Assembly (NCBI RefSeq): GCF_009177095.1
Contig: NZ_AP021861.1
Span: forward strand, 6,120,501-6,184,500
Direction: 5' to 3'
DNA length: 64,000 nt
Origin: Lacipirellula parvula
GTDB taxonomy: Bacteria > Planctomycetota > Planctomycetia > Pirellulales > Lacipirellulaceae
Of the stretch, positions 1 through 64,000 are shown piece after piece; position 1 is the first letter of the stretch, and each line of letters begins with the position of its first letter. Below the pieces are notes generated by a model. The model ran no database searches, was not told where the DNA came from, and worked only from the letters and a program-made list of their open reading frames with translations. Both the position numbers and the translations under genes were made by a program.

Positions 1-159
1 CGGTTTGAAGAACCGGGGACTAATGGCGGGTAATCGGTCTTTTGGGTCTTACGGGCCGATTGCTTTCTTTTGCAGATGCGGGCGGGCATAATGGATGCCT
101 GTTGTGCGAATTGACGCTCGCCTATTAAGTCCGCATCGCCACCCCACGAAAGAGTTTGC

Positions 160-3100
160 ATGGGTCTGAACGTACGCCGCCAGGGATGGGATGATCGCCG
201 GTTGGCGATCGAGGCGCTGGAAGACCGGCGGGTGCTGGCGGTTGATTTTGAACTGCTGAAGGACATTAACACGCTCCAACCGCAAGGCTCTGGCCCCAAC
301 TCCTTCGTGACGATCGGATCGACGACGTACTTCATCGCCAGTACGGAAGGATCAGGCGAGCAGCTCTGGAAGACCGACGGCACATCGACTGGCACCTCGT
401 TAGTGGCTGCGAATTCGCCCACAATTTACTCCGCTGGTCTTTCCACGCGTCTATTCAAACTCGACGAAGTCTTATACTTCGTCGCCGACGACCAGCTCCA
501 CGGCTATGAACTTTGGCGAAGCGATGGCACGGAAGCGGGCACTTTCCTCGTGAAAGACATCTCGCCGGGAAAACAAGGCGGATCGATATACAATATAACG
601 CTCTCCAGCGGTCGACTTTTCTTCGCCGCCAGCGACGGCGTTCATGAACGTGAACTGTGGAGCAGCGATGGCACCGAGGCGGGGACGGCGATGGTCAAGG
701 ACATTCGCCCAGGGGCCTCAGGCGAGATTAACAACCTGACTCCCGTCGACGGCGGCATCTACTTCCTAGCCAATGACGGCGTTAACGGCCGCGAACTCTG
801 GAAATCGGACGGCACTGCTGCCGGAACCTACTTGGTGAAGGACATCGCTCCGGGAGTCGCCCGCACCTTCAGCTACAGCGTTACGCCCCTAATCGAAGTG
901 AACGGTCGTTTGTTCTTCGCAGCAAACGATGGCGCGAACGGCGTCGAGCTGTGGACGTCGCTGGGCTCCGAAGCCACAACGCATCTCGTCAAAGAGCTGG
1001 GAGGAATGTACGGAGACGGCGATCCCCTCTCGCTCACCAATTTCAACGGTCAGCTCTATTTCACGGCTTACTCCGAGCCGCACGGCGGTCGAGAGCTTTG
1101 GACGAGCGACGGGACCGAAAGCGGGACAACGATCGTCAAGGACATCATGACGACGTTTTATTCGATAGGAAGCGATCCCACGGGATTGACGGTGGCTAAC
1201 GGATCATTGTACTTCCGAGCCAACGACTTCTCCCACGGCATTGAACTCTGGAAAACGGACGGAACCGAATCGGGCACCACGATGGTCGTCGACCTCCGCC
1301 CAGGAGTTGACGGTTCGGCGCCGCAAATTTTGGGCGTCCGCGACGGCTTGCTTCATTTCAACGCGAACGACGGCAGCGGTTCCAAACGCTGGATCACCGA
1401 CGGCACGACGGCGGGCACGACTCCGTTCGCCTACCCAACCTCGCCTGAAGGAGAAGTACTGGGGTTTCTATTTCCCCATGCGGTCTCGGGAGGCTATCTC
1501 TTTTCGGCAACGACAACCGCCTATGGCAGTGAGCTTTGGCGAATGGACGCCGACGGCTCCAACGTCGCGCTAGTCAAAGACATCAATCCGGCCAATGGCT
1601 CCTCGGATCCCTACAACTTCGTCATTGCCGGAACTCGTGCGATCTTCAATGCCACCGAGGGCCTGACGAGAAATTGGTGGATCACTGACGGTACGGCGAC
1701 GGGCACCGTGCGCTTCGCACCTTATGCCTCCGCAGGCTTGACGGAAATCGCGGGGGTCGTCGCCTCTCACGGTCGTTTTCTATTCACCGCGAAGAATTCG
1801 TCCGGGAGTTTCGATATCTGGGAGAGCGACGGCACGGAGGCGGGGACGCAACGCGTTGCCAATTCGCCTACAAATGGATTCTCGACGCGCCCGATGGTGG
1901 CGCTGGAAACCGAAGATTCACTCTACTTCGGGCTCTCTCAAGGATCTCACTACCAGCTTTGGAAAAGCGACTCCAACGGCATGGCGCCGATTCCCGGAGC
2001 CATCTCCGACATGGGGCTCGCCAAGCCCGGACCGAACGGCTCCCAATTCTTCAAGCGATACAACACCCTAAGAATCACTGACGGCACCGAAGCGGGAACA
2101 ATCACCCTGAAAGAGTTCGGCCTCCAGAACGTGAGCATCTCGCCAGACGCTGCCGGAGACGGCACATCGATCTATTTCGTCGTCGACTACGATCAGCTTT
2201 GGAAAAGCGATGGAACCGTCGCGGGTACGCAGCTGGTTCGATCCTTCGATCTTGGCAACAATGCGCTTTCGCGGCCAATTGCGTTGACGGTAATCAACGG
2301 CACGCTCTACTTCAGCTACATCACCGCCAACGGAAACGCGTTGTGGAAAAGCGACGGAACAGCGGAAGGCACGACGGAAGTTTTCGCACTGGAGAGTGGG
2401 CTCGTTGCGAACATTTACAATCGCGATGATTCGATGTTTTTTCGGACGAACTCCGGTTTCAGCGGTGAGATGTGGTATAGCGACGGAACAGCTGCCCACA
2501 CTGTCCGGCTCAGTTCGCTCCTTCCACCTGAGAGAAGCCCTAGGGCATACTATTTAGACGCCGTCAAAGTGGGCGACGTGATCTATTTCGGCGCGAACGA
2601 CAACGTCAGCGGCGACGAGCTTTGGAGCACGAACCTCGTCACGGGCGAAACGACGCTTGTGAGAGATCATATTGCCGGCCCGATCGGAAGCCGCCCGACA
2701 ACGCTACTCAAAATCGGGCAGCGTATCGTCATCGTCGCTCGATCGGAGACGCACTCGACTGAACTCTGGGCGATGGATTTGCCTCCCATTGCTGGTGACT
2801 ATAACGCCGACGGGCGCGTCGACGGATCGGACTTCTTGGCGTGGCAGCGAGCCTTCGGTTCGGCGGCAAGCCCTGCGGGCAGCGGCGCCGACGGAAATAA
2901 CGACGGAATCGTGAATGGCAGCGACCTGGACGTATGGGAAACCGGATATGGAACCGGAGGCTCTGCGGCCGTCACAGCCAGTTCTGATGCATTCGCCTTG
3001 AGCGAACTTACCGTCACGTCGCTGATTGCAAGCGACGAGATGTCAACGATAACTGTCGACAAGGGCGCCGATGACGCGCTGTTCGGTAGCGCCGCTGATG

Positions 3101-3390
3101 CGGCGTTCGCTTGGCTGGCGGCGGACAGAAGAGGGAAAGACGCCGACGATCGAAACGACTCCGTGACGGACGCCAAGCTTCGCGGCTGGGCGACGCGGCT
3201 ACCCCAAGATCCGTCGGCTAGCGCTGCACAACCAGCGATGACTCGCCAGACGAAGGTTGTTGATCGTGCTGGCGAGCCTCTGTGGAGCCTTCCGCGGAAG
3301 CAGCAGCGTAATGGCAATGGCGAATCAACAATCGCCGGCGAACACGAAGCTAAGTTGGCAGCGTTCGGCCGGGCAGGCAGGCACGGGTAG
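160..3390 (+). CDS. ELWxxDGT-repeat surface protein with C-terminal dockerin
   Basis: The 1076-residue product is a probable exported or surface protein. Near the N-terminus (residues about 18-27) is a planctomycete LEPR-like motif (IEALEDRRVLA) in place of an ordinary signal peptide. Residues about 65-870 contain at least a dozen copies of an ELWxxDGTxxGT motif spaced roughly 45-60 residues apart, plus several degenerate copies; this repeat family is thought to form beta-propeller-like folds. A dockerin type I module with two Ca-binding DxNxDGxVDGSD-like loops lies at about 879-932. After it comes a low-complexity tail with the short motif ADAAFAWLA. The start ATG follows an AAAGAG-like ribosome site. 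The ligand is unknown. The family call is strong and the role is inferred. Confidence 0.85.
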   Translation: MGLNVRRQGWDDRRLAIEALEDRRVLAVDFELLKDINTLQPQGSGPNSFVTIGSTTYFIASTEGSGEQLWKTDGTSTGTSLVAANSPTIYSAGLSTRLFKLDEVLYFVADDQLHGYELWRSDGTEAGTFLVKDISPGKQGGSIYNITLSSGRLFFAASDGVHERELWSSDGTEAGTAMVKDIRPGASGEINNLTPVDGGIYFLANDGVNGRELWKSDGTAAGTYLVKDIAPGVARTFSYSVTPLIEVNGRLFFAANDGANGVELWTSLGSEATTHLVKELGGMYGDGDPLSLTNFNGQLYFTAYSEPHGGRELWTSDGTESGTTIVKDIMTTFYSIGSDPTGLTVANGSLYFRANDFSHGIELWKTDGTESGTTMVVDLRPGVDGSAPQILGVRDGLLHFNANDGSGSKRWITDGTTAGTTPFAYPTSPEGEVLGFLFPHAVSGGYLFSATTTAYGSELWRMDADGSNVALVKDINPANGSSDPYNFVIAGTRAIFNATEGLTRNWWITDGTATGTVRFAPYASAGLTEIAGVVASHGRFLFTAKNSSGSFDIWESDGTEAGTQRVANSPTNGFSTRPMVALETEDSLYFGLSQGSHYQLWKSDSNGMAPIPGAISDMGLAKPGPNGSQFFKRYNTLRITDGTEAGTITLKEFGLQNVSISPDAAGDGTSIYFVVDYDQLWKSDGTVAGTQLVRSFDLGNNALSRPIALTVINGTLYFSYITANGNALWKSDGTAEGTTEVFALESGLVANIYNRDDSMFFRTNSGFSGEMWYSDGTAAHTVRLSSLLPPERSPRAYYLDAVKVGDVIYFGANDNVSGDELWSTNLVTGETTLVRDHIAGPIGSRPTTLLKIGQRIVIVARSETHSTELWAMDLPPIAGDYNADGRVDGSDFLAWQRAFGSAASPAGSGADGNNDGIVNGSDLDVWETGYGTGGSAAVTASSDAFALSELTVTSLIASDEMSTITVDKGADDALFGSAADAAFAWLAADRRGKDADDRNDSVTDAKLRGWATRLPQDPSASAAQPAMTRQTKVVDRAGEPLWSLPRKQQRNGNGESTIAGEHEAKLAAFGRAGRHG

Positions 3391-3485
3391 AGTCGCGCTG
3401 CAGGCAACTTGGCGTGCGGTCTCGCCTGCCCCTCGCCCTGCGTGCGTCCTGCTGGCAGCCTGCAGCTGCGGCAGACGTCAGCGGC

Positions 3486-3566
3486 TCAAGTTACCCCCGC
3501 GAAAAAGCCGAAAAGCACGTTGCGTGCTGCGGGCAATTCCGCGCTCGCTCCCGGGGGGGACTTCTC
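3486..3566 (+). promoter_or_regulatory. Structured leader with sigma-28-like boxes
   Basis: A TCAAG box (3486-3490) and a GCCGAAAA box (3507-3514) resemble the two elements of a flagellar sigma-28 promoter, although the spacing is about two bases longer than usual. Just downstream is a perfect 6-bp inverted repeat AGCACG/CGTGCT with a TTG loop (about 3513-3527). The ACCCCCG at 3493-3499 could pair with the G-run that serves as the ribosome site at 3554-3560. Promoter identity and RNA pairing are inferences from the sequence only. Confidence 0.25.
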
Positions 3567-4052
3567 ATGCGGATTCAGGGCGGGAACGATTCCATCTTTG
3601 CGCTGCTAGCGGCGCGGCAATCCTCGTCGGCAATCGGCGGCAAGTCGACGGAACAAGCAGCGGCGGCGAGTTCAGCGGCTTGCGAAATCGACGTCGCCGC
3701 GCCCGAGGAAGACTCTCCCGACTTCACGCAGATGACGCCGAAGGAGATGAAAGATTTCGCTAAGCAGTTGTTCGACGACGGCGAGATCGATCTGACGCAG
3801 CTCTTCATGCTGCAGACGGCTGGCATGCCGTTGGGCAAAGTCGGCGCCAACGGCGAATTCGTGCCGCTGTCGAACGACGAGGCGAACGCCGCCCAGAACA
3901 AGCCGGTGAATTACTTCAGCACCGCTCAGGAAGCGATGAAGTTCATCGAGCAGTCGGGCAAAGCGAGCGATCCGACGTCGGGCTATGCCAACTGGAAAGG
4001 GATTGTCGACGCGCTGAAACGCGCGACCAGCGGCGTCGACGTGGTGGGGTAG
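3567..4052 (+). CDS. Small hypothetical protein with acidic middle region
   Basis: This 161-residue soluble protein is not recognised. The frame stays open upstream to 3414, but the ATG at 3567 is preferred because a G-rich ribosome site (GGGGGGA) lies 6 bases before it. The N-terminus has a short Gln/Ser-rich segment. The middle holds an acidic helix-rich stretch (MTPKEMKDFAKQLFDDGEIDL), and the C-terminus ends in a predicted helix (WKGIVDALKRA). No signal peptide or membrane segment is seen. The gene is monocistronic: it follows the ELWxxDGT gene by 176 bases and converges on the hydrolase gene. Its leader has a structured look that is described separately. Confidence 0.65.
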   Translation: MRIQGGNDSIFALLAARQSSSAIGGKSTEQAAAASSAACEIDVAAPEEDSPDFTQMTPKEMKDFAKQLFDDGEIDLTQLFMLQTAGMPLGKVGANGEFVPLSNDEANAAQNKPVNYFSTAQEAMKFIEQSGKASDPTSGYANWKGIVDALKRATSGVDVVG

Positions 4053-4063
4053 AAATAGAAACG

Positions 4064-4136
4064 CACCGCTAATGAACGCTGACAAGACGCCAATGGAAAT
4101 CCACTAGCGTTCGATCAGCGTCTATCAGCAGTGCGA
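4064..4136. repeat. Degenerate word-repeat hairpin between convergent genes
   Basis: The two arms, about 4066-4090 and 4108-4135, are imperfect reverse complements built from reiterated words close to GACGCTGAT. The element fills the gap between two convergent genes and may act as a bidirectional terminator. It resembles in design, but not in sequence, the other word-repeat hairpins in the window. Confidence 0.45.
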
Positions 4137-4154
4137 GTCTAATCCAGTGTTCGA

Positions 4155-4985
4155 CTACAGTCCGGCGAGAATCTTCTTCACGCGTTCCCAACCTTCGGCG
4201 AACGCCTTCTTATCGTCCTCGCTGGCGCCAGGTTGCTCGCCGGCGCGGAGGAAGCCGTGGCCGGCGCCTTCGTAGACGACCGGTTCATACGTTTTGCCGA
4301 GCTTCTTCATCGACTCGGTCACGCGCGGGACTTGCGACGTGATGCGGGCGTCGTTGCCGCCGTAGAAGCCGTAGACCGGAACCTCGATCTTCTTCAGTTC
4401 TGCTTCGTCTTCGGGCGCCGTGCCGTAGCAAACCATCGCCGCGGCAATCTTCGGGTTGTGAGCGGCGTAGCCGAACGACTTGCCGCCGCCCCAGCAGAAG
4501 CCGATGACCGCAACCTTGCCATTGGCCGCTTCGATCTTGCTCGCGTAGTCGACGGCGGCGTCGAGGTCGGCCGTCACTTGCTCGGGCTTCAGTCCGTAGA
4601 TTCCCTGCGTGGCTGCGTCACGCGAGGCGAACGCCGACGTGCCGCCGCCGTCAGGCCCGGCGCCGCTGAGAAAGTCGGGCGCCACCGCAACGTAACCCGC
4701 CTCGGCCAGCCGATCGGCGACGCTCCGTTCCCAATCGGTGAGGCCCTTGTTTTCGTGAATGATCACGACGGCGGTCGCCTTCTCTTTCACTTCAGGAAAG
4801 ACGACGAACGTCTTCAGCGCCCGCCCCTCAGGCGTCTTGATGTCAACCCACTCGTGATGGCGCGGGGTATTGTTGAGCCGTTCCTCAACCGGATCGGCCG
4901 CCTGGGCGCTCGCATAGCCGCTGGTCGACAACACGAGCAATGAAGCAACGAACGAGTGAAACGAAATACCTAACAGCGTACGCAT
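4155..4985 (-). CDS. Exported dienelactone hydrolase family protein
   Basis: An alpha/beta-hydrolase of the dienelactone hydrolase family, 276 residues from the chosen start. The Cys-His-Asp triad typical of the family is visible: C164 in GFCWGG, D212 in GGNDAR and H243 in GAGHGF, with E78 in IHEN. The first 29 residues form a signal peptide ending in an ASAQA-like cleavage site, so the enzyme should be periplasmic or secreted. Two in-frame ATGs lie at 4991 and 4985. The second is preferred because GGGAGG sits 8 bases before it, against only 2 bases for the first. The substrate is unknown; many exported planctomycete homologues are not true dienelactone hydrolases. The gene stands alone. Confidence 0.87.
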   Translation of the reverse strand: MRTLLGISFHSFVASLLVLSTSGYASAQAADPVEERLNNTPRHHEWVDIKTPEGRALKTFVVFPEVKEKATAVVIIHENKGLTDWERSVADRLAEAGYVAVAPDFLSGAGPDGGGTSAFASRDAATQGIYGLKPEQVTADLDAAVDYASKIEAANGKVAVIGFCWGGGKSFGYAAHNPKIAAAMVCYGTAPEDEAELKKIEVPVYGFYGGNDARITSQVPRVTESMKKLGKTYEPVVYEGAGHGFLRAGEQPGASEDDKKAFAEGWERVKKILAGL

Positions 4986-5073
4986 AACCATCGCCTCCCG
5001 AATGGAACGTTGAACCAGAGCACGACTCGGCGTCCACCGAGCAGTGTAGCGAACTCAACCGTCAGCGAACATC

Positions 5074-5235
5074 AGCCGCCGGTCAACGACCGGCCGGAGC
5101 GGTGCGCAAATGGGGAATGTGGAATGCTGTATGTGGAGAAGCCTAGGTAACCGCAAGCCTGCTGTGGCTCGCCATTCCCCATTCAGCATTCCACATTTGA
5201 TTCCGTCGCTCCGGCGGGTCGTTGACCCGCGGCTA
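5074..5235. repeat. Inverted pair of TAG-foot palindromes around a word-repeat hairpin
   Basis: Two copies of a GC-rich palindromic unit, 5074-5102 and its inverted partner 5207-5235, flank a third palindrome (about 5108-5198). The arms of that third palindrome contain the words GGGGAATG and GGAATGCTG and their complements. Read on the minus strand, the right copy begins GTAGCCGCGGGTC, and its TAG (5233-5235) is the stop codon of the cyclophilin gene. Further copies of the unit lie at 6378, 7756, 15571 and 15949. Confidence 0.8.
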
Positions 5236-6123
5236 CTTGCGGCGACGCGCCAAGCGACAGCCGACGACGGCTAGAAAAGCGATCGTCGCGGCGGCGGGTT
5301 CCGGAACGGCGGCCACCGCCGCTACGGCCGGGGCGCCAAAGTTCTGTCCAAACGTCCTTTGCCAGACCAAAAAATCGGCGCCGTTCACGGTGCCGTCGCC
5401 GTTGCCATCGGCCTCGGCTTTGGTGGTCGAACCAATGTCTGATTTCCACACGGCTAGGTCGGCAGCGTCGACCTTGCCGTCGAAGTTGTAATCGCCCGCG
5501 GGAACGTTAAGCGGCAAGATCGTATTGAAGGTGACCAGATTCGCCTTCACGATATTGCCGGTGGTGTAATTGCGGACTGGAAGGGTGTCGAATGGGCTGC
5601 CAGCGTTGACGCGAGGCAATGCTGCAATCGCATCGACCACCGTCATCCCGTTACCGACGACTCTACCAAACGCAGTGAAGCCGCCGTTCTGCGCATCCAA
5701 GTTTGCAGCGTTATTGGCAAGATTGAAAAACCATTGGTTGGTGGCGCTGTTCGGGTCGCCGCCAAGTTTGGCCATCGCAATCGTGCCGCGCAGATTCGAG
5801 ATGCCCGGTTCGTTCAACACCGCCGGGTCTTGCGAGACGCTCTGTACCCCAACGGCATCGGAGGGAAACTTGAATCCTCCGCCTTGCACCACAAATCCCG
5901 GCACACTGCGATGGATGAACGTGTCGACCCAATCGCCGCCGTTGGCGTAGTTCAGAAAGTTGGCCGTCGAGAGCGGCGTCGCGGTCTGATACAACCGCAC
6001 GTCGATGTTGCCGAGCACGGAGTTGAACCGCACGACGACGGCTTCAGCGCGCCAAGCGCCAAGCAACGAAAACGCGAAGACGCACGCCGCCAGCAGGCGA
6101 GGTAGATGACGACTGAACTGCAT
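5233..6123 (-). CDS. Exported cyclophilin-type peptidyl-prolyl isomerase with dockerin and PEP-CTERM
   Basis: A 296-residue protein with four parts. Residues 1-28 are a signal peptide. Residues about 30-210 are a cyclophilin domain, recognised by VQGGGF, GTIAMAK and NQWFFNL motifs and expected to catalyse prolyl cis-trans isomerisation. Residues about 212-265 are a dockerin type I module (GDYNFDGKVDAADL and DGNGDGTVNGADF). The end carries a PEP-CTERM sorting tail (VPEPAAA, hydrophobic stretch, RLARRRK). The frame is open to 6312, but the ATG at 6123 starts the signal peptide. The dockerin plus PEP-CTERM tail implies display on the cell surface or in the matrix. The stop codon is the first three bases of a palindromic repeat. 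Confidence 0.9.
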   Translation of the reverse strand: MQFSRHLPRLLAACVFAFSLLGAWRAEAVVVRFNSVLGNIDVRLYQTATPLSTANFLNYANGGDWVDTFIHRSVPGFVVQGGGFKFPSDAVGVQSVSQDPAVLNEPGISNLRGTIAMAKLGGDPNSATNQWFFNLANNAANLDAQNGGFTAFGRVVGNGMTVVDAIAALPRVNAGSPFDTLPVRNYTTGNIVKANLVTFNTILPLNVPAGDYNFDGKVDAADLAVWKSDIGSTTKAEADGNGDGTVNGADFLVWQRTFGQNFGAPAVAAVAAVPEPAAATIAFLAVVGCRLARRRK

Positions 6124-6444
6124 CAATGGGGTCTGCTCAACGGTCTGCTTCAAGACAATGCCGCAATCACGCAAAAAACCTTTGCGATTGCGTCGTCTTG
6201 GTTCTGTTCCGGAAACTCGCGAACCGGCCGCAAACGCCGGTCTTTCTAGGGTAGTCGCGGTCTGCGAACGTGTCCACGAACCCGCCCCGGGACGTGGCGA
6301 CAGCCGGTGCATTTGATAAAATCGCTACGCCGCGAAGGCGTGGACACTTTTCATGCGGCCGGAACGCTTCTGCGCGCCGCTCCGGCCGGTCGTTGACCGG
6401 CGGCTCCTTTCAACTCACTACTCACTCAGCCCCCAACGATCGCT
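6124..6444. other. Divergent intergenic region, cyclophilin/xylA
   Basis: A 321-base divergent promoter region. It holds one copy of the palindromic unit at 6378-6405 (CGCTCCGGCC...GGCGGCT). Just before xylA it has a short run of the words ACTCACT. No confident promoter boxes were identified. Confidence 0.5.
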
Positions 6445-7755
6445 ATGCCAGCATTCCCTGAAATCGGCAAGATTCCGTACGAAGGTCCCCAGAGCAAGAA
6501 CCCGCTCGCGTTCCGGCATTACAACGCCGACGAAAAGGTCGAAGGCAAAGCGATGCGCGACCACCTGCGGTTCAGCGTCGTTTACTGGCACACCTTCCGC
6601 GGCACCGGCTCCGATCCCTTCGGCCCCGGCACCGCCGTCCGCCCGTGGGAGAGCGGCAGCGATTCGGTGGAGAACGCGCAGAACCGTGCTCGCGTCGCCT
6701 TCGAGTTCATTGAAAAGCTCGGCGCCCCCTTCTACGCCTTCCACGATCGCGACGTCGCCCCTGAGGGAAAGACGCTCGCCGAGAGCCACAAGAATCTCGA
6801 CGCGATCGTCAAGGTCTTCAAGGAAGAACAGCAGCGGACCGGCATCAAGTTGCTGTGGGGCACCGCGAACCTATTCAGCAACCCGCGGTTCATGCATGGC
6901 GCCGCGACGAGCCCGAACGCCGAAGTCTTCGCCTACGCCGCCGGCCAAGTGAAGAAGGCGATGGAAGTGACGCACGAACTCGGCGGCGTCGGCTACACCT
7001 TCTGGGGCGGCCGCGAAGGGTATCAGTGCATCTGGAATACCGACATGAAGCGGGAACTCGACCACTTGGCGAAGTTCCTCCACATGGCGGTCGACTACGC
7101 GAAGCAAATCGGCTTCAAGGGTCAGTTCTACATCGAGCCGAAGCCCAAAGAACCGACCAAGCATCAGTACGACAGCGACGCGGCGGCCTGCCTCAACTTC
7201 CTCCGCGAATACGGCTTGAAGGATCACCTCAAGCTGAACCTCGAAACGAACCACGCGACCCTCGCCGGCCACACGATGCAGCATGAACTGCAAGTCGCCG
7301 GCGCGGCCGGGGCCCTCGGTTCAATCGACGCCAACACGGGCGACATGCTGCTCGGCTGGGACACCGACCAGTTCCCGACCGACATCTACCTCACGACGCA
7401 GTGCATGTACGAAGTGCTGAAGTACGGCGGGTTCACCACCGGCGGCGTCAACTTCGACGCGAAAGTACGGCGCGAAAGCTTCGAGCCGATTGATTTGTTC
7501 TACGCCCACATCGGCGGCATGGACGCGTTCGCTCAGGGCCTGAAGATCGCCGCCGCGATGCGAGCCGACGGCAAGCTGCCGGGAATCATCAAGGACCGCT
7601 ACGCCAGCTGGGACAGCGGGTTGGGCGCCGAGATCGAGGGGGGCAAGCACTCGCTCGCCTCGCTCGAAAAGCTAATGCTCGAAAAGGGCGAAGCCGCCGG
7701 CAACCGCAGCGGCCGCCAAGAAATGATCGAGAATCTCATCAACACCTACCTGTAG
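6445..7755 (+). CDS. xylA: Xylose isomerase
   Basis: A 436-residue enzyme, the normal length for class II xylose isomerase, which interconverts D-xylose and D-xylulose (and glucose and fructose) in the cytoplasm. Family signatures are all present: [14 protein letters not shown] near residue 50, the catalytic His region [13 protein letters not shown] at about 95-108, FWGGREGY, the metal-binding [29 protein letters not shown] and DTDQFP. Planctomycetes use it for plant- or algae-derived sugars. No xylB or transporter is adjacent; the gene is flanked by a cyclophilin and a HAD gene. A terminator-like hairpin and a palindrome follow the stop directly. Confidence 0.97.
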
Positions 7756-7784
7756 TAGCCGCGGGTCAACGACCCGCCGGAGCG
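7756..7784 (+). repeat. TAG-foot palindrome abutting the xylA stop
   Basis: A 29-base unit starting TAGCCGCGGGTCAACG and ending CCGGAGCG. It begins at the base after the xylA TAG stop, giving GTAGTAG. Other copies in the window are at 5074, 5207, 6378, 15571 and 15949. Confidence 0.85.
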
Positions 7785-7804
7785 AAACAAGTAGCGTCAT
7801 CAAC

Positions 7805-7850
7805 AAAGGAGCCAGCGATAGTCGTCAAACTTCCGCTGGCTCCTTCTTCT
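7805..7850 (+). terminator. Probable terminator of xylA
   Basis: A 12-bp perfect stem, AAGGAGCCAGCG (7806-7817) with its complement (7834-7845), has a 16-base loop and is followed by the T-rich run CTTCTTT. It lies 50 bases beyond the xylA stop. The long loop makes it a less than ideal intrinsic terminator. Confidence 0.55.
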
Positions 7851-8013
7851 TTGCGCCTACGCGTCTTTGCGTGAGATCAAAGAGATACAGGTCTCTCGCA
7901 AAGGCGCAGAGGCGCAAAGAAATACGCAAAGAAGAAACACATGGGGAGAAGCGGCTTATATACCGCTCGTATTCTTTCGTTCTTTTCGTGTGTTTCGTGT
8001 GTTTCGTGGTAAA
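7849..8013. repeat. Word-repeat element, copy 1 (partial composite)
   Basis: The inner hairpin at 7849-7931 has arms made of the word GGCGCAAAG and its complement around GTGAGATC/GTCTC. One outer arm follows at about 7975-8012, made of the words TTTCGT and GTGTTTCGTG. The opposite outer arm found in the two complete copies (8764 and 15631) is missing. The element separates the convergent xylA and HAD genes. Confidence 0.75.
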
Positions 8014-8025
8014 AAATCCCCGCAT

Positions 8026-8658
8026 TCAAAGCACGCCACGAGCCGCTAGATCCGCACGCAACTTCGCCGCATCGACGAACAACGTAGCATCGAGCCCGAC
8101 CGCCAGCGCTCCGTCGACGTTTTCCTGCCGATCGTCGGTGAAGAAGACTTGCCCCGGCTCGACGCCGGCCAGCTTCGCCGCGTGTTCGTAGATCGCCGGC
8201 TCCGGCTTCATCGAGCGAACTTCGAAGCTCAGCACATACTGCTCGAACGAATTGTTGAGAAACGGGTAACGCCCCGAGGTGACGAACTCCCAATCAAGCG
8301 TGTTGGTGTTCGACATGATCCCCAGCCGGCGACCGCTCGCGGCTAGTTGCTCGACGATCGCGACGCTCTCCTCGATCACCTCGAAGATGTCGCGCCCCGC
8401 GGCGAACAGTTCCTCGCGATTCGGTTCAACGCCAAGCGTCTCGCAAAAGTGGTCGTACACCGCCAGCACATTGAGATCGCCCCGCTCGAACCGCCACTGA
8501 ACGCTGCGGGCGCTCCCCTTCGCCTCGAACAGGGCATGCCGCACCAGCTCGGCCGAGACGCCGGCCACCTCGGCCATCTGCTGGCACATCCGCTCGTGGC
8601 TGAACGACAGCAAAACGTTGCCCAAATCGAAGTAGAAAAAAGCGGGAGTCGCAGGCAT
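8026..8658 (-). CDS. HAD-superfamily hydrolase (YihX-like)
   Basis: A 210-residue cytoplasmic phosphatase of the haloacid dehalogenase superfamily. Motif I is FDLGNVL at about residues 10-16, with the nucleophilic Asp followed by LGN as in the YihX sugar-phosphate phosphatases. Motif II is IMSNTN near 115, and motifs III and IV are KPEPAIYEHA and FFTDDRQENVDGA at about 155-185. The helical cap lies between motifs I and II. The substrate is not predictable from sequence, though YihX relatives act on alpha-glucose-1-phosphate and similar sugar phosphates. The gene converges on xylA, and its promoter side abuts a composite repeat. Confidence 0.87.
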   Translation of the reverse strand: MPATPAFFYFDLGNVLLSFSHERMCQQMAEVAGVSAELVRHALFEAKGSARSVQWRFERGDLNVLAVYDHFCETLGVEPNREELFAAGRDIFEVIEESVAIVEQLAASGRRLGIMSNTNTLDWEFVTSGRYPFLNNSFEQYVLSFEVRSMKPEPAIYEHAAKLAGVEPGQVFFTDDRQENVDGALAVGLDATLFVDAAKLRADLAARGVL

Positions 8659-8763
8659 GGCGGCGCCTATAATTTTGCGTGCAGATTTCGGGGTGCGAGC
8701 GATCGGCTGGTCTCTGTTATAACAATTCGCCGTTTGCCTGGTGAGATTTCTAATACAGGGAGA

Positions 8764-8945
8764 TTAACCACGAAACAGACGAAAGGAACGAAAATAATGC
8801 TCTGATTTGCATCCCCCTTTGCGCCTCTGCGCCTTTGCGTGAGACATGTATTCAATAGATCTCACGCAAAGGCGCGAAGGCGCAAAGAAACACGCAAAGC
8901 AAGACAATTTCTTTTTTCGTTCCTTTCGTCTGTTTCGTGGTTAAA
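8764..8945. repeat. Complete nested word-repeat element, about 180 bp (copy A)
   Basis: The outer arms (8767-8795 and 8912-8944) are reverse complements made of the words ACGAAA and GACGAAAGGAACG. The inner arms (8816-8845 and about 8860-8890) are reverse complements made of GCGCAAAGG and GTGAGA. The connectors TAATGCTCTGATTTGCATC and CAAGACAATTTC are shared with the copy at 15631-15811, which is nearly identical over its whole length. The element lies between the start of the HAD gene and the start of the C45 gene and contains no coding sequence. Confidence 0.9.
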
Positions 8946-8984
8946 ACTCTTCCCGCTAGATCCAACAATTCAAGTGAGAGTGAG

Positions 8985-10124
8985 ATGCATCGATTGATTG
9001 CCGCATGGGTTGTTGCCTTTGGGATGGTCGCCGCCGGCGCTGGGACGCTGCTCGCGAAACCGGCGGAGTCGCTGTTCACTGCCAAGAAAATCGACGGCGC
9101 GGAGCTGCGGTTCATCGGCAACGTGCCGGTCGCCATCCTCACCGGCACGCCCGCGGAAATCGGCCGGCAGCATGCGGAGCTACTCGCCGGCCCCGGCAAG
9201 GGGATGGTCGAGTTCCCCAAACGCTTTGCCGAGCGATTCGGCGTCGAGGCCTTTTGGCCGCTGGTGACCCAAGCCGGCAAGACGCTTGTCTCGCGGGCGC
9301 CACAGTCGCATCAACAAGAACTCGCTGCGATCGCCGCTAACAGCGACATCACCGCCGACCAACTCGCCGTCGGCAACACGCTGCTTGAGCTGCGCCGCCT
9401 TGGCTGCTCCGCCGTCGTCGTCGAACCGGCGCGAAGCAAAACCGGCGCGCCGATCTTCGGCCGCAATTTCGATTTCCCCACGCTTGGTGATCTCGACAAG
9501 TACAGCATGGTGATCGTCTACCGCCCCGAAGGAAAACATGCGTTCGCGTCGATTGGCTTCCCCGGACTCGTCGGCGTCATCTCGGCGATGAACGACGCCG
9601 GCCTCGCCGCGGGGACGCTCGACGTTGAACGCTCGGCCGACGGTTCGCGGAAATTTAACCCGACGGGCGAGCCGCTGGCGTTCGTCTTCCGCCGCATCAT
9701 GGAAGAGTGCACCACCGTCGACGAAGCGGAGAAGCTGCTCCGCAGCGTCAAGCCGACCACGTGGATGAACCTCACCGTGTGCGACCGCAACGGCGGGGCG
9801 ACGTTTGAGATCACCCCCGATCACATCGCACGACGCAACGCCGAGAACGGCATCGTCCGCTGCACGAACCATTTCCGCTGCGACGGTATGAGCGTCGGCG
9901 AAGAATGCTGGCGCTACGACGCCCTCGCAATCGACGACCTCGCGGACAAGATCGAAGTCCGCGAGGTGCAACTGGCGCTCGACGGCGCCAACCAAGGCGC
10001 CATGACGCTGCAAACAATGATCTTCGAACCGCGCGACCTGACGCTCCACCTGGCGATCGGCAAACCGCCCGTCTCGTTGAACAAGATGGAAAAGATCGCG
10101 TTAGCCCCGCTTTTTAAGCACTAG
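8985..10124 (+). CDS. Exported C45-family acyltransferase/peptidase-like protein
   Basis: A 379-residue Ntn-hydrolase-like protein of the C45 family (acyl-coenzyme A:6-aminopenicillanate acyltransferase relatives). The probable nucleophile is the Cys in RRLGCSAVV, followed by GAPIFGRNFDFP, which is the family signature around residues 125-165. Later motifs such as NDAGLAAGTLD and CTNHF fit the same fold. A signal peptide covers residues 1-23 (AAGAGTLLA end), so it acts outside the cytoplasm. In self-processing members the Cys becomes N-terminal. Here a C45 fold with long N-terminal region is seen, but cleavage cannot be shown. The ATG at 8985 is preferred over an upstream in-frame start at 8937 that lies inside the repeat element. 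Confidence 0.83.
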   Translation: MHRLIAAWVVAFGMVAAGAGTLLAKPAESLFTAKKIDGAELRFIGNVPVAILTGTPAEIGRQHAELLAGPGKGMVEFPKRFAERFGVEAFWPLVTQAGKTLVSRAPQSHQQELAAIAANSDITADQLAVGNTLLELRRLGCSAVVVEPARSKTGAPIFGRNFDFPTLGDLDKYSMVIVYRPEGKHAFASIGFPGLVGVISAMNDAGLAAGTLDVERSADGSRKFNPTGEPLAFVFRRIMEECTTVDEAEKLLRSVKPTTWMNLTVCDRNGGATFEITPDHIARRNAENGIVRCTNHFRCDGMSVGEECWRYDALAIDDLADKIEVREVQLALDGANQGAMTLQTMIFEPRDLTLHLAIGKPPVSLNKMEKIALAPLFKH

Positions 10125-10129
10125 CAGTA

Positions 10130-10213
10130 TTTCCTTTGCGTCTTCGCGCCTTTGCGTGAAACCTGCATTCAATTGGTCTCACGCAAAGGCGCGAAGGCGC
10201 AAAGAAGAGGAAA
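10130..10213. repeat. Word-repeat hairpin (GCGCAAAG family)
   Basis: The arms TTTCCTTTGCG... (10130-10163) and ...GCGCAAAGAAGAGGAAA (10174-10213) are reverse complements built on the word GGCGCAAAG, with a loop of about 12 bases. The right arm ends in an AGAGGAAA that imitates a ribosome site before an ATG at 10214. Confidence 0.85.
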
Positions 10214-10221
10214 ATGGCATA

Positions 10222-10257
10222 CGCCGCGGCAAGCTGCGGCGAGCTTGCCGCGGCTAA
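10222..10257. repeat. GC-rich palindrome ending in TAGCCGCGGC (minus strand)
   Basis: The unit CGCCGCGGCAAGC...GCTTGCCGCGGCTAA reads TTAGCCGCGGCAAGC on the minus strand, so it has the same TAGCC foot as the other palindromes. A half-sized relative (GCGGCAAGCCGC) directly follows the TAA of the DUF2071 gene at 14861. Confidence 0.7.
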
Positions 10258-10348
10258 CGCTCCTGCTGAACTTCGCGATTGCGACTGCTCGATACCTTTA
10301 ACTGTATCTGCCGTCGCTTCTCTGCTTTTGTCGTCGCGAGGTGCTATC

Positions 10349-11113
10349 GTGAGCGCTGATCTCTCTCGGTTGACTGCTATCGTTTACACCAGCGGGCGCC
10401 AGCAGAGCGTCACTCGGCTGATCAACAGCGTGGCGTGGCTTTACCCGCAGGTGAAAGTGTTGGTCGCCGACGACAGCCGCCAGCCGCAGCCGATGGCGGG
10501 CGCCGAGCCAGTGAAGATGCCGGTCGACAGCGGTGTGAGCGCGTGCCGCAACGCGCTGCTCGCGCGGATTCGGACGCCTTACTTCCTGCTGCTCGAAGAC
10601 AACCAAGAACTCAACCGCGGCTCACACGTCGACAAACTGCTAGCAGCGGTCGCCGGCGGTAAGTGCGACCTCGCCGCAGGCGACATGATCAGCTGCCGCC
10701 GCCGCTTCGGCTTGTTCACCAAGCGCGAGGCCGATCCTGGCCACGGCACGGTCGAGGCGACGCCCGAAGCGGTGAAGATCACCGCCGGAGCTCGCCCCGG
10801 CGTCGACGGCGTCCAAGGTTGCGACGTCGCCCACAACTTCTTCGTCGCCCGCACCGACAAAGTCCGCGCGATGGGAGGCTGGGATCCGCAACTGCTGGTC
10901 GACGAACGGCTCGAATTCTTCATCCGCGCCCGCCGCTTCGGCATCAAGACCGCGGTCTGCCTCGACTCGGTCGCCTGGCGTTGGAACGACGCCGCGGCGA
11001 AGACGACCCGCGACTTCAGCGCCCTGGCCGTCGCCAAGATGGGCGCTGCCCGGCTGATCGACGCCAATGGCCGCACGATCGAAGCCGCCAGCAGCCAAAC
11101 CCGCGCCGCGTAA
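10349..11113 (+). CDS. GT12-like glycosyltransferase (GT-A fold)
   Basis: A 254-residue cytoplasmic or membrane-associated glycosyltransferase. It has a GT-A core: TAIVYTSGRQ at the start, VADDS near residue 35, and LLEDNQEL near 80 in place of a strict DxD. The C-terminal half carries GCDVAHNFFVARTDKVRAMG and DERLEFFIRARRFG, which resemble the acceptor-side region of beta-1,4-N-acetylgalactosaminyltransferases (GT12). The gene at 50805-51584 has the same layout. The GTG at 10349, with GAGG 7 bases upstream, is chosen because the in-frame ATG at 10214 falls between two repeat elements. The sugar donor is unknown. Confidence 0.72.
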   Translation: MSADLSRLTAIVYTSGRQQSVTRLINSVAWLYPQVKVLVADDSRQPQPMAGAEPVKMPVDSGVSACRNALLARIRTPYFLLLEDNQELNRGSHVDKLLAAVAGGKCDLAAGDMISCRRRFGLFTKREADPGHGTVEATPEAVKITAGARPGVDGVQGCDVAHNFFVARTDKVRAMGGWDPQLLVDERLEFFIRARRFGIKTAVCLDSVAWRWNDAAAKTTRDFSALAVAKMGAARLIDANGRTIEAASSQTRAA

Positions 11114-11157
11114 ACCGCGGAGCCATCTTTCAAGCCCCCGCACTCACGCCACCAAGC

Positions 11158-11247
11158 AGCCGGAGGGCCACGCCCTCGGGGCCGCCCTGCCGGGAGGCGC
11201 TGCGAATCTCAAACGCACCGCCGCCCGGACCGCGTGGCGGTCCGGCT
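11158..11247. repeat. Paired short palindromes (GGCCACGCC type)
   Basis: A left hairpin CGGAGGGCCACGCCCTCGGG and a right hairpin CGGACCGCGTGGCGGTCCGG lie about 50 bases apart. The same paired layout recurs at 14924-15012, where both feet read TAG. Confidence 0.75.
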
Positions 11248-11424
11248 GTTGGCGAAGCGCCGCGGTAGTTGCCGCAACGATTGGCCAGCTCAAGCCAGCT
11301 CGGCCTGATGCTTTCGGCGATTCTCCGCTACAATTCCGCAGTTGCGCCAGCGGCGCAGCTCTGTCGGCCGACTCCGATTCTGCGAGAGGCCAGCGCGGTC
11401 TGCTCTTGAGCGCCCCGCCGCGTC

Positions 11425-11518
11425 TTGTGGGAGGCGTCTCCGACGCCGATACCGGTCGCCACTGCAAGCGGTTGTGGCATCGCACCGCCGCTTCGGGGTC
11501 GGAGACCCCTCCCACAAA
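11425..11518. repeat. 94-bp palindromic element (GTGGGAGGCGTCTCC type), copy 1
   Basis: The outer arms are TTGTGGGAGGCGTCTCCGAC and GTCGGAGACCCCTCCCACAA, with an internal GC-rich loop. A copy of the same length lies at 13955-14048 in the opposite orientation. Its arm differences (GGCGTC against GGGGTC) are swapped accordingly. Confidence 0.85.
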
Positions 11519-11560
11519 TTTTTAGGGCAACGCCCACTTCAACACATCGAGGGACGTTCC

Positions 11561-12097
11561 ATGTCGTCCGCCCAACCTCCGCAAAACCTTCCGCCCGCCG
11601 AAGTCGAGCAGCGCCGCCGCGCCGGCCAGCCGGTCCCGATCATCGACGTTCGCACGCCCGCCGAGTTTCGCGGCGTGCATGCCGAGGGAGCGCAGAACAT
11701 CCCCATCGATGAACTTGCGAGCCGCGTCGACGACTTGCGGCAACAAGCGGCCGCGGGGCCGCTCTACCTCATTTGCCAAGGGGGCGGCCGCTCGCGCCGT
11801 GCTTGCGAGCAACTTGCCGCACAAGGATTCGCCGTCGTGAACATCGACGGCGGCACGAACGCCTGGGGCGCCGCCGGCCTGCCGGTAGTGCGCGGCAAGG
11901 CGACGATCTCGCTTGAACGCCAAGTCCGCATCGCCGCCGGCTCGCTCGCGCTTACCGGCGCGCTACTCGCCTGGTTCGTCCACCCCGCGTTCGCCTGGCT
12001 CTCGGCGTTCATCGGCGCGGGACTCGTCTTCGCAGGCGTCACCGACACCTGCGGCATGGGCATGGTGCTGGCGAAGATGCCTTGGAATCGTTCGTAA
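11561..12097 (+). CDS. Rhodanese with DUF2892 membrane tail (YgaP-like)
   Basis: A 178-residue protein with a cytoplasmic rhodanese domain (residues about 10-120) and a two-helix membrane hairpin (about 128-165) like the DUF2892 part of E. coli YgaP. The active-site Cys is C72 in LICQGGGRSR, and IIDVRTPAEF at about 27-36 marks the fold. It should carry persulfide sulfur on the inner face of the membrane. The start ATG follows a GAGGGA ribosome site. It lies upstream of the CoA-disulfide reductase/rhodanese gene in the same direction, so the two probably serve the same sulfane-sulfur pathway, though a repeat hairpin separates them. Confidence 0.88.
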   Translation: MSSAQPPQNLPPAEVEQRRRAGQPVPIIDVRTPAEFRGVHAEGAQNIPIDELASRVDDLRQQAAAGPLYLICQGGGRSRRACEQLAAQGFAVVNIDGGTNAWGAAGLPVVRGKATISLERQVRIAAGSLALTGALLAWFVHPAFAWLSAFIGAGLVFAGVTDTCGMGMVLAKMPWNRS

Positions 12098-12160
12098 ACG
12101 ATCTATGCACTGAATCTCAACGCCATCAAACCACAAACAACGTCACACATAATCATTTCT

Positions 12161-12236
12161 CTTCCTTTGCGCCTTCGCGCCTTTGCGTGAGACCTGCATT
12201 AATTAATCTCACGCAAAGGCGCGAAGGCGCAAAGGA
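12161..12236. repeat. Word-repeat hairpin (GCGCAAAG family) ending at a ribosome site
   Basis: The arms CCTTTGCGCCTTCGCGCC... and ...GGCGCGAAGGCGCAAAGG are reverse complements around a short AT loop. The right end runs into AAAGGAGGAT, a good Shine-Dalgarno-like stretch 18 bases before the next gene's ATG, so the repeat forms most of that gene's leader. Confidence 0.85.
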
Positions 12237-12255
12237 GGATCAGAGGAAGTAAGCA

Positions 12256-13914
12256 ATGCGGATTGTGATCATCGGCGCGGTGGCAGGCGGGGCTTCGGCG
12301 GCGGCGCGGGCGCGGCGGTTGAGCGAGCAGGCGGAGATCGTACTCATTGAGCGGGGCGAAGCGCCGTCGTTCGCTAACTGCGGGCTCCCCTACTACGTCG
12401 GCGGCGTCATCGAGCAGCGCGACAAGTTGCTCGTCGCTCCTGCCCAACGCCTGATGGAACGCTTCCGCCTCGACGTGCGGACGCGGACCGAGGCGATCGC
12501 CATCGATCGTGCGAACCGCACGGTGCGGCTCCGCTATCTGGAGAACGGCGACGAGTACGACCTACCGTACGATAAGCTGATCCTCTCGCCTGGCGCGGCG
12601 CCGATTCGTCCGAACATTCCCGGCGTTGATCTGCCGCAGGTCTTCACGCTCCGCGAACTCCGTGACGCCGATCGCCTTCACGCCGCGGCGAAGGACGCCA
12701 AGCGGGCCGTCGTCATCGGCGGCGGTTTTATTGGGCTCGAGATGGCGGAGAACCTCGTCCATCGCGGTATGGCGACGACGATCGTCGAGCTGGCCGATCA
12801 GATCCTGCCGCCGTGGGACGCCGAAATGGTGTCGCCGCTCGCCGCCCACCTGCGCGAGAAGGGCGTGACGCTCAAACTGAGCAACGCCGCCGAAGCAATC
12901 GAGCCGGCCGACAATGGCGTCGTCGTGCGGTTGCGCAGCGGCGAGTCGCTCGAGGCCGACATGGTGATTCTGAGCGTTGGCGTCCGTCCGGAGAATCATC
13001 TCGCGGTTAACTGCGGACTTGCCGTGGCGGAACGGGGCGGCATTAAGGTGAACGACCAGATGCAGACGAGCGATCCCGACATCTACGCCGTCGGCGACGC
13101 GATCGAGACTCGCAACCTGGTCGACGGCACGCCGGCGCAGATTCCGCTTGCTGGGCCGGCGAATCGGCAGGGTCGCATCGCGGCCGATCACATCTTTGGC
13201 CGGTCAACGCGCTTCGCCGGCATCCAAGGGACGGCGATCGTCGGCGCCTTCGAGATGGCCGCGGCGATGACCGGCCTCAGCGAGAAGGTGCTGCGTAAGG
13301 CGGGGACGCCGTTCGAGAAGATTTATATCCACCCCGCCAACCACGCCGGCTATTATCCCGGTGCGAAGCAGATGTCGATCAAGTTGCTATTCGAACCCGA
13401 CGGCGGCCGGTTGCTCGGCGCGCAGGCGGTTGGCCGCGACGGCGTCGACAAGCGGATGGACGTCCTCGCCGTGGCGGTGAAGGCGGGGATGACCGCGTTC
13501 GATCTCGAAGAATTGGAACTCGCCTACGCGCCGCAGTTCGGCTCGGCGAAAGATCCAGTGAACATGGCGGGGTTCGTTGCGTCGGGGGTCGTGCGCGGCG
13601 ACCACCCAATCGCTCACTGCGAAGACTTGCCGCAGCAGCCGGGCGCCAACGGCGAGTTAGTTCTTGATGTGCGCATGACCGGCGAATTCGCCGCCGGCAA
13701 CATCCCCGGCGCCGTCAACATTCCCGTCGACGTCCTGCGCGAACGCCTCGGCGAACTCAACCGCGAGCAGCCGATTATCGTTTACTGCCAAGTCGGCATG
13801 CGTGGCTACATCGCCACGCGGATCTTGCTGCAAAACGGTTTTAATGCCCGCAACCTCAGCGGCGGTTATACGACCTACAAGCAAGTAACGGCGGCCCGGC
13901 AAAACGCTGGTTAA
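12256..13914 (+). CDS. CoA-disulfide reductase/persulfide reductase with C-terminal rhodanese
   Basis: A 552-residue flavoprotein. The FAD-binding GAVAGGASAA is at residues 7-16. The redox-active Cys is C42 in SFANCGLPYY, the single-Cys signature of CoA-disulfide reductases. The NAD(P)H-binding VVIGGGFIGLEMAE is near 153 and a second FAD motif YAVGDA near 277. A dimerisation domain follows, and residues about 460-545 form a rhodanese domain with catalytic Cys in YCQVGMRG. Such fusions (CoADR-RHD) reduce CoA disulfides, persulfides or polysulfides. A repeat hairpin lies 20 bases upstream. The exact substrate is inferred by family only. Confidence 0.9.
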   Translation: MRIVIIGAVAGGASAAARARRLSEQAEIVLIERGEAPSFANCGLPYYVGGVIEQRDKLLVAPAQRLMERFRLDVRTRTEAIAIDRANRTVRLRYLENGDEYDLPYDKLILSPGAAPIRPNIPGVDLPQVFTLRELRDADRLHAAAKDAKRAVVIGGGFIGLEMAENLVHRGMATTIVELADQILPPWDAEMVSPLAAHLREKGVTLKLSNAAEAIEPADNGVVVRLRSGESLEADMVILSVGVRPENHLAVNCGLAVAERGGIKVNDQMQTSDPDIYAVGDAIETRNLVDGTPAQIPLAGPANRQGRIAADHIFGRSTRFAGIQGTAIVGAFEMAAAMTGLSEKVLRKAGTPFEKIYIHPANHAGYYPGAKQMSIKLLFEPDGGRLLGAQAVGRDGVDKRMDVLAVAVKAGMTAFDLEELELAYAPQFGSAKDPVNMAGFVASGVVRGDHPIAHCEDLPQQPGANGELVLDVRMTGEFAAGNIPGAVNIPVDVLRERLGELNREQPIIVYCQVGMRGYIATRILLQNGFNARNLSGGYTTYKQVTAARQNAG

Positions 13915-13954
13915 TGACGGCGGAATTTTGCGGTGAGTGTTTGAGACGGAGCGT

Positions 13955-14048
13955 GTGTGGGAGGGGTCTCTGACCCCGATGCGACGTTGTACCACCACAA
14001 CGGCTTGTCGTGGTGAGCGGAATCGGCGTCGGAGACGCCTCCCACAAA
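13955..14048. repeat. 94-bp palindromic element (GTGGGAGGCGTCTCC type), copy 2, inverted
   Basis: Its outer arms match those of the element at 11425-11518 when read on the opposite strand. The loop is diverged but equal in length. It lies just upstream of the DUF2071 gene. Confidence 0.85.
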
Positions 14049-14089
14049 AGGCCGCGAAGTCCCCTAACCACCTGCCCCAAGAGCTTGTG

Positions 14090-14863
14090 ATGATTTCCGC
14101 TATTGAATCCATCGATGCTAACAGGCCATTTACTTGGCCAGCTCGCCGGCCGTTGCTCACCGCCGAGTGGCGCCAATTGGCGATGCTCAACTACGCCGTC
14201 GATCGCGCCATCCTGCGACCGCTCGTACCGACGGGAACGGAACTCGACGATTGGAATGGCGAGTCGTACGCCTCGGTGATCGGGTTCCAATTCTTGCGAA
14301 CCACCTTCTGCGGCGTGCCAATCCCGTTCCACGCGAGCTTCGTCGAAGTGAACCTGCGGTTCTACATCCGCCGGCGGGCGCCGGAAGGATGGCGCCGCGG
14401 CGTCGCATTTATTCGCGAACTTGCCCCGCGCCGCGCCGTGGCGCTAGTGGCGAACCTGCTCTACGGCGAGCGCTACCTCGCCGTGCCGATGACGCACGAA
14501 CTCGTGCCGGGCGAGGGCGAGGTTCCGCGGCGTTTGGAATATGGCTGGCGCTACCGCGGCGGCAGCGGCCGACTCGCGCTCGAACCGGCCGGCGAGGCGT
14601 TGCCGCTGGCCGAGGGTTCGCACGAGCAGTACATCGCCGAGCACTACTGGGGCTACTCGCACCATCCCCGCGGCGGCGTCGAGTACGAGGTGGCCCACCC
14701 CTCATGGCAATACAGCCCCGGCCGGGCCGCCAGTTTTGAATGCGACCATGTCGCTGCCGTCTACGGCGAGCTGTGGGTCGAAGCGCTGAGCGGCCCGCCA
14801 ACTTCCGCCTTTTGGGCCGACGGTTCCGCCGTCCGCGTCTACGCCGGCCAGCGAATCCACTAA
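14090..14863 (+). CDS. DUF2071 (YqjF-like) family protein
   Basis: A 257-residue soluble protein of the DUF2071/YqjF family. Recognisable features are AEWRQLAMLNYAVDRAILRPLVPTG at about 22-46, YASVIGFQFLRT near 60, VEVNLRFYIRR near 85 and HYWGYSHHPRGG near 190. The biochemical role of the family is not established. No membrane segment is present. The ATG at 14090 starts the conserved region; frames open further upstream run through a repeat element. It lies in a row of unrelated co-directional genes with repeats in every gap. Confidence 0.8.
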   Translation: MISAIESIDANRPFTWPARRPLLTAEWRQLAMLNYAVDRAILRPLVPTGTELDDWNGESYASVIGFQFLRTTFCGVPIPFHASFVEVNLRFYIRRRAPEGWRRGVAFIRELAPRRAVALVANLLYGERYLAVPMTHELVPGEGEVPRRLEYGWRYRGGSGRLALEPAGEALPLAEGSHEQYIAEHYWGYSHHPRGGVEYEVAHPSWQYSPGRAASFECDHVAAVYGELWVEALSGPPTSAFWADGSAVRVYAGQRIH

Positions 14864-14923
14864 GCGGCAAGCCGCGGGGTGCATTCGCTGAACCTGGGTC
14901 CCTCCGACGGGCTCATCTGCTCT

Positions 14924-15012
14924 AGCCGGAAGGCCACGCCTTCCGGGATGATGTGCGGACCGGGCGTAAACCCTCTCGGCGCCGCCCCCGGACCGCGTGG
15001 CGGTCCGGCTAC
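14924..15012. repeat. Paired short palindromes with TAG feet (GGCCACGCC type)
   Basis: The left unit is TAGCCGGAAGGCCACGCCTT, continuing CCGGG. The right unit, read on the minus strand, is GTAGCCGGACCGCCACG. The two feet point outward as CTAG and GTAG. A related pair is at 11158-11247. Confidence 0.8.
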
Positions 15013-15066
15013 TTGTTGTTGCTCGCCCACCAGTCACCGATCACTAGTCACCGGTCTCCCGCTCCG

Positions 15067-15573
15067 ATGTCCCTCGCCATTCGCCCCGCCGCCGAAGCCG
15101 ACCTCCCGGCGATCAACGCTATCTACAACCACTACGTCGTCACCTCGACGACGACGTACGACCTCGCGCCACTGCCGCTCGAAGATCGTCAGCGTTGGTT
15201 CGCGGGCCGTGACAAAATTCACCCAGTGATCGTCGTCACCACGCAAACTAGCGGCATAGAAAAAATCGTCGGCTGGGGATCGCTCAACGTCTTCCGCTCA
15301 AAGCCGGGCTACCGCTTCACCGTCGAGAACTCGGTGTACGTTCACCCCGACCATCAGCGGCAAGGCATCGGCTCGGCGATCATTCAGCACCAGATTCAAC
15401 AAGCGAAAGAACTCGACCTCCACGCGATCGTTGCCGGCATCGGCGCCGAGCAAACGGCCAGCATCGCCCTCCACGGAAAGCATGGCTTCGTCGAAGTCGC
15501 CAGATTCCCCGAGATCGGCCGCAAGTTCGACCAGTGGCTCGACGTGGTCTTCATGCAGCGACTAATCAAGTAG
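15067..15573 (+). CDS. GNAT N-acetyltransferase (phosphinothricin acetyltransferase-like)
   Basis: A 168-residue acetyltransferase resembling the Pat/Bar/YncA branch of GNAT. The N-terminus IRPAAEADLPAINAIYNHYV, with TSTTTYD after it, is typical of that branch. The acetyl-CoA loop is HPDHQRQGIGSAI at about 98-110, and the C-terminus has LHGKHGF. It probably acetylates an amine or amino-acid analogue; members range from drug-resistance to methionine sulfone acetylation. The frame is open to 14953, but the conserved domain begins at the ATG at 15067. The stop codon TAG at 15571 is also the first three bases of a palindromic repeat. Confidence 0.85.
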   Translation: MSLAIRPAAEADLPAINAIYNHYVVTSTTTYDLAPLPLEDRQRWFAGRDKIHPVIVVTTQTSGIEKIVGWGSLNVFRSKPGYRFTVENSVYVHPDHQRQGIGSAIIQHQIQQAKELDLHAIVAGIGAEQTASIALHGKHGFVEVARFPEIGRKFDQWLDVVFMQRLIK

Positions 15574-15599
15574 CCGCGGGTCAACGACCCGCCGGAGCG
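15571..15599 (+). repeat. TAG-foot palindrome supplying the GNAT stop codon
   Basis: The unit TAGCCGCGGGTCAACG...CCGGAGCG is identical over its 29 bases to the copy at 7756-7784. Its first triplet is the in-frame stop of the acetyltransferase gene, preceded by AAG, which gives the GTAG foot. Confidence 0.88.
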
Positions 15600-15630
15600 A
15601 TTCACCGCACCAACTCTGCTTCAAATTCTT

Positions 15631-15811
15631 TTAACCACGAAATAGACGAAAGGAACGAAAGTAATGCTCTGATTTGCATCTCCCTTTGCGCCTTCGCGCC
15701 TTTGCGTGAGATCAATTAAATGCAGGTCTCACGCAAAGGCGCGAAGGCGCAAAGAAATACGCAGAGCAAGACAATTTCTTTTTTCGTTCCTTTCGTGTGT
15801 TTCGTGGTTAA
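15631..15811. repeat. Complete nested word-repeat element, about 180 bp (copy B)
   Basis: Nearly identical to 8764-8945: outer arms of ACGAAA words (15634-15661 and 15780-15811), inner arms of GCGCAAAGG words (15683-15712 and 15724-15754), and the same connectors. It lies between the GNAT and ilvD genes. Having two copies of full length with matching ends argues for a mobile or recently duplicated unit. Confidence 0.9.
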
Positions 15812-16011
15812 CCTCCCCTGAAGTGCAATCAGCGTGACTAACGGCAAAATAGCCTGGTTTTCCCCCCCCCGCGAACCGCCTGCCGCGTTCGGCCCTCTGT
15901 GGTTAAAATGGAAGGCTCGCGATTTTGTGGGAGCGTTTCATTAGTACTCGCTCCGGCCGGTCGTTGACCCGCGGCTACTGAACCCCGAACCCTGATACCT
16001 GAACCCTCTCT
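15812..16011. repeat. ilvD leader: palindrome plus reiterated CTGAACCC words
   Basis: The leader contains a half copy of the GTGGGAG element (15924-15936), a TAG-foot palindrome in reverse (15949-15977), and then the reiterated word CTGAACCC (15978-16008) running to within a few bases of the ilvD ATG. No clear ribosome site is visible. The same word run precedes the M50 gene at 60780. Confidence 0.7.
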
Positions 16012-16014
16012 AGC

Positions 16015-17709
16015 ATGCTCAACAAAATCTCTCGCCACATCACGCAACCGAAGTCGCAGGGCGCCAGCCAGGCCATGTTGTTTGGCACCGGCCTCACCGA
16101 AGAGGACATGAATCGTCCGCAGGTCGGCATCGCGAGCATGTGGTACGACGGCAACACCTGCAACATGCACCTGCTCAACCTGGCGGGCGAAGTGAAGAAG
16201 GGCGTGCAGGCCGCCGGCATGGTAGGGATGCGGTTCAACACGATCGGCGTCAGCGACGGCATCTCGATGGGCACCAGCGGCATGAGCTACTCGCTCCAGT
16301 CGCGCGATCTCATTGCCGACTCGATCGAGACGGTGATGGAAGCGCAGTGGTACGACGCGCTGGTCGCCCTGCCCGGCTGCGATAAGAACATGCCGGGCTG
16401 TCTGATGGCGATGGGCCGGCTCAATCGTCCGGCGATCATGGTCTACGGCGGCACGATCAAGCCAGGCTTTACCTCGGGTAAAGCCGCCACCGGTGGTGGC
16501 GGTGAAAAGCGCGACATCGTGAGCGCGTTCCAGTGCTATGGCGAATTCCTCGCCGGCCGCATCACCGAGGAAGAACGCAAAGACATCGTCCGCCACAGCT
16601 GTCCCGGCGCCGGGGCGTGCGGCGGCATGTACACTGCCAACACGATGGCCTCGGCAATCGAAGCGATGGGCATGACGCTGCCGTACAGCAGCTCGATCCC
16701 CGCCGAGAATCCCGACAAAATCGGCGAGTGCCTCGCCGCGGGCAAGGCGATTTACAAACTGCTCGAAATGGATCTCAAGCCGCGCGACATCATGACTCGC
16801 GCCGCGTTCGAAAACGCGATGGTCGTCATCATGGCCGTCGGCGGTTCGACGAACGGCGTGCTGCACCTGCTGGCGATGGCTCGCTCGGTGGGCGTTGAAC
16901 TCACCATCGACGACTTCCAAGCGGTGAGCGACCGCGTGCCCTATCTGGCCGACCTCAAGCCGAGCGGCAAGTTTGTCCAGGAAGAGCTGCACGAAGTCGG
17001 CGGCACGCCGGCCGTGATGAAGATGCTGCTCGAACACGGCCTCATCGACGGCACCTGCAAGACGGTGACCGGCAAGACCATCGCCGAGAACCTCGCCCCG
17101 CTGCCTGGCCTGAAGAAGGGCCAAACGATCGTCCACTCGCTAGACAAGCCGCTGAAGGCATCGGGCCACATCCGCATCATGCGCGGCAACCTCTGCCCCG
17201 ACGGCGCCGTCGCGAAGATCACCGGCAAGGAAGGGCTCGTCTTCACCGGCACGGCCCGCTGCTTCGACAGCGAGGAAGACATGCTGCACGCGATGGAGCG
17301 GAAGGAAATCGTAAAGGGCGACGTGATCATCATCCGCTACGAAGGCCCGCAGGGGGGCCCCGGCATGCCGGAGATGCTCACCCCCACAAGCGCAATCATG
17401 GGCGCCGGCCTCGGCGCCGACGTCGCCCTCATCACCGACGGCCGGTTCAGCGGCGGCAGCCACGGATTTATTGTCGGCCACGTCACGCCGGAGGCCCAAG
17501 TCGGCGGGCCGATCGCCCTCGTGCAAAACGGCGACAAGATCACGCTCGACGCCGAGGCGAATCTCATTACGGTCGACGTGAGCGACGCAGAGTTCGAGAA
17601 GCGGCGGAAGGCGTGGAAGGCGCCGGCGTTCAAAGCCACCCGTGGCACGCTCTACAAGTACATCAAGAATGTGAAGAGCGCGAGCGAAGGCTGCGTGACG
17701 GACGAGTGA
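16015..17709 (+). CDS. ilvD: Dihydroxy-acid dehydratase
   Basis: A 564-residue cytoplasmic Fe-S enzyme of branched-chain amino acid biosynthesis. It dehydrates 2,3-dihydroxy-isovalerate and 2,3-dihydroxy-3-methylvalerate to the 2-oxo acids used for valine and isoleucine. The cluster cysteines are visible in NTCNMHL (about 45), [10 protein letters not shown] (about 122-131) and [12 protein letters not shown] (about 200). The C-terminal [11 protein letters not shown] is the family signature. Length and order are normal. No other ilv gene is adjacent. The ATG at 16015 fits the family N-terminus even though the leader lacks an evident Shine-Dalgarno. Confidence 0.97.
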
Positions 17710-17902
17710 GAGGTGACTGGAACGTCGCGCCAATCGCCACCAGCGCCGACTCCGTCGACACCGCCTACTCAATAGCGTCCGAACTGTCTCGCATATTCGC
17801 CATCGTCTACCCGCAGCAGGCGCCCCGCCCGCTGCGCGCTGTCGCTGCGATGGGGTAAAATCTCAGCGTCCTCACCGAGATCCCCACGGAGCGCGAGATT
17901 CC

Positions 17903-19042
17903 ATGAAAGCGGCACGCATCGGCCTCACCACCCTGCTTCTCCTCACTCCAGGCTTCGCGGCCACGGCGCACGCTCAAGCGGCTGCCGTTGAAGCGGCCGC
18001 TGAAACCGCCGATCGCGCCGCAGTGATCGCCGACGGCATCGAGTACCTCCGCACCGCCGGCCAGGCCGCAGACGGCACGTTCACCATCCAGGCTGGCCCC
18101 GGGCTCACCGCGCTCGCGCTCACCGCCCTGCTCCGCAACGACGTGCCGCTCGACGATCCGATGGTCGTAAAAGGCTTCAAGGCGCTCGAAGGCTTCGTCA
18201 AACCAGACGGCGGCATCTACGGCAACGGCCGCATCAAGAACTACGAAACCTGCGTCGCGATTCTCGCCTTCACCGAAGCGAACGCCGACAAGCGGTACGA
18301 CAAGATCATCGCCGATGCGAACAAGTTCGTCCGCGGCCTGCAGTACGGCGTCGCGGCCGGGCAAGAAGACCAATCGAACGTCTGGTACGGCGGCGTCGGC
18401 TACGGCGGCCCCGAACGGCCCGATCTTTCGAACACCAGCTACCTGATCGACGCCCTCAAGGCGGTCGACGCTCCGGACGACGACGAAGCGATCCAACGGG
18501 CGCTCGTCTTCGTCTCACGCTGCCAGAACCTCAAGAGCGAATACAACGAAACCGAGTTCGCCGGCAAAGTGAACGACGGCGGTTTTTTCTATGTGATTCC
18601 GACCGAAAAGGTCGATCCCTCCGAGGACGAAAGCTACACGGCCGACGGCGGGCTGCGGAGCTACGGCTCGATGACCTACGCCGGCTTCAAGAGCCTCGTT
18701 TACGCCGGCCTCACGAAGGAAGACCCGCGCGTGAAGGCCGCCCTCGAGTGGATCGGCAAAAACTACTCCGTCACCGAGAACCCGGGCCAAGGCTCGGCCG
18801 GCCTCTACTACTACTACAACACGTTCGGCTCGGCGCTCGACGCCGCGAACCTCGACGCAGTCGTCGACGCCGCGGGCAAGTCGCACGATTGGCGGGCCGA
18901 CCTTACCGCGGCGCTCGCGAAGCAGCAGAACGACGACGGCTCGTGGGCGAACGCGAACCGTCAATGGTTTGAGAACGACAAGAACCTGGCGACGTCGTTC
19001 GCGCTATTGGCGCTGTCGCACTGCAACGACGAAACGAAGTGA
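17903..19042 (+). CDS. Exported prenyltransferase/squalene-oxidase-repeat-like protein
   Basis: A 379-residue secreted protein. A signal peptide (about 1-25, ending AHAQA) is followed by alpha/alpha-barrel repeats resembling the prenyltransferase and squalene-cyclase repeat fold, with recurring segments such as GLTALALTALL, DGGIYGNGRIKNYETCVAILAF, YGSMTYAGFKSLVYAG and QNDDGSWANANRQWFEND. Planctomycetes have many such proteins and none has a confirmed reaction here. An active cyclase is unlikely without a DxDD motif, which is not seen. The stop overlaps the GTG start of the next gene (GTGA), so the two are translationally coupled. Confidence 0.82.
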   Translation: MKAARIGLTTLLLLTPGFAATAHAQAAAVEAAAETADRAAVIADGIEYLRTAGQAADGTFTIQAGPGLTALALTALLRNDVPLDDPMVVKGFKALEGFVKPDGGIYGNGRIKNYETCVAILAFTEANADKRYDKIIADANKFVRGLQYGVAAGQEDQSNVWYGGVGYGGPERPDLSNTSYLIDALKAVDAPDDDEAIQRALVFVSRCQNLKSEYNETEFAGKVNDGGFFYVIPTEKVDPSEDESYTADGGLRSYGSMTYAGFKSLVYAGLTKEDPRVKAALEWIGKNYSVTENPGQGSAGLYYYYNTFGSALDAANLDAVVDAAGKSHDWRADLTAALAKQQNDDGSWANANRQWFENDKNLATSFALLALSHCNDETK

Positions 19043-19878
19043 ATGAACCAGAGCAACCAGTGACCGCGGAACCAGCTCGCCGTCGATCGCTGGCGAGCGT
19101 CGGTTTCTCGTTGCTCTGGGCGCTGAACGTCGCGCTGTTCGTCGGCGCCGTGGCATGGATCGCCTACGATCCGGTCGTTGCGCGGCACTTGGCTTACGAG
19201 CAAGATCGTCTCGCCACAGCTAATCGCGTGATCCTTCACGACCTCGGCCACGCGAGCGTTCCCGCCGAACCAGTGGCGACCGACAGCCCGCATGCACGCG
19301 CGCTCACGATCATCGTCGTGCTCGCGGCGGCGGGCGTCGTTGCCGTTGGCCTTGCGTTATTGTTCGGCCCGCAGCGCCATCGGCGGCTCCGCTCGTGGCT
19401 CGCGTTTACCGCGCTCGTCGCCGCGTGGCTGGGGCTCGCCGTCTCGTGGCGCGACGTTGCCTGGACCGGTCAGCGCTACCGACTCGGTCGCGAAGTCGCC
19501 GCCATCGAACCAATCGCCGCCGCCCTCCGCGAGCGCTGGCCCGAAGCTGACGGTCACGAGATCCCCGGCCTCGGCCCCTACATGGCGTACCCGCCGGCGG
19601 GCCCGCGGATGCTGATGCTGCTCCACCAAGTGCGCGCCCCTGGGGCGAGCAATTCGATCTCGGCGATCGAACGCTCCGACGCCGGCGGACTCCGCTTCGA
19701 ACTCGCCGACGGCGACGCCGGGGCGTGGCTCGAATGGCACCCCGCCGGCGAGCAGCCAGCGTCGTTCACGGGCGGCCTGCAAGGAAGCTACGAGCTCGTC
19801 CGCTCCAGCAACCTCGGCGACGGCTGGTTCCTCGCCCGCTACCGCGTGCCGAGGACGTATGGTCAGCCCCCGAGATAG
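19039..19878 (+). CDS. Hypothetical inner-membrane protein (three TM)
   Basis: A 279-residue protein of unknown function. It starts at GTG 19039, overlapping the preceding stop by four bases (GTGA). Three hydrophobic segments lie at about 20-42, 89-109 and 118-136. The remaining 140 residues, probably periplasmic, include a possible small beta domain (WLEWHPAGEQPASF, GWFLARYRVPRTYG). It is co-transcribed with the repeat protein upstream, so it may anchor or partner it. No domain is recognised. Confidence 0.75.
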   Translation: MNEPEQPVTAEPARRRSLASVGFSLLWALNVALFVGAVAWIAYDPVVARHLAYEQDRLATANRVILHDLGHASVPAEPVATDSPHARALTIIVVLAAAGVVAVGLALLFGPQRHRRLRSWLAFTALVAAWLGLAVSWRDVAWTGQRYRLGREVAAIEPIAAALRERWPEADGHEIPGLGPYMAYPPAGPRMLMLLHQVRAPGASNSISAIERSDAGGLRFELADGDAGAWLEWHPAGEQPASFTGGLQGSYELVRSSNLGDGWFLARYRVPRTYGQPPR

Positions 19879-19898
19879 GACTGAACCTCGCTAAGCAT

Positions 19899-20255
19899 TC
19901 AAGCTCGGCGACGCCCTCTTACTAGCGTGATAAAAGATGCTCCAACGACGCCCAAGATCGCTGTCGTGGGCTCGGGAACTCCTTGAACTGGCGCTGGACT
20001 TGCAATGATCGACGACGGGATCGAGTTGGCAAGCGAAACAGGACTGCTCAACATGCTATCGCTTAGAGTAACCCGCAACTCCGCCCCAAGATTGAATGCG
20101 TACATATTGATTCCCAGGGGATGGTAGCCCTGTGGAATATTGCCGGAAGGAATGCTCGGGGGGCGTACCACCCCACCAGATTCCCCGGCATTCGCCGACG
20201 CTGCGTAGCTGACCGCAACAGCCAGAAAAAACACGCTCACGAGCCCAGACTTCAT
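19899..20255 (-). CDS. Short PEP-CTERM protein
   Basis: A 118-residue exported protein: signal peptide (1-23, ending ASANA), a short Ser/Pro-rich body and a PEP-CTERM tail (VPEPTTAILG, hydrophobic span, RGRRRA). The tail predicts exosortase-dependent processing at the cell surface. A GTG at 20267 is an alternative start four codons upstream; neither has a strong ribosome site. The very short body suggests a degenerate or peptide-like surface protein. It converges on the operon to its left. Confidence 0.75.
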   Translation of the reverse strand: MKSGLVSVFFLAVAVSYAASANAGESGGVVRPPSIPSGNIPQGYHPLGINMYAFNLGAELRVTLSDSMLSSPVSLANSIPSSIIASPAPVQGVPEPTTAILGVVGASFITLVRGRRRA

Positions 20256-20774
20256 CGGAGTATCCACGCTAGAGATGTTGGTGAACGGTGAATCCGCGAC
20301 TAGCTGCCTAGGCTATCACCATCAAAGACGACCGTCAAATACGTTGCAACCAACCCAAAAACTATCGAGATGCGAGCAGCCGAAAGCTGCCCAGCGAGCC
20401 CAGTCGTACCGCTCACGCTCACATCTGCTTGAGAAGGACGGAACCGCGAATCACTCGAATTCTCGCTAATAAAAACGCGGAACAGTTTCCTCGCATTCGC
20501 GCCAATTCGCGGGATTCGAGGTCAAAATTCCTCCCCTCCGCTGCGCCGCAGCATCTGGACGCCGCCCCGCCCCAACCGGCACAATTAGCGTAGCCGCCCC
20601 ATCCTGGCGGCCGGCCGGAATCCGCGGGCAACTTACCCTGCCGACCGCCGGCGCCGTCTCGTCACGCAAGGCATATCGTAGTAAGGCAAATTATCGCCGC
20701 CGGCGCCTTCCGCGTCGCGGCCGAATCGATCAACACATCAGCCACCACTGAACGGACTCCAAGGTTCTTCCGCC
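20256..20774. other. Intergenic region without recognised features
   Basis: This 519-base divergent region between the PEP-CTERM gene and the S10 peptidase gene is less GC-rich in its first half. Short frames on the minus strand at about 20419-20669 have no convincing start or family motif. No repeat of the window's families was found here. Confidence 0.4.
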
Positions 20775-22553
20775 ATGACTCACCGTACCACGCTCGCCTC
20801 GCTCCTCATCGCGACGATTGCCCTCTTTGCGATTGTCTCGCCACTCTCCGCCAAGCCGAACAAAGAGGGCGGGGACAAGGCGAAGGCCGCCGACTCCAAA
20901 GAAGAGTCTGATGACGCCGGCAAAGAAGATGAAGCGAAGAAGGACGACGAAAAGAAAGCCGACGGCGAACCAGTTGTCACGCACGGCACGGTGACGATCG
21001 ACGGCAAGGAAATCGCCTACACCGCCACCGCCGGCAAGATGCTGATCAAGAGCGACGACGGTACGCCGAAGGCCCACGTCTTTTACGTCGCCTACACGAA
21101 GGACGAGCCGAAGTCGGAGAAGTCCGAGAAGGCCGCCAAGAACCGCAAGAAGAATAAGAAGGAAAAGAGCGACGACGAAGGGGAAGGCGAAGAATCAGAA
21201 GGCGAACCACAGTCTGATGACGAGAAAGATGCCGCCGATGACGCTGCCGAAGACGACGCCCCGAAAACCAACCGCCGCCCGATTACCTTCGCCTTCAACG
21301 GCGGCCCCGGCAGCTCGTCGGTCTGGCTCCATCTCGGCATGCTCGGCCCGCAGCGCGTGAAGCTCGACAGCGACGCCGGCACGCTCCCGCCGCCCCACGA
21401 GTTGATCCCCAACGAATACTCGCTGCTCGACGTTACCGACATCGTCTTCATCGACCCGGTGAGCACCGGCTTCAGCCGTCCCGCGAAGGGCGAAGACAAG
21501 AAGCAGTTCCACGGCTACGACGAAGACATCCGCAGCGTCGGCCAGTTTATCCACGACTTCACGACGAAGTACGGCCGGTGGGGTTCGCCGAAGTTCCTGC
21601 TCGGCGAGAGCTACGGCGGCATCCGCGCGGCCGGCCTCAGCGGCGAACTGCAAGACCGCTACCACATGTATCTCAACGGCGTCGTGCTCGTCTCGGGCGT
21701 CGTCGACTTCCAAACGCTGATGGCTTACGGCAACAACGACGTCGCCTACGCGTTGTTCATCCCCGGCTACGCCGCGACCGCTTGGTACCACAAAGCCCTG
21801 AGCGACGACCTGCAGAAGCAAACGGTCGAGGAAGTCGCCGCCGCTGCCGAGAAGTTCGCCGCCGGCCCCTACCTGCGGGCGTTGATGGCAGGCGATTCGC
21901 TGCCGAAGGAGCGTCGTGAAGAAATCGTCGCCCGTATGTCGGAGCTAACCGGCCTCTCGGAAGAATACATCAAAGCCTCGAATCTCCGCGTTCCGATGGC
22001 CCGCTTCGGCAAAGAGCTTCTCCGCAAGCAAGGCAAGATCATCGGCCGCTTCGATAGCCGCTACTCGGGCCTCGCCCTGGACGAGGTCGAGTCGACGACC
22101 GATTACGATCCGAGCGCCTCGGCCGTGTTCGGCGCGTTCACCTCCGCGCTGAACGAGTACCTCCGCGGCACGCTCAAGGTCGAGGAAGATCGCGTCTACG
22201 AAATCCTCACCGGCAACGTCCACCCGTGGGACTATAGCGAGTTCACTAACCGCTTCGTCGACGCCTCGAGCACGCTCCGCGACGCGATGATTCAGAACCC
22301 CTATCTAAAGGTGTTCGCCGCGACGGGTTACTACGACCTCGCCACGCCGGCGTTCGCGATGAAGTACACCCGCGACCACCTCAACCTCGTTCCCGCCGTC
22401 CGCGACAACTTCGTGATCGACCACTATCACGGCGGGCACATGATGTACGCCCATGAGCCGTCGCTGGCGAAGCTGCGCAAGGACTTGGTAAAATTCTACG
22501 ACTCGGCCCTCTCGAACGTGCAGAAGGAAATGGCCGAGGCGGACAAGCGATAG
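20775..22553 (+). CDS. Exported S10 serine carboxypeptidase-like protein
   Basis: A 592-residue secreted protein. The signal peptide covers about 1-26. A Lys/Glu/Asp-rich region (28-165) follows, broken by a short beta segment at about 68-110. The alpha/beta-hydrolase peptidase S10 domain runs from about 168 to the end. Catalytic features are the oxyanion NGGPGSSS (175-182), Ser279 in GESYGG, the Asp in YYDLATP near 525 and the His in HGGHMMY near 560. Members remove C-terminal residues from peptides. The charged insert is unusual and splits the N-terminal part of the fold. A hairpin of CACAGAG words follows the gene. Confidence 0.9.
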   Translation: MTHRTTLASLLIATIALFAIVSPLSAKPNKEGGDKAKAADSKEESDDAGKEDEAKKDDEKKADGEPVVTHGTVTIDGKEIAYTATAGKMLIKSDDGTPKAHVFYVAYTKDEPKSEKSEKAAKNRKKNKKEKSDDEGEGEESEGEPQSDDEKDAADDAAEDDAPKTNRRPITFAFNGGPGSSSVWLHLGMLGPQRVKLDSDAGTLPPPHELIPNEYSLLDVTDIVFIDPVSTGFSRPAKGEDKKQFHGYDEDIRSVGQFIHDFTTKYGRWGSPKFLLGESYGGIRAAGLSGELQDRYHMYLNGVVLVSGVVDFQTLMAYGNNDVAYALFIPGYAATAWYHKALSDDLQKQTVEEVAAAAEKFAAGPYLRALMAGDSLPKERREEIVARMSELTGLSEEYIKASNLRVPMARFGKELLRKQGKIIGRFDSRYSGLALDEVESTTDYDPSASAVFGAFTSALNEYLRGTLKVEEDRVYEILTGNVHPWDYSEFTNRFVDASSTLRDAMIQNPYLKVFAATGYYDLATPAFAMKYTRDHLNLVPAVRDNFVIDHYHGGHMMYAHEPSLAKLRKDLVKFYDSALSNVQKEMAEADKR

Positions 22554-22576
22554 CACCAGGGCTAGTTAATAAATAC

Positions 22577-22670
22577 TTAAACACAGAGGACACAGAGAGC
22601 ACAGAGAAAAGCCCGGCAAAGCAACTTCTTCTTCGTCTTCTCTGTGTCCTCTGTGCTCTCTGTGTTAAAC
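22577..22670. repeat. Word-repeat hairpin (CACAGAG family)
   Basis: The left arm (22578-22608) is made of four imperfect CACAGAG words and the right arm (22638-22669) is its near-exact reverse complement, with a 30-base loop. It lies between the S10 peptidase and sulfatase genes. The design matches the GCGCAAAG and ACGAAA families but the word differs. Confidence 0.88.
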
Positions 22671-22690
22671 GCATTTCTTAATGGTTTGCC

Positions 22691-24142
22691 ATGCGCATCG
22701 CGATCTTGTGTTTTACGGCAATTGCTTGGCTGGCATGTTCTAATCTACGCGCAGACTCGCCGAACAAACCGCCGAACATCATCCTGATCATGGCCGACGA
22801 TCTCGGCCGCGGCGAACTTGGCTGCTACGGCCAAACGAAAATCAAAACGCCGCGCATCGACGCACTCGCCCGCCAAGGGATGCGGTTCACCGATTTCTAC
22901 TCCGGCTCGCCCCTGTGCGCCCCCTCGCGCTGCGCGCTGATGACCGGCCGCCACACCGGCCATAGCTTCATCCGCGATAACGGCGAATCCGGCCACTGGG
23001 ATTGGGTTGCGGAGAAGTACGACACCCCTTTCACCGGCCAGCGCCCCATTCCCGACGAAACGGTCACCCTCGCTGAGCTCTTGCACAGTCGCGGCTACGC
23101 CACCGCCGCCACCGGCAAGTGGGGACTCGGCCACTACGGCACGACCGGCTCGCCGACGACGCAAGGTTTTGATCTCTTCTACGGCTACTATTGCCAGCGA
23201 CACGCCCACAACCACTACCCTGCGTTCCTGTGGCGCAACGGCGAGAAGGAAACGCTGGAAGGCAACACGGGCAAAGATGCGCTCGGCGCCATCCACTCGC
23301 ACGACAAGTTTCTTGAAAACGCCAAGACTTTCATCCGCGAATATCGCGACGGTCCGTTCTTCCTCTACATGCCGGTGATCATCCCGCACCTCGCCATCCA
23401 AACGACCGAGCAGGAACTCGCCAAGTACGACGGCATGCCGGAGTCGCCGCACAAGAAGCAGAGCCACTATGCCGAGCATCCTCGCTCTCACGCCGGTTAC
23501 GCGGCGATGGTGAGCCAACTCGATACGGGCGTCGGCGAGATCGTCGATCTCGTCGCCGAGCTCGGGCTCGATGACGACACGATCATCCTCTTCACCAGCG
23601 ACAACGGCCCGACCTACGACCGCGCCGGCGGCGCCGACTCCGACTTCTTCGATTCCTCCGCTGGCCTCCGCGGCCGGAAGAAAGAGGTGTACGAGGGGGG
23701 CATCCGCATTCCGCTGATCGCCCGCTGGGCCGGCAAGATCAAAGCCGACAGCACCGAAACCGCCCCCGCGGCGATGTGGGATTTGCTACCGACGCTGTGC
23801 GACGTCGCCGGCGCCCAGCCCCCGGCCGATATCGACGGCATCGACCTGCTGCCGGTCCTCCTCGGCAAAGCGCAGCCCCAGACCGATCGCGACTTCTACT
23901 GGGAACTCCCCAACAACGGCGGCGTCCAAGCCGTCCGCCACGGCAATTGGAAGGGCGTCCGCACCGGCCTCCTCGCAGGCCCGCAGTCGTGGCAGTTATA
24001 CGACCTCGCCGCCGATCCCAAGGAAACGACCGACGTTGCCGCCGAGCATGCTGATGTGGTCGCCAAGATCGACGCGATCGCCCGCGAATCGCACGTGCCG
24101 TCGAAAGAGTTCCCCTTCCCGACGCTTGACGCGGCAAACTGA
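22691..24142 (+). CDS. Secreted sulfatase (formylglycine-dependent)
   Basis: A 483-residue arylsulfatase-type enzyme. The signal peptide covers about 1-21. Metal-binding MADD is at 34-37, and the maturation motif C76-A-P-S-R with a distal MTGR (84-87) means the Cys is converted to formylglycine by a sulfatase-modifying enzyme. Further metal and substrate motifs are GKWGLGHYG near 140 and FTSDNGP near 300. The C-terminal small domain is normal. It should remove sulfate from sulfated polysaccharides or aryl sulfates outside the cytoplasm, a common planctomycete trait. No maturase or second sulfatase lies in the window. Confidence 0.95.
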   Translation: MRIAILCFTAIAWLACSNLRADSPNKPPNIILIMADDLGRGELGCYGQTKIKTPRIDALARQGMRFTDFYSGSPLCAPSRCALMTGRHTGHSFIRDNGESGHWDWVAEKYDTPFTGQRPIPDETVTLAELLHSRGYATAATGKWGLGHYGTTGSPTTQGFDLFYGYYCQRHAHNHYPAFLWRNGEKETLEGNTGKDALGAIHSHDKFLENAKTFIREYRDGPFFLYMPVIIPHLAIQTTEQELAKYDGMPESPHKKQSHYAEHPRSHAGYAAMVSQLDTGVGEIVDLVAELGLDDDTIILFTSDNGPTYDRAGGADSDFFDSSAGLRGRKKEVYEGGIRIPLIARWAGKIKADSTETAPAAMWDLLPTLCDVAGAQPPADIDGIDLLPVLLGKAQPQTDRDFYWELPNNGGVQAVRHGNWKGVRTGLLAGPQSWQLYDLAADPKETTDVAAEHADVVAKIDAIARESHVPSKEFPFPTLDAAN

Positions 24143-24250
24143 TTTGAAACCGCTGGTGAACGCAGTGGCGGTCGAGTGCATTCTGCGCGATAATTACCTC
24201 GCCGGCCTCAGGATAGGCCGCCGTACTCGCCACGCCCGCCGATTCGTTCC

Positions 24251-25093
24251 ATGCCGCAAGCCACCGCCCCCCCTGCCCCGCTCAACAACGGCCTGACGAT
24301 CGTCGACGGCGCCTACCAAACGCCACCCGGACGCGCGTCGGCCATCGGCCGGCTTCTTCCTTCGTCGTTCTTCTACCCGCGGCTTTATCGCAACATCTTC
24401 CGCTCGAGCGCCATCGCCCGCCGCGGCGGCTACGACGACCAGGCGTGGATCGATACCAGCTCGCACATCCTCCGCTCGCTCGAGTGGGTCGGCTTCAAGT
24501 TCGACGTCACCGGGCTGCATCACATCGCCAACGTCGAGGGTCCCTGCCTCATCGTCGGCAACCACATGAGCAGCCTGGAAACGGGCGTCCTCCCCGCGCT
24601 CATCCGACCGATCAAACCGGTGACGTTCGTCGTGAAGCAAGCGCTGCTCGATTACCCCGTCTTCCGTCACGTGATGCGCGCTCGCAAACCGATTGCGGTG
24701 ACGCAAACCAACCCGCGAGCCGACTTGAAGACGATGCTCACCGAAGGCGCCGCGAAGCTCGCCGAAGGAACCTCGATCATCGTATTCCCGCAAGGCGCCC
24801 GCCGGCCAACCTTCGATCCGACGACGTTCAACTCGATCGGCGTGAAACTCGCCGAGCGTTCGAACGTACCGATTATTCCGATGGCGCTTCTCACCGACGG
24901 CTGGCCCCTCGGCTGGCCGGTCAGCGACTTCGGCCGCCTGCAACCGACCCGCACGGCCCACTTCGCCTTCGGCGAGCCGCTGCGGGTCACTGGCCGCGGC
25001 GCCGACGCCAACGCCACCCTCATCGACTTCATTCAGACCCATTTGCGGCAATGGGGCTTTTCTGGGATCGAAGCTCCGCGAACCTCGGGCTGA
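24251..25093 (+). CDS. PlsC-like 1-acyl-glycerol-3-phosphate acyltransferase
   Basis: A 280-residue acyltransferase of the PlsC family. The catalytic HX4D-type motif appears as NHMSSLE (about 99-105), with Glu in place of Asp. The glycerophosphate-binding motif is FPQGARRPTF (about 179-188), a variant of FPEGTRS. IIPMAL follows near 215. It probably acylates lysophosphatidate or a related lipid at the inner membrane. The Glu substitution and Gln variant point to a divergent subgroup, so the acceptor may differ. The short gap after the sulfatase (108 bases) allows co-transcription. Confidence 0.82.
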   Translation: MPQATAPPAPLNNGLTIVDGAYQTPPGRASAIGRLLPSSFFYPRLYRNIFRSSAIARRGGYDDQAWIDTSSHILRSLEWVGFKFDVTGLHHIANVEGPCLIVGNHMSSLETGVLPALIRPIKPVTFVVKQALLDYPVFRHVMRARKPIAVTQTNPRADLKTMLTEGAAKLAEGTSIIVFPQGARRPTFDPTTFNSIGVKLAERSNVPIIPMALLTDGWPLGWPVSDFGRLQPTRTAHFAFGEPLRVTGRGADANATLIDFIQTHLRQWGFSGIEAPRTSG

Positions 25094-25208
25094 GCTACGC
25101 TTGCCGAGCGGCGGGTCGCAAGCATTCTTTCTTGTAACAAACTGACCGCGCGCCGCGCTTCCTCCGTAGTAGCGCTATCCGTCCCAGGCACACTTGGAGT
25201 TCCCCATC

Positions 25209-25421
25209 ATGCTTCGCAAATCGATCCTCGGCTTGTTCGTCGTCGCCGCCGTCGCTGGCTTGGCCAACAGCGGTTCGGCCAACCCCATCAGCAAAAACAA
25301 CCCGTATCGCAGCTTCAACATCAGCGGCGTCAACTACGGGTCGATGAACTGGGAACGCTCGCACGGCAACCGTTCGTCGTCGCGCAGCTTCCGCTCGGGC
25401 GGCATGTTCCGCGGCCGTTAA
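25209..25421 (+). CDS. Small exported Ser/Arg-rich peptide
   Basis: A 70-residue protein of unknown function: a signal peptide (about 1-24, ending GSANP) followed by an Asn/Ser-rich and then Arg/Ser/Gly-rich basic tail. The ATG at 25209 has GGAG 9 bases upstream. A strong intrinsic terminator lies 30 bases beyond the stop, so it is probably well expressed as a monocistronic message. No Cys residues are present. Confidence 0.75.
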   Translation: MLRKSILGLFVVAAVAGLANSGSANPISKNNPYRSFNISGVNYGSMNWERSHGNRSSSRSFRSGGMFRGR

Positions 25422-25449
25422 GACTTCGCGCGAATATTTACTCACGCCG

Positions 25450-25490
25450 AAAGGCGGATCCCGCTCGTCGGGATCCGCCTTTTTTGTTTC
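25450..25490 (+). terminator. Strong rho-independent terminator
   Basis: A perfect 12-13 bp stem AAGGCGGATCCCG (25451-25463) with its complement (25469-25481), loop CTCGT and a T-run (25480-25485). It follows the small exported peptide gene. Confidence 0.93.
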
Positions 25491-25800
25491 TGCAAACTCT
25501 CCCTACGAGACAGTTTGTCATCCTGCGCAGGCTCTACTTGCGTGATTCCACCACGCCAAACCTCTGGCGACGCTGGTAAACTGCCCAGCGCACGGAAGCT
25601 CGGTCTCACACCAACTTCCGCATCATTTTGCCGCCGCCAATTTTCATAACCCTTTGCAGCAGCGGCCCTTACTTCTCTCCGCCAAGACCACGCAAAAAAA
25701 GTGCGTAAGGTTTTGGCACGATTGGTGAAGTTCTTAGTAGCGGAACTTCTCGACGCACTCCTCCCAGCATTTCGCCGCGGCCCTGCGCCCGATCCCTGCA
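25491..25800. other. Intergenic region before the sigma factor
   Basis: These 310 bases hold no recognised gene or repeat. The region must carry the promoter of the ECF sigma factor cluster, but no clear box pair was identified. Confidence 0.4.
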
Positions 25801-26352
25801 ATGGACGACGCCAGCACAATTTCCACCGCCCAAGCGCGGCAGTTGAGCATCTTGTGGACGAAAGCCCACCCGATCGTCTCGACGTATTTCCGCGCCTCGC
25901 TGTGCGACTTCCATCAGGCCGAAGACCTGCTGCAAGAAACCGCCGCCGCCGCCGCGGAAAACTTCACCAACTACGACCCCAGCCGGTCGTTCACCGCCTG
26001 GGTGCTCGGCGTCGCTCGCAACAAGCTGCTGCAGCACCACCGCACCCACGCCAAGGATCGCCACGTTTTCGACGACGACGCGATTCTGAAGCTCGCCGAC
26101 GTCTACGCCGACATGGAGTCGGAAATCTCGGCGATGCACACGGCGCTCGAACGCTGCATCGAACGCGTCGACGGTCGCCCGCGGAAGCTCCTCGAAATGC
26201 GGTACGTCCGCGAACTGACGCCGCGTAAGATCGCCACGATGACCGGCATGAACTCGAACGCCGTCTCGGTGATGCTCCACCGCGTTCGCCGCGCACTTCG
26301 CGATTGCATTGAACGCCAAACCTCCGCCCAACCCGGCCCGCGGCCTCTCTAA
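25801..26352 (+). CDS. ECF sigma factor (planctomycete type)
   Basis: A 183-residue sigma-70-family regulator. Region 2 covers about 15-90, with DFHQAEDLLQET and FTAWVLGVARNKLLQHHR matching the -10 recognition and core-binding helices. Region 4 covers about 120-175, with LEMRYVRELTPRKIATMTGMNSNAVSVMLHRVRRALRD holding the helix-turn-helix. The next gene starts 10 bases after its stop and encodes an anti-sigma-like FecR protein, so this is a sigma/FecR pair. It should direct RNA polymerase to the promoters of surface-protein genes, perhaps including the cluster downstream. Confidence 0.93.
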   Translation: MDDASTISTAQARQLSILWTKAHPIVSTYFRASLCDFHQAEDLLQETAAAAAENFTNYDPSRSFTAWVLGVARNKLLQHHRTHAKDRHVFDDDAILKLADVYADMESEISAMHTALERCIERVDGRPRKLLEMRYVRELTPRKIATMTGMNSNAVSVMLHRVRRALRDCIERQTSAQPGPRPL

Positions 26353-26362
26353 CGAACCCTCC

Positions 26363-28261
26363 ATGCGCGACTACGCCGAACTGCTGAGCGCCTACTTCGA
26401 CGACAACCTCACGGTTGCCGAGGCCGAGGCGCTGCGCGATTGGCTGCGGGCAAGCCGCGCCAATATGCGGACGTTCGTCCGGGCTTCGGTGATCCACAGC
26501 CGCCTCCGCGACGTGATGATGCAGCACGACATGCGGAGCCTCGTCTTCGAAGGCGCCTTCGGCGATACCATCGATCCCGACCATATCGCCAGCCTGCTCG
26601 ACGAAGAAGAAGCGACCTCCAGCCGCCGCGCCATTGAAGCTGAGGAACAGGCCGAGCGCGCCGCAATGGCTGAAGCTCGCCGCGCCGAGCAACTCGATCG
26701 CAAGTCGCTCCGCATCGAAGAGCCGCGTTTCCCGCACCTGCAGGTTTACGCCGCCGTGGCCGCCGTCGCCGCCGTGCTCCTGTTAGCGTTCAATGCGTTT
26801 GCACCGACCGCATCCTCGACTGTCGAACCAGTGGTTGCCGAGGCGCCCGTCGCCGGACAGCTGCCGGTGATCGCCACTGTCGTGAATGCGTTCGACGCCC
26901 GACTGCGGCGCGACGACTCGTCGATCGCCGTGGGCGCGGAGCTTTCCTCCGGCCCGCTTGTCGTCGAACGAGGCGTCGCCGAGTTGCGATTTACTTCGGG
27001 CGTCTCGATTGTCGTCGAAGGTCCGACTGAAATCGAAGTCTTGACGCCCGATCGCGCGAAACTCGTCAACGGCCGCGTCGTCGTGCGGGTGCCGCATGAA
27101 GCGTTGGGCTTCACCCTCCACTCTGCGGCCGCGTCGTTCATCGATCTGGGAACGGAGTTCGGCGTCGAGGTGCTCGAATCGGGCCGGGCGAGCATCCACG
27201 TGCTCGACGGCGAGGTCGCCTTCGTCGCCGGCAAGGGAGCCAAACCAAGCCGTACGCTGCAACGCGGCGTCGCCGCTGAGCTCAGCATCAAAGGCACTGC
27301 CGAAGACGTTGCGTTCGACGAACTAAAATTCGTCCGTCGCGTTCCGGCCTCGGCATACGAGTTGGCCGTCCTCAAAAGCCGCCCCCTCGCCAGCTGGCGA
27401 CTGGGGAACGTGCAACCGAATGAGACGCTGAAATGCGAAGGCCAATTGGCGCTCGATTCAATCGTCAACCCAGGCATCTTCCCCGTCGATAATCGAGAAC
27501 GCGGCCTCTCGCCGCCGGCTCCCGCCGTCGTCGCCCAATTCGAAGGCGATCACGACGGCATCGACGTCGAGGAAGACAAAGCTCTCGGCGGCGTCGCCAA
27601 CTTGACCTACGAGGCATGGGTGCTGCCGCAGGCCGGGGTCGGTCCGCAGCGAATCTTCTCCACGTTTGATCGCCCCCGCAGCGGCATGGCGCTCGGCGTC
27701 GTCAACGGAGGTTGGTACCAGTTCGGCGACGACGACCTTCGTTTGCACTTCACCGTCTACGGCAAGTACGACTGCGTGTCGGCCGCGCACCTTGAGCCCG
27801 GAAAATGGGTCCACGTCGCCGCCACGGTCGACGCCGCCGGCACGCCGCTGCTGTATTTGAACGGTTCCCCCGCCGAACTTCGCTTCCGCCCGCTCGACGT
27901 CGTGGAAGAGAACAACTCGCAAGACATGGATCCGCTGGATTTCCTCGCCCAACAAGATCGCCAAGCGAAAAAAGCGGCAACGCCCGTCGAATGGCTCGCG
28001 ACGCGCGAAACTCCGCTCGGTTTGGCGACCGCGGGACGCGCTCGCCTTGGCCGCAACCCCTCCAGCGCCAACGGCGACATCTCGCCGGAACGTTGGCAAG
28101 GCCAGCTGGCGAGCGTCGCCGTCTACGACCGCGTGCTCAAGCCCGAGGAGCTCAGCCGGCACTTTGCGGCGACCAAAGACACCACGACCGATCACAACAA
28201 CGGCCGAGAGTTGGCGGATGCGAACGCATCTCAGCCGGCTCCGGGCAAATCGACGCCATGA
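26363..28261 (+). CDS. FecR-like membrane protein with LamG-type domain
   Basis: A 632-residue single-pass membrane protein. The N-terminal 60 residues (YFDDNLTVAEAEALRDWL) form a short cytoplasmic anti-sigma-like region. An Ala/Glu-rich helical stretch follows to about 120, and a TM helix (AVAAVAAVLLLAFNAF) lies at about 130-150. A FecR-type domain covers about 170-300, with SGVSIVVEGPTEIEV and FIDLGTEFGVEV. A LamG/concanavalin-like jelly roll covers about 385-605 (LTYEAWVLP, WVHVAATVDAAGTPLLYLNG). It pairs with the sigma factor upstream. The ATG at 26363 is preferred to a TTG at 26309. The lectin-like part may sense or bind glycans outside. Confidence 0.85.
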   Translation: MRDYAELLSAYFDDNLTVAEAEALRDWLRASRANMRTFVRASVIHSRLRDVMMQHDMRSLVFEGAFGDTIDPDHIASLLDEEEATSSRRAIEAEEQAERAAMAEARRAEQLDRKSLRIEEPRFPHLQVYAAVAAVAAVLLLAFNAFAPTASSTVEPVVAEAPVAGQLPVIATVVNAFDARLRRDDSSIAVGAELSSGPLVVERGVAELRFTSGVSIVVEGPTEIEVLTPDRAKLVNGRVVVRVPHEALGFTLHSAAASFIDLGTEFGVEVLESGRASIHVLDGEVAFVAGKGAKPSRTLQRGVAAELSIKGTAEDVAFDELKFVRRVPASAYELAVLKSRPLASWRLGNVQPNETLKCEGQLALDSIVNPGIFPVDNRERGLSPPAPAVVAQFEGDHDGIDVEEDKALGGVANLTYEAWVLPQAGVGPQRIFSTFDRPRSGMALGVVNGGWYQFGDDDLRLHFTVYGKYDCVSAAHLEPGKWVHVAATVDAAGTPLLYLNGSPAELRFRPLDVVEENNSQDMDPLDFLAQQDRQAKKAATPVEWLATRETPLGLATAGRARLGRNPSSANGDISPERWQGQLASVAVYDRVLKPEELSRHFAATKDTTTDHNNGRELADANASQPAPGKSTP

Positions 28262-28476
28262 TTGGCCAAGCTACCGGAGATTTGACGACGAACAATCGAC
28301 GCCGTCCCTCGCCCGAATCGAGCTGGGGGGCAGTTCGCCCAGGCGGGGGCGGCGTTTAGCAACCATCTTGTCTAAGCCGATGCGATCTCGCCTCGGCAAG
28401 TTCTTGAAGCAGACGATCCAGGCACAATTCTTGTCACGCAAATTCGAGTCATTTATTCACGATTGAGGGAAGCACG

Positions 28477-29547
28477 ATGTCGATGCAACGATTGAAGTTG
28501 GGATTGCTCGCCTCCGCCGCGGTGATCTTGGGCGCCTCGAGCGCCGCCGCCCAAACCCCTGGGTTCTTTACCGGTTTCGAGGCCGAGGTCGGTCCCGGCA
28601 ATCCGGTCGCCTACACCACAGGCTCGCTGATCCTGCAGGATGGTTGGGATCTTGGTTCCGCCGCACGTTCTCCGCGCGTGCAAACGGCCGCCGAAATTGC
28701 CGCTGAACTCACGACGGCGGGCCTCAACGTCGGCCAGACGACCCACAGCGGCAACAGCGCGCTGCTCGTCTCCAAAGAAAACATCAACGTCGAATCGAGC
28801 GGATACTTCGTCCGCGACGTCTTCACTGGCTTGGAAAGCGAAACCAAAGTCACCGTCAATTTCTGGGCGCGGCCGCTGACCTCGGGCCTCGGCGCCGATC
28901 CCGCCGGCACGCCTGCCGGCAACAACAAAACGATCGGCGAACGTCAAGGCAACATGTTCATCGGCATCGCCGACAACACTGAAGTCCGCGCCGCCGCCGT
29001 CCGCTTCGGCGTCGACACGTCGGGGGCCGACCCCTACACCAACGTGCTCGAGCGGCACATCGACTTCGCCAGCGCCAGCGCCGGCGCCGCCGTGTGGGTC
29101 AAGTCGGGTCAGCTCTGGACAGCCGATTCGTGGTACAACTTCAAGTTCAAGATGGACTACACGACGAAGACCTACGATTTCTTCGTCAACGGCGTCAAGG
29201 CGAACGCCGATCCGATCCGGTTCTACAATGAAACGTCCACCGCGGCTCAACGCTTCTTCGTCTCGCGCGGCACCAACCAGGCCGGTTCGATCATCGACGA
29301 CATCAGCGTGATGCCGACGTCGGCGGTGCCTGTCACCCCTGGCGATTTCAACGCCGACGGCCTCGTCAACGGCGCCGACTTCCTCCTCTGGCAGCGCGAC
29401 ACCACTGTCGGCAGCCTCGATGATTGGAAAGCTAATTTCGGCGCCAGCTCAACCGTAGCGATCGGGGCCGTTCCAGAACCGGCCGCCGCCGCTCTCGCCG
29501 CCCTCGCGGCGATCGGCCTGGGCGTCGTCGGTCGCAAGCGCCGCTAA
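28477..29547 (+). CDS. Exported protein with partial dockerin and PEP-CTERM tail
   Basis: A 356-residue surface protein. The signal peptide covers about 1-25. A beta-rich jelly-roll-like body (about 28-285) with [13 protein letters not shown] and [21 protein letters not shown] resembles LamG-type folds. One dockerin loop ([17 protein letters not shown]) with a shortened second half follows, then the tail [10 protein letters not shown], hydrophobic span, GRKRR. The ribosome site GAGGGAAG precedes the ATG. It follows the FecR gene by 215 bases and could be controlled by the sigma factor. The ligand is unknown. Confidence 0.83.
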
Positions 29548-29656
29548 GCGCGGCAACCCTCTCCACCTGGGAAGGCCGATCGAGAGTCGCTCACGCGGCC
29601 CTCGATCGGCCGACCTTGCTGATCTGTTCTTGATTTTCGTCGATTTGGAATCTGCC

Positions 29657-30838
29657 ATGAAACGTCGTCCTCGCCAGCCGTCCCTCGCTCGACTCGGCTT
29701 CACGTTGGTTGAGCTGCTGGTCGTCATCGCCATTATCGGCGTGCTCGTCGCGCTGTTGCTGCCTGCGGTGCAAGCGGCGCGTGAAGCGGCCCGTCGTTCG
29801 CAGTGCGTCAACAACCTCAAGCAGGTGATGTTGTCGATGCACAACCACGAATCGGCGAAGCGCGCGTTTCCGTCAGGCGGCGTGAGCCCTTGGCCGTACA
29901 TCGAGGACTTCCTCACCGATTCGAAACCGGGGGTTTCAAACACCGGCACTTCTGGCTCGCCGCTAGGCCCCGATCGGCAAGGTTTGAGCTGGGCCTTCCA
30001 AACCCTTCCCTATCTAGAAGGCCAAGCGACGTACAACATCAAGACGACCGCGCAGCTTGAGCAATCCGACGTGCCAATGTACCACTGCCCGTCGCGACGC
30101 CCTCCCACGCGTGCGTTGGGCACCGGCCCCTACCTCATGGACTACGCGGCCGCCGTGCCGCTCAACACGGCTGCAGAAATGGGAACGCTCTACAGCACCG
30201 CCATCCAGCTTTCGCCTGACTGGGGGACGAAGGGCTGCCAGTTGCAGCAAATGTGGGGCAGCAATGGCGGCGGACCGCGGTTCATGATCGGCGGCGACGG
30301 CACGCCCACGATTGACCAAGAAACAACCAGCGGCTCAACCACCTCCGCCACGCTCGCCGGCAAAAGCAAAGGCTATTCCCCGGCCATGGGCGTCATCGTC
30401 CGTGCCAACTACTGCGCGCTCTGCGGCGATGGTAAACGGAACACGGGCTTCTACACCCGCGTCAGCTTCAATCAAATTCCCGACGGATCGAGCAACACCC
30501 TCGTCATTAGCGAGAAGCGGCTCGAACCGCGGCTCTACGACGGCGGCGCCGGCCACGACGATCGCGGCTGGTCGGACGGGTGGGACTTCGACACCTTACG
30601 CAGCACGATCTGCGTGCCCGACTCTGATCAAGACTACGAGCCCCCCTCCAGCGGCGGCTCCAACCCCAAAGCGGGGGCAGTCGCCTATTCCTTCGGCTCC
30701 GCTCACGCCGCCGGAATCGCCGGCGGGTTCGCCGACGCCTCGGTGCGCACCATCGGCTACGGCATCGACGTCGTGGTGTTCAACTACCTCGGCCACCGGG
30801 CGGATGAGCAGAACATCGATGCGGGGAACCTTCAGTGA
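29657..30838 (+). CDS. DUF1559 pseudopilin-like protein
   Basis: A 393-residue protein with a type IV prepilin leader: [21 protein letters not shown], with the cleavage Gly at 14 and Glu at +5, then the planctomycete signature [21 protein letters not shown]. The DUF1559 (SBP_bac_10-like) body has [16 protein letters not shown] and the C-terminal [15 protein letters not shown]. It should be processed by prepilin peptidase and act in a pilus or type II-like surface assembly. Dozens of paralogues occur in such genomes. The stop overlaps the GTG start of the lipoprotein gene (GTGA), so the two are coupled. Confidence 0.93.
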
Positions 30839-31278
30839 AAAACTGTAGCGTTCGTCTCTGTCTCGCTTCGCTCGCGATCGGCGTTGCGACTCTCGCTGGC
30901 TGCGGTGGAAGTTCCGGCGGCGGAAAGGTGAAAGAGCACGCGCACGCCCGCGCGATTACCTCGCTCTACTTCTCTGCCACCTCCGCGCTCGGCGGTCCTC
31001 CCGCCAACGAAGCGGCGTTCAAGGAACAGATCGCCAATGTGAAGCCAGACCTGAGCATCCTCGACGTCGGCAGCATTGATGAGTTATTTGTCTCCGACCG
31101 CGACGGGCAGCCGCTCGTCATCAACTACGGCCCCGCGGCGAAGGCCAACGGCGGCGTCGTTGTTTACGAGCAGACCGGCAAAGACGGCATCCGCTTCGTC
31201 GGGAATACGAGCGGACAGGTCCAAGAGGCCGACGCGGCTCTATTCGCCAAACTCGTTCCCAAACCCGCGACGCCCTAG
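30835..31278 (+). CDS. Small lipoprotein coupled to the pseudopilin gene
   Basis: A 147-residue lipoprotein: signal peptide with lipobox LAGC (Cys23), a Gly/Ser linker, then a small soluble domain ([43 protein letters not shown]). GTG 30835 overlaps the preceding stop as GTGA. Small lipoproteins of this kind are regularly found after DUF1559 genes in planctomycetes. The function is unknown, but the coupling suggests a pilin accessory role. Confidence 0.82.
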
Positions 31279-31510
31279 CAATTGCCAGTTTGCAGGCGCC
31301 AACGCAGGCTGTCCTTAAACGTCGCCATTGTGCGGCAGCCCGCATCCGCAATCGACGGCTTAACCGCTGTCACGACGCCGACGCCCGCCCCAATTGCCAT
31401 TGCCTCGCGCCGCCCGGCCTGAAAAAATCCTCCGCCCGCAGGCCGACAGGGGCCACCCCCCTGGCCTGCCGACTCTTCTTCCGGAACGAGAAGTGCGGAG
31501 CTGATTTTTC

Positions 31511-32509
31511 ATGAGCCGAGTTTTCACCTGGACCGCGTCCACTGCACTCGCCGTCGGACTCTTGCCGGCGGCCACTCAAGCAAGTTCCGTCTACGCCGAG
31601 TACCACGCCGGCCCCACGACCTCGACGAGCACCCCTGCCAAAGTGTGGAGTCCCGAACTCTGGGGTTGGTACGACCTCAACAGCGGTTCCATCGGCCCCG
31701 CCGGCGCCGGAACGGTGAACACAGGCGGCTCCGGCCTCAACGCCTGGCGCGTGACTGATCAACGCGCTTCGCTGCCGAATTCGATCTACGTTACCGATTT
31801 CCTTTCGCCCGACCTGGCGAGAATCGCCGTCAACGGCTGGCGAATGAGCAGCACCATCCGTTACGTCAACGATTTCGGCGGCGGACCGAACCTGGGCATG
31901 TCGGCCTTCCTCGGCGGACGCGCCTATCACATGATGCTCGACCTCACCGCCAGCGGCGATCTCCGCGTCACGCTGCATGACGAGACGACGCGTTCGTATC
32001 AAATCACGAACAACGGGCTCGGCACGGCCGCACTCCATCGTTTTCAGTTCATCAACACGCCGCAAGCGGCGACGGTCGCGCTTTCCGTCGACGGCGTCGT
32101 CCTCGACAGCACGTGGGACGGAATTCTGCTCGCCAATCACCCCAGCAATGTTCAGTGGGGCAATAGCGATCAGGCGGGCGTCAACCTCGGCGTGGCCGAC
32201 TATCAGGAAGTCTTGTTCGAGATCGGCCCGTTCACCGAGTCGCGCGGCGACTTCAACGGCAACGGCGTCGTCGACGGCGCCGATTTCATGATCTGGCAGA
32301 ATTCTGCGTCGCAGCCGTTCGATCTCACCGCCGACGCCAACGGCGACGGCCGCGTCGATGGCGCGGACCTCGCGGTGTGGAAAACCAACTTCGGCACGCG
32401 CTCGACGACGGCAACCGTCAGTGAAGTCCCTGAGCCGGTGTCGTCGGTGCTACTCGCAGTCGGCGGCCTCGCTGGCGTCATGACGCGGCACTCGCAACGA
32501 CGCCTCTAG
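31511..32509 (+). CDS. Exported dockerin and PEP-CTERM surface protein
   Basis: A 332-residue protein. The signal peptide covers about 1-25, then a beta-rich body of unknown fold to about 240. A complete dockerin type I pair (GDFNGNGVVDGADFMIW and DANGDGRVDGADLAVW) lies at about 243-298. The tail is VPEPVSSVLL, hydrophobic span, SQRRL. It closes the co-directional sigma/FecR/pseudopilin cluster. A GC-rich hairpin (about 31438-31470) lies in its leader. The stop TAG at 32507 is the first triplet of a palindromic repeat. Body function is unknown. Confidence 0.83.
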   Translation: MSRVFTWTASTALAVGLLPAATQASSVYAEYHAGPTTSTSTPAKVWSPELWGWYDLNSGSIGPAGAGTVNTGGSGLNAWRVTDQRASLPNSIYVTDFLSPDLARIAVNGWRMSSTIRYVNDFGGGPNLGMSAFLGGRAYHMMLDLTASGDLRVTLHDETTRSYQITNNGLGTAALHRFQFINTPQAATVALSVDGVVLDSTWDGILLANHPSNVQWGNSDQAGVNLGVADYQEVLFEIGPFTESRGDFNGNGVVDGADFMIWQNSASQPFDLTADANGDGRVDGADLAVWKTNFGTRSTTATVSEVPEPVSSVLLAVGGLAGVMTRHSQRRL

Positions 32510-32530
32510 CCCCGGGCTCCGCCCGGGGGT
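32507..32530 (+). repeat. TAG-foot palindrome supplying a stop codon
   Basis: The unit TAGCCCCGGGCTCCGCCCGG, continuing GGGT, begins with the stop of the preceding gene; the foot is CTAG. Relatives are at 43743-43766, 51740-51764 and, inverted, 51804-51829. Confidence 0.85.
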
Positions 32531-32742
32531 AACCTCACGCGCGACGAACGAAATCAAATCCTGGGGTCCCCTCCCCTTGAAGGGGAGGGTTAGGGAGGGG
32601 TGACGGGAGCGGGTACCAGGGTTCCACCCCGTCCCCAGCCCTCCCCTCAAGGGGGAGGGAGCCAGAGCATTCAGCCAGGCGCAGCTGGCAGTTGAATAAG
32701 ATTTGAGCCCAATGGCTGGAGAGGCAATGACTGCGCTGCAGC

Positions 32743-33357
32743 TTAATGCGTAATGCAAGGCCCGCGCGCCGGCCACGGCGTATACAGCGGACACGGCTCC
32801 GACTTCCGGCACGGGCCGCACGGACCGCACAGCGGCTTCGGAAAGTTGCACGGCATCGGCTTCGCACAGTAGTCGTCGCACGTGCAGTCGTAGCACGGGT
32901 TCGGACAGGGCATCGGCTTCGAGCAGTAGCAATCGGGGCAGCACTTGTAGCAGCAATCGACGCACGGCATCGGCTTGCCGCAGTACGGCGGGCAGAGGCA
33001 GCGATAGTTCGGCGTGAACGGAACTCCAACGTCGGCTGGCTGCATCACGGCCGGTTGGTTCACCACCGGAGGCGCCGCAGGGGCGACAGGAGCAACTGGG
33101 GCTTCAGGAGCAACCGGCGGCGCCGGCTGCAGCAACGCCACGCGTGGTTGGCTCGATTCCTTCCGCATGATCGACGATTCGTTCCGCCGCAGCGGGCTTC
33201 GCTCGGCGCTCGCCTTCAACACCAGCGTCGTCGTCGGCTGCTGCAGCGTGATCGGCTCCTCGCCGTACGCCCGCCGCCCGGCCGCCGCCACGGCGATCGT
33301 GAGCGCCAAGATCGCCAGCACCGCAGCCCGCGACTTCATGATCGATTCAATCGACAT
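32743..33357 (-). CDS. Exported Cys-rich protein with KPMPC repeats
   Basis: A 204-residue protein of unknown function. A signal peptide covers about 1-33, then a charged region, then a Pro/Ala-rich stretch (about 78-105). The last 85 residues hold 21 Cys, organised around three copies of CxKPMPC (GKPMPC, SKPMPC, AKPMPC) with CCYKCCPDC and CGPCGPC between them. ATG 33357 has GGAG 8 bases upstream. The Cys pattern suggests metal binding or a disulfide-linked envelope layer. It lies next to the TolC-family gene in the same direction and may be expressed after it. Confidence 0.75.
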   Translation of the reverse strand: MSIESIMKSRAAVLAILALTIAVAAAGRRAYGEEPITLQQPTTTLVLKASAERSPLRRNESSIMRKESSQPRVALLQPAPPVAPEAPVAPVAPAAPPVVNQPAVMQPADVGVPFTPNYRCLCPPYCGKPMPCVDCCYKCCPDCYCSKPMPCPNPCYDCTCDDYCAKPMPCNFPKPLCGPCGPCRKSEPCPLYTPWPARGPCITH

Positions 33358-33411
33358 ACGCAACGCTCCAGCCAATCATCCTAGCGAAGCAACCTACTCA
33401 CCTACTCACGC

Positions 33412-35148
33412 CTACTTCACTTCCGGCAACTCGCTCTGCCCGTCGAACTTCTCCGGCAGATCGATCGCCGGCGTCGGCTCCAACGCGGGGTCTCCATCCG
33501 CCTCGTCCGTCGCAGCGTTCGGATCCACCGGCGTCGGCACATTAGCTCCATCGCCGTTGACCTGCTCCGGCTGAATTTCTTCGACTGGCGGAAGCTCCAT
33601 GGGCGGAGCCCCGTTCAGCCGAATCTGCCAACCGCCGCCCAAGGCCCGGTTGATTTCCACCAAGCTGCGAGCCACGGTCCCCTCGGACACCGCGAGGGCG
33701 TCCTGTTGCTGCACAAGGAAGAGTTCGGCGACGAACACGCGGCCGAAGTCTGCCTGACCGCCCTGGTACAACTCGTTCACGAGGTCGCGTGATTGAGCCG
33801 CCGCGGCGACGCCGGTCCGCAAGATGCGAACCTGCTCCTGAGCTTGCAAGAACTGGACGATCGCGTCTTCCGCTTCGCGATTCGCATCGAGCACCGTCTG
33901 TTGGTACAGCGATACCTGCTGCATGAAGCGGGCCTCTTCCGCCGCGACCAAGTTGCGGATACGGCCGTAGTTGAAAATATTCCAGCTGAACGTCGGGCCG
34001 GCATTACCGCCCGTAGCGCTGGACAGGAACAGGTTTTGGAACTGGCTGGCCCGGACGAAGATCTGGCCGGTGATCGAGAACGCCGGGTAGAGGTCGGCCT
34101 CGGCGACGCCGATCAACGCACTTTGCTGAGCGACCAACCGTTCCTGGCGACGCACGTCGGGACGGCGGCGAACCAAGTCGGCCGGGATGCCAAGCACGAC
34201 TTCCGCGGGCGCCGTCGGAATCGGACGAATGCCGCCCGGACCGGCGAGCATCGCTTTGATGTCTTGCGGCGGCATGCCCATCAGCGTGCAGAGGCGGTTC
34301 TCGGCACGACGCAGGTCGGCTTCGAACTGCGGAATCGTCGCTTCCGTTTGCGAGACGTTGGTAACGGCTTGCGACACGTCGAGCTGACTCGACACGCCCG
34401 CCTGTTGTTTGTCTTCCGCCAAACGCAGCGAGCCGCTCTGGCTCTCGACGTTCTGGCGAGCGTAACGAAGCCGTTGCTCGAGCGTCCGCACGTCAACGTA
34501 CGCTGAAGCGACGTCGGCGATCAGAATCACGAGCACGTCGTCGTAATCTTCAATCGAGGCGTCAAGCTGCGCGTCGGCCGCTTCGATCGACCGGCGGAAC
34601 TGACCCCAGAAGTCGAGTTCCCATTGGAACTGCGTGCCCAAGGTCCACACGCTGAACTCGCGTGAGATGCCCGGCAAGCCGCCGCCGCCGCCGCCGGTGA
34701 ACCCGACCTGCTCGCTCAACAGGTTGCGTTGGTAACCGCCGAAGGCCGTTTGCGATTGCGGAAACAGATTGCCGCGAGCGTACGCATCGAGCGCGCGGGC
34801 TTCCATCACGCGGAAACCGGCCTGCCGCAGCGTGAGGTTTTGCTGCGAGGCGGTTTGAATCAGCTCGTTGAGAATGGGATCGTTGAACGTCGACCACCAC
34901 GCCCAGTTGTTCTGCGGCTGGCTGATGACGCGCGCATCCGCGTAATCAATCCAGTGCTCGGCCACAGGCGCGGCCGGCTTGCAGTAGTTCGGGCCGACTT
35001 TGAACCCGTTCTGGAAATACTCTTTGCAGCTCGTCATGCAGCCGCTCATGAGCGTCAGGCACGAGAGCCCCCAACAGGCGGCAACAACCAGGGGATGATG
35101 GCGGCGCGGGCCGCCTCTCGGTTGTTCCGTGGAGCGTCGAAAATCCAT
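33412..35148 (-). CDS. TolC/NodT-family outer-membrane efflux lipoprotein
   Basis: A 578-residue outer-membrane channel of the RND-type efflux lipoprotein family. The start at 35148 gives a signal region with lipobox LMSGC. The family opening motif FKVGPNYCKPAAPVAEHW follows, then the two TolC-like helical hairpin repeats, with PEFSVWTLG-like beta parts, DLVRRRPDVRRQERLVA and a NELYQGGQADFGRVF region near 480. The C-terminal 50 residues are Pro/Glu/Asp-rich. No RND pump or adaptor gene is adjacent, so it is an orphan here. It would form the outer-membrane exit duct of a pump encoded elsewhere. Confidence 0.9.
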   Translation of the reverse strand: MDFRRSTEQPRGGPRRHHPLVVAACWGLSCLTLMSGCMTSCKEYFQNGFKVGPNYCKPAAPVAEHWIDYADARVISQPQNNWAWWSTFNDPILNELIQTASQQNLTLRQAGFRVMEARALDAYARGNLFPQSQTAFGGYQRNLLSEQVGFTGGGGGGLPGISREFSVWTLGTQFQWELDFWGQFRRSIEAADAQLDASIEDYDDVLVILIADVASAYVDVRTLEQRLRYARQNVESQSGSLRLAEDKQQAGVSSQLDVSQAVTNVSQTEATIPQFEADLRRAENRLCTLMGMPPQDIKAMLAGPGGIRPIPTAPAEVVLGIPADLVRRRPDVRRQERLVAQQSALIGVAEADLYPAFSITGQIFVRASQFQNLFLSSATGGNAGPTFSWNIFNYGRIRNLVAAEEARFMQQVSLYQQTVLDANREAEDAIVQFLQAQEQVRILRTGVAAAAQSRDLVNELYQGGQADFGRVFVAELFLVQQQDALAVSEGTVARSLVEINRALGGGWQIRLNGAPPMELPPVEEIQPEQVNGDGANVPTPVDPNAATDEADGDPALEPTPAIDLPEKFDGQSELPEVK

Positions 35149-35642
35149 TTTCGAGTACCCAAAGGGGTCCGGGTCATACAGGCGATGACCAAAATATCGG
35201 CAGGGTGGATTAGCCGGGGGCAGCTCGAAACAGCTGTAACACTTGATCCCACTAGGGGATGCGACAAACAACCGCTATAACCGCGCAAGTTTGACAGGCG
35301 ATGAGAGCCTGGGACGACCTTATGGACGGGCGCGTCCGTCCGGTAGCTGCTAGCAGTGAGAGGCAATGCCCCACGAATTGCACTCCCCATCCCAAGCCCG
35401 CCCATTGAGCCACAGGCCGCGCCCCCTACCAAACAGCTTCCGCCGCTCGCCCCCACAGCGAAACCCCGCGCCTCGTCACTATCCTCCACGCCTTGCGGCA
35501 ACCGCTCGCACCCCGCCAATTGCATGGCAAACCCCGCCGTCGCTCCTTACGATGGAGGTCTCCTCACCGGAACTCCCGCGGCCTCGCTCACAACCAATCC
35601 CGCTGGCGTACCTCTGTCTGTACTACCAACGAACTGAACTTC
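35149..35642. other. Divergent intergenic region, tolC-like/CotH
   Basis: This 494-base region lies between the divergent efflux and CotH genes. Open frames run through it on both strands (for example 35366-35698) because of the high GC content, but they have no start signals or family motifs. No repeat was recognised. Confidence 0.4.
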
Positions 35643-38600
35643 ATGCGCCAACGGCCCCCTGCTTCCGCAACCGACAACGCTCGCCGTCTCGGACTTGAAC
35701 TCCTCGAACCTCGCTGGCCGCTCGATGCGTCGATGCTTCGCATTACGGAGATCGTCGCCTCAAACGACGAGAGCCTCCACGACTACGACGGCGACTCTTC
35801 CGATTGGGTGGAGATTTTCAACCCCGGCGCCGAGGCGGTCGACCTGAGCGGGATGAAGCTCACCGACAACGCCAACAACCTCTCGAAGTGGACCTTCCCC
35901 GCCGGTTCGTCGATCGCCGGCGGCGGCTTTCGGATCGTCTTCGCCTCCAGCAAGAATACGGTAAAGCCAAACGGCGAGATTCATACCAGCTTCAACCTCA
36001 GCGCCGACGGCGAATACCTCGGCCTCGTGGCCGCCGACGGCTTGACGATCATCGATCAGTTCGCGCCGAAATTCCCCGCCCAGACCGAAGACGTCTCCTA
36101 CGGGCGCGGGATGACTGCGCTCGGCTCCAGCGTCACCCTCATTGACGCCGGGGGCGCCGCGAAGGCCTGGGCGCCGACCTCCAGCGTTTACGACGCGACC
36201 TGGACGAGCGTCGGCTTCAACGATGCGGCCTTCAACATCGTCGGGCCCACTGGCCTCGGCTACGAAAACAATCCCGGCGACGCGGTCAACTACGTCGCCG
36301 ACATCGCCACGACAGTTCCCTCGGGCATCGGCTCGCTCTACGTCCGCATGACGTTCGACCTCGCCAATTTTTCAGGGATCCATCAGCTCAAGCTGCGGAT
36401 GAAGTACGACGACGGCTTCCGCGCCTATCTCAATGGCGTGGAGATCGCCGAATCCAACGCCCCCGACGTCACCCGCTGGGATTCGCAAGCGACCGCCGCT
36501 CATGACGACGCGCAGTCGAAGCTGTACCAGGAGTTCGACGTTAGCGCCGCGATTCCGCAGCTCCGCCTTGGCCAAAACGTGCTCGCCATCCACGCCCTCA
36601 ACGTCGCCGCGGGCAGCGACATGCTGCTCACGCCCATCCTCGTCGGCTTCGGCGCACAAATCACTTCGCCGGAGACCATCGGCTTCTTCGAAACGCCGAC
36701 GCCTGGCTACGCCAACATCGCCGCACCGACCGCCGGTTTCGCCGGCAGCCCCACGTTCAGCGTGCCGCACGGCCTGTACGACGCCGCACAACTCGTCTCC
36801 ATCACTAGCGCCACCCCTGGCGCCGTCATCGTCTACACCACCAACGGCTCGACGCCCACAGTCAACGCCGCACTCGTGCCGACTAACGGCACGCTCTACA
36901 CCGGCCCGATCACCATCGCCGCCACGACGACGCTGCGGGCCATCGCGTTCAAGACCGGCTTCAAGCCGTCGTTCATCGAATCGAGCACCTACCTCTTCCT
37001 CAACGACGTGATCAATCAGTCGCCGCTGGGGCAAGTCCCCGCCGGCTGGCCCGCGAGCGGCGTTAACGGCCAACAGCTGAACTACGGCATCGATCCCGAC
37101 ATCGTCAACCTGTACGGCGCCCAGGCGATCAAGGACTCGCTGGCCTCGCTCCCGTCGCTGTCGATCACCACCGACTTGGCGAACCTCTTCGACCCGTCGA
37201 CCGGCATCTACGTCAACGCCTACAGCGACGGCCGCAGTTGGGAACGCGCCGCATCGGCTGAACTGCTCAACCCCGACGGATCGGAAGGCTTCGCCGTCAA
37301 CGCTGGCCTGCGCATCCGCGGCGGGTACAGCCGCACCGGCGACAATCCCAAGCATTCGCTTCGCCTCTACTTCCGCAGCGAGTACGGCGACGGCAAGCTC
37401 GACTACCCCCTCTTCGGCGACGAGGGCGCCAGCGAGTTCGACGTCATCGATCTCCGCACCGATCAGAACTACTCTTGGTCGTTCGACGGCAATCCGCTCA
37501 ATTCGTTCGTTCGCGAAGTCTTCGGTCGCGACATGCAGCGCGAACTCGGCGACCCCTACACCCGCAGCCGCTACTACCACCTCTACCTCAACGGCGTTTA
37601 CTGGGGGATCTACCAAACTCAGGAACGCGTCGAAGAGTTCTACGGCGAAACCTATCTCGGCGGCGACGAAGACGACTACGACGTCGTGAAGTCAGGCTGG
37701 AACGACGGTCTCGGCTACCAGATGGACGCCGGCAACGACGCCGCGTTTCAGCAACTTTACCAATTGGCGCAGAATCTAGCCGTCAACCCGACGACGAACG
37801 CCAACAACTACTACACCCTGCAAGGACTCAACCCCGACGGCACGCGCAACCCGTCGCTTCCGGTGCTGCTCGACGCCGATAATCTGATCAACTACATGCT
37901 GATCATCATTTACACCGGCGGCTACGACTCCAGCCTTTCACGCTTCCTGGGCGATAATCAGGCGAACAACTGGTTCGGCATTTACAATCGCACCGCGGCG
38001 GACGAGGGCTTCCAGTTCTTCATTCACGACAACGAACACTCGCTCGGCGCTGAGGGACAAGGGCACGGCACGCAAAACATCGATCGCACCGGCCCCTTCA
38101 ACAACGGCAATCAAAACAGCCTCTACTACTTCAATCCGACCTATCTCCATCAAGATCTGCTGTCGCACCCCGAGTACCGACAGCGGTTCATCGACAAGGT
38201 TCAGGAATATTTCTTCAATGGCGGACCAATGACGCCGCTGGCGAGCGTCGCTCTGCTGAACCAGCGCATCGCGCAAGTCGAACCCGCCGTCATCGCCGAA
38301 GCAGCGCGATGGGGCGATTCCAAGGTGGCCGTCCCCTACAACAAATCAACCTGGCAGACTGAGATCAACTGGCTGCGTAACACCTACTTCCGCAGTCGCA
38401 GCAGCACCGTGCTGGGGCAACTCCGCGCGGATGGCCTGTACGTTGCGATCCCCGCGTTTAGTCTCGCGTCCAATCGCGTTCCCTTTGGCTCGCTGCTGTC
38501 GCTCGCTTCCGTCGGCGGGGGAACGATTTACTACACGACCGACGGCCAGACCGATCCGCGACTGGTTGGCGGCGCGATCAACCCCTCAGCCGCCGTTCAG

Positions 38601-39281
38601 CCCTTCCTCAGTCCGTTCGCCATCAACGGCAACGTTACGATCCGCGCGCGATTCCGCACCTCGACGGGGGCCTGGTCGCCGCTGGTCGAGATGTCCTACA
38701 CAGCCTACCTCGCCGGCGATTACACGGGCGACGCGGTGGTCGACGGGGCCGATTTCCTCGCCTGGCAGCGCAGTTACGGCGAAGCCGCAACCCCGATCGG
38801 CAGCGGCGCCGACGGCTCGCAAGACGGCGTCATCAACGACGTCGATCTCGACATCTGGAAAGCTCGGTTCGGCGACGTGGCGCCCAGTGCCGCGTCCACA
38901 AACGCCGCTGCCGTCAGCGCCTCTGCCGCGTCGCTGCTCGCCGAGGAAGAGACGCCAACGCCCAGTGCCGCTGTCGCCGACGAGGGCGATTCCCTCCCGG
39001 TCGACGCCGCATTCGCCTCCCTTGCGGGTTGGCGGACGGAATCGTCACTGCCGCCGAACGCCCCATTGCTCGCCATCCGCCGCGAACGCTGGCTCGACGC
39101 TCCCTCGCGACGCGCACATCAAGCGTTCGATCAATCGTGGCCGCCGCGTCTCCGCTGGCAACACGCATCCAGTGTCGGCCTTATCGAAGAATTGCCCGCC
39201 GACGAGCTCGATGCTTCCGCAGCGACGGAGTTGGAGCTTGAAGAGTTCGACGCCGCATTCGATGCATTGCCGGCGATCTAA
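35643..39281 (+). CDS. Giant lamin-tail/CotH/dockerin surface protein
   Basis: A 1212-residue exported protein. An LEPR-type N-terminal motif (LELLEPRWPLDASML) lies at about 18-32. A lamin-tail domain (ITEIVASNDE, DWVEIFNPG) covers about 33-140. A beta-sandwich and a chitobiase C-terminal-like segment (IVYTTNGSTP, LRAIAFKTG) cover about 360-455. A CotH kinase-type domain covers about 550-800, with RGGYSRTGDNPKHSLRLYF and FFIHDNEHSLG. A second chitobiase-like segment lies near 960 and a dockerin at about 1025-1080. The acidic tail ends with two DAAF motifs. Some CotH proteins phosphorylate secreted proteins; activity here is not shown. The stop overlaps the convergent acetyltransferase stop. 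Confidence 0.87.
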   Translation: MRQRPPASATDNARRLGLELLEPRWPLDASMLRITEIVASNDESLHDYDGDSSDWVEIFNPGAEAVDLSGMKLTDNANNLSKWTFPAGSSIAGGGFRIVFASSKNTVKPNGEIHTSFNLSADGEYLGLVAADGLTIIDQFAPKFPAQTEDVSYGRGMTALGSSVTLIDAGGAAKAWAPTSSVYDATWTSVGFNDAAFNIVGPTGLGYENNPGDAVNYVADIATTVPSGIGSLYVRMTFDLANFSGIHQLKLRMKYDDGFRAYLNGVEIAESNAPDVTRWDSQATAAHDDAQSKLYQEFDVSAAIPQLRLGQNVLAIHALNVAAGSDMLLTPILVGFGAQITSPETIGFFETPTPGYANIAAPTAGFAGSPTFSVPHGLYDAAQLVSITSATPGAVIVYTTNGSTPTVNAALVPTNGTLYTGPITIAATTTLRAIAFKTGFKPSFIESSTYLFLNDVINQSPLGQVPAGWPASGVNGQQLNYGIDPDIVNLYGAQAIKDSLASLPSLSITTDLANLFDPSTGIYVNAYSDGRSWERAASAELLNPDGSEGFAVNAGLRIRGGYSRTGDNPKHSLRLYFRSEYGDGKLDYPLFGDEGASEFDVIDLRTDQNYSWSFDGNPLNSFVREVFGRDMQRELGDPYTRSRYYHLYLNGVYWGIYQTQERVEEFYGETYLGGDEDDYDVVKSGWNDGLGYQMDAGNDAAFQQLYQLAQNLAVNPTTNANNYYTLQGLNPDGTRNPSLPVLLDADNLINYMLIIIYTGGYDSSLSRFLGDNQANNWFGIYNRTAADEGFQFFIHDNEHSLGAEGQGHGTQNIDRTGPFNNGNQNSLYYFNPTYLHQDLLSHPEYRQRFIDKVQEYFFNGGPMTPLASVALLNQRIAQVEPAVIAEAARWGDSKVAVPYNKSTWQTEINWLRNTYFRSRSSTVLGQLRADGLYVAIPAFSLASNRVPFGSLLSLASVGGGTIYYTTDGQTDPRLVGGAINPSAAVQPFLSPFAINGNVTIRARFRTSTGAWSPLVEMSYTAYLAGDYTGDAVVDGADFLAWQRSYGEAATPIGSGADGSQDGVINDVDLDIWKARFGDVAPSAASTNAAAVSASAASLLAEEETPTPSAAVADEGDSLPVDAAFASLAGWRTESSLPPNAPLLAIRRERWLDAPSRRAHQAFDQSWPPRLRWQHASSVGLIEELPADELDASAATELELEEFDAAFDALPAI

Positions 39282-39709
39282 TCTTCCAAGTGCAACAGCG
39301 GGAAGGGTCGCCCGGCGCCATCCACAGGCGACCGACCGCAAACGCGAAAGCCCAGCGCCTCGTAGAACCGCAGCGCCGCGGGATTCTGTTCGTTGACGTC
39401 CACCGTCAATGGCCCCTTCAACCGTCGCGCATGCTCCACCAGCATCCGCCCGCCGCCGCGCCGGCTGCTGCTCGGTGCGATAAATAACGCCTCAAGCTTG
39501 GCGCCATCGAGCCCCATGAAGCCGAGCAGTTCGCCGCCGTCGCCGCCCAGCACCCACAACTCAAGCGCCGGCAACGCCGCATCGCGCACCTCCGGCCGCA
39601 GCGCCGCAATAACTTCCTCGCTCAAGAAAGAGTGCGTCGCCCGCACCGACGCCTCCCAAATCTCCAGCAATCGCCCCCAGTCGGCAGGCCGGCCCTCGCG
39701 AATCAACAT
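39278..39709 (-). CDS. GNAT N-acetyltransferase (YjaB-like)
   Basis: A 143-residue acetyltransferase. The N-terminus IREGRPADWGRLLEIWEASV and HSFLSEE, the middle GFMGLDGAKLEALFIAPSSSRRGGGRMLVEHA and the end VNEQNPAALRFYEALGF match the YjaB-like GNAT branch. The acetyl-CoA loop is SSRRGGGRML at about 90. The frame is open far upstream to 40168, but the ATG at 39709 has GAGGGGA just before it. The gene ends convergently with the CotH gene and shares bases with its stop. The substrate is unknown. Confidence 0.85.
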   Translation of the reverse strand: MLIREGRPADWGRLLEIWEASVRATHSFLSEEVIAALRPEVRDAALPALELWVLGGDGGELLGFMGLDGAKLEALFIAPSSSRRGGGRMLVEHARRLKGPLTVDVNEQNPAALRFYEALGFRVCGRSPVDGAGRPFPLLHLED

Positions 39710-39752
39710 CGTTCCCCTCATCGCGCTGAATCGATCAAGCCGCGCCCAACCC

Positions 39753-40205
39753 TCACGAACGACGCGCCCGCCCCACTCCCGGCCACTCCGACTCGTAATA
39801 GTATTCCCAAAGTTCCGGCTTGGGAGCGAGTTTGACGGCCAGCAATTCGTCGTCATCCAACTTCCGCCCCGCGGCAACGTCGTATCCAAACAGCCGCTGC
39901 CCCGCCACCTCAAAGACAAGAATATTTCCGCTATCGTCCCACGCCAACTCCTCGTGGTATGCAATGTCGCGCCGCGGCGCAAAATCCGGCGAGATGAAGA
40001 CGCGCCTGCCGTCGACGTAAATTGAATAGTTTCGATCGATGTGATCGGACCTGACGACCCGCGCCGTGTGTCGCCCGTCCGGCGACTTCGCCGTTTGGAG
40101 CGTCGTCCACCAGAGGCCGCCAACCGCGAGAAACGGCGCCGCCAGCAGCAGGCAAACCGCCAATCCAATCCCGAACGCCTTCACCAGCTTCGTCAAATAC
40201 TTCAT
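39753..40205 (-). CDS. Hypothetical membrane-anchored protein
   Basis: A 150-residue protein with one N-terminal TM helix (about 8-35, FGIGLAVCLLLAAPFLAVGGLWW). The C-terminal domain is probably periplasmic, with beta-strand-like elements (GRHTARVVRSDHIDRNYSIYVDGRRVF, GNILVFEVAGQRLFGYDV). The ATG at 40205 starts the helix. No known domain is recognised. It follows another small membrane protein on the same strand and could be co-expressed with it. Confidence 0.72.
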   Translation of the reverse strand: MKYLTKLVKAFGIGLAVCLLLAAPFLAVGGLWWTTLQTAKSPDGRHTARVVRSDHIDRNYSIYVDGRRVFISPDFAPRRDIAYHEELAWDDSGNILVFEVAGQRLFGYDVAAGRKLDDDELLAVKLAPKPELWEYYYESEWPGVGRARRS

Positions 40206-40355
40206 GGAACATTCCAATACTTCATCCAACATTCCAACGCAGCGTCCGCCGACCTTCGCTGAACGTGACCACCGCTATGACAAGCGCCGTCGACTCGATA
40301 TCGGCGATAGTCGGCATCAAATGGTCGAAGGAGGCAAGCTTCCGCCTGCAAGCAG

Positions 40356-40751
40356 CTATCCCAAGGCTGGTCGCCGCTCCGGCCCCGCATCGCGCGGCCA
40401 TTCGCTCGGCCAAATGTAGATGCAGAAAAAAACCGCCATCGCCAAGACGCTTCCCAAAAACAACACCACGGCCCACAGCGCCTTCTTGTCCGCCGGCACG
40501 CGTTCGGTGTGGTACAGGTAGAGCAAGTAGACGACCAACAGACCGATCGCGATGAACGCCGTCAGCAAGTGCAATGCGAAGATCACCAGCATCCCGGCCG
40601 GAAGCCCAGAGGTCACGGGATTCTGATTCGGTTGCAACTGCAGCGAGCCGACGACCAGCGTGAAGAAGAGCACGACGCAAATAAATGGATAGACGAGCGG
40701 CCAAATCGTCAAACCGCCCAGAATAATCTTCGCCGGCTTACCGAGATCCAT
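40356..40751 (-). CDS. Hypothetical small membrane protein (three TM)
   Basis: A 131-residue integral membrane protein with three strongly hydrophobic spans at about 10-37, 53-80 and 90-113 (LTIWPLVYPFICVVLFFTLVV, MLVIFALHLLTAFIAIGLLVV, WAVVLFLGSVLAMAVFFCIYI). The ends are charged. No family is assigned. The spacing to the next gene downstream (150 bases) leaves co-transcription open. Confidence 0.72.
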   Translation of the reverse strand: MDLGKPAKIILGGLTIWPLVYPFICVVLFFTLVVGSLQLQPNQNPVTSGLPAGMLVIFALHLLTAFIAIGLLVVYLLYLYHTERVPADKKALWAVVLFLGSVLAMAVFFCIYIWPSEWPRDAGPERRPALG

Positions 40752-40837
40752 CGCAAACGCCTCACGGTGAACAGTCCATCAAACAAGATCGACTAGTATA
40801 CACGCCCCGCTGCACGACGACGCCTGCTCCGAGCACG

Positions 40838-41710
40838 TCACCCCAATTCGAACGAAGTCACTCCAAACAACTTCGCCAACTCCACTGCCGGAGCAGCCCC
40901 CGTATACATCCGCGCCGTCTCAAACACCGGCGTCATTCCCAGTTCACTCGCCAAACTCAACGCCGCTCGATTCGGCTCGGGCACATCCAGAAACAGCGTC
41001 GCCCCCTCCCCTGCATGCTTGGCGGCCGCCGCATAGAGCTGCCGCGCCACGTTGAGATCATCCGCCGCCAATGGCCCGATCTTCCAACCTTGGCGGCATG
41101 GCCGCACGACGACGAACCCGCGCACGCCATTCGCATCGACCGCCGCCCAAGCCCCGGCCTGCAACTGCGGCAACCACGCCGCCAGAAACTCTTCGCGCGA
41201 CGCCGGAAAGACCGTCCGGTCGTATGCGGCGATATCACGCAGCGCGACTTCGCCTACCGGCACGATCTCGCAGCGCGACGGCGTTCGACCGAGCACGCTC
41301 CCCTCGCCAACTGCGGCTCCCTCGTAACGCACATTGCGATGAGCCAACCGAAACCCCGACTTGGCGTAGTTTGCCTGCTGCGCTACGACGCCATCGAGCC
41401 CAATGTTCCGCCCAGCGAGCCGCTCCATCGCCGCCCGCCACAACTGCATTCCATACCCACGTCCGCGCACGTCCGGCCGCACGATGTAAAACCCAATGAA
41501 CCCGAACGCGTCGCCATAACGCACCGCCGAGATCGTCCCAATCGCCGCTCCGCCAATTTCCCCCACCAAAAAGCCGCCACCGTCGGTGGCGAAAAAACAC
41601 TCCGCATCACACAGCCCCGGATTCCACCCTTCTCGTGCCGCCCAATCGAGCGGCAACGCCATCTCTTCACGTCCCAGCGCCCGAATCTGCAGCTCACCAT
41701 CCATAGCCAT
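40838..41710 (-). CDS. Tandem GNAT acetyltransferase (YitH-like)
   Basis: A 290-residue protein with two GNAT-like halves. The N-terminal half (about 1-140) has WNPGLCDAECFF and the acetyl-CoA loop RPDVRGRGYGMQLW (about 79-92). The C-terminal half (about 150-285) has the DRTVFPASREEFLAAWL and GFVVVRPCRQGWKIGPL elements found in YitH/YitI-type proteins. The pair probably forms one functional acetyltransferase of unknown substrate. It is monocistronic on the minus strand with 87 bases to the next gene. ATG 41710 is the natural start. Confidence 0.83.
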   Translation of the reverse strand: MAMDGELQIRALGREEMALPLDWAAREGWNPGLCDAECFFATDGGGFLVGEIGGAAIGTISAVRYGDAFGFIGFYIVRPDVRGRGYGMQLWRAAMERLAGRNIGLDGVVAQQANYAKSGFRLAHRNVRYEGAAVGEGSVLGRTPSRCEIVPVGEVALRDIAAYDRTVFPASREEFLAAWLPQLQAGAWAAVDANGVRGFVVVRPCRQGWKIGPLAADDLNVARQLYAAAAKHAGEGATLFLDVPEPNRAALSLASELGMTPVFETARMYTGAAPAVELAKLFGVTSFELG

Positions 41711-41891
41711 CGCCCATCGAACCTGCTCAACATCGGCGACAGTTTTACCCGCCGCGAACGCGTCTTCACCAGCGGAAATTTCTGGAAACTTTATTGCTGA
41801 TTTCGGCCACCAACTTTGCTAGGCTGAATGCCGAACACTGAACACACGAACACACCCGACGAAGACCTTAAATCGAGAAAGGCGGGGCGCA

Positions 41892-42206
41892 CTAAACTCG
41901 GTCGCTCCTCGCCTCCAGGTCAGGATCATCGAAAGCTTTGAGTGGCGGCCGCTTTCCCAATAGCACGAGCCGAGTAAGGACGTACGTGCCACCAATGATG
42001 CTGACGACGCTGGCCAGAAGCATCACCGGAATCATGAACAGAAGCATAATGGCGACTGCAATCGGCATCACCGCGATGCAGGCCGCCTTATGTCTCAATG
42101 CCATGCCTCTCCACTCAGATCGCCCTCTTAGCTGTGAGTAAATGAGCAGGGAGGTAATCGCCGAGGCCACCATGAAATAAAGAATCGCCCCTACCATACT
42201 CCGCAT
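41892..42206 (-). CDS. Hypothetical small membrane protein
   Basis: A 104-residue protein with two or three hydrophobic spans (GAILYFMVASAITSLLIYS, CIAVMPIAVAIMLLFMIPV, LLASVVSIIGGTYVLTRLV). No family is recognised. The frame is open to 42281, but the ATG at 42206 (or 42197) gives a natural N-terminus before the first helix. It has a somewhat lower GC content than its neighbours, as does the following intergenic region. Confidence 0.55.
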   Translation of the reverse strand: MRSMVGAILYFMVASAITSLLIYSQLRGRSEWRGMALRHKAACIAVMPIAVAIMLLFMIPVMLLASVVSIIGGTYVLTRLVLLGKRPPLKAFDDPDLEARSDRV

Positions 42207-42596
42207 TCTAACCGCCCACGCAGGAACGCAAACGCGTCCGAGACAAGCCAGACGACACGCCAACTCCAGCGGCAACAACAACTTAGAATTCTGTCGCCAA
42301 AAATAGCATCCGCGACAAAAAGGCGGCCAACGACAAAATGGCCGCTCAAAATGAGATTCGCCGTCTCACGATGAACCGCGACTCGTGCCGCCGGCCATTC
42401 ATGGTCCGTGGCACAACCAACACGTTGCGCGCCTCAGCAGAAAAACCCTCGGGAAAACCAGCTTCCGCTGCGAGCCACAATCAACTGGCACGCCAAATGC
42501 AATTCCGTTCATCCACGATCGCCGAGTTGCCTGCCGGCCATGATCGCACGGTTCACGACGAGCACAGTTGAGAAGAGCACTGTTGAAAGGATTTCC
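42207..42596. other. Divergent intergenic region before the methyltransferase
   Basis: This 390-base divergent region has an AT-richer part (about 42280-42350) that may hold promoters. A short in-frame extension of the methyltransferase frame runs back to 42408 but has no better start. No repeats were seen. Confidence 0.4.
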
Positions 42597-43745
42597 ATGG
42601 CCGCAGCAGACACCATCGTCGACAGCGAACTTGACGACCGCGAACTTCGTCACGTAATGAACGAACTATCCCGCGAAGAGCAAGACGGCGCTCAGAAGGT
42701 ACAAGTTTTCGCCGAACGGCTCCTCAACGTTTACAATGACGCCGCGCTGGCGCTGATGATTTCCATCGGCCACCGCACGGAACTGTTCGACAAGCTTGCC
42801 GACCTCGATCCATCGACCAGCACCGAAATCGCCGAGGCGACCGGCCTCAACGAACGTTACGTCCGCGAATGGCTCGGCGCCATGACCACTGGCGGCGTTG
42901 TTTCGCACAACCCGCACACGCATCGATACTGGCTTCCCGCTGAGCGGGCGGCCTTGCTGACCAGGGCCGCGAGCCCCAATAACCTTGCTTCCGTGGCGCA
43001 ATGGTTCGCGGTCCTGGGCAGTGTTGAAGATAAAATTGTCGACGCCTTCACGCACGGCAAGGGCGTTCCCTATTCTGCGTATGGCCGCTTCCACGAAGTG
43101 ATGGCCGAGGAGAGCAACCAAACTGTCGTCGGCGGACTCGACAACCATATCCTCCCGCTCGTGCCGGGACTGATTGAAGAATTACATCGCGGCATCGATG
43201 CGGTCGACGTCGGCTGCGGTCGCGGCAAGGCGCTGATTCACCTGGCGAAGCGTTTTCGGAACAGCCGCTTCACCGGGGTCGACTGCAGTGAAGAGACGAT
43301 TCGCGAGGCAAACGCAGAAGCGGCGGAGTTCGGGCTAACGAACTTGAAGTTCGAATGCACCGACGCCGCGAAGTGGGACGCGACCGACGACTTTGACTTG
43401 GTCCTGGCGTTCGACGCGATCCACGATCAGCCGGCGCCAGACCGCGTGTTGGCGAACATCCGTCGCGCCCTGCGAGCCGACGGCCTGTTCCTGATGCAAG
43501 ACATCGGCGCCGCCAGCTGCGTCCACGGCAACATGAATCACCCCGTCGGTCCGTTCCTCTACACAATCTCCTGCATGCACTGCATGAGCGTGTCGCTGGC
43601 CGGCGGCGGCCCGGGCCTCGGCGCCGCGTGGGGCAAGGAACTCGCACTGCAAATGCTCGACGAAGCCGGCTTCAACGACGTCCGCGTCGAACAACTACCG
43701 CACGACATCATCAACTATTACTACGTAGCGTATCCCTCCCCCTAG
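42597..43745 (+). CDS. SAM-dependent methyltransferase with winged-helix N-domain
   Basis: A 382-residue protein. The N-terminal winged-helix/dimerisation region (about 30-115, with LFDKLADLDPSTSTEIAEATGLNERYVREWLGAMTTGG) resembles O-methyltransferases. The class I Rossmann methyltransferase domain (about 185-340) shows motif I VDVGCGRGKALIHLAKRF and motif II FTGVDCSEETI. DLVLAFDAIHDQP is motif IV. It likely methylates a small molecule. ATG 42597 has GAAAGG 6 bases upstream. The stop codon TAG is the first triplet of a palindromic repeat. Confidence 0.88.
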   Translation: MAAADTIVDSELDDRELRHVMNELSREEQDGAQKVQVFAERLLNVYNDAALALMISIGHRTELFDKLADLDPSTSTEIAEATGLNERYVREWLGAMTTGGVVSHNPHTHRYWLPAERAALLTRAASPNNLASVAQWFAVLGSVEDKIVDAFTHGKGVPYSAYGRFHEVMAEESNQTVVGGLDNHILPLVPGLIEELHRGIDAVDVGCGRGKALIHLAKRFRNSRFTGVDCSEETIREANAEAAEFGLTNLKFECTDAAKWDATDDFDLVLAFDAIHDQPAPDRVLANIRRALRADGLFLMQDIGAASCVHGNMNHPVGPFLYTISCMHCMSVSLAGGGPGLGAAWGKELALQMLDEAGFNDVRVEQLPHDIINYYYVAYPSP

Positions 43746-43828
43746 CCCCGGGCTCCGCCCGAGGGTGAGCCTCCACCTCGATAGACATCGTCGTAAGTAA
43801 CGCCACCCCCTGGCTGAGCCAGGGGCTA
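43743..43828. repeat. TAG-foot palindromes after the methyltransferase gene
   Basis: The first unit (43743-43766, TAGCCCCGGGCTCCGCCCGA) supplies the methyltransferase stop codon. A second palindrome (43805-43828) reads on the minus strand TTAGCCCCTGGCTCAGCC. The two face each other, 38 bases apart. Confidence 0.82.
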
Positions 43829-43891
43829 AGAACACGATAACGAATCGCCATCTAACCAAGGAACTCTAAACAAAAACCAAGCAAGCCAACC

Positions 43892-43998
43892 GTAGCTCGC
43901 CGCTCTGGCGCCGACGTGGATTCTGGACACCATTGATTGATAAGCATCCTGCGTTTCCTACAGGGGGGCGCGACGTCGGCGTCAGAGTGGCGGGCTAC
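43892..43998. repeat. Inverted GTAG-foot pair
   Basis: The left arm GTAGCTCGCCGCTCTGGCGC (43892 onward) and the right arm, read on the minus strand as GTAGCCCGCCACTCTGACGC (43998 backward), are near-perfect inverted copies about 50 bases apart. Both begin with GTAG, like the other palindromes. Confidence 0.75.
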
Positions 43999-44117
43999 GC
44001 CAAAGGAACTGGAAGAGGCTTGCCATGTGACGTTGCGAATCTTTCGGAGCGACTCGCGGGGGCGCCGCGAACGACACCAAGAGACAGATTCTCCCCCAGC
44101 AGTCGATCCGTTAGAAT

Positions 44118-44170
44118 CACCGCAGCGGCGTCGCCGAAGTCATTCGGCGGCGTCGCTCGCGGTGTTTTTT
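44118..44170 (+). terminator. Long hairpin with T-run just before prpB
   Basis: A stem of about 20 bp (CACCGCAGCGGCGTCGCCGAA against TTCGGCGGCGTCGCT, CGCGGTG), with one bulge and two G-U pairs, has loop GTCA and is followed by TTTTTT. It ends 37 bases before the prpB start. It may terminate the distant upstream gene or act as an attenuator of the prp genes. Confidence 0.8.
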
Positions 44171-44206
44171 CGTTTCATCGTTCGATCTAGCAGCGAGGCA
44201 ACCGTC

Positions 44207-45079
44207 GTGGCGTCACCCGGAGAACGTTTTCGCGCTGCCCTCGAAGCAGAGCGTCCGCTGCAAGTCGTCGGCGTCATCAACGCCTACGCCGCCTTGCTCG
44301 CCGAGCGGGCCGGCTTCCGCGCCCTCTACCTCTCCGGCGCCGGCGTCGCCAATGCTTCGTTTGGTCTGCCTGATCTCGGCGTTACGAACCTCGCCGAAGT
44401 CTGCGAAGACGCCCGCCGCATCACCAGCCGCACCGACCTGCCGCTGCTCGTCGACGCCGACACCGGCTTCGGCTCGGCCCTCGGCATTCAACGCACCGTC
44501 CGCGAGTTCGAACGCGCCGGCGTCGCCGGGCTCCACCTCGAAGATCAAATCGCCGCCAAACGCTGCGGCCATCGCCCCGGCAAGGGACTTGTCGACGCCG
44601 CCGAGATGTGCGATCGCGTGAAGGCCGCCGTCGACGCCCGCCGCGACGCCGCGTTCGTCATCATGGCCCGCACCGACGCGGTCGCGAGCGAAGGCGTTCC
44701 CGCCGCCATCGACCGCGCGAACCGCTACGTCGCCGCCGGCGCCGACATGATCTTCGCCGAAGCCCTCACATCGCTCGACGACTACCGCAAGTTCACCGCA
44801 GCGGTGAAGGTGCCCGTTCTCGCAAACATCACCGAGTTCGGCAAGACGCCGCTGCTGACGACCAAGGAACTCGCTGCGGCCGGCGTGCGGCTCGCCCTCT
44901 ACCCCCTCTCGGCCTTCCGCGCAATGAACCGCGCCGCCGAGTCGGTCTACGCCGCGATCCGCCGCGACGGCACGCAGCAAAGCGTCGTCGACCAGATGCA
45001 AACGCGCGAAGAGTTGTACACGGTGCTCGACTATCACCGCTATGAACACCTCCTCGATCAGCTCTACCCGGAGAAATGA
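44207..45079 (+). CDS. prpB: Methylisocitrate lyase (PEP mutase/isocitrate lyase superfamily)
   Basis: A 290-residue enzyme that splits 2-methylisocitrate into pyruvate and succinate in the methylcitrate cycle. Mg-binding Asp residues are in LVDADTGFG (83-85). The catalytic Cys120 is in KRCGHRPGK, the methylisocitrate lyase signature, and IMARTDA follows. The start is GTG 44207, with GAGG 8 bases upstream. The open frame reaches back to 43937 but crosses repeats and a terminator hairpin. Three bases separate it from prpC, so the two are one operon. Another PEP-mutase-family activity is possible, but the next gene supports the prp role. Confidence 0.93.
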
Positions 45080-45082
45080 GCG

Positions 45083-46204
45083 ATGGCAGAGAGTCCGATC
45101 CAATCTGGCCTTCGCGGCGTCGTCGCGGGGACGACCAGCCTCTCGACTGTCGGCGCAGGCGGCGACAACCTTCGCTACCGCGGCTACGACGTCGAAGACC
45201 TTGCTCAGCATGCCGTCTTCGAAGAGACCGCGTACCTTCTCCTCTACGGAGAACTACCGACGCGCAGTGAACTCGACGCATTCGAGAAGCGTCTCCGCGG
45301 CATGCGAGCGCTGCCGACGCCGCTACGGGATGTGCTCGAACGGATCCCTGGCGACGCCCATCCGATGGACGTTCTCCGCACCGGTTGCTCGACGCTCGGC
45401 ACGCTCTATCCCGAGCAAAGTTTCGCCGAGCAAGACGCCGCGGCCGAGCGGCTGCTCGCCTCGCTCCCGTCGATGCTTGGCTACTGGTATCGCTTCACAC
45501 GGTTCAACGAACGCATCGACACGGCCACCCCCGACGCCACGATCGCCGGCCAAGTGCTGCGGCTGCTCACCGGCCGCGAACCGAGCGACGAGCACCGCCG
45601 GTTCATGGAAGCGTCGCTCACGCTCTACGCCGAGCATGAGTTCAATGCCTCGACGTTCACCGCCCGCGTCATCGCCGGAACGCTCTCGGACTTGTACTCG
45701 TGCGTCACCGGCGCGATCGGCGCCCTCCGCGGCCCGCTCCACGGCGGCGCCAACGAAGCGGCGATGGCCCTCATCGAGCAATTTCGCGAACCTGCCGAAG
45801 CGGTCGCCGCCGTCCGCGCGATGCTCGCCCGCAAAGAAAAGGTGATGGGTTTTGGCCACGCCGTCTACAAGCACCGCGACCCGCGGAACGACGTCTTCAA
45901 GCAATGGTCGCATCAGCTCGCCGCCAACGCCGCGGACGGCTACTTGTATCCCGTGTCGGAAGCGATCGAACAGCTAATGCGCGACGAGAAACGGCTCTTC
46001 TCCAACGCCGACTTCTACTGCGCGAGCGCGTACCACTTCGCCGGCATCGAAACGCCGCTGTTCACCCCGCTATTCGCCGTCGCCCGCGTCAGCGGCTGGT
46101 GCGCCCACATCAAAGAGCAACGCGCCGACAACAAACTCATCCGCCCCGCCGCGGATTACATCGGCATCGACCACCGCAGTTTTGTGCCAATCGACAAACG
46201 ATGA
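45083..46204 (+). CDS. prpC: 2-methylcitrate synthase/citrate synthase
   Basis: A 373-residue citrate-synthase-family enzyme, likely condensing propionyl-CoA with oxaloacetate to 2-methylcitrate. The N-terminal SGLRGVVAGTTSLSTVGAGG and the short length are typical of PrpC-type enzymes rather than gram-negative GltA. Catalytic His residues are in GPLHGGANEA (about 220) and GFGHAVYKHRDPR (about 257), with a catalytic Asp further on. It follows prpB by 3 bases. A repeat hairpin separates it from prpD. A bifunctional citrate/methylcitrate synthase cannot be excluded. Confidence 0.93.
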   Translation: MAESPIQSGLRGVVAGTTSLSTVGAGGDNLRYRGYDVEDLAQHAVFEETAYLLLYGELPTRSELDAFEKRLRGMRALPTPLRDVLERIPGDAHPMDVLRTGCSTLGTLYPEQSFAEQDAAAERLLASLPSMLGYWYRFTRFNERIDTATPDATIAGQVLRLLTGREPSDEHRRFMEASLTLYAEHEFNASTFTARVIAGTLSDLYSCVTGAIGALRGPLHGGANEAAMALIEQFREPAEAVAAVRAMLARKEKVMGFGHAVYKHRDPRNDVFKQWSHQLAANAADGYLYPVSEAIEQLMRDEKRLFSNADFYCASAYHFAGIETPLFTPLFAVARVSGWCAHIKEQRADNKLIRPAADYIGIDHRSFVPIDKR

Positions 46205-46248
46205 GCGACCAAGTGAACTCGATCGCCAGTCTAGACTAGCCCCGCATT

Positions 46249-46323
46249 CCTTTGCGCCTTCGCGCCTTTGCGTGAGACATTCTTAATTTAGATCTCACGC
46301 AAAGGCGCGAAGGCGCAAAGAAG
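46249..46323. repeat. Word-repeat hairpin (GCGCAAAG family) between prpC and prpD
   Basis: The arms TTTGCGCCTTCGCGCCTTTG... (46250-46278) and ...AAAGGCGCGAAGGCGCAAAG (46292-46320) are near-perfect reverse complements with a short AT-rich loop. The element interrupts an otherwise tight operon. Confidence 0.88.
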
Positions 46324-46343
46324 ATGGTTCTGGAATTCAGCTA

Positions 46344-47792
46344 ATGTCCGCTCACGATTACAAATCCGCCAAGCGTCCCGCTCCCGATCAGCTCTTCGTC
46401 GATATCGCCGACTACGCGCTGAGCGCTCGGATCGACAGCGACCTCGCTTACGACACTGCTCGCTACTGCCTGCTCGACTCGCTCGCCTGTATGTTCCAGG
46501 CGCTCGATTACCCGGCGTGCACGAAGCTCCTCGGCCCCGTCGTTCCTGGCGCCACGCTCCCCGGCGGCGCGCGGGTGCCCGGCTGTAGCTGGGAGTTGGA
46601 GCCGGTGATGGCGGCGTTCAACATCGGCGCGCTCGTCCGCTGGCTCGACTTTAACGACACGTGGCTTGCCGCCGAGTGGGGGCATCCTTCCGACAACCTC
46701 GGCGCCATCCTCGCCGCTGCCGACTACGCCAGTCGCCGCAACCGCGCGGCCGGCCGTGCGCCGCTCACGATGCGAGACGTGCTGACGGCGATGATTAAAG
46801 CTCACGAGATCCAAGGCGTGCTCGCGTTGGAGAACAGTTTTAATCGCGTAGGGCTCGATCACGTGCTGCTCGTTCGTATCGCCTCAACTGCCGTCGCGAC
46901 GCAACTCTTGGGCGGCGATCGCGAGCAAACGCTCAATGCCGTCTCGAACGCCTGGATCGACGGCGGCGCACTCCGCACCTACCGCCACGCCCCCAACACC
47001 GGCTCGCGCAAGAGCTGGGCCGCTGGCGACGCCACGAGCCGCGCGGTGCGGCTCGCACTCATCGCCCTCACCGGCGAGATGGGCTACCCCGCCGCGATGA
47101 GCACGCCGACGTGGGGCTTTCAGGATGTTCTGTTCAAAGGCAAGCCGGTAACGCTCGCCCGCCCGCTCGCGAGTTACGTGATGGAGAACGTCCTCTTCAA
47201 GATCTCGTTCCCCGCCGAGTTCCACGCCCAAACCGCCGTCGAAGCAGCCATGCGACTTCATCCCGCGGTGCGCGATCGGCTCGACCAGATCGAATCGATC
47301 ACGATCGAAACGCAAGAGCCGGGCGTGCGGATCATCGACAAGACCGGCCCGCTCGCCAACCCCGCCGACCGCGACCACTGCATCCAGTACATGGCCGCCG
47401 TGCCGCTGATCTTCGGTCGCCTCGTCGCGTCAGACTACGACGATGCCGTGGCCGGCGATCCTCGCATCGACGCGCTGCGAGCCAAGATGCGCGTCGTCGA
47501 GAACCCGACGTTCACGCGAGACTACTACGACGGCGACAAACGCTACATCGGCAACGCGATCCAAGTAAAGTTCGCCGACGGCACGCAAACCGAGCGAGTG
47601 GAAGTGGGCGTCCCCATCGGCCACCGCGAACGCCGCGCCGAGGGCATTCCGCTACTGCTCGAGAAATTCGAGCAGAGCATCGCCCCCAAACTCGGCGCCG
47701 AGCGGTTCAAGAAACTCAACGCCCTCTGCAGCGACGCGAATCAACTGCAAGCCACCGCCGTCGACGAGTTCCTACCGCTAGTGACCGCGTGA
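46344..47792 (+). CDS. prpD: 2-methylcitrate dehydratase
   Basis: A 482-residue MmgE/PrpD-family dehydratase, expected to convert 2-methylcitrate to 2-methyl-cis-aconitate. Family features are [12 protein letters not shown] near 50, [25 protein letters not shown] near 100, [18 protein letters not shown] near 225 and [17 protein letters not shown] near 355. The length is normal for PrpD. It lies 140 bases downstream of prpC with a hairpin between, so it may be expressed less than prpBC. No AcnD or PrpF follows; PrpD-type organisms use an aconitase for the next step. Confidence 0.94.
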
Positions 47793-47808
47793 GTCACTCG
47801 AGCAGCGC

Positions 47809-49311
47809 TCAAATCTCATAAGTAATCCGCCCATGCCGTTGGCTGCGGCTGATGCGGTCGGTGGCATACAGCCCCGCGAGGACGAACTCGATGCACGCCG
47901 CCCGCACGGCAGGGTCTTGGCTCGCGTTCACTTCGAACGCCTTGTCCCAGATCGGTGGCACGCGCTTCACGAGGTCGGCGTAGTGCGACGACGGCAGCAT
48001 ATCGCCGACTTCGATTTTCACCCCCTCGCTGAAGATCTGCCCAATCTCGGCGAGGCCGTGCTTGTCGACGTACTCGCTGAAGACAGTGGCAATTGCCTCG
48101 GCCATCACCGCGTCGAGCACCTGCCGCTCGCTCATCTGATGGGTCCCCATCAGATCGAGTTCCAGCTTGCCGAGCGACGAGGCGTAGAGGTGGCCGAGAT
48201 CGCTGATCCGCGGCACGGCGGGCGATTCGCCGAGCACCGCGGCACGATGGCGGGCCGAGGCGAGCATCGTGCGGTAGTTGGAGAGCGAGAGGCGGGCGCT
48301 CACACCCGACTCGTGGTCGACGTACTTCGAAGTTCGCGCGGCGCGGCTGATTTCTTCGATTAGTTCCTTCATGAAGTAGGGGACGACGACGTCGGGAGAG
48401 TTGCGAGTTTCGGGTTGCGGGTTGCGAGACTCATCACCCTCTTCCTCTCGCAACTCACTGCTCGCAACTCGCGACTGGTCCACTTCTTGCTCGAGGATCC
48501 GCACGCCGAGATCGCGTTCCAGCGGATAATGCGTGTGAATGATCGACCCGATGCGGTCCTTCAGCTGCGGGATCACCTTTCCCGAACGGTTGTACGTCGC
48601 GGGGTTCGCACTGAAGAGGATCATCACGTCGATGTCGAACTTCACGGGATAGCCGCGGATCTGCACGTCGCGCTCTTCGAGAATGTTGAACAAGCCGACC
48701 TGTACGAGCTCGTCGAGCTCCGGCAACTCGTTCATCGCGAAGATGCCGCGATGCATCCGCGGGATCAGACCGAAGTGGAGCGCATCCTCGGTGCTCATGC
48801 TCACGCCTTGCGCGAGCTTCGCCGGATCGATCTCGCCGATGATGTCGGCGAACTTAGTACCGGGCGAGAGCCGTTCGGCGTAACGATCTTCGCGGCGCCA
48901 CCACGCAATCGGCACATCGTCCGGCGGCGAGGTATCTACCAACACGCGTCCCCGCTTGGTGATCGGGCGGTACGGATCGTCGTGCAGCGGAATCGCCGGA
49001 TCGTCGATGTAGGGAATCGCCTCGTCGAGAAAGCTGCTCACCAGCCGCATCAGCCGGCTCTTCGCTTGCCCCTTCTCGCCGAGGAAGAGCAGGTCGTGCT
49101 GCGCGAGCAGCGCGATGTTCAACTCCGGCAGCACGGTATCGTCGAAGCCGATGATCCCCGGGTAAAGTTCCTCGCCAGACTTCAACTTTCGCAAGAAGTT
49201 GTCGTGAATCTCTTGCTTGACCGTCTTGCTCACCCAACCCGACGAGCGCAGCTGCGCGAGATTGCGGGGACGACGTTCCGAATCGAACAACAACGAAGCG
49301 GGGATAATCAT
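47809..49311 (-). CDS. AAA ATPase, magnesium-chelatase ChlI/MoxR-like
   Basis: A 500-residue cytoplasmic ATPase. The Walker A motif is GEKGQAKS (78-85), and a Walker B-like AMNELPEL with adjacent acidic residues is near 173. Sensor 1 is the [15 protein letters not shown] region near 235. The order matches Mg-chelatase subunit I/sigma-54-type AAA+ proteins of the MoxR group, which act as chaperones with a VWA partner. No VWA gene is adjacent. Residues about 279-305 ([15 protein letters not shown], then [11 protein letters not shown]) are encoded by a palindromic word-repeat element (48397-48477). ATG 49311 follows a GGGG-like site; the upstream frame to 49470 lacks a start signal. Confidence 0.85.
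48397..48477. repeat. In-frame word-repeat hairpin inside the AAA ATPase gene
   Basis: The left arm (48398-48429) is made of the words GTTGCGAG and GGGTTGCGG. The right arm (48446-48476) is made of CTCGCAACTC words. They are reverse complements around a 16-base loop. The length keeps the host frame and adds about 27 codons of charged, low-complexity sequence. Confidence 0.85.
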
Positions 49312-49518
49312 AGAGCTACTATTACGAACTAGCCGGGCCGCCACGCGAGCCGGTCGAAGTGGGTGAGTCACACGCGGGCAAGCAAAGTCGAGAACGCGTC
49401 GCCGGCGTCGCCCAAGATTATAGCGCTCGGCAGCCCGTAGGTAGATAGGCCCCCTCCCCTGCCAGCGCAACGGCGCCGCAAGATGGCTTCAATGGAGCGG
49501 ATCAACGGCGGCCGGCGA

Positions 49519-50661
49519 CTACGCAGCCAGCCGAGAAGGAGCGGCCAATGGCTCGATTCCGCGCAACAAATCGTGCAGCCCTTGAATCACCGCGGCCGGC
49601 CCTTGCTGAAGCTCAGCCCGCAGCACTGCGTGCCCGGCACGTTGGACAGCTTCGGGCAGCACCGCCTCCGGCGTCGCCACGAGCACCCGGCAGGCTCCGC
49701 GATCGCTGGTGAAGTTTGCCGGCCCGTCGCTCCATAGCAAGATCTCAACTTCCACGCCGGTCGTGCTCTCGCGCAGCGAGTGAGCCAATTGCCGAGAGAG
49801 TTCAGCGTGAGACGGCCCGCCCGTGACGCGCGTCGAGACATGCTGCAAGCTACGGCTGCGAATGCCTTCGAGACAACGCGCGAGCACCGCCGGGCGTTGG
49901 AAGTAGGCGACGTTCGGACCGGCGCTCCACTGCTGCGGCGTCGTCGAGTGAACGCGATGCCACAGGTGATAGCCGTGCGTGTATCCAAGGGCGGTCGCAA
50001 CGCGGACGCCGCTGCGACGTAGCCGCCGCGCGAGATCGTCGTCTTCGCAGCCCCAGCCGCGGAAGCGTTCGTCGAAACCGTTGACCCGCTCCAAATCTTC
50101 CCGCCACACGCCCATGTTCCAGCCGGTGAGTTTTACGCGATTATCACGGTGGAGCATCTGATAGGCGAGCAACTTCGCATGCAAGCGACGCAGCTTGAGG
50201 CGCTGTTTGAACGAAACTCGCTTGGCGAAGGCGCCGCTCCGAATCGACGATTCGTCGATCCGCTCGCTTGCAGCCTGATCAAGCTTAATGCAATCGCCGG
50301 CGCGAGCGATCCCCGGCCGCCGAGCGTCGAGGTGCCGGCGCAGGTGGTTAGCTGGAAAGATGCAGTCGCCATCGGTGAACAGAATATACGGCGCCGTCGC
50401 GATGCGAATGCCGGCGTTGCGGCAACGAGCCAACTGAAACCCTTCGTGCGGATGCGTGGCGAATTTTACTGGGAATGCCGCTGCGCGGGCGAACCGCGCC
50501 ACCATCTCGGCCGTTTCGTCTTGCGAACCGTCGTCGACGACGATCACTTCATACTTCCCGTCGACGCCCTGCTGCGCGGCCAGCGACTGCAAGCAGCGCT
50601 TCAGGTGGCCGGGACGCTGATAGGTCGAAACGACGACGGAGATTTCAAGCGGCGAGGACAC
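49519..50661 (-). CDS. Family 2 glycosyltransferase with C-terminal extension
   Basis: A 380-residue glycosyltransferase. The GT2 GT-A core opens EISVVVSTYQRPGHLKRCLQSL, with VIVVDDGSQD near residue 40 and the metal-binding FTDGDCIFP near 96. FDERFRGWGCEDDDLARRLRRSG near 205 is the galactosyltransferase-type C-terminal motif. The last 110 residues lack known motifs. The GTG at 50661 is chosen because upstream in-frame codons run into the neighbouring gene; several GTG/TTG alternatives exist. It lies downstream of another glycosyltransferase on the same strand, likely one operon for a surface glycan. Confidence 0.83.
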   Translation of the reverse strand: MSSPLEISVVVSTYQRPGHLKRCLQSLAAQQGVDGKYEVIVVDDGSQDETAEMVARFARAAAFPVKFATHPHEGFQLARCRNAGIRIATAPYILFTDGDCIFPANHLRRHLDARRPGIARAGDCIKLDQAASERIDESSIRSGAFAKRVSFKQRLKLRRLHAKLLAYQMLHRDNRVKLTGWNMGVWREDLERVNGFDERFRGWGCEDDDLARRLRRSGVRVATALGYTHGYHLWHRVHSTTPQQWSAGPNVAYFQRPAVLARCLEGIRSRSLQHVSTRVTGGPSHAELSRQLAHSLRESTTGVEVEILLWSDGPANFTSDRGACRVLVATPEAVLPEAVQRAGHAVLRAELQQGPAAVIQGLHDLLRGIEPLAAPSRLAA

Positions 50662-50804
50662 TGGTTGATCGACTCCACGCAAGGGCGACGGCGGCACGGA
50701 TTTCAACGTGCCGGATAGTAGCCAAAGGAACCGACCGACGGCGAGGCCGATTTGAACGCTAGCAGCCGCGTTCGGCGACCGCAGCAGAAGGCGGCGAATC
50801 TGCG

Positions 50805-51584
50805 TTACGCGGCCTGCTCGACCAGCGGGAACTCGCGTTCGTTCCCGTCGAGATCGGTAATCCGCCGCAGCCCGTGCCGGCTCGCCACCAGCGGGGCGTA
50901 GTCGCGTGCCCGGAACGCCGCGTACACCAGCGGGCTCTCTTGCCAATGCTCGGCCGAAACGTCGGGGCGATGGAGCACCCGGCAGCCATGCTGCTTCAGT
51001 CTTAGGAACAACTCATGCTGATCGTCGAACTTCAGCGGGGCAAACCAGCCGCCGATTTCGCGAAACAACGCAGTCCGTGCCAGGAAGAACTGCGGCGTTA
51101 GGTCGCAATCGAACGCCTCGCCCCGGCTGCCGGCATGCCCCGGAATCAGTTGCAGCGAGTCCCCATCGCGGCGCATCACGCCATGGTAGACCTGTCGGCG
51201 GCGACTCACCCATATCGGCCAACGCTGCTCGCAGTCGATTAAATCGCCAGCGACCAGATCGGCCTGATGCCGTTCAAGCGTTTCGAGCAGCAGCTCGATC
51301 CGCGTCTCGGCGGTGAACGCCATGTCGTCGTCGAGCGTGAGGAAGTACGGCGTTTCGACGAGTTCCAACAGGGCGTTGCGGCCGGCAGCGACGCCGATGT
51401 CGACCGGCAAGCGGACGTATTCCACATCGGTGCGTGGGTAAGGAGTGACGCTATCATCGCCGACAATCACCCGCAGCCGTGGATAACGACGACGAATCGT
51501 CCGGACCAGCCGATCGAGCGAGCGGGGCCGTTCAAACGTTTTCACAATGGCAGTCACCTGCGCAGCGACGCCCAAGAAACGCAT
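50805..51584 (-). CDS. GT12-like glycosyltransferase (second copy)
   Basis: A 259-residue GT-A-fold enzyme that closely parallels the gene at 10349. It opens VTAIVKTFERPRSLDRLVRTI, has VGDDS, a DxD-type LDDDMAF near residue 93 and the acceptor-side QFFLARTALFREIGGW and HELFLRLKQHGCRV, as in GT12 N-acetylgalactosaminyltransferases. ATG 51584 has GGGGAG 9 bases upstream. Unlike the first copy, it retains an Asp-rich metal site, so it is more likely active. It is upstream of the GT2 gene and is probably co-transcribed. Confidence 0.78.
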   Translation of the reverse strand: MRFLGVAAQVTAIVKTFERPRSLDRLVRTIRRRYPRLRVIVGDDSVTPYPRTDVEYVRLPVDIGVAAGRNALLELVETPYFLTLDDDMAFTAETRIELLLETLERHQADLVAGDLIDCEQRWPIWVSRRRQVYHGVMRRDGDSLQLIPGHAGSRGEAFDCDLTPQFFLARTALFREIGGWFAPLKFDDQHELFLRLKQHGCRVLHRPDVSAEHWQESPLVYAAFRARDYAPLVASRHGLRRITDLDGNEREFPLVEQAA

Positions 51585-51738
51585 GCTAGCTAACTCCCCA
51601 TAGCTGGCCCGTGACGAGAGGCGCCTTCCCACAAGACGCTTCTTCATTTGTCATCGGCCCGCTGCGGGAGAAAGGTGATTCAATCCGTTGGGTTTGCACG
51701 GCGATGAGCGGCAGACGCATGAAGGCGTCGACGCATCT

Positions 51739-51830
51739 GTAGCCCCGGGCTTCGCCCGGGGGTCGCGCACCACGCCGATGGCACGTTGCCTCTACTCCAA
51801 GCCGACCCCCGGGCGGAGCCCGGGGCTAGA
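51739..51830. repeat. Inverted pair of TAG-foot palindromes (CCCCGGGC type)
   Basis: The left unit is GTAGCCCCGGGCTTCGCCCG (51739-51764) and the right unit (51804-51829) reads CTAGCCCCGGGCTCCGCCCG on the minus strand. The loop is about 40 bases. Both feet point outward. They lie between the glycosyltransferase and zinc-ribbon-like genes. Confidence 0.87.
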
Positions 51831-51845
51831 GGCTTGAACGGCGAG

Positions 51846-52052
51846 CTACGGACGCATCGCGTCGTCCGCTGAACCGGCGCGAGCCAGCGGCGGGACGATG
51901 TCGGCCGGCTCGTGGTGGTCGATCAGCATCGACGGGCAAACTTCCTGCTTGCCGCACTGCTCGCAGACGAGGTGGATCAGGTCCGATCCGCCGAGCTTAA
52001 TGTCATGTTCGCGGCAAAGGTCGTACAGCTGCTGAAGGTGGATGCAGGCCAT
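51846..52052 (-). CDS. Small zinc-ribbon-like protein
   Basis: A 68-residue protein. Most of it is an acidic/Leu-rich helical N-terminus (MACIHLQQLYDLCREHD) followed by LVCEQCGKQEVCPSMLIDHHE, where CxxC, a further Cys and His pair could bind zinc. Such short CxxC proteins recur in planctomycetes, but no function is established. ATG 52052 is chosen; the upstream frame to 52184 lacks a start signal. The ribosome site is weak, so confidence is moderate. Confidence 0.62.
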   Translation of the reverse strand: MACIHLQQLYDLCREHDIKLGGSDLIHLVCEQCGKQEVCPSMLIDHHEPADIVPPLARAGSADDAMRP

Positions 52053-52367
52053 GGCAGAGCTCGCGGGGTGAGGCGGGGCGGAGCAGCCCGTCAGTTTACC
52101 GCGCCCGGGTGAATCGTCCGAACTCGTTGCGGGGCAAGCATCTCGCGACGAAGCATCGGCGCCAGGTTGGTGTTTTCCGCACAAAGAAACCAGCTAATTC
52201 GGAAATAATCGCCAAATTGCCTATGAATTGTGGCCGTTCCGGATGACACTCACGGTCGTCGCCGGCTGGCTTTTTCGGAACCCGGTTCCCGGGATTCGGC
52301 CTCCGGCCAGCCCGCGGCGACGCCTTCTCTTTCTCTCTTCTTATCCCTGTGCCTGGAGTTCCGGATC
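52053..52367. other. Divergent intergenic region before the AraC regulator
   Basis: These 315 bases show no repeats or RNA gene. They must hold the AraC gene promoter and possibly that of the small protein. The region around 52195-52230 is AT-richer, but no clear boxes were identified. Confidence 0.4.
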
Positions 52368-53243
52368 GTGGAACGGCGTAGTCGGCCTGCGTATCACCAG
52401 TTGCCAGAGCGGGGGATTCTCGTCTTCGAGAGCCACCACTCCTCCTCGTTTTCGATGCCGCCGGAGCGGCGGACCTTTCACAAGCTCTGCTGGGTTCCCG
52501 TCGGCCACGGGTCGCTGGAGTACGGCCAGTCGCGGGTGACGCTCGCCCGGGACGAGTTGATTTTCGTTCCTGCCGAGGCGACGCACCGCTTCGTCGACGA
52601 TCATTCGGCGCCGATGACGCTCGTGATGGCGTACTTTTCCGACGAGGTGGTGCAGCAGTCATCGCCGCTGACGGCGCTGCTCGCTGAACTCAAGAAAAAA
52701 TTCCGCGATCCCTTCCCGCAGGTGAAGCTCAACATCTACCGTCGCAGCGGCGTTCGCGACTCGTTCAAGCGAATGCTCGCCGAGCAGCTACGCCACGACG
52801 CCGAATCGACCGCCATGCTGCACGCGGGTCTGCTCGAACTGCTCGTCCACTTCCTCCGCGGCGATCCGACCGGCAAGTCGGCCGTGCCGTCGCGCGAGCA
52901 AGCATTTGAGGGTTCGCTGGAGTACATCGACGACCTGTTCCACACGCCGATCCGCGTGAAAGATCTCGCCGACATGTGCGGCATTAGCAGCCGCCGCTAT
53001 TCCGATATCTTCAAACAGCGAACCGGCAAAACGGTCGTGCAGTACCTCAACCAGAAGCGGGTGAGCTACGCCCAGGAGCGCCTGCGCGAGACGGGACAAA
53101 TTATGTACGCCGCCGTCGCCGCTGGATTTAGCGATGCGACACATTTCTACCGCGTCTTCAAACGTTCGACCGGCGTCACGCCGGGGCAATACGTCGAGTC
53201 GAGCGTTGAAGCCAAAGCGAAAGAAACGGCTGCCGCGAATTAA
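52368..53243 (+). CDS. AraC-family transcriptional regulator
   Basis: A 291-residue regulator. The N-terminal cupin-like sensor (residues about 15-140) has HKLCWVPVGHGSLEY and ELIFVPAEATHRFVDD. The C-terminal double helix-turn-helix is at about 185-275: IRVKDLADMCGISSRRYSDIFKQRTGKTVVQYLNQKRV is the first HTH, and AAVAAGFSDATHFYRVFKRSTGVTPGQYV is the AraC signature. GTG 52368 has GGAG 9 bases upstream. The frame is open to 52230, but the extra residues lack motifs. It probably binds a sugar-like ligand. Target genes cannot be inferred; the gene is divergent from the small zinc-ribbon gene. Confidence 0.83.
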   Translation: MERRSRPAYHQLPERGILVFESHHSSSFSMPPERRTFHKLCWVPVGHGSLEYGQSRVTLARDELIFVPAEATHRFVDDHSAPMTLVMAYFSDEVVQQSSPLTALLAELKKKFRDPFPQVKLNIYRRSGVRDSFKRMLAEQLRHDAESTAMLHAGLLELLVHFLRGDPTGKSAVPSREQAFEGSLEYIDDLFHTPIRVKDLADMCGISSRRYSDIFKQRTGKTVVQYLNQKRVSYAQERLRETGQIMYAAVAAGFSDATHFYRVFKRSTGVTPGQYVESSVEAKAKETAAAN

Positions 53244-53264
53244 TCGCTTCAACGGCGTTGCCGC

Positions 53265-54542
53265 TTACTTAGGGATGTGCTCGCCGCGGATGATGTCGGC
53301 GAACGTCTGCCGTTCGCGCACGAGATGAACCTTGCCCTTCTCGACCATCACTTCGGCGGCCAACGGTTTGCTGTTGTAGTTACTGCCCATGACGGCGCCG
53401 TAGGCTCCGGCGACGCCGATGACGACGTAGTCGCCGATCGCGGCGACCGGCAAATCGCGGCTGCGGACGTAACCGCCGTCTTCCTGCGTGAAGATATCGC
53501 CCGATTCGCAGAGCGGGCCGCCAACGATGACCGGCTGCGTCGCCCCTTCGCTCTTTCCGCTGGCGTAGGCCACGGCCATCGGGTGGTAGGCGCCGTACAG
53601 AATCGGCCGAGCCAGATTATTGAAACCGGCGTCGACGACGTAGAACAAGTTGTCGCCCATCTTCTTCACGGCGCGGATCTCGGCAATGAGGCTCCCCGCT
53701 TCGGCCGAGAGGTAGCGGCCCGGCTCGATCTCCAAGCTCACGGGGTGACCAAACGCCGCCGCCAGCCGTTCGCGAACGCCGTTCCACAGCTCGTAGTAGG
53801 CCCCGATGTCGACCTTCTTGTCGCCTTCGCGGTAAGGAGTCGGCAAACCGCCGCCGGCGCTGATCGAGTGGATCGACGAACCAACCGACAGCGCCGCGGC
53901 CTCCATGGCGCCGCAGACTTGGCTGAGGTGCTCCATGTCGGTGCCCGAACCGATGTGCATGTGCAGGCCGGCGATCGACAGCTTGTTGCGCTTCGCCCGC
54001 TCGACGCAATCGGCGAGCTGGCTGTGCCAGATGCCGTGCTTCGATTGCTGGCCGCCCGTGTTCGTCTTCTGGCTGTGGCCGTGACCGAAGCCAGGGTTAA
54101 TCCGCAGCGTGATGCCTCGGCCCGGGCAGACGGTGCCGTACTGGTCGATCATGTCGGGCGAACCGCAGTTGACCGGGATCTCGTGCTTCGCGACAAGCTC
54201 GAGCGCTTCACGATCAAAGATGTCGGCGGTGTACACGATCTGCGGCGGCTCGGCGAAGCCTGGCTTGAAGCCAGCGGCTAGCGCCCGTTGAATCTCGCCG
54301 GCGCTTACCGCGTCGACAACGCCGCCGCTGCGACGCACGACGTCGAGGATCGCCAAGTTCGAGCACGCCTTCTGCGCGTAACGCACGACGTCGAAGACCG
54401 CGAGATCGGCAACGCGCTCGGCAACGATCGCGGCGTCGTAGACAAACAGCGGCGTGCCAAACTTCTTGGCAAGCTCCACGACCGACTGGCCGGCGACTTC
54501 GGTGACGGTGAGCGGAAACTTGGCGGCAGCGGCGGCGGGCAT
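53265..54542 (-). CDS. lysA: Diaminopimelate decarboxylase
   Basis: A 425-residue PLP enzyme that decarboxylates meso-diaminopimelate to L-lysine, the last step of lysine synthesis. The PLP Lys is K58 in VRYAQKACSN. HIGSGT (about 200) and GGGLPTPY bind the PLP phosphate. EPGRYL and VGGPLCESGD are further conserved DapDC motifs near the C-terminal half. The N-terminal region before residue 20 is Ala-rich. Length is normal. It sits alone, converging on the AraC gene with 21 bases between stops; dapF or dapA is not adjacent. Confidence 0.96.
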   Translation of the reverse strand: MPAAAAAKFPLTVTEVAGQSVVELAKKFGTPLFVYDAAIVAERVADLAVFDVVRYAQKACSNLAILDVVRRSGGVVDAVSAGEIQRALAAGFKPGFAEPPQIVYTADIFDREALELVAKHEIPVNCGSPDMIDQYGTVCPGRGITLRINPGFGHGHSQKTNTGGQQSKHGIWHSQLADCVERAKRNKLSIAGLHMHIGSGTDMEHLSQVCGAMEAAALSVGSSIHSISAGGGLPTPYREGDKKVDIGAYYELWNGVRERLAAAFGHPVSLEIEPGRYLSAEAGSLIAEIRAVKKMGDNLFYVVDAGFNNLARPILYGAYHPMAVAYASGKSEGATQPVIVGGPLCESGDIFTQEDGGYVRSRDLPVAAIGDYVVIGVAGAYGAVMGSNYNSKPLAAEVMVEKGKVHLVRERQTFADIIRGEHIPK

Positions 54543-54597
54543 GGCAGGAAACTCGTCGATGGTGCGAGCAGGCGCTCGCGGATGTAGTTTGAAAACG

Positions 54598-54635
54598 AAA
54601 AAAGGCGGCGGTCGCCTGTGCGACCGCCGCCCTAA
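54598..54635 (-). terminator. Strong rho-independent terminator
   Basis: A perfect 12-bp stem GGCGGCGGTCGC (54604-54615) with its complement (54620-54631), loop CTGT, and an A-run at 54598-54603, which is a T-run on the minus strand. It terminates the exported protein gene upstream on the minus strand before lysA. Confidence 0.92.
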
Positions 54636-54669
54636 AAATCTAATCGAAATCAGCTCAGTTCAACAGGCC

Positions 54670-56373
54670 TTAGAACCCACGCGGGGCCCCGGCGCCTTGC
54701 ATCCGGGCCTGATTCGCGGCGGCGCCGATCGCTTTCAGCACGCCGTCTTCAAGCAGCAGCCGGGTACGGACGCCGTTCTCGACCGGTTCGCCCAGCAGGC
54801 GAATGTGATCCGCGTCGCTCCCGGCCTTCTTCACCGCAACCTGCAGGTTCTCGATCATCGGCTTCTTGTCTGCCTCGGCGATCGACTTGGCAAACTCAAG
54901 GGCCTGCGTCAAACCAACCGTCAGCTCGAAGGGGGTGATCGACTTCTTCGGCGACTTGGCCGAAGCTTCGATCGCCTTCTTCACCGCAGCGACGGGGTCG
55001 CTGCCGATGGCAAAGTAGACGGCGTTCTTGCCGACGCCGACGATCATCTCGCCGTTCTCGCTCAGCAGCTTCTTCGCCTTCTCGTCGGCGCCGCCGGGGA
55101 TCTTGTAGGTGACGTTGTGGAACTTCACGTCGGCGGCCGTTTCCGCATCGAGATCGAGCTTCGGCATGTCGACCGTCTGAACTTCGGCGTACTTCTTCAG
55201 GCCGTCGACCACCTTCTGCGAATCAACGACGTAGGCGCCGGCGACCAAGCTGAAAGAGTTGTCGCCCATTTCGAGCGAAGCGCCGCCGTCGGTGACGCCG
55301 CCCTCGATAGTCGCCTGCATCGCCGCCAGGAAGTCGTTGAGCGCGTCCTTGGCCTTCGCCTTCGAGGCGTCGTCCTTGATCTTTGTTGTCTTTTCGATTT
55401 CCTTCGTGACCGTGGTGCGAATCGTTTCGACCATCTGCTTCACTTGCGACTGATCGACGCTGTTCGCCGCCGACGCGAACGACAGGTTCATGGCCGCATC
55501 GGGCTTCGAGAAGCCAGCGAAGTTCGTGGTCACCTTGCTGTTGGCGGCGAGTTGCTTGGCCAACTTCGTCCCCGGCAGCGCGGTGTAGACGAAATCCAAC
55601 AGCGTGTTCGACTTGTCGGCGTCGATCTTCAGCCCAACGGTCACTTCATCGAGATCGGAAATGAACTCGCGAGTTTGCGCGATCTGGGCTTCGACCAGCG
55701 CTTTACGCTTGGCGAACTCGGCGTCCGATTCGTCGCTCTTCTTCACCAGGCCTTGCTGGGCGCCTTGGCTGAGGGCTTCGATCGCCTGCTCACGCTGAGC
55801 TTCCGGCAGGTTCTTCACCTTGACGCGGGCGGCGATGTCGTAATCCTTCACCAACGCCTTGAATTCAGCGCCCGGATCGGCGGGGATCGACTTCAGCCAC
55901 GACGGATCGAGGCTCAACAGCGCCCAACCGTCCGACTTCTTCATGAAGGCGCTGGAGCCTTGGGGAACCTTGACCTGCGAGACGCCGTCTCCCATGTCGG
56001 TGACGGTGACGCCCATGCCTTTGGCGATGTCGAGCAGGGCGTTGACGTCGCTTACCGGCACGCACAGCGCGCCGCTCGGCATGACGCCGTCGGTGAGGAC
56101 GATCGCGCCGATCGGCTTCGACTTATCCAGGCCGGCCAAGCCTTTGCCTTGCGTGAACATCTGGACGAACTGCTCGACCATGTCCGCAGCGCCCGGCTGA
56201 TCGCCGAGTTCGCCGATGAAGTTGATGTCCTTCATCAGTTCGTCGTAGCCGGCGAACGTGATGATCGCCACCGGCTTCGCTTCGCCGGTCGATTGTGCAG
56301 CGGCCAACGGCGCCATGACGGCCCCGACAACGAGGCCGCAAACGGCCATCCAACGGGTAAGGTGAGTTCGCAC
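54670..56373 (-). CDS. Large exported protein of unknown function
   Basis: A 567-residue protein. The GTG at 56373, with GGAG 7 bases upstream, gives a signal peptide (about 1-28, ending PLAAAQ). The body is a mixed alpha/beta protein rich in Lys and Asp, with segments AIITFAGYDELMKDINFIGEL and SMGDNSFSLVAGAYVVDSQKVVDGLKKYAEV, and no recognised catalytic motif. The C-terminus ends in a short basic stretch GAPRGF. Planctomycetes have many such exported, repeat-poor proteins. It lies between lysA and infA and is terminated by a strong hairpin. Confidence 0.8.
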   Translation of the reverse strand: MRTHLTRWMAVCGLVVGAVMAPLAAAQSTGEAKPVAIITFAGYDELMKDINFIGELGDQPGAADMVEQFVQMFTQGKGLAGLDKSKPIGAIVLTDGVMPSGALCVPVSDVNALLDIAKGMGVTVTDMGDGVSQVKVPQGSSAFMKKSDGWALLSLDPSWLKSIPADPGAEFKALVKDYDIAARVKVKNLPEAQREQAIEALSQGAQQGLVKKSDESDAEFAKRKALVEAQIAQTREFISDLDEVTVGLKIDADKSNTLLDFVYTALPGTKLAKQLAANSKVTTNFAGFSKPDAAMNLSFASAANSVDQSQVKQMVETIRTTVTKEIEKTTKIKDDASKAKAKDALNDFLAAMQATIEGGVTDGGASLEMGDNSFSLVAGAYVVDSQKVVDGLKKYAEVQTVDMPKLDLDAETAADVKFHNVTYKIPGGADEKAKKLLSENGEMIVGVGKNAVYFAIGSDPVAAVKKAIEASAKSPKKSITPFELTVGLTQALEFAKSIAEADKKPMIENLQVAVKKAGSDADHIRLLGEPVENGVRTRLLLEDGVLKAIGAAANQARMQGAGAPRGF

Positions 56374-56667
56374 CTGAGATCTCCATCCAAGGTAAGGTGA
56401 AAGGCGCCGAAGCGCCGTAGCAGGCGAAACGGTAGAAGATAGGCGGAGTCGACGCGGCGGCAAAGCGGTCGCCGTGAAACTAGCGGACCAACCTGCAGAA
56501 ACCGGGCAGTCTCTCCGATCGCACGAATCGTCGGCGAGCAGACGCCGGCAAAGCTGCAGCATCCCCCCGACAAACGTCGCGGCGCGATCAATGCGTTCAA
56601 ACTGCGCTCGTCAATGCGCGCAGCAGCGCCGCCGCGTGTGATAGCGCCCCCCAGCGCCAGCGACGGC

Positions 56668-56892
56668 TTAGCGTTCGCGGAACGTAATGCGGCCCTTGGT
56701 CAGATCGTACGGCGAAAGTTCGACGCGAACCTTGTCGCCCGGCACGATGCGGATGAAGTTCTTCCGCATCCGACCAGCGACGTGAGCGGTGACCTGATGC
56801 CCCCCCTCGATCTCCACGCGGAACCGCGTGTTCGCCAGTGCCTGGGTCACGACCCCTTCAACTTCTAGGGCCTCTTCTTTTTGCTTTGACAT
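56668..56892 (-). CDS. infA: Translation initiation factor IF-1
   Basis: A 74-residue S1/OB-fold protein that binds the 30S A-site during initiation. The whole sequence matches IF-1 ([60 protein letters not shown]). The ATG at 56892 is correct because the family begins MxKxxExxEVEG. It is not in a ribosomal operon here. A weak ribosome site fits a factor needed at low stoichiometry. Confidence 0.97.
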
Positions 56893-57408
56893 AAAAACGT
56901 TGGTCTCGTTGCCTAAGGAACGCCACTCGCCGCCCAACAGCAGGCGCGCACGCAGCGAACCCTGTACATCGGCACATCCGACAATCCTAGCATTCGGGAA
57001 CCCGCGGTCCAACAGGCAGAAGTCACGGTTTTGCAGTGATTTACGCCGATTGCAGGCCCCGTTTGCCGCGATCGCTCATCCGCGGGACGCCCCGCGGAAG
57101 ATGACAGCACCGGCAACGATATTCCGACTTCTTCGGCCCGATTGGATTGATCTTGCCGAAAATGCGGGGGGCGAGTCTCTTTCCTGGCAAAAACTGATAA
57201 CTCGCCTCGGCGAGGCGACTGCTGCAAAAATGCCGGCAAGGTCATCGCAAATTGCCCTCAAGTCGTTGTCTACCAACAATTTGACTGCCAGCAGGCAAGG
57301 CGTGAGAATTGAAAAATTGCCCTCACTCCCCGATGCCAGCGTCGGGCGCGCGAAGACTCCTTTTGCCGACTTCCACGGCGCCGCCGCTAGGCCCTTGTTC
57401 CAATATCC
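56893..57408. other. Divergent intergenic region, infA/GAF-HlyD
   Basis: This 516-base divergent region has open frames on both strands (for example minus 57076-57450) without starts or family motifs, and no repeat of the window's families. It should contain two promoters. No -10/-35 pair could be assigned. Confidence 0.4.
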
Positions 57409-59550
57409 ATGAGCACCCGGACTCCCGAACACGTGAGCAGCGCGTCGCAACCCGATGATGATGCCGTCAATCGCGCGAAGCAGGAGATCCAGGCGCTCGT
57501 CCAGGAGGTCGTCGCTCTTTCCAAAAGCGAAATCGAAGAGACCGACTTTTTCGCCGCCCTCCTCGAAAAGTCGATCTCCGCGCTAGCGGCCATCGGCGGC
57601 GTCGTGTGGACGCTCGAAGAGGGGCAGCCGTTCAAGCTGCAATATCAGGTCAACCTGCAGCAAACCGGGCTCGCCGCTAGCCAGGCGGCCCAGATGCAGC
57701 ACGCGAAGCTGCTGGGAAGCATCGCCCAGCGGGGCGAACCGCTGCTGATTCCGCCTCACTCCGGCGCCGGCGAAGGGCCAGAGGATGCGGGCGCCGCCAA
57801 CCCGACTGAATATCTGCTCGTCGTCGCCCCCATCAAAACCGATCGCGGCGTCGACGGCCTCGTCGAAATTTTTCAACGCGTCGGCGCACGGCCGACCACC
57901 CAGCGCGGCTACCTGCGCTTCCTCGTGCAGATGTGCGAGATCGCCGGCGAGTATCTCAAGACGCGCCGCCTGCGGCACTTCGTCACCAAGCAATCGCTCT
58001 GGGAGCAACTCGAGAATTTCACCGCCTCGGTCCACACGCGGCTCGACTCGCGGCAAACCGCCTTCACGATCGCCAACGAAGGACGCCGCCTGATTGGCTG
58101 CGATCGCGTCACCGTCGTCCTCCGCAAAGGAAGCTCGTACGTCGTCGAAGCGATCAGCGGGCAAGATACGTTCGACAAGCGTTCAAACGTCGTCCGCATG
58201 CTGCGCAACCTGGCGACGGTCGTCGTTCGCAGCGGCGAAGACCTGTGGTATACGGGCGACACGCAGAACCTCGCGCCGCAAGTTGAGAAGGCGGTCAACG
58301 AGTACGTCGACGAATCGCATACCAAGCAAATCGCCGTCCTGCCGATCCGCGAGCACGATCCGCACGCCGACGACAAAACCCGCGATCGCAAACGCGAGAA
58401 CATGCTCGGCGCGATCATCATCGAACAGCTCGTCGACAGCCGCGCCCCAGACGGGTTGATGCAGCGCGTCGACGTCGTTCGCCGGCATAGCGCCACGGCG
58501 CTTACTAACGCTCAATCGCACGAAGGCTTGTTCCTGCTGCCGCTGTGGCGGTTGATCGGCCAAAGCCGCGTGCTCGTCACGGCCCGCAATCTGCCTAAGA
58601 CGATCCTCGCATCGATTGCGATCGTCGCCGCCGTGCTGGCGATGTGGCTCTTTCCGTGGGATTTCAACGTCACGGCCGACGGCAAGCTGCAGCCTGAAGT
58701 CCGCGCGAATGTTTTCGCCGCGGTCGACGGCCGCATTACTGACGTCCTAGTCACCGAAGGGCAGGCCGTAAAGAAGGGCGAGTTGCTCGCCAAGCAGCGA
58801 AGTTCGCCGCTTGAGGACCAGCGCGCCCAGCTTGAAGGCGAAATCGCCGCCAACGAGCAAGACTATCGTTCGAAGCGAGCCCAGGAAGGCTCGCTCGACA
58901 AAGCGCGAACTCCGGAGGCGGACCTCTACGACCTCCAAAGCCAGATTTCGCAAATCGAAACCAAAGCGATCGCGTTGCAGAAGCAGTTCGAAATCCTCAG
59001 GGAGCAGGAATCGCGACTCAACATCACCAGCCCGATCGACGGCAACATCGTTACTCCCAAGGTGCAAGAACTGCTTCGCGATCGCACTGTCGGCCCCGGC
59101 ACTAAGATCATGGAAATCGCCGACATGACGCAAGACTGGGAGCTGGAACTCAAAGTCCCTGAAGCCAAGATGGGCCACGTCCGCGCGCAGCTGCGCGAGT
59201 TGCACGCTCAGGATCCTAAAGCCCAGCTCGAAGTCACCTTCATCCTGGCAACCAACCCCGACATCGAAGACAAACTCGCCGGCCGCGTCATCTACATCGC
59301 CCCCACTGCCGAGGCCGAAGGCGAAAAAGGAAATCTGGTGACGATGACGGTGGCGTTCAACCAGGAAGAACTCGCCAAGCTCGGCCCCGAGGGCGTCGCC
59401 ACCGAACAGGCGATCGCCGCTCTCAAAGAACACCTCAAAGTCGGTGCCGACGTCAAAGCCAAGATCCGCTGTGGCCGCAAGCCAATCGGCTACGTCTGGT
59501 TCCATGAACTGTGGGAATTCATCCAGTCGCGAATATTGTTCAGAATGTAA
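57409..59550 (+). CDS. GAF-domain membrane-fusion (HlyD-like) protein
   Basis: A 713-residue inner-membrane adaptor. The N-terminal 190 residues are a cytoplasmic GAF-like region (VDGLVEIFQRVGARPTTQRGYLRFLVQM), and a second GAF-like region covers about 200-375 (VTVVLRKGSSYVVEAISGQ, KQIAVLPIREHD). A TM helix lies at about 398-418. The periplasmic HlyD part has the biotinyl-lipoyl halves (VFAAVDGRITDVLVTEGQAVKKGELLAKQRSS and LNITSPIDGNIVTPKVQELL) and a coiled coil between. The C-terminus ends in a CusB-like barrel (KIRCGRKPIGYVW). It starts the GAF-HlyD/HlyD/M50 set and likely couples a cytoplasmic signal to secretion. Confidence 0.85.
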   Translation: MSTRTPEHVSSASQPDDDAVNRAKQEIQALVQEVVALSKSEIEETDFFAALLEKSISALAAIGGVVWTLEEGQPFKLQYQVNLQQTGLAASQAAQMQHAKLLGSIAQRGEPLLIPPHSGAGEGPEDAGAANPTEYLLVVAPIKTDRGVDGLVEIFQRVGARPTTQRGYLRFLVQMCEIAGEYLKTRRLRHFVTKQSLWEQLENFTASVHTRLDSRQTAFTIANEGRRLIGCDRVTVVLRKGSSYVVEAISGQDTFDKRSNVVRMLRNLATVVVRSGEDLWYTGDTQNLAPQVEKAVNEYVDESHTKQIAVLPIREHDPHADDKTRDRKRENMLGAIIIEQLVDSRAPDGLMQRVDVVRRHSATALTNAQSHEGLFLLPLWRLIGQSRVLVTARNLPKTILASIAIVAAVLAMWLFPWDFNVTADGKLQPEVRANVFAAVDGRITDVLVTEGQAVKKGELLAKQRSSPLEDQRAQLEGEIAANEQDYRSKRAQEGSLDKARTPEADLYDLQSQISQIETKAIALQKQFEILREQESRLNITSPIDGNIVTPKVQELLRDRTVGPGTKIMEIADMTQDWELELKVPEAKMGHVRAQLRELHAQDPKAQLEVTFILATNPDIEDKLAGRVIYIAPTAEAEGEKGNLVTMTVAFNQEELAKLGPEGVATEQAIAALKEHLKVGADVKAKIRCGRKPIGYVWFHELWEFIQSRILFRM

Positions 59551-59553
59551 AGG

Positions 59554-59638
59554 CGTCCGTTGTCAGTGGTCAGTAGTCAGTTGCGATTGATTGAACATCC
59601 TCATTAGCAACTGACGACTGACGACTGACCACGGACAA
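59554..59638. repeat. Word-repeat hairpin (CAGTxGTCAGT family)
   Basis: The left arm (59554-59584) is made of GTCAGT words and the right arm (59607-59637) of GACTGAC words. They are reverse complements with a 22-base loop. The element fills the gap between the GAF-HlyD and HlyD genes, ending 13 bases before the next ATG. Confidence 0.88.
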
Positions 59639-59650
59639 ACGGAGTTTCCA

Positions 59651-60619
59651 ATGTCATCCACTCTTCTCGTCATCCTCGCTCTCTTCGCTCAAGTGGCGGA
59701 GACGCCGAATTATCGGTACGGAGGCCAAGACCACAAACAACAGCAAGTGGACGCTAACGGCGACCCCGTGTTCGAGGGAGCGTCGATCACAGCTGAGGAA
59801 GATTCGATCATCTCCGCCGAAGCCGAAGGAACGCTCGTCAAGCTTGCCGTGAAGGAAGGCGATCGCGTCGCCCAGAAGGGCGTGCTCGCAACGATCGACG
59901 AACGTCTGGCGAAGGCTCAAGTCGAAGCGGCCAAGCTGACGCTCGACGCCGCCACCGAGCGTGCGAACGACATGGTCGAAGAAAAGTACGCAATCCTGGC
60001 TCGCGACGTCGCTGAAGTCGATTGGAAGAAAGACGTCGCCGCCAATACGGACAGCCAAAAGGCGGTCACCGAGATTCAGATTTTGCAGAAGAAGCTGGTC
60101 TACGATCGCTCGAACTTGCAGATCGACAAAGCCCGCAAAGATCAAGTCATCGCCAAGAAGGAAGCCGCCGTCAAAGGCGCCGAGCTGAAAGTCGCGGAGA
60201 TCGGTCTCGACCGCCGCATTATCAAGGCGCCGTTCGAAGGCGAGGTCCAGCAGCTCTTTCAAAAAGAATCGCAATGGGTCAACCCGGGCGATCCAATCCT
60301 GCGGCTGGTGAAGTTCGACGTCCTCCGCGTCGAAGGTCGCGTGCTCGCCGCGCACTTCGACCCCGCGGAACTCGCCGGCAAGCCAGTGACCGTGAGCGTC
60401 ACGCTCGCCCGCAACCGGCAAGTGGAGTTGCCTGGCCGGGTCACCTATGTCGGCCAGACGGTCAACATCAACAAGGAGTTCATCGTCCGTGCTGAGATTC
60501 AAAACAAGCGCGAGGGCGACTACTGGCTCGTTCGCCCAGGCCTGATTGCCAAGATGACGATCCACGTGAACCAGCCGGCGGAACCACAAGCCCGCGGCGT
60601 CGCGGCGCCGGCGAAATAG
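59651..60619 (+). CDS. HlyD-family periplasmic adaptor
   Basis: A 322-residue adaptor. The N-terminal hydrophobic segment (LLVILALFAQVAET) is a signal or anchor. The biotinyl-lipoyl half is ISAEAEGTLVKLAVKEGDRVAQKGVLATIDERLAKAQVEAAKLTLD, then a coiled coil (about 85-180), then the second lipoyl half IKAPFEGEVQQLFQKE and a beta-barrel (VSVTLARNRQVELPGRVTYVGQ). The ATG at 59651 has GGAG 6 bases upstream, just after a hairpin. Stop TAG 60617 is the first triplet of a palindromic element. It is the middle gene of the GAF-HlyD/HlyD/M50 set. Confidence 0.9.
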   Translation: MSSTLLVILALFAQVAETPNYRYGGQDHKQQQVDANGDPVFEGASITAEEDSIISAEAEGTLVKLAVKEGDRVAQKGVLATIDERLAKAQVEAAKLTLDAATERANDMVEEKYAILARDVAEVDWKKDVAANTDSQKAVTEIQILQKKLVYDRSNLQIDKARKDQVIAKKEAAVKGAELKVAEIGLDRRIIKAPFEGEVQQLFQKESQWVNPGDPILRLVKFDVLRVEGRVLAAHFDPAELAGKPVTVSVTLARNRQVELPGRVTYVGQTVNINKEFIVRAEIQNKREGDYWLVRPGLIAKMTIHVNQPAEPQARGVAAPAK

Positions 60620-60747
60620 CCTCGTCCCACGCTCCGCGTGACGACGCGGGTGTCGCCACTTTGCGGCGTGTTCGTTTAGCTGCTCAACGATAAACGAATG
60701 ACGCAGCGCGTGGGAACGAGGCGCCGGGGGCGGGACGCCCCGGCTCG
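60617..60747. repeat. TAG-foot palindromic element (TCGTCCCACGC type) with nested palindromes
   Basis: The element starts TAGCCTCGTCCCACGCTCCG, continuing CGTG. The TAG is the stop of the adaptor gene. The matching arm is GCGTGGGAACGAGG (60708-60721). A nested CGTTTAGCTGC...GATAAACG pair and a GC-rich palindrome GCCGGGGGCGGGACGCCCCG lie at its end. Confidence 0.72.
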
Positions 60748-60779
60748 CAAACAGATGCTGAGCAATCGCCCTGACATTC

Positions 60780-60813
60780 GCTGAACCCTGAACCCCGACG
60801 CCTGAACCCTCCC
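60780..60813 (+). repeat. Reiterated CTGAACCC leader before the M50 gene
   Basis: A run of CTGAACCC-type words ends three bases before the M50 ATG at 60816. The same word run ends a few bases before the ilvD ATG (15978-16008). No Shine-Dalgarno is visible in either leader. Confidence 0.7.
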
Positions 60814-60815
60814 GC

Positions 60816-63071
60816 ATGCCCACCCTTGCCGACAGCATCGTCTCCAGCTCGTCGCGCAAGCTCACGATCCGCGCTCGACCCGACCTGAAGTTCCGCAAGC
60901 AGCGGTACCAGGGCCGCACCTATTGGGTGGTGAAAGATCCGGTCGGTCTGCAGTACTTCCGCTTTGAAGAAGAAGAGTTCGCGATCCTGCAGATGCTCGA
61001 CGGCAAGTCGAGCCTCGACGACATCGCCGAACAATTCGAAGCCGAGTTCCCGCCGCAAACGATTCGCGTCGAGGAACTCCAAAACTTCATCGGCATGCTC
61101 CACAAGAGCGGCCTCGTCCTCTCCGACGCCTCGGGCCAAGGCTGGGCGCTCAAGGAACGTCGCGACGAAAAGAAACGCCGCGAACTTCTCGGCGCCCTCA
61201 GCAACGTGATGGCATTCCGCATGCGGGGCATCGACCCCGAGCGGCTGCTGAACTGTCTCTACCCGTACGTTCGTTGGTTCTTCACCCCGGCGGCGACGAT
61301 CGGCGCGCTCATGCTCGCCGCGGCGGCGCTGTCGCTGGTGATTGTTCAGTTCGACATTTTCAAGTCGCGACTGCCCGACTTCAATTCATTCTTCTCGGCG
61401 CAAAACTGGCTCGCCCTGGCCATCACGCTCACGGCGACGAAGATCTTGCACGAGTTCGGCCACGGCATGTCGTGCAAGCATTTCGGCGGCGAATGCCACG
61501 AGATGGGCATCATGTTCCTGGTGATGACGCCCTGCCTGTACTGCAACGTTTCTGACTCGTGGATGCTCCCCAATCGCTGGCATCGCGCCGCGATCGGCGC
61601 GGCAGGGATGTACGTCGAAGTCTGTCTCGCGTCGATCTGCACGTTTATCTGGTGGTTCAGCCAGCCGGGACCGCTGAATTACTTCTGCTTGAACGTCATG
61701 TTCGTCAGCTCGGTAAGCACGATCATGTTCAACGCCAACCCCCTGCTCCGCTACGACGGCTACTATATCCTCAGCGATATCCTTGAGATCCCCAACCTGC
61801 GGCAGAAGGCGAGCACGATCCTCAATCGCAAGCTCGGCAAATGGTGCCTGGGGCTCGAAGAACAGGAAGACCCGTTCCTTCCCAAGCGGCACCAGGCGCT
61901 GTTCGCCCTCTACACGATCGCCTCGGCCCTTTATCGCTGGGTGGTCCTCTTCTCGATCTTGTTCTTCTTGAATAAGGTGTTCGAGCCGTACGGCTTGAAG
62001 GTATTGGGCCAGGCGCTCGCGATTGCCTCGATCTACGGGATGTTCGTCATGCCGGCGATGGCCGTCTGGAAATTCTTTCGCGTCCCCGGGAGGTGGAGCA
62101 AGGTGAAGCGGGTTCGACTTTACATCACCTTGTCGCTGCTGGCAGGCGTCGTCGCGTCGCTCTTCCTCGTTCCGCTGCCAATGCACGTGATGGCGCCGTT
62201 CGAACTGCAGCCCTATGACGCCGACAGCGTCTACGTCGAAGTTCCGGGCCGATTGGTACAGGTCGCCGTCAAACCTGGCCAGCGCGTGAAGAAGGGCGAC
62301 ATGATCGCTCAGCTCGAGAACCTCGAACTTGAAATGTCGATCGCCAAACTCGAAGGCGAACGCGCCGGGCTGCTCACAGAACTCGAGACGCTCGATTCCC
62401 TGCTTTATCAACCTTCAAAAGCACAGGAGGCGGCCCTGCGCTGGGACACCGCGCACAAGCAGCTCGAAGGCAACTCCAAACAACTCGCCCAAAAAGAAGC
62501 CGATCTCAAGCGGCTTACGATCACCGCCCCCCGCGACGGCGTTATCATTCCGCCGCTGCGCACGCTCGACCGTCCCCGTACCGACGTCGCCGAACTTCCC
62601 CCCTGGACCGGCACGCCGCTCGACGAGCGCAACCTCGGTTCCAGCCTCTCGCCGCAAGGTCAGCAGAATCTGATCTGCATGATCGGCGATCCCAACGAAT
62701 GGGAGGCGGTGATGATCGTCGACCAGGACGACTTCGGCCTCGTCCTGGACGGCCAAGAAGTGCAGTTGATGTTCGAGGAGTCGGCTTACCATGTGTTCAA
62801 GACGCACATCTCCAGCATCAGCGGCGAGCATGTCACCGCCGCGCCGACGCGGCTCGCGAGCAGCAACGGCGGCTCCCTCGCCGCCCAGCAGAACCCCGAC
62901 GGCTCGATCAGCCCGCTGAACACGTCATTCCAAGTCACGGCCCGGCTGAACAACTCGCAAGAACTGCTCCACAACGGCCTCACCGGCGCCGCCCGCATCG
63001 ACGTCGAGCCCAAAACCGTCATGCAACGCGTCGGGCGGTACCTGGCTCGAACGTTCAACTTCGAGTTGTAG
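60816..63071 (+). CDS. PqqD-like/M50 site-2-protease/HlyD fusion membrane protein
   Basis: A 751-residue multi-domain membrane protein. The N-terminal PqqD-like helical region (about 40-105, EEEFAILQMLDGKSSLDDIAEQF and ELQNFIGMLHKSGLV) is followed by an M50 zinc-protease core: HEFGH at 212-216 with a second HEMG, and the distal D314 in NPLLRYDGYYILSD, in a bundle of six or more TM segments (about 155-460). After about 465 the C-terminal part has HlyD/lipoyl halves (VYVEVPGRLVQVAVKPGQRVKKGDMIAQLENL, LTITAPRDGVIIPP) and a coiled coil. The PqqD-like domain usually binds peptide precursors. It likely cleaves and moves a peptide or protein substrate. Confidence 0.88.
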   Translation: MPTLADSIVSSSSRKLTIRARPDLKFRKQRYQGRTYWVVKDPVGLQYFRFEEEEFAILQMLDGKSSLDDIAEQFEAEFPPQTIRVEELQNFIGMLHKSGLVLSDASGQGWALKERRDEKKRRELLGALSNVMAFRMRGIDPERLLNCLYPYVRWFFTPAATIGALMLAAAALSLVIVQFDIFKSRLPDFNSFFSAQNWLALAITLTATKILHEFGHGMSCKHFGGECHEMGIMFLVMTPCLYCNVSDSWMLPNRWHRAAIGAAGMYVEVCLASICTFIWWFSQPGPLNYFCLNVMFVSSVSTIMFNANPLLRYDGYYILSDILEIPNLRQKASTILNRKLGKWCLGLEEQEDPFLPKRHQALFALYTIASALYRWVVLFSILFFLNKVFEPYGLKVLGQALAIASIYGMFVMPAMAVWKFFRVPGRWSKVKRVRLYITLSLLAGVVASLFLVPLPMHVMAPFELQPYDADSVYVEVPGRLVQVAVKPGQRVKKGDMIAQLENLELEMSIAKLEGERAGLLTELETLDSLLYQPSKAQEAALRWDTAHKQLEGNSKQLAQKEADLKRLTITAPRDGVIIPPLRTLDRPRTDVAELPPWTGTPLDERNLGSSLSPQGQQNLICMIGDPNEWEAVMIVDQDDFGLVLDGQEVQLMFEESAYHVFKTHISSISGEHVTAAPTRLASSNGGSLAAQQNPDGSISPLNTSFQVTARLNNSQELLHNGLTGAARIDVEPKTVMQRVGRYLARTFNFEL

Positions 63072-63080
63072 CTCGATCAA

Positions 63081-63160
63081 TCTCGCCAAGGCGCAAAGCC
63101 GCAAAGGTTTCGCTGCGCACCTTTGCGAAAACTCTGCGCCTTTGCGCCTTTGCGAGAGAC
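63081..63160. repeat. Word-repeat hairpin (GCGCAAAG family), divergent copy
   Basis: The arms TCTCGCCAAGGCGCAAAG... (63081-63110) and ...GCCTTTGCGCCTTTGCGAGAGA (63132-63160) are reverse complements. The word is the same as in the other family members but the ends (CTCGCC/GAGA) differ. It sits 46 bases before the next start. Confidence 0.8.
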
Positions 63161-63206
63161 AATTGGGCCTGATCAAACCGTGGCGGCGTGAACTACAATC
63201 GAATGT

Positions 63207-64000
63207 ATGCTAGACGTCTATTTCTACGAAGCGTTTGAAGAAGAAGCCGAAGCCCTGCGCCGGTTGCTCCCCGCGTCTTTCACGGCCGGCTACACCGATC
63301 TCACCATTCAAGAGACAAGCCACGCGGCGCCTCCGGCCCGGGTGATCTCGGTCCGCACGCAGTCGATCCTGCCGCTCGCGTGGGCGCCCGAGCTGCAAGC
63401 GATCATCTCGCGCAGCACCGGCTACGACCATCTCACGGCCTACGCCGCCGCGACCAAGGCGCCAGTTGCCCTCGGCTACTTGCCGCTGTACTGCCATCGC
63501 GCCGTCGCCGAGCAGGCGATGCTGCTCTGGATGGCGCTGCTCCGCCGCTTGCCGGTGCAAATGCGGCAGTTCCACGACTTTCATCGCGACGGCATCACTG
63601 GCTTCGAGTGCGAAGGCCGCACCCTCGCCGTCGTCGGCGTCGGTCACATCGGTCGCGAAGTTTGCCGCATCGGCGCTGCTCTCGGCATGCGCGTCGTCGC
63701 CGTTGATCGCGCCCCGACGCACGCCGACGTGAACTACGTTTCGATTGACGAAGCGCTGCCGCAGGCCGACGTGCTAGTCTGTGCGATGGATCTCAACGCC
63801 TCGAACCACGGCTACTTCGGCGCCGACCAGTGGAAGCAGGTAAAACGCGGCGCGGTGTTCGTCAACGTCTCGCGCGGCGAACTGAGTCCTTCGGCCGAGC
63901 TCGTCGCAGCGCTCAACGCCGGCCAGCTGAGCGCCGTCGGCATGGACGTCTACAACCACGAGCCGAAGCTCGCCGTCGCTCTTCGCACGAAGCAACCTTC
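63207..64000 (+). CDS. D-2-hydroxyacid dehydrogenase family protein (partial)
   Basis: The first 264 residues of a gene that continues past the end of the window. The N-terminal MLDVYFYEAFEEEAEALRRLL leads to a substrate domain with ISRSTGYDHLTAY near 75. The NAD-binding Rossmann core shows the motif VVGVGHIGREVCRIGAALGMRVVAVDR at about 142-168. The catalytic Arg is in VNVSRGE near 226, and the C-terminal MDVYNHEP is like other members. It oxidises a 2-hydroxy acid such as glycerate or phosphoglycerate relatives; the substrate is not clear. The stop and last residues are beyond 64000. Confidence 0.88.
   Translation, partial: MLDVYFYEAFEEEAEALRRLLPASFTAGYTDLTIQETSHAAPPARVISVRTQSILPLAWAPELQAIISRSTGYDHLTAYAAATKAPVALGYLPLYCHRAVAEQAMLLWMALLRRLPVQMRQFHDFHRDGITGFECEGRTLAVVGVGHIGREVCRIGAALGMRVVAVDRAPTHADVNYVSIDEALPQADVLVCAMDLNASNHGYFGADQWKQVKRGAVFVNVSRGELSPSAELVAALNAGQLSAVGMDVYNHEPKLAVALRTKQP

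Follow-up and report, generated by a model that had tools for sequence, protein, structure and literature searches.

The GTAG REP super-family comprises short palindromes, rich in GC, that bear GTAG unpaired at the foot, occur in high copy number, form inverted dimers and are located mostly 3' of genes; according to the excerpted text of Di Nocera et al. 2013 (PMC3733652), their termini often provide the TAG stop codon to flanking ORFs, and Planctomycetes are found among the hosts. In the REPINs of Bertels and Rainey 2011 (PMC3116915, in excerpt), two inverted REPs and a spacer form one unit, and single REPs also occur. For E. coli, REPs near stop codons are connected in the excerpt of PMC12306157 with control of translation, the hairpin being located at most 15 nt from the stop.

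The units of Lacipirellula parvula resemble all three systems. They are best read as REPs and, where two are paired in inverted orientation, as REPINs, belong to several families, are probably mobile, and display the REP traits of a short palindrome in many copies and of extragenic placement, chiefly 3' of genes. One core variant of family A is present in 93 copies genome-wide (45+48) and family B in 403 copies (205+198, allowing up to 2 mismatches), with no matches to the reversed controls in either case. An earlier note on this DNA had described feet that usually read GTAG or CTAG and had compared the units with REPs, of which GTAG is the hallmark. The likeness to REPs stands, with REPINs added, and GTAG is indeed found at 34 of the 36 TAG feet of family A (12 more A feet read CAG) and at 10/10 in family F. 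GTAG does not apply to family B, where 64 of 80 TAG feet read CTAG and hence mostly not GTAG, nor to family C, with TTAG at 23/23, and in this respect L. parvula differs from the GTAG super-family. The B foot furthermore depends on the species, as it is CTAG in L. parvula and mostly CAG in three relatives. In the sister genome of L. limnantheis, which is largely collinear, 11 of 34 B pairs carry CAG at both ends, and the foot there is therefore inherited with the element. In the 1.26 Mb of L. parvula sequence analyzed, 36 B pairs were found, 28 of them 86–92 bp long.

Gene ends in the window, i.e. in the whole 64-kb stretch of DNA under study, were taken from our own codon-usage gene caller and not checked against annotation. 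Genes were called to end at 5233 (minus strand), 15573, 32509, 43745 and 60619, every stop being TAG, and xylA at 7755 (stop TAG at 7753-7755). The claims of the earlier note that the TAG of a unit is the stop codon in five genes, and that a sixth unit directly follows the xylA stop, are both reproduced by these calls. Four of the five coincidences belong to the two high-copy families A and B. An inverted pair of family A units (5073..5235, 163 bp, no strand assigned) has a left CAG and a right TAG foot, the latter (5233-5235) serving as the stop codon of gene 5233-6123 on the minus strand; the L. limnantheis ortholog is without the unit and ends with TAG one codon off. A second A unit (15571..15599, plus strand) provides its TAG as the stop of gene 15067-15573, whose ortholog has no unit and TAA at the same codon. 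The family B single unit at 32507..32528 (plus strand) ends gene 31511-32509, for which the C-terminus of the ortholog could not be aligned; its predicted RNA hairpin (-18.3 kcal/mol) begins just past the stop codon. The left TAG of a family B REPIN (43743..43828, 86 bp, unstranded, feet TAG and CTA) is the stop of gene 42597-43745, the ortholog of which stops 4 codons further on.

The fifth case concerns gene 59651-60619, whose TAG stop belongs to a longer inverted repeat unlike the other units (60617..60721, unstranded, CCTCGTCCCACGC ... GTGGGAACGAGG), with position 60617 at the start of one arm and the other arm at 60710-60721. It is the weaker of the five because it is no compact hairpin and because L. 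limnantheis carries the same repeat at the same site, beside a TGA stop. In the A unit at 7756..7784 (plus strand) the TAG lies directly 3' of the xylA stop TAG, giving TAGTAG; TAG is also found at the xylA stop codon of L. limnantheis and of 6 of 17 other relatives, among the 18 listed of 80 loci. Three further features are located off any stop: an A unit at 15956..15977 (minus strand), which L. limnantheis has at the same place; a family B REPIN at 51740..51828 (89 bp, unstranded), whose right foot lies 20 nt past the stop codon of a short gene called on the minus strand and whose predicted fold reaches -72 kcal/mol (z -8.6); and a family E pair with TAG feet at 14923..15011 (unstranded), 62 nt past a stop.

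The excess overlap of TAG feet with stop codons, for which the earlier note had proposed a scan, is pronounced: in the 1.26 Mb set, which replaced an early calculation on the first 864 kb in all but the control feet, the foot of 28 of 139 TAG-footed A–C units is itself a stop codon. Uniform placement over the 40 nt past the stop would give about 1.7, and for the 68 feet no more than 40 nt from a stop, 28 at distance zero correspond to P = 1e-26 under uniform placement. All 28 foot-bearing stops are TAG, which accounts for 341 of 879 stops (P = 3e-12), and no unit core directly after TAA or TGA was found in the 1.26 Mb of L. parvula. Among hairpins centred in intergenic DNA of the 864 kb, 149 have TAG at the foot, and each of 12 other trinucleotides is the foot of 36–109. 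Chance or a gene-calling artefact may be considered highly improbable: the caller is a simple one of our own with no annotation as a check, but most gene ends are confirmed by orthologs, and 22 TAG feet coincide with stops in the 864 kb as against 4 TAA and 2 TGA feet, the only others able to coincide.

The base preceding the TAG, i.e. the wobble base of the last sense codon, suits the family as well. Stop-sited A units are found at GTAG in 10/10 cases (P 4e-4), B units at YTAG (C or T) in 14/14 (P 7e-6) and C units at TTAG in 4/4 (P 8e-4), the remaining TAG stops having G in 45.7%, C in 26.0% and T in 16.7%. In L. limnantheis the match is weak (A 4/5, B 1/3), and stop-sited B units number 3/87 there versus 14/102 in L. 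parvula.

Such coincidences could also arise if the element itself brought the TAG and landed at any position near the end of a gene; in one of the three reading frames it would then supply a new stop, and the protein would be truncated or extended. The reported provision of TAG stops by GTAG REP ends (PMC3733652, in excerpt) points in this direction, as do the inherited feet in L. limnantheis (CAG/CTG pairs) and the TAGTAG found in family A at 5 of its 36 TAG feet, where the units seem to bring a TAG with them. Random insertion near gene ends should, however, yield more out-of-frame than in-frame feet, and in the last 300 nt of genes only two out-of-frame feet are found in L. parvula and two, with CAG feet, in L. 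limnantheis. Both the 28 coincidences at one position, far above expectation, and the wobble bases suited to each family in L. parvula speak against such an origin too.

Comparison with orthologs bears on the same question. Unit-less orthologs of foot-on-stop genes number 29 (22 + 7, from both directions, two TAGTAG genes omitted), of which 25 are alignable; 18 of these stop at the same codon and 7 are shifted by 1–4 codons. TAG genes without a unit keep the same end in 143/192. Since the same-codon stops in 18/25 orthologs equal this background rate, most units in the alignable cases appear to have been placed on stops that already existed, and the stop position would thus predate the unit, which goes beyond the published account of the GTAG super-family. 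With the two TAGTAG genes included, the strict C-terminus measure gives 20 same, 7 shifted and 4 not alignable; it replaced a lenient one with 27/31 same. One REPIN lies between two convergent genes, each of its feet being the stop codon of one of them; the two orthologs, which are without the REPIN, stop at the same codons. The C-termini, unaltered at background rate, together with the few out-of-frame feet led us to reject truncation by random in-frame insertion as the main route, and the element-borne TAG in general is rather unlikely, even with the 7/29 shifted ortholog stops and with no clear sign of an older TAG among the ortholog stop types.

As to these stop types, TAG is found in 11/18 same-codon orthologs (P = 0.045 versus its share in all same-end orthologs) and in 15/29 of all unit-less orthologs (P = 0.097); TAG genes at large do not differ from this. 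Including the two TAGTAG genes, which do not bear on the foot, the values are 13/20 (P = 0.016) and 17/31 (P = 0.044). Nine of 31 orthologs end with TGA, which contains no TA site; rapid stop turnover could be a possible reason. Of the older TAG that the earlier note had sought in relatives, the position is borne out in most alignable cases; the comparison weakly suggests that the stops were TAG before insertion. Unrelated bases at aligned empty sites, which the note had named as contrary evidence, were not what was found at stops. Away from stops, syntenic intergenic clusters number 90 in L. parvula and 49 in L. limnantheis, with 6 and 1 length candidates listed, several being filled in both species. 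One clean REPIN empty site occurs among the 10 intergenic alignments listed (8 L. parvula and 2 L. limnantheis), and its junction (L. parvula index 930206) reads CTAG. Empty copies inside other repeats were found in 0/154 and 0/103 clusters.

We rejected the idea that stop codons are preferred to the sites around them, as per-site occupancy is lower at stops than in the region 3–40 nt downstream. In L. parvula, units occupy 28/303 xTAG sites at stops, 23/108 at 3–20 nt and 17/115 at 21–40 nt past the stop; the contrast between stops and the 3–40 nt region has P = 0.004 in L. parvula and 0.006 in L. limnantheis, or 0.07 and 0.016, respectively, with YTAR sites. Elsewhere occupancy is far lower (62/3144 in other intergenic DNA, 4/6321 in genes). 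From the stop to 40 nt past it, 303 of the 526 xTAG sites are the stop codons themselves. A special preference for stops is thus not needed, because per site they are used no more than nearby downstream sites. Of the two readings offered by the earlier note, insertion at CTAG or GTAG stop contexts is supported, with TTAG added, and special preference or selection is not supported.

Selection could retain hairpins at the stop for an effect on translation termination, mRNA 3' ends or gyrase. In L. parvula, 51 of 176 A–C units begin no more than 15 nt from a stop, the distance reported to stall E. coli ribosomes (PMC12306157, in excerpt, citing earlier work), and unit density per intergenic kb peaks between convergent genes (1.46, versus 0.64 codirectional and 0.26 divergent). 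Unlike in the E. coli REPs of that excerpt, the stop codon itself is the foot of the hairpin in L. parvula. We regard such retention as quite improbable, given the lower occupancy of stops than of the next 40 nt, the normal stop mix of genes with a unit 3–40 nt downstream (TAG 19/51) and the stop-sited units being seldom shared with L. limnantheis (1/25 genes having an ortholog).

Family B might instead be MITE-like, an element GCCCC...GGGGC that duplicates the TA of its target YTAR and is moved by a DDE rather than HUH transposase, the first G of the element turning any TAA or TAG stop into TAG. When TA is joined to the flanking base at the far end, a stop results at 10/10 of the B feet located on stops (9 pairs); for the REPIN between convergent genes, flanks joined in this manner give back both stops, and one L. 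parvula site rebuilds TAA, as in the ortholog. The 10/10 is not decisive, as 31/36 L. parvula B pairs have a purine at the far position anyway, and a TA duplication is impossible for those L. limnantheis B pairs whose feet read CAG...CTG. For family A the same operation gives TAC at 6/9 stop-sited feet, a doubtful 407-bp pairing being left out. As an origin common to all families TA duplication was rejected, since it fails for A, and as an origin of family B it is unlikely.

The genome contains four matches to PF01797, none within the window, in agreement with the earlier note, which had found no RAYT gene there. The wider search it had suggested yielded one REP_Tyr_transpos (NF047646) gene above cut-off and one IS200-type gene (L001) with inverted family F REPs on its flanks, which matches NF033573 (IS200) and not NF047646. 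This inventory resembles that of TnpA_REP/RAYT and IS200/IS605 Y1 transposases, as far as the excerpts of PMC8266576 and PMC2817692 describe them. In the 1.5-kb flanks of three further loci (L002–L004) no A–F units were found. Other Y1 genes are present as well, among them those at genome positions 5231267 and 5470829, and there are additional, weaker RAYT matches. In the flanks covered, no RAYT was found beside A or B units, which differ in this from the REPINs of the PMC3116915 excerpt. An HUH transposase (RAYT/IS200-type) is the putative mover of A and B. For TnpA_REP in vitro, the excerpt of PMC8266576 gives GTAG as an element-borne recognition motif with cleavage at CT, which counts against the explanation proposed below.

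We consider it somewhat more probable than not that small, probably mobile hairpins insert at short TA-containing sites which stop codons happen to supply. The REPs and REPINs would be mobile but non-autonomous hairpins, and each of the several families would have a short TA-containing site of its own (GTAG for A, YTAG/YTAR for B, TTAG for C). Units inserted within genes or near promoters would be lost, leaving survivors largely within 40 nt past a stop codon, and with most xTAG sites in that zone being stop codons, many units would land exactly on a stop. The gene would still read TAG at the same codon after insertion: the host TAG may itself have been the target, or, in family B, TA may have been duplicated and TAG completed again by the initial G of the element. 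Support comes from the families, copy number, exact coincidence, TAG-only rule, wobble match, C-termini unchanged at background rate and site occupancy; we infer movement itself, an HUH mover, purifying selection as the filter and the exact cut position. IS200/IS605 elements insert 3' of their target tetranucleotides, and by analogy the units may insert 3' of xTAG.

More tentatively, a foot equal to the stop codon may constitute a safe landing site. Insertion at xTA(G) would always leave TAG at the same codon, such that genes, even those with overlapping convergent stops, could take up an element without change to the protein, and family B may have gained access to stops by its CTAG foot where sister species mostly have CAG.

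It has already been published (PMC3733652, in excerpt) that TAG stops are often supplied by the ends of GTAG REPs; new are the ortholog comparison, the explanation by site availability and the species-dependent foot. With about one fifth of the TAG-footed A–C units on stops and a largely collinear sister genome with another foot, target choice by REPs becomes directly testable. The proposed insertion would explain why REPs so often supply stop codons, and the many genes with a stable hairpin starting at the stop form a natural set for studies of termination.

The genome of Lacipirellula parvula (Planctomycetota) is a single contig of 6.92 Mb, of which the window covers 6120501–6184500. It harbors six families of REP hairpins (A–F), in which many units carry a TAG or CAG foot. 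Family A (TAGCCGCGGGTCAACGACCCGC and two stem variants) and family B (TAGCCCCGGGCTCCGCCCGGGG and variants) are represented in the window, as are families C and E, while D and F are located outside it, elsewhere in the genome. One core variant of family A occurs in 93 exact copies genome-wide and family B in 403 copies (up to two mismatches), with zero control matches in both cases. Inverted pairs (REPINs) are common in family B and measure 86–92 bp in 28 of 36 pairs; B cores are present in 12 of 39 genomes searched. At joined G0 index 168312, 222407, 350403, 464265 and 571297 a B-like subfamily occurs whose foot is AAG, AAGCCACCGGCTCCGCCGGTGG.

The earlier note had described palindromes whose TAG is the stop codon of the adjacent gene in five cases, and all five stops were recovered by gene calling. 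As also described there, the unit at 7756 lies directly 3′ of the xylA stop; the sequence there is TAGTAG. At 60617 the TAG is a called stop as well, but the repeat does not belong to families A–F; the same repeat adjoins a TGA stop in L. limnantheis (G003), the nearest relative among the genomes searched. The window further contains a second repeat family of 83-nt inverted repeats at 7849, 8817, 10134, 15684 and 46250, reading CTTTGCGCC..GCGTGAGA..TCTCACGCAAAGGCGC..GCAAAG, some of which adjoin AACCACGAAA/TTTCGTGGTT sequences. Another repeat, CCCCTCCCCTTGAAGGGGAGGG, runs from 32568–32589 onward, and a sequence resembling it makes up the 3′ end of the L. limnantheis ortholog of the gene that terminates at 43745.

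In an L. parvula sample of 1,261,808 bp with 879 called genes (5720501–6922258 plus 1–60000), TAG-footed units stand exactly on a stop codon in 10/36 (A), 14/80 (B) and 4/23 (C) cases, and two additional A units directly follow a stop; no TAG foot of families D, E or F is stop-sited in this sample. The corresponding L. limnantheis sample (1,367,332 bp, 969 called genes) yields 5/17, 3/34 and 0/6. Stop-sited feet are all TAG in both genomes, and no unit core directly follows TAA or TGA in either sample. In L. parvula the excess of feet at distance zero has P = 1e-26 on the assumption that units are spread evenly across the 40 nt that follow a stop. By gene calls TAG is the commonest stop codon of both species (341/879 and 354/969), which seems unusual given the GC-rich genome (62.5% in the window).

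xTAG sites (x = C, G or T) were counted and the share taken by A–C units computed; the denominators presuppose that a unit's TAG already existed as a site ahead of insertion, the very point in dispute. In L. parvula occupancy amounts to 28/303 at stop codons, 23/108 at 3–20 nt and 17/115 at 21–40 nt downstream, 3/198 at 41–100 nt, 62/3144 at other intergenic sites and 4/6321 within genes. A–C units thus cluster in the first 40 nt past genes, where stop codons provide 303 of the 526 xTAG sites, and occupancy is somewhat lower at stops than at neighboring sites (P = 0.004). For family B and YTAR sites, 14 stops are occupied and 225 free, as compared to 26 and 222 at 3–40 nt (P = 0.07). The same ranking is observed in L. 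limnantheis (stops 8/305, 3–20 nt 11/81, 21–40 nt 4/94, 41–100 nt 1/249, other intergenic 21/3303, genes 6/6402).

Whether the stop preceded the unit was approached through 576 reciprocal best pairs between the two species. The 30 stop-sited genes of L. parvula (28 whose stop is the foot, 2 whose stop immediately precedes it) comprise 24 with a unit-free ortholog, one with a unit in both species and five lacking an ortholog; seven of nine such genes in L. limnantheis (8 and 1, respectively) have a unit-free ortholog. When the C-terminal 20 residues were compared strictly and without gaps, the stop position proved identical in 20 of the 31 unit-free orthologs and displaced by 1–4 codons in 7, while 4 were unalignable (18, 7 and 4 of 29 without the two TAGTAG genes, in which stop and foot are distinct). 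Unit-free TAG genes give a similar distribution (143, 49 and 15 of 207), so that the unit shifted the stop no more often than usual. The ortholog ends in TAG in 11 of 18 same-codon cases (P = 0.045 against 0.387 among all same-end orthologs), without clear excess over the 75/143 in other TAG genes (P = 0.31). Fifteen of all 29 orthologs end in TAG (P = 0.097); with the TAGTAG genes included, 17 end in TAG, 9 in TGA and 5 in TAA (n = 31). These stop types are compatible with a TAG already present before insertion, for which they are weak evidence because stop codons turn over fast between both species.

At stop sites the base preceding TAG belongs to the host gene, as the wobble position of its final sense codon, yet in L. 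parvula it fits the family throughout (A: G in 10/10; B: C or T in 14/14; C: T in 4/4); at other TAG stops this base is G in 45.7%, C in 26.0% and T in 16.7% of cases. In L. limnantheis, whose B feet are predominantly CAG, the match holds for A (4/5) but not for B (1/3). A single intergenic empty site was clean (G0 index 930206), and its junction is CTAG. At C1:6224025–6224110 of L. parvula a REPIN lies between two convergent genes, each foot coinciding with the stop codon of one of them. Both orthologs terminate at these same codons and are separated by 48 bp. Joining the REPIN flanks over one TA restores overlapping stops for both genes, which favors a TA duplication upon insertion of family B. 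Stop-sited feet of family A do not fit such a duplication, as 6 of 9 give TAC; this count leaves out one 407-bp pairing, probably two separate units.

Exact B cores follow CTAG and CAG, respectively, 230 and 12 times in L. parvula, 25 and 117 times in L. limnantheis, 16 and 239 times in relative G004 and 0 and 11 times in G002; G001 and G005 have no exact B cores preceded by either. The foot is hence mostly CAG in three congeners as opposed to CTAG in L. parvula. Stop-sited B units number 14/102 in L. parvula versus 3/87 in L. limnantheis (P = 0.02), and among TAG-footed B units alone 14/80 versus 3/34 (P = 0.39). Access to a stop thus seems to depend on the foot that a unit carries.

None of the four L. 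parvula genes matching the Y1 transposase profile PF01797 lies inside the window, in agreement with the reported absence of a RAYT gene there. One of them, L003, is a REP_Tyr_transpos protein (119.9 bits, cut-off 80), L002 is a fragment and L004 remains under the NCBIfam cut-offs. L001 (1401–2002, about 2347080–2347681 of the genome) encodes an IS200-type transposase of 149 aa between two inverted family F REPs, GTAGCCAGGGGCGCAAGCCCCTGG, a planctomycete gene with a REPtron-like layout. The RAYT profile NF047646 matches five places in L. parvula, one of the three matches listed being above cut-off; REP_Tyr matches occur in 35 of 39 genomes searched, above cut-off in 28. No A or B units were found beside transposase genes in the flanks read.

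According to PMC8266576, GTAG is a recognition or guide motif of TnpA_REP, which cleaves at CT. The foot may therefore be element-borne, and cleavage may fall at C|T of CTAG. REPs no farther than 15 nt from a stop reportedly reduce translation (earlier work, as cited in PMC12306157); 51 of 176 A–C units in L. parvula are this close. A literature search, with subscription journals largely outside its reach, retrieved no comparison of empty sites at such stops. Di Nocera et al. (PMC3733652) describe REPs whose GTAG termini frequently supply the TAG stop of adjoining ORFs, with Planctomycetes among the hosts; both the kind of element and the coincidence with stops are thus already known. New are these families, the site-availability account and the species-specific foot, together with comparative evidence that the stop position predated the unit in most alignable cases.

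Follow-up and report, generated by a model that had tools for sequence, protein, structure and literature searches.

A PqqD/RRE-M50-HlyD fusion with two further HlyD-type adaptors in Lacipirellula parvula: a candidate export and leader-processing machine for large LEPR proteins

In our study, a window of 64,000 nucleotides from the genome of Lacipirellula parvula (NZ_AP021861.1, positions 6,120,501 to 6,184,500) was found to contain three genes, A, B and C, which probably encode the core parts, in the inner membrane and the periplasm, of a machine that exports large LEPR extracellular proteins and processes their leaders. The N-termini of the candidate substrates contained an Arg-rich segment and an E-x-L-E-[PSD]-R-x-[LVM]-[LM]-[AS] motif, which is described by NCBIfam LEPR-8K (NF012209, LEPR-XLL domain) and Pfam Planc_extracel (PF07595). 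Substrate processing and export, as the sequence-only reading had suggested, is the best reading of the trio because C has an RRE fold and an intact, invariant M50 site and because TolC stands beside the adaptors in relatives. The substrates are likely to be large to giant LEPR extracellular proteins and not a small RiPP.

Domains of the trio and its surroundings

The three open reading frames were confirmed (Table 1), all of them co-directional on the plus strand, as had been read from the sequence, with gaps of 100 and 196 bp. Two adaptors had been described, one of them with several GAF domains; the adaptors were found, but a single GAF domain was detected. In the Pfam scan, the GAF domain of A (PF01590) was present at residues 216-316 and the HlyD/biotinyl-lipoyl region at residues 433-654. 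A contained a single hydrophobic segment near residues 392-415, with the N-terminal half cytoplasmic and the adaptor part periplasmic. B, with a hydrophobic signal at its N-terminus, was retained by homology; a GC3-based gene caller had favoured an antisense ORF over it. HlyD domains, the adaptor feature of type I secretion, were present in A, B and C.

Domain scans and fold agreed with the proposed fusion of PqqD-like, M50 and HlyD parts in C. PqqD alone scored 21.6 bits, just under the Pfam cut-off of 23.4. The AlphaFold2 model of residues 1-126, built from 32 homologues (pLDDT 86.9), had the three-stranded winged-helix fold of the PqqD/RRE superfamily. The top PDB matches of this model in Foldseek were PqqD (5sxy), the leader-bound lasso-peptide B1 proteins TbiB1 (5v1v) and TfuB1 (6jx3), and TigE (8vpo), with a probability of 1.00, yet with E-values of 0.004-0.025; the N-terminal domain was thus PqqD-like, as proposed. 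The family profile of C also retrieved the RRE structure of TfuB1 (lasso-peptide RRE; 6jx3_B) with E=0.0022. The full-length model (pLDDT 89.0) showed the RRE domain, a protease core within the membrane and a domain in the periplasm; the best Foldseek matches of the last, the HlyD domain, were MacA, AcrA, MexA and ZneB.

The M50 family (PF02163) matched C with 29.1 bits (cut-off 27.2). The HExxH and NPxxRxDG motifs were invariant in 43 homologues; HExxH and the DG pair were situated in the predicted helices 195-222 and 314-323, respectively. D314 is presumably the third zinc ligand, of the site-2-protease type. Judged from its residues, C has an intact M50 active site and is a predicted protease. 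By profile score, the nearest named family of C is the daptide RRE-intramembrane peptidase (NF041824, daptide_HExxH), below its cut-off: the match spanned the PqqD and M50 parts (residues 30-406) with 189.9 bits against a cut-off of 300. The C proteins of a second, paralogous trio of L. parvula and of Escherichia coli scored 155.8 and 172.6 bits, respectively, also below 300, and the LiaK/YydH family (NF058609) matched C with 44 bits (cut-off 225).

The neighbours of the window trio were infA and a 2-hydroxyacid dehydrogenase, and no LEPR gene adjoined it. Neither an ABC exporter nor a radical SAM enzyme was found by Pfam among about 40 ORFs of the window, part of the small ORFs included. This agreed with the sequence-only reading, which had also seen no precursor peptide in the window; as regards substrates it needs correction, since two LEPR proteins, which are candidate substrates, were present. 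A 1,288-aa AsmA/DUF748-like protein was observed downstream of the trio (L008:7437-11303, plus strand). In locus L058, the gene directly downstream of C encoded a protein of 1,252 aa that matched DUF748 weakly, and the adjacent family was also present in locus L100; because of these counterparts, the DUF748-like neighbour may be kept in the closest relatives.

Table 1. Coordinates of the trio, accessory candidates and candidate substrates (window positions unless a locus name is given)
Feature	Position	Strand	Description
Gene A	57409..59550	+	713 aa; GAF, hydrophobic segment, HlyD (Pfam)
Gene B	59651..60619	+	322 aa; HlyD/RND-type periplasmic adaptor (Pfam, NCBIfam)
Gene C	60816..63071	+	751 aa; PqqD/RRE-M50 intramembrane protease-HlyD fusion
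PqqD/RRE-like winged-helix domain of C	60867..61124	+	about residues 18-103, predicted cytosolic; AlphaFold2, PDB matches
Zinc motif HEFGH of C	61449..61463	+	residues 212-216; H212, E213, H216 invariant (43 homologues)
NPLLRYDG of C	61737..61760	+	residues 308-315; N308, P309, D314, G315 invariant (43 homologues)
Periplasmic HlyD adaptor domain of C	62172..63020	+	about residues 453-735; Foldseek
NodT-type TolC	33412..35271	-	PF02321, TIGR01845 308 bits; divergent from LEPR protein at 35640
Candidate substrate, ELWxxDGT-repeat and dockerin	160..3390	+	1,076 aa; PF07595 at 193-246
Candidate substrate, CotH/lamin-tail/chitobiase-C	~35640..39281	+	Pfam
DUF3467	L163:16322-16714	-	upstream of the beta-helix giant
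Beta-helix LEPR giant	L163:4105-16068	-	3,987 aa
ELWxxDGT-like LEPR protein	L164:512-3778	+	1,088 aa
DUF3467	L164:4991-5449	-
Short SecA-like ATPase	L159:7545-9509	-	654 aa; no linkage to either trio

LEPR proteins and the distribution of the trio

The same genome contained one paralogous trio (GAF-HlyD, HlyD and PqqD-M50-HlyD), 40 kb downstream and encoded on the minus strand; a TolC gene (PF02321) stood on one side of it in divergent orientation. The next large co-directional gene encoded a PKD-repeat protein of 1,856 aa. The N-terminus of this protein (...LAPRRLEPRRMLDAAAP...) contained the LEPR motif LEPRRMLDAA, and its presence beside the second trio led us to suspect LEPR proteins as the substrates.

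More than 30 candidate LEPR substrates were found in this genome, two of them within the window. The ELWxxDGT-repeat protein contained the LEPR-type motif EALEDRRVLA (N-terminus EALEDRRVLAVDF). The ORF of the CotH/lamin-tail protein opens at 35493 and the ATG at 35640 was preferred (N-terminus RRLGLELLEPRWPLDAS; the start was also read LELLEPRWPLDAS). A first motif regex was tried as a genome pattern and matched the reverse control as often as the real sequence, so the profile families were used instead. The N-termini of 32 proteins of this genome were compared, comprising 29 PF07595 matches and 3 found via LEPR-8K. The consensus was R-R-L-R-F-E-x-L-E-[SDP]-R-[QR]-[VL]-[LM]-A-[AVG]-D, and the E(-2), L0, E1 and R3 residues were invariant in the 31 aligned, an invariance that is partly selected because these positions belonged to the recognition model or regex. 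The 25 residues upstream of the motif contained a mean of 6.3 K/R versus 0.8 D/E in this genome. A Kyte-Doolittle 12-residue mean of at least 2.2 was reached by none of the 32 LEPR N-termini, whereas it was reached by 43 of 58 B proteins; by this simple measure the LEPR segment is not an ordinary Sec signal peptide, as it has no Sec-like hydrophobic core. A PEP-CTERM match was observed inside a 12,608-aa open frame of a planctomycete of the same order (G242:C11:57167-57241).

The neighbourhood of 80 C relatives from named planctomycete genomes was compared using flanks of up to 10 kb, in which ORFs of at least 60 aa were clustered. A-B-C was found to be a conserved unit, with C in 76 of the 80 loci, B-type genes in 57 and A-type genes in 54, many contigs being fragmentary. 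The recurrent neighbours were DUF3467 (18 loci), a short SecA-like gene (7 loci; PF07517, 353 bits) and TolC (4 loci), and the remaining flanks were variable. No gene for a small precursor, a radical SAM enzyme or an ABC exporter recurred beside the trio in these loci, and no methyltransferase, aminotransferase or pump gene and no daptide biosynthetic cluster was conserved there. Of the linked small peptide, ABC transporter or TolC gene that had been considered, TolC was therefore found in part of the loci and the other two did not recur; the proposed small ribosomal-peptide substrate was not upheld. The clustering left DUF3467 as the sole recurrent small neighbour when a RiPP precursor was sought, and a housekeeping operon was likewise rejected, as the infA, lysA and 2-hydroxyacid dehydrogenase flanks were not kept beside the relatives.

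Across 294 planctomycete genomes of at least 90% completeness, C was present in 102 (35% baseline). LEPR-8K (E<=0.01) was found in 46 genomes, and 44 of these contained C (hypergeometric 2e-21). Among the 34 LEPR-8K genomes that belong to other classes than the window organism, 32 contained C (P=7e-24, against a 21% baseline); this class split is the sole phylogenetic correction of the counts, and genomes of one family are not independent. The two LEPR-8K genomes without C were 91%-complete metagenome assemblies. In the PEP-CTERM control (142 genomes), 44% contained C. PF07595 was present in 39 genomes, 31 of them with C, and for PF07595 alone outside the class the association was not significant (6 of 14, P=0.05). 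LEPR-8K was found within 15 kb of C 9 times (1.4 expected) and PF07595 within 35 kb 14 times (3.2 expected). No LEPR-8K match at E<=0.01 was present in 58 of the 102 C-positive genomes.

Proteobacterial homologues of C were taken from plasmid records annotated by others. Between planctomycetes and proteobacteria, the homology of the A proteins extended across the GAF-like part, the membrane part and the HlyD part (hhalign 99.8%). The first type of operon, giant-TolC-B-A-C, was found in Azospirillum brasilense, Azospirillum sp. TSA2s, Niveispirillum, Burkholderia anthina, Variovorax and E. coli. The second type, without TolC or B, was found in Pseudosulfitobacter (giant-DUF3467-A-C-SecA-like) and Alisedimentitalea (giant-A-C-SecA-like). 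Magnetospirillum contained an ELWxxDGT protein followed by TolC-B-A-C, the motif being absent from the annotated ORF, and Phyllobacterium contained A-C only, with no motif-bearing neighbour recognised and an unrelated T1SS pair 3 kb away. The motif was present in all eight operon giants with a readable N-terminus (FEPRVLLSAD, LEPRMMFDAA, LEPRFMFDAA twice, LEPRVVYDAS, LESRQLFDGA, LEARYMFDAA and LEPRLLLAAD); in two of the eight the annotated start lay downstream of the motif, which was read in an in-frame upstream extension. No linked ABC gene was found among the neighbouring genes of the annotated A-B-C operons; an ABC protein encoded in trans may still take part. In Variovorax (CP063167.1:19413-68132; L151/L156), the predicted protein of about 16,240 aa, with the LEARYMFDAA start, was encoded directly upstream of TolC-B-A-C. 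The E. coli operon, on the IncF-type plasmid pABWA45_1 (L149), had a MalT-like regulator downstream. Among 5,426 complete genomes of this species, 24 contained the A-B-C-TolC part, in most cases on a plasmid. Genes annotated as 'tail fiber protein' recurred near the giant in the Azospirillum, Niveispirillum and Burkholderia operons (L136, L142, L146, L147).

The proposed machine and its alternatives

The export model is based on gene content, conservation, folds, the active site, linkage and co-occurrence with LEPR proteins, and from these we infer the binding, the cleavage site, the translocation path, the energy source and the role of GAF. For daptides, MpaP has been described as an intramembrane peptidase that depends on an RRE and takes off the leader (PMC10036551). 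By analogy, the RRE/PqqD domain of C would bind the Arg-rich LEPR leader on the cytosolic side. The unfolded chain would cross the inner membrane, probably driven by a SecA-type ATPase. The fused M50 domain would cut in the membrane, at or near the LEPR element. A conduit through the periplasm, leading to an outer-membrane channel of the TolC type, would be built by the HlyD domains of all three proteins; that the substrate passes through the periplasm is implied by these domains and TolC. The GAF-bearing cytoplasmic half of A may have a gating or assembly role in the machine, and it could sense a small molecule, as the sequence-only reading proposed.

A SecA-type motor is suggested by the short SecA-like genes beside the trio, which were found directly upstream of A in several planctomycete loci. 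This genome contained two SecA genes, one in a 1230-aa frame and the SecA-like one of 654 aa, as in organisms with a SecA2. The motor is uncertain because the SecA-like gene, as well as DUF3467, was unlinked to the trios here and missing from the TolC-type operons, in which the housekeeping SecA may serve. TolC, the outer-membrane factor of type I secretion, adjoined the second trio, was part of the first type of operon and was not present beside the window trio. The NodT-type TolC of the window is a possible but unproven partner; it showed no similarity to the TolC of the second trio, and for this reason it is not claimed as such. DUF3467 was found in 102 of the 294 planctomycete genomes, 81 of them with C. 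By coordinate comparison, at least 27 genomes, which represent 10 families, had DUF3467 no more than 3.5 kb from C. It is a conserved full-length protein of 110-150 aa that was also found beside LEPR giants, both DUF3467 genes of this genome adjoining LEPR proteins, so it looks like an accessory factor and not a precursor. We know of no function for DUF3467, which may be a dedicated chaperone.

The trio could instead be a membrane-stress or efflux module, in which the adaptors serve an RND, ABC or MFS pump encoded in trans and M50 is a regulatory protease, with no tie to LEPR proteins. The housekeeping genes flanking the window trio, the resemblance of the HlyD domains to MacA, AcrA and MexA and the GAF sensor domain of A agree with such a module. 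It is nevertheless unlikely, as no pump gene is conserved beside the trio and as the RRE domain, the LEPR giants in two phyla and the co-occurrence in 44 of 46 genomes would stay unexplained. It is quite unlikely that the role of the trio is limited to processing or anchoring LEPR proteins that general Sec export has already delivered, as a sortase-like maturation device and not a conduit. An M50 protease, a SecA-like gene near some trios and the scarcity of TolC near planctomycete trios would suit this reading, but three HlyD-type adaptor domains, together with TolC in the proteobacterial operons, favour a trans-periplasmic conduit, and the LEPR leaders have no Sec hydrophobic core.

Very unlikely, in our judgement, is RiPP maturation, with C as a daptide- or epipeptide-like peptidase and the adaptors as exporters of a small modified peptide. 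The RRE fold and the matches of the RRE-M50 part to NF041824 and NF058609 point in this direction, but these matches are far under the curated cut-offs. Moreover, the genes that are conserved beside the trio are giants, TolC, SecA-like genes and DUF3467, the last being the only conserved short ORF, and none of the RiPP enzymes looked for was among them.

Relation to known systems and biological meaning

The trio is, provisionally, best described as a variant form of a HlyD/TolC-type export system. Neither a linked ABC gene, as in type I secretion, nor the score and gene cluster of the daptide family were found. It shares with type I secretion (HlyB/HlyD/TolC, LapBCE) the HlyD-family adaptors and TolC and the very large, repetitive, adhesin-like substrates. 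It differs in that no ABC ATPase is conserved among the linked genes, the shared element found, which is the putative signal, is N-terminal LEPR instead of C-terminal, an RRE-M50 protease is fused to an adaptor, and two or three different adaptors are present. The MpaP/NF041824 and YydH/LiaK (NF058609) peptidases likewise combine RRE with an M50 intramembrane metalloprotease, RRE-guided leader removal being the role reported for MpaP (PMC10036551), whereas C adds a periplasmic HlyD domain, scores far below their cut-offs and belongs to a trio with putative substrates of 500-16,000 aa and without RiPP enzymes or a short precursor. Some trios stand beside the gene of an additional SecA-like ATPase that is shorter (about 650 aa), which recalls SecA2/accessory Sec systems; here, however, the bacteria are of the Gram-negative type, the partners are HlyD and TolC, no accessory SecY was seen and many trio loci have no SecA-like gene. 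PEP-CTERM/exosortase and rhombosortase systems also pair a dedicated membrane protease with a short homology signal shared by numerous unrelated surface proteins, but here the putative signal is N-terminal, the protease is an M50 with RRE and the partners are HlyD and TolC.

No description of the trio machine was found in the literature searched, which included few subscription papers or preprints, nor was a receptor, protease or exporter described there for LEPR-8K or Planc_extracel. Nothing relevant to the trio arrangement was found in the passages reached by keyword in a paper on polymorphic toxins (PMC3482391) and in a review of tripartite systems and T1SS (PMC8277102). A distinct Gram-negative secretion type, with an N-terminal LEPR leader read by RRE, a SecA-type motor in place of an ABC exporter, an M50 cut, a mixed HlyD ring and TolC, is a tentative proposal that we hold at slightly less than even strength; if the motor and the signal are as proposed, the system would merit its own secretion type.

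LEPR-8K and Planc_extracel are known, catalogued short N-terminal families that represent a putative signal, for which the trio is a concrete candidate receptor and export route; the RRE groove, HExxH and the LEPR Arg are the candidate residues. Related operons travel on proteobacterial plasmids. If the model is true, the trio links RiPP leader recognition with the secretion of giant surface proteins, and this recognition would have been recruited for proteins of up to 16,000 residues in planctomycetes and proteobacteria. In planctomycetes, the trio may account for the export of large surface proteins, dozens in number, that have no Sec-like signal.
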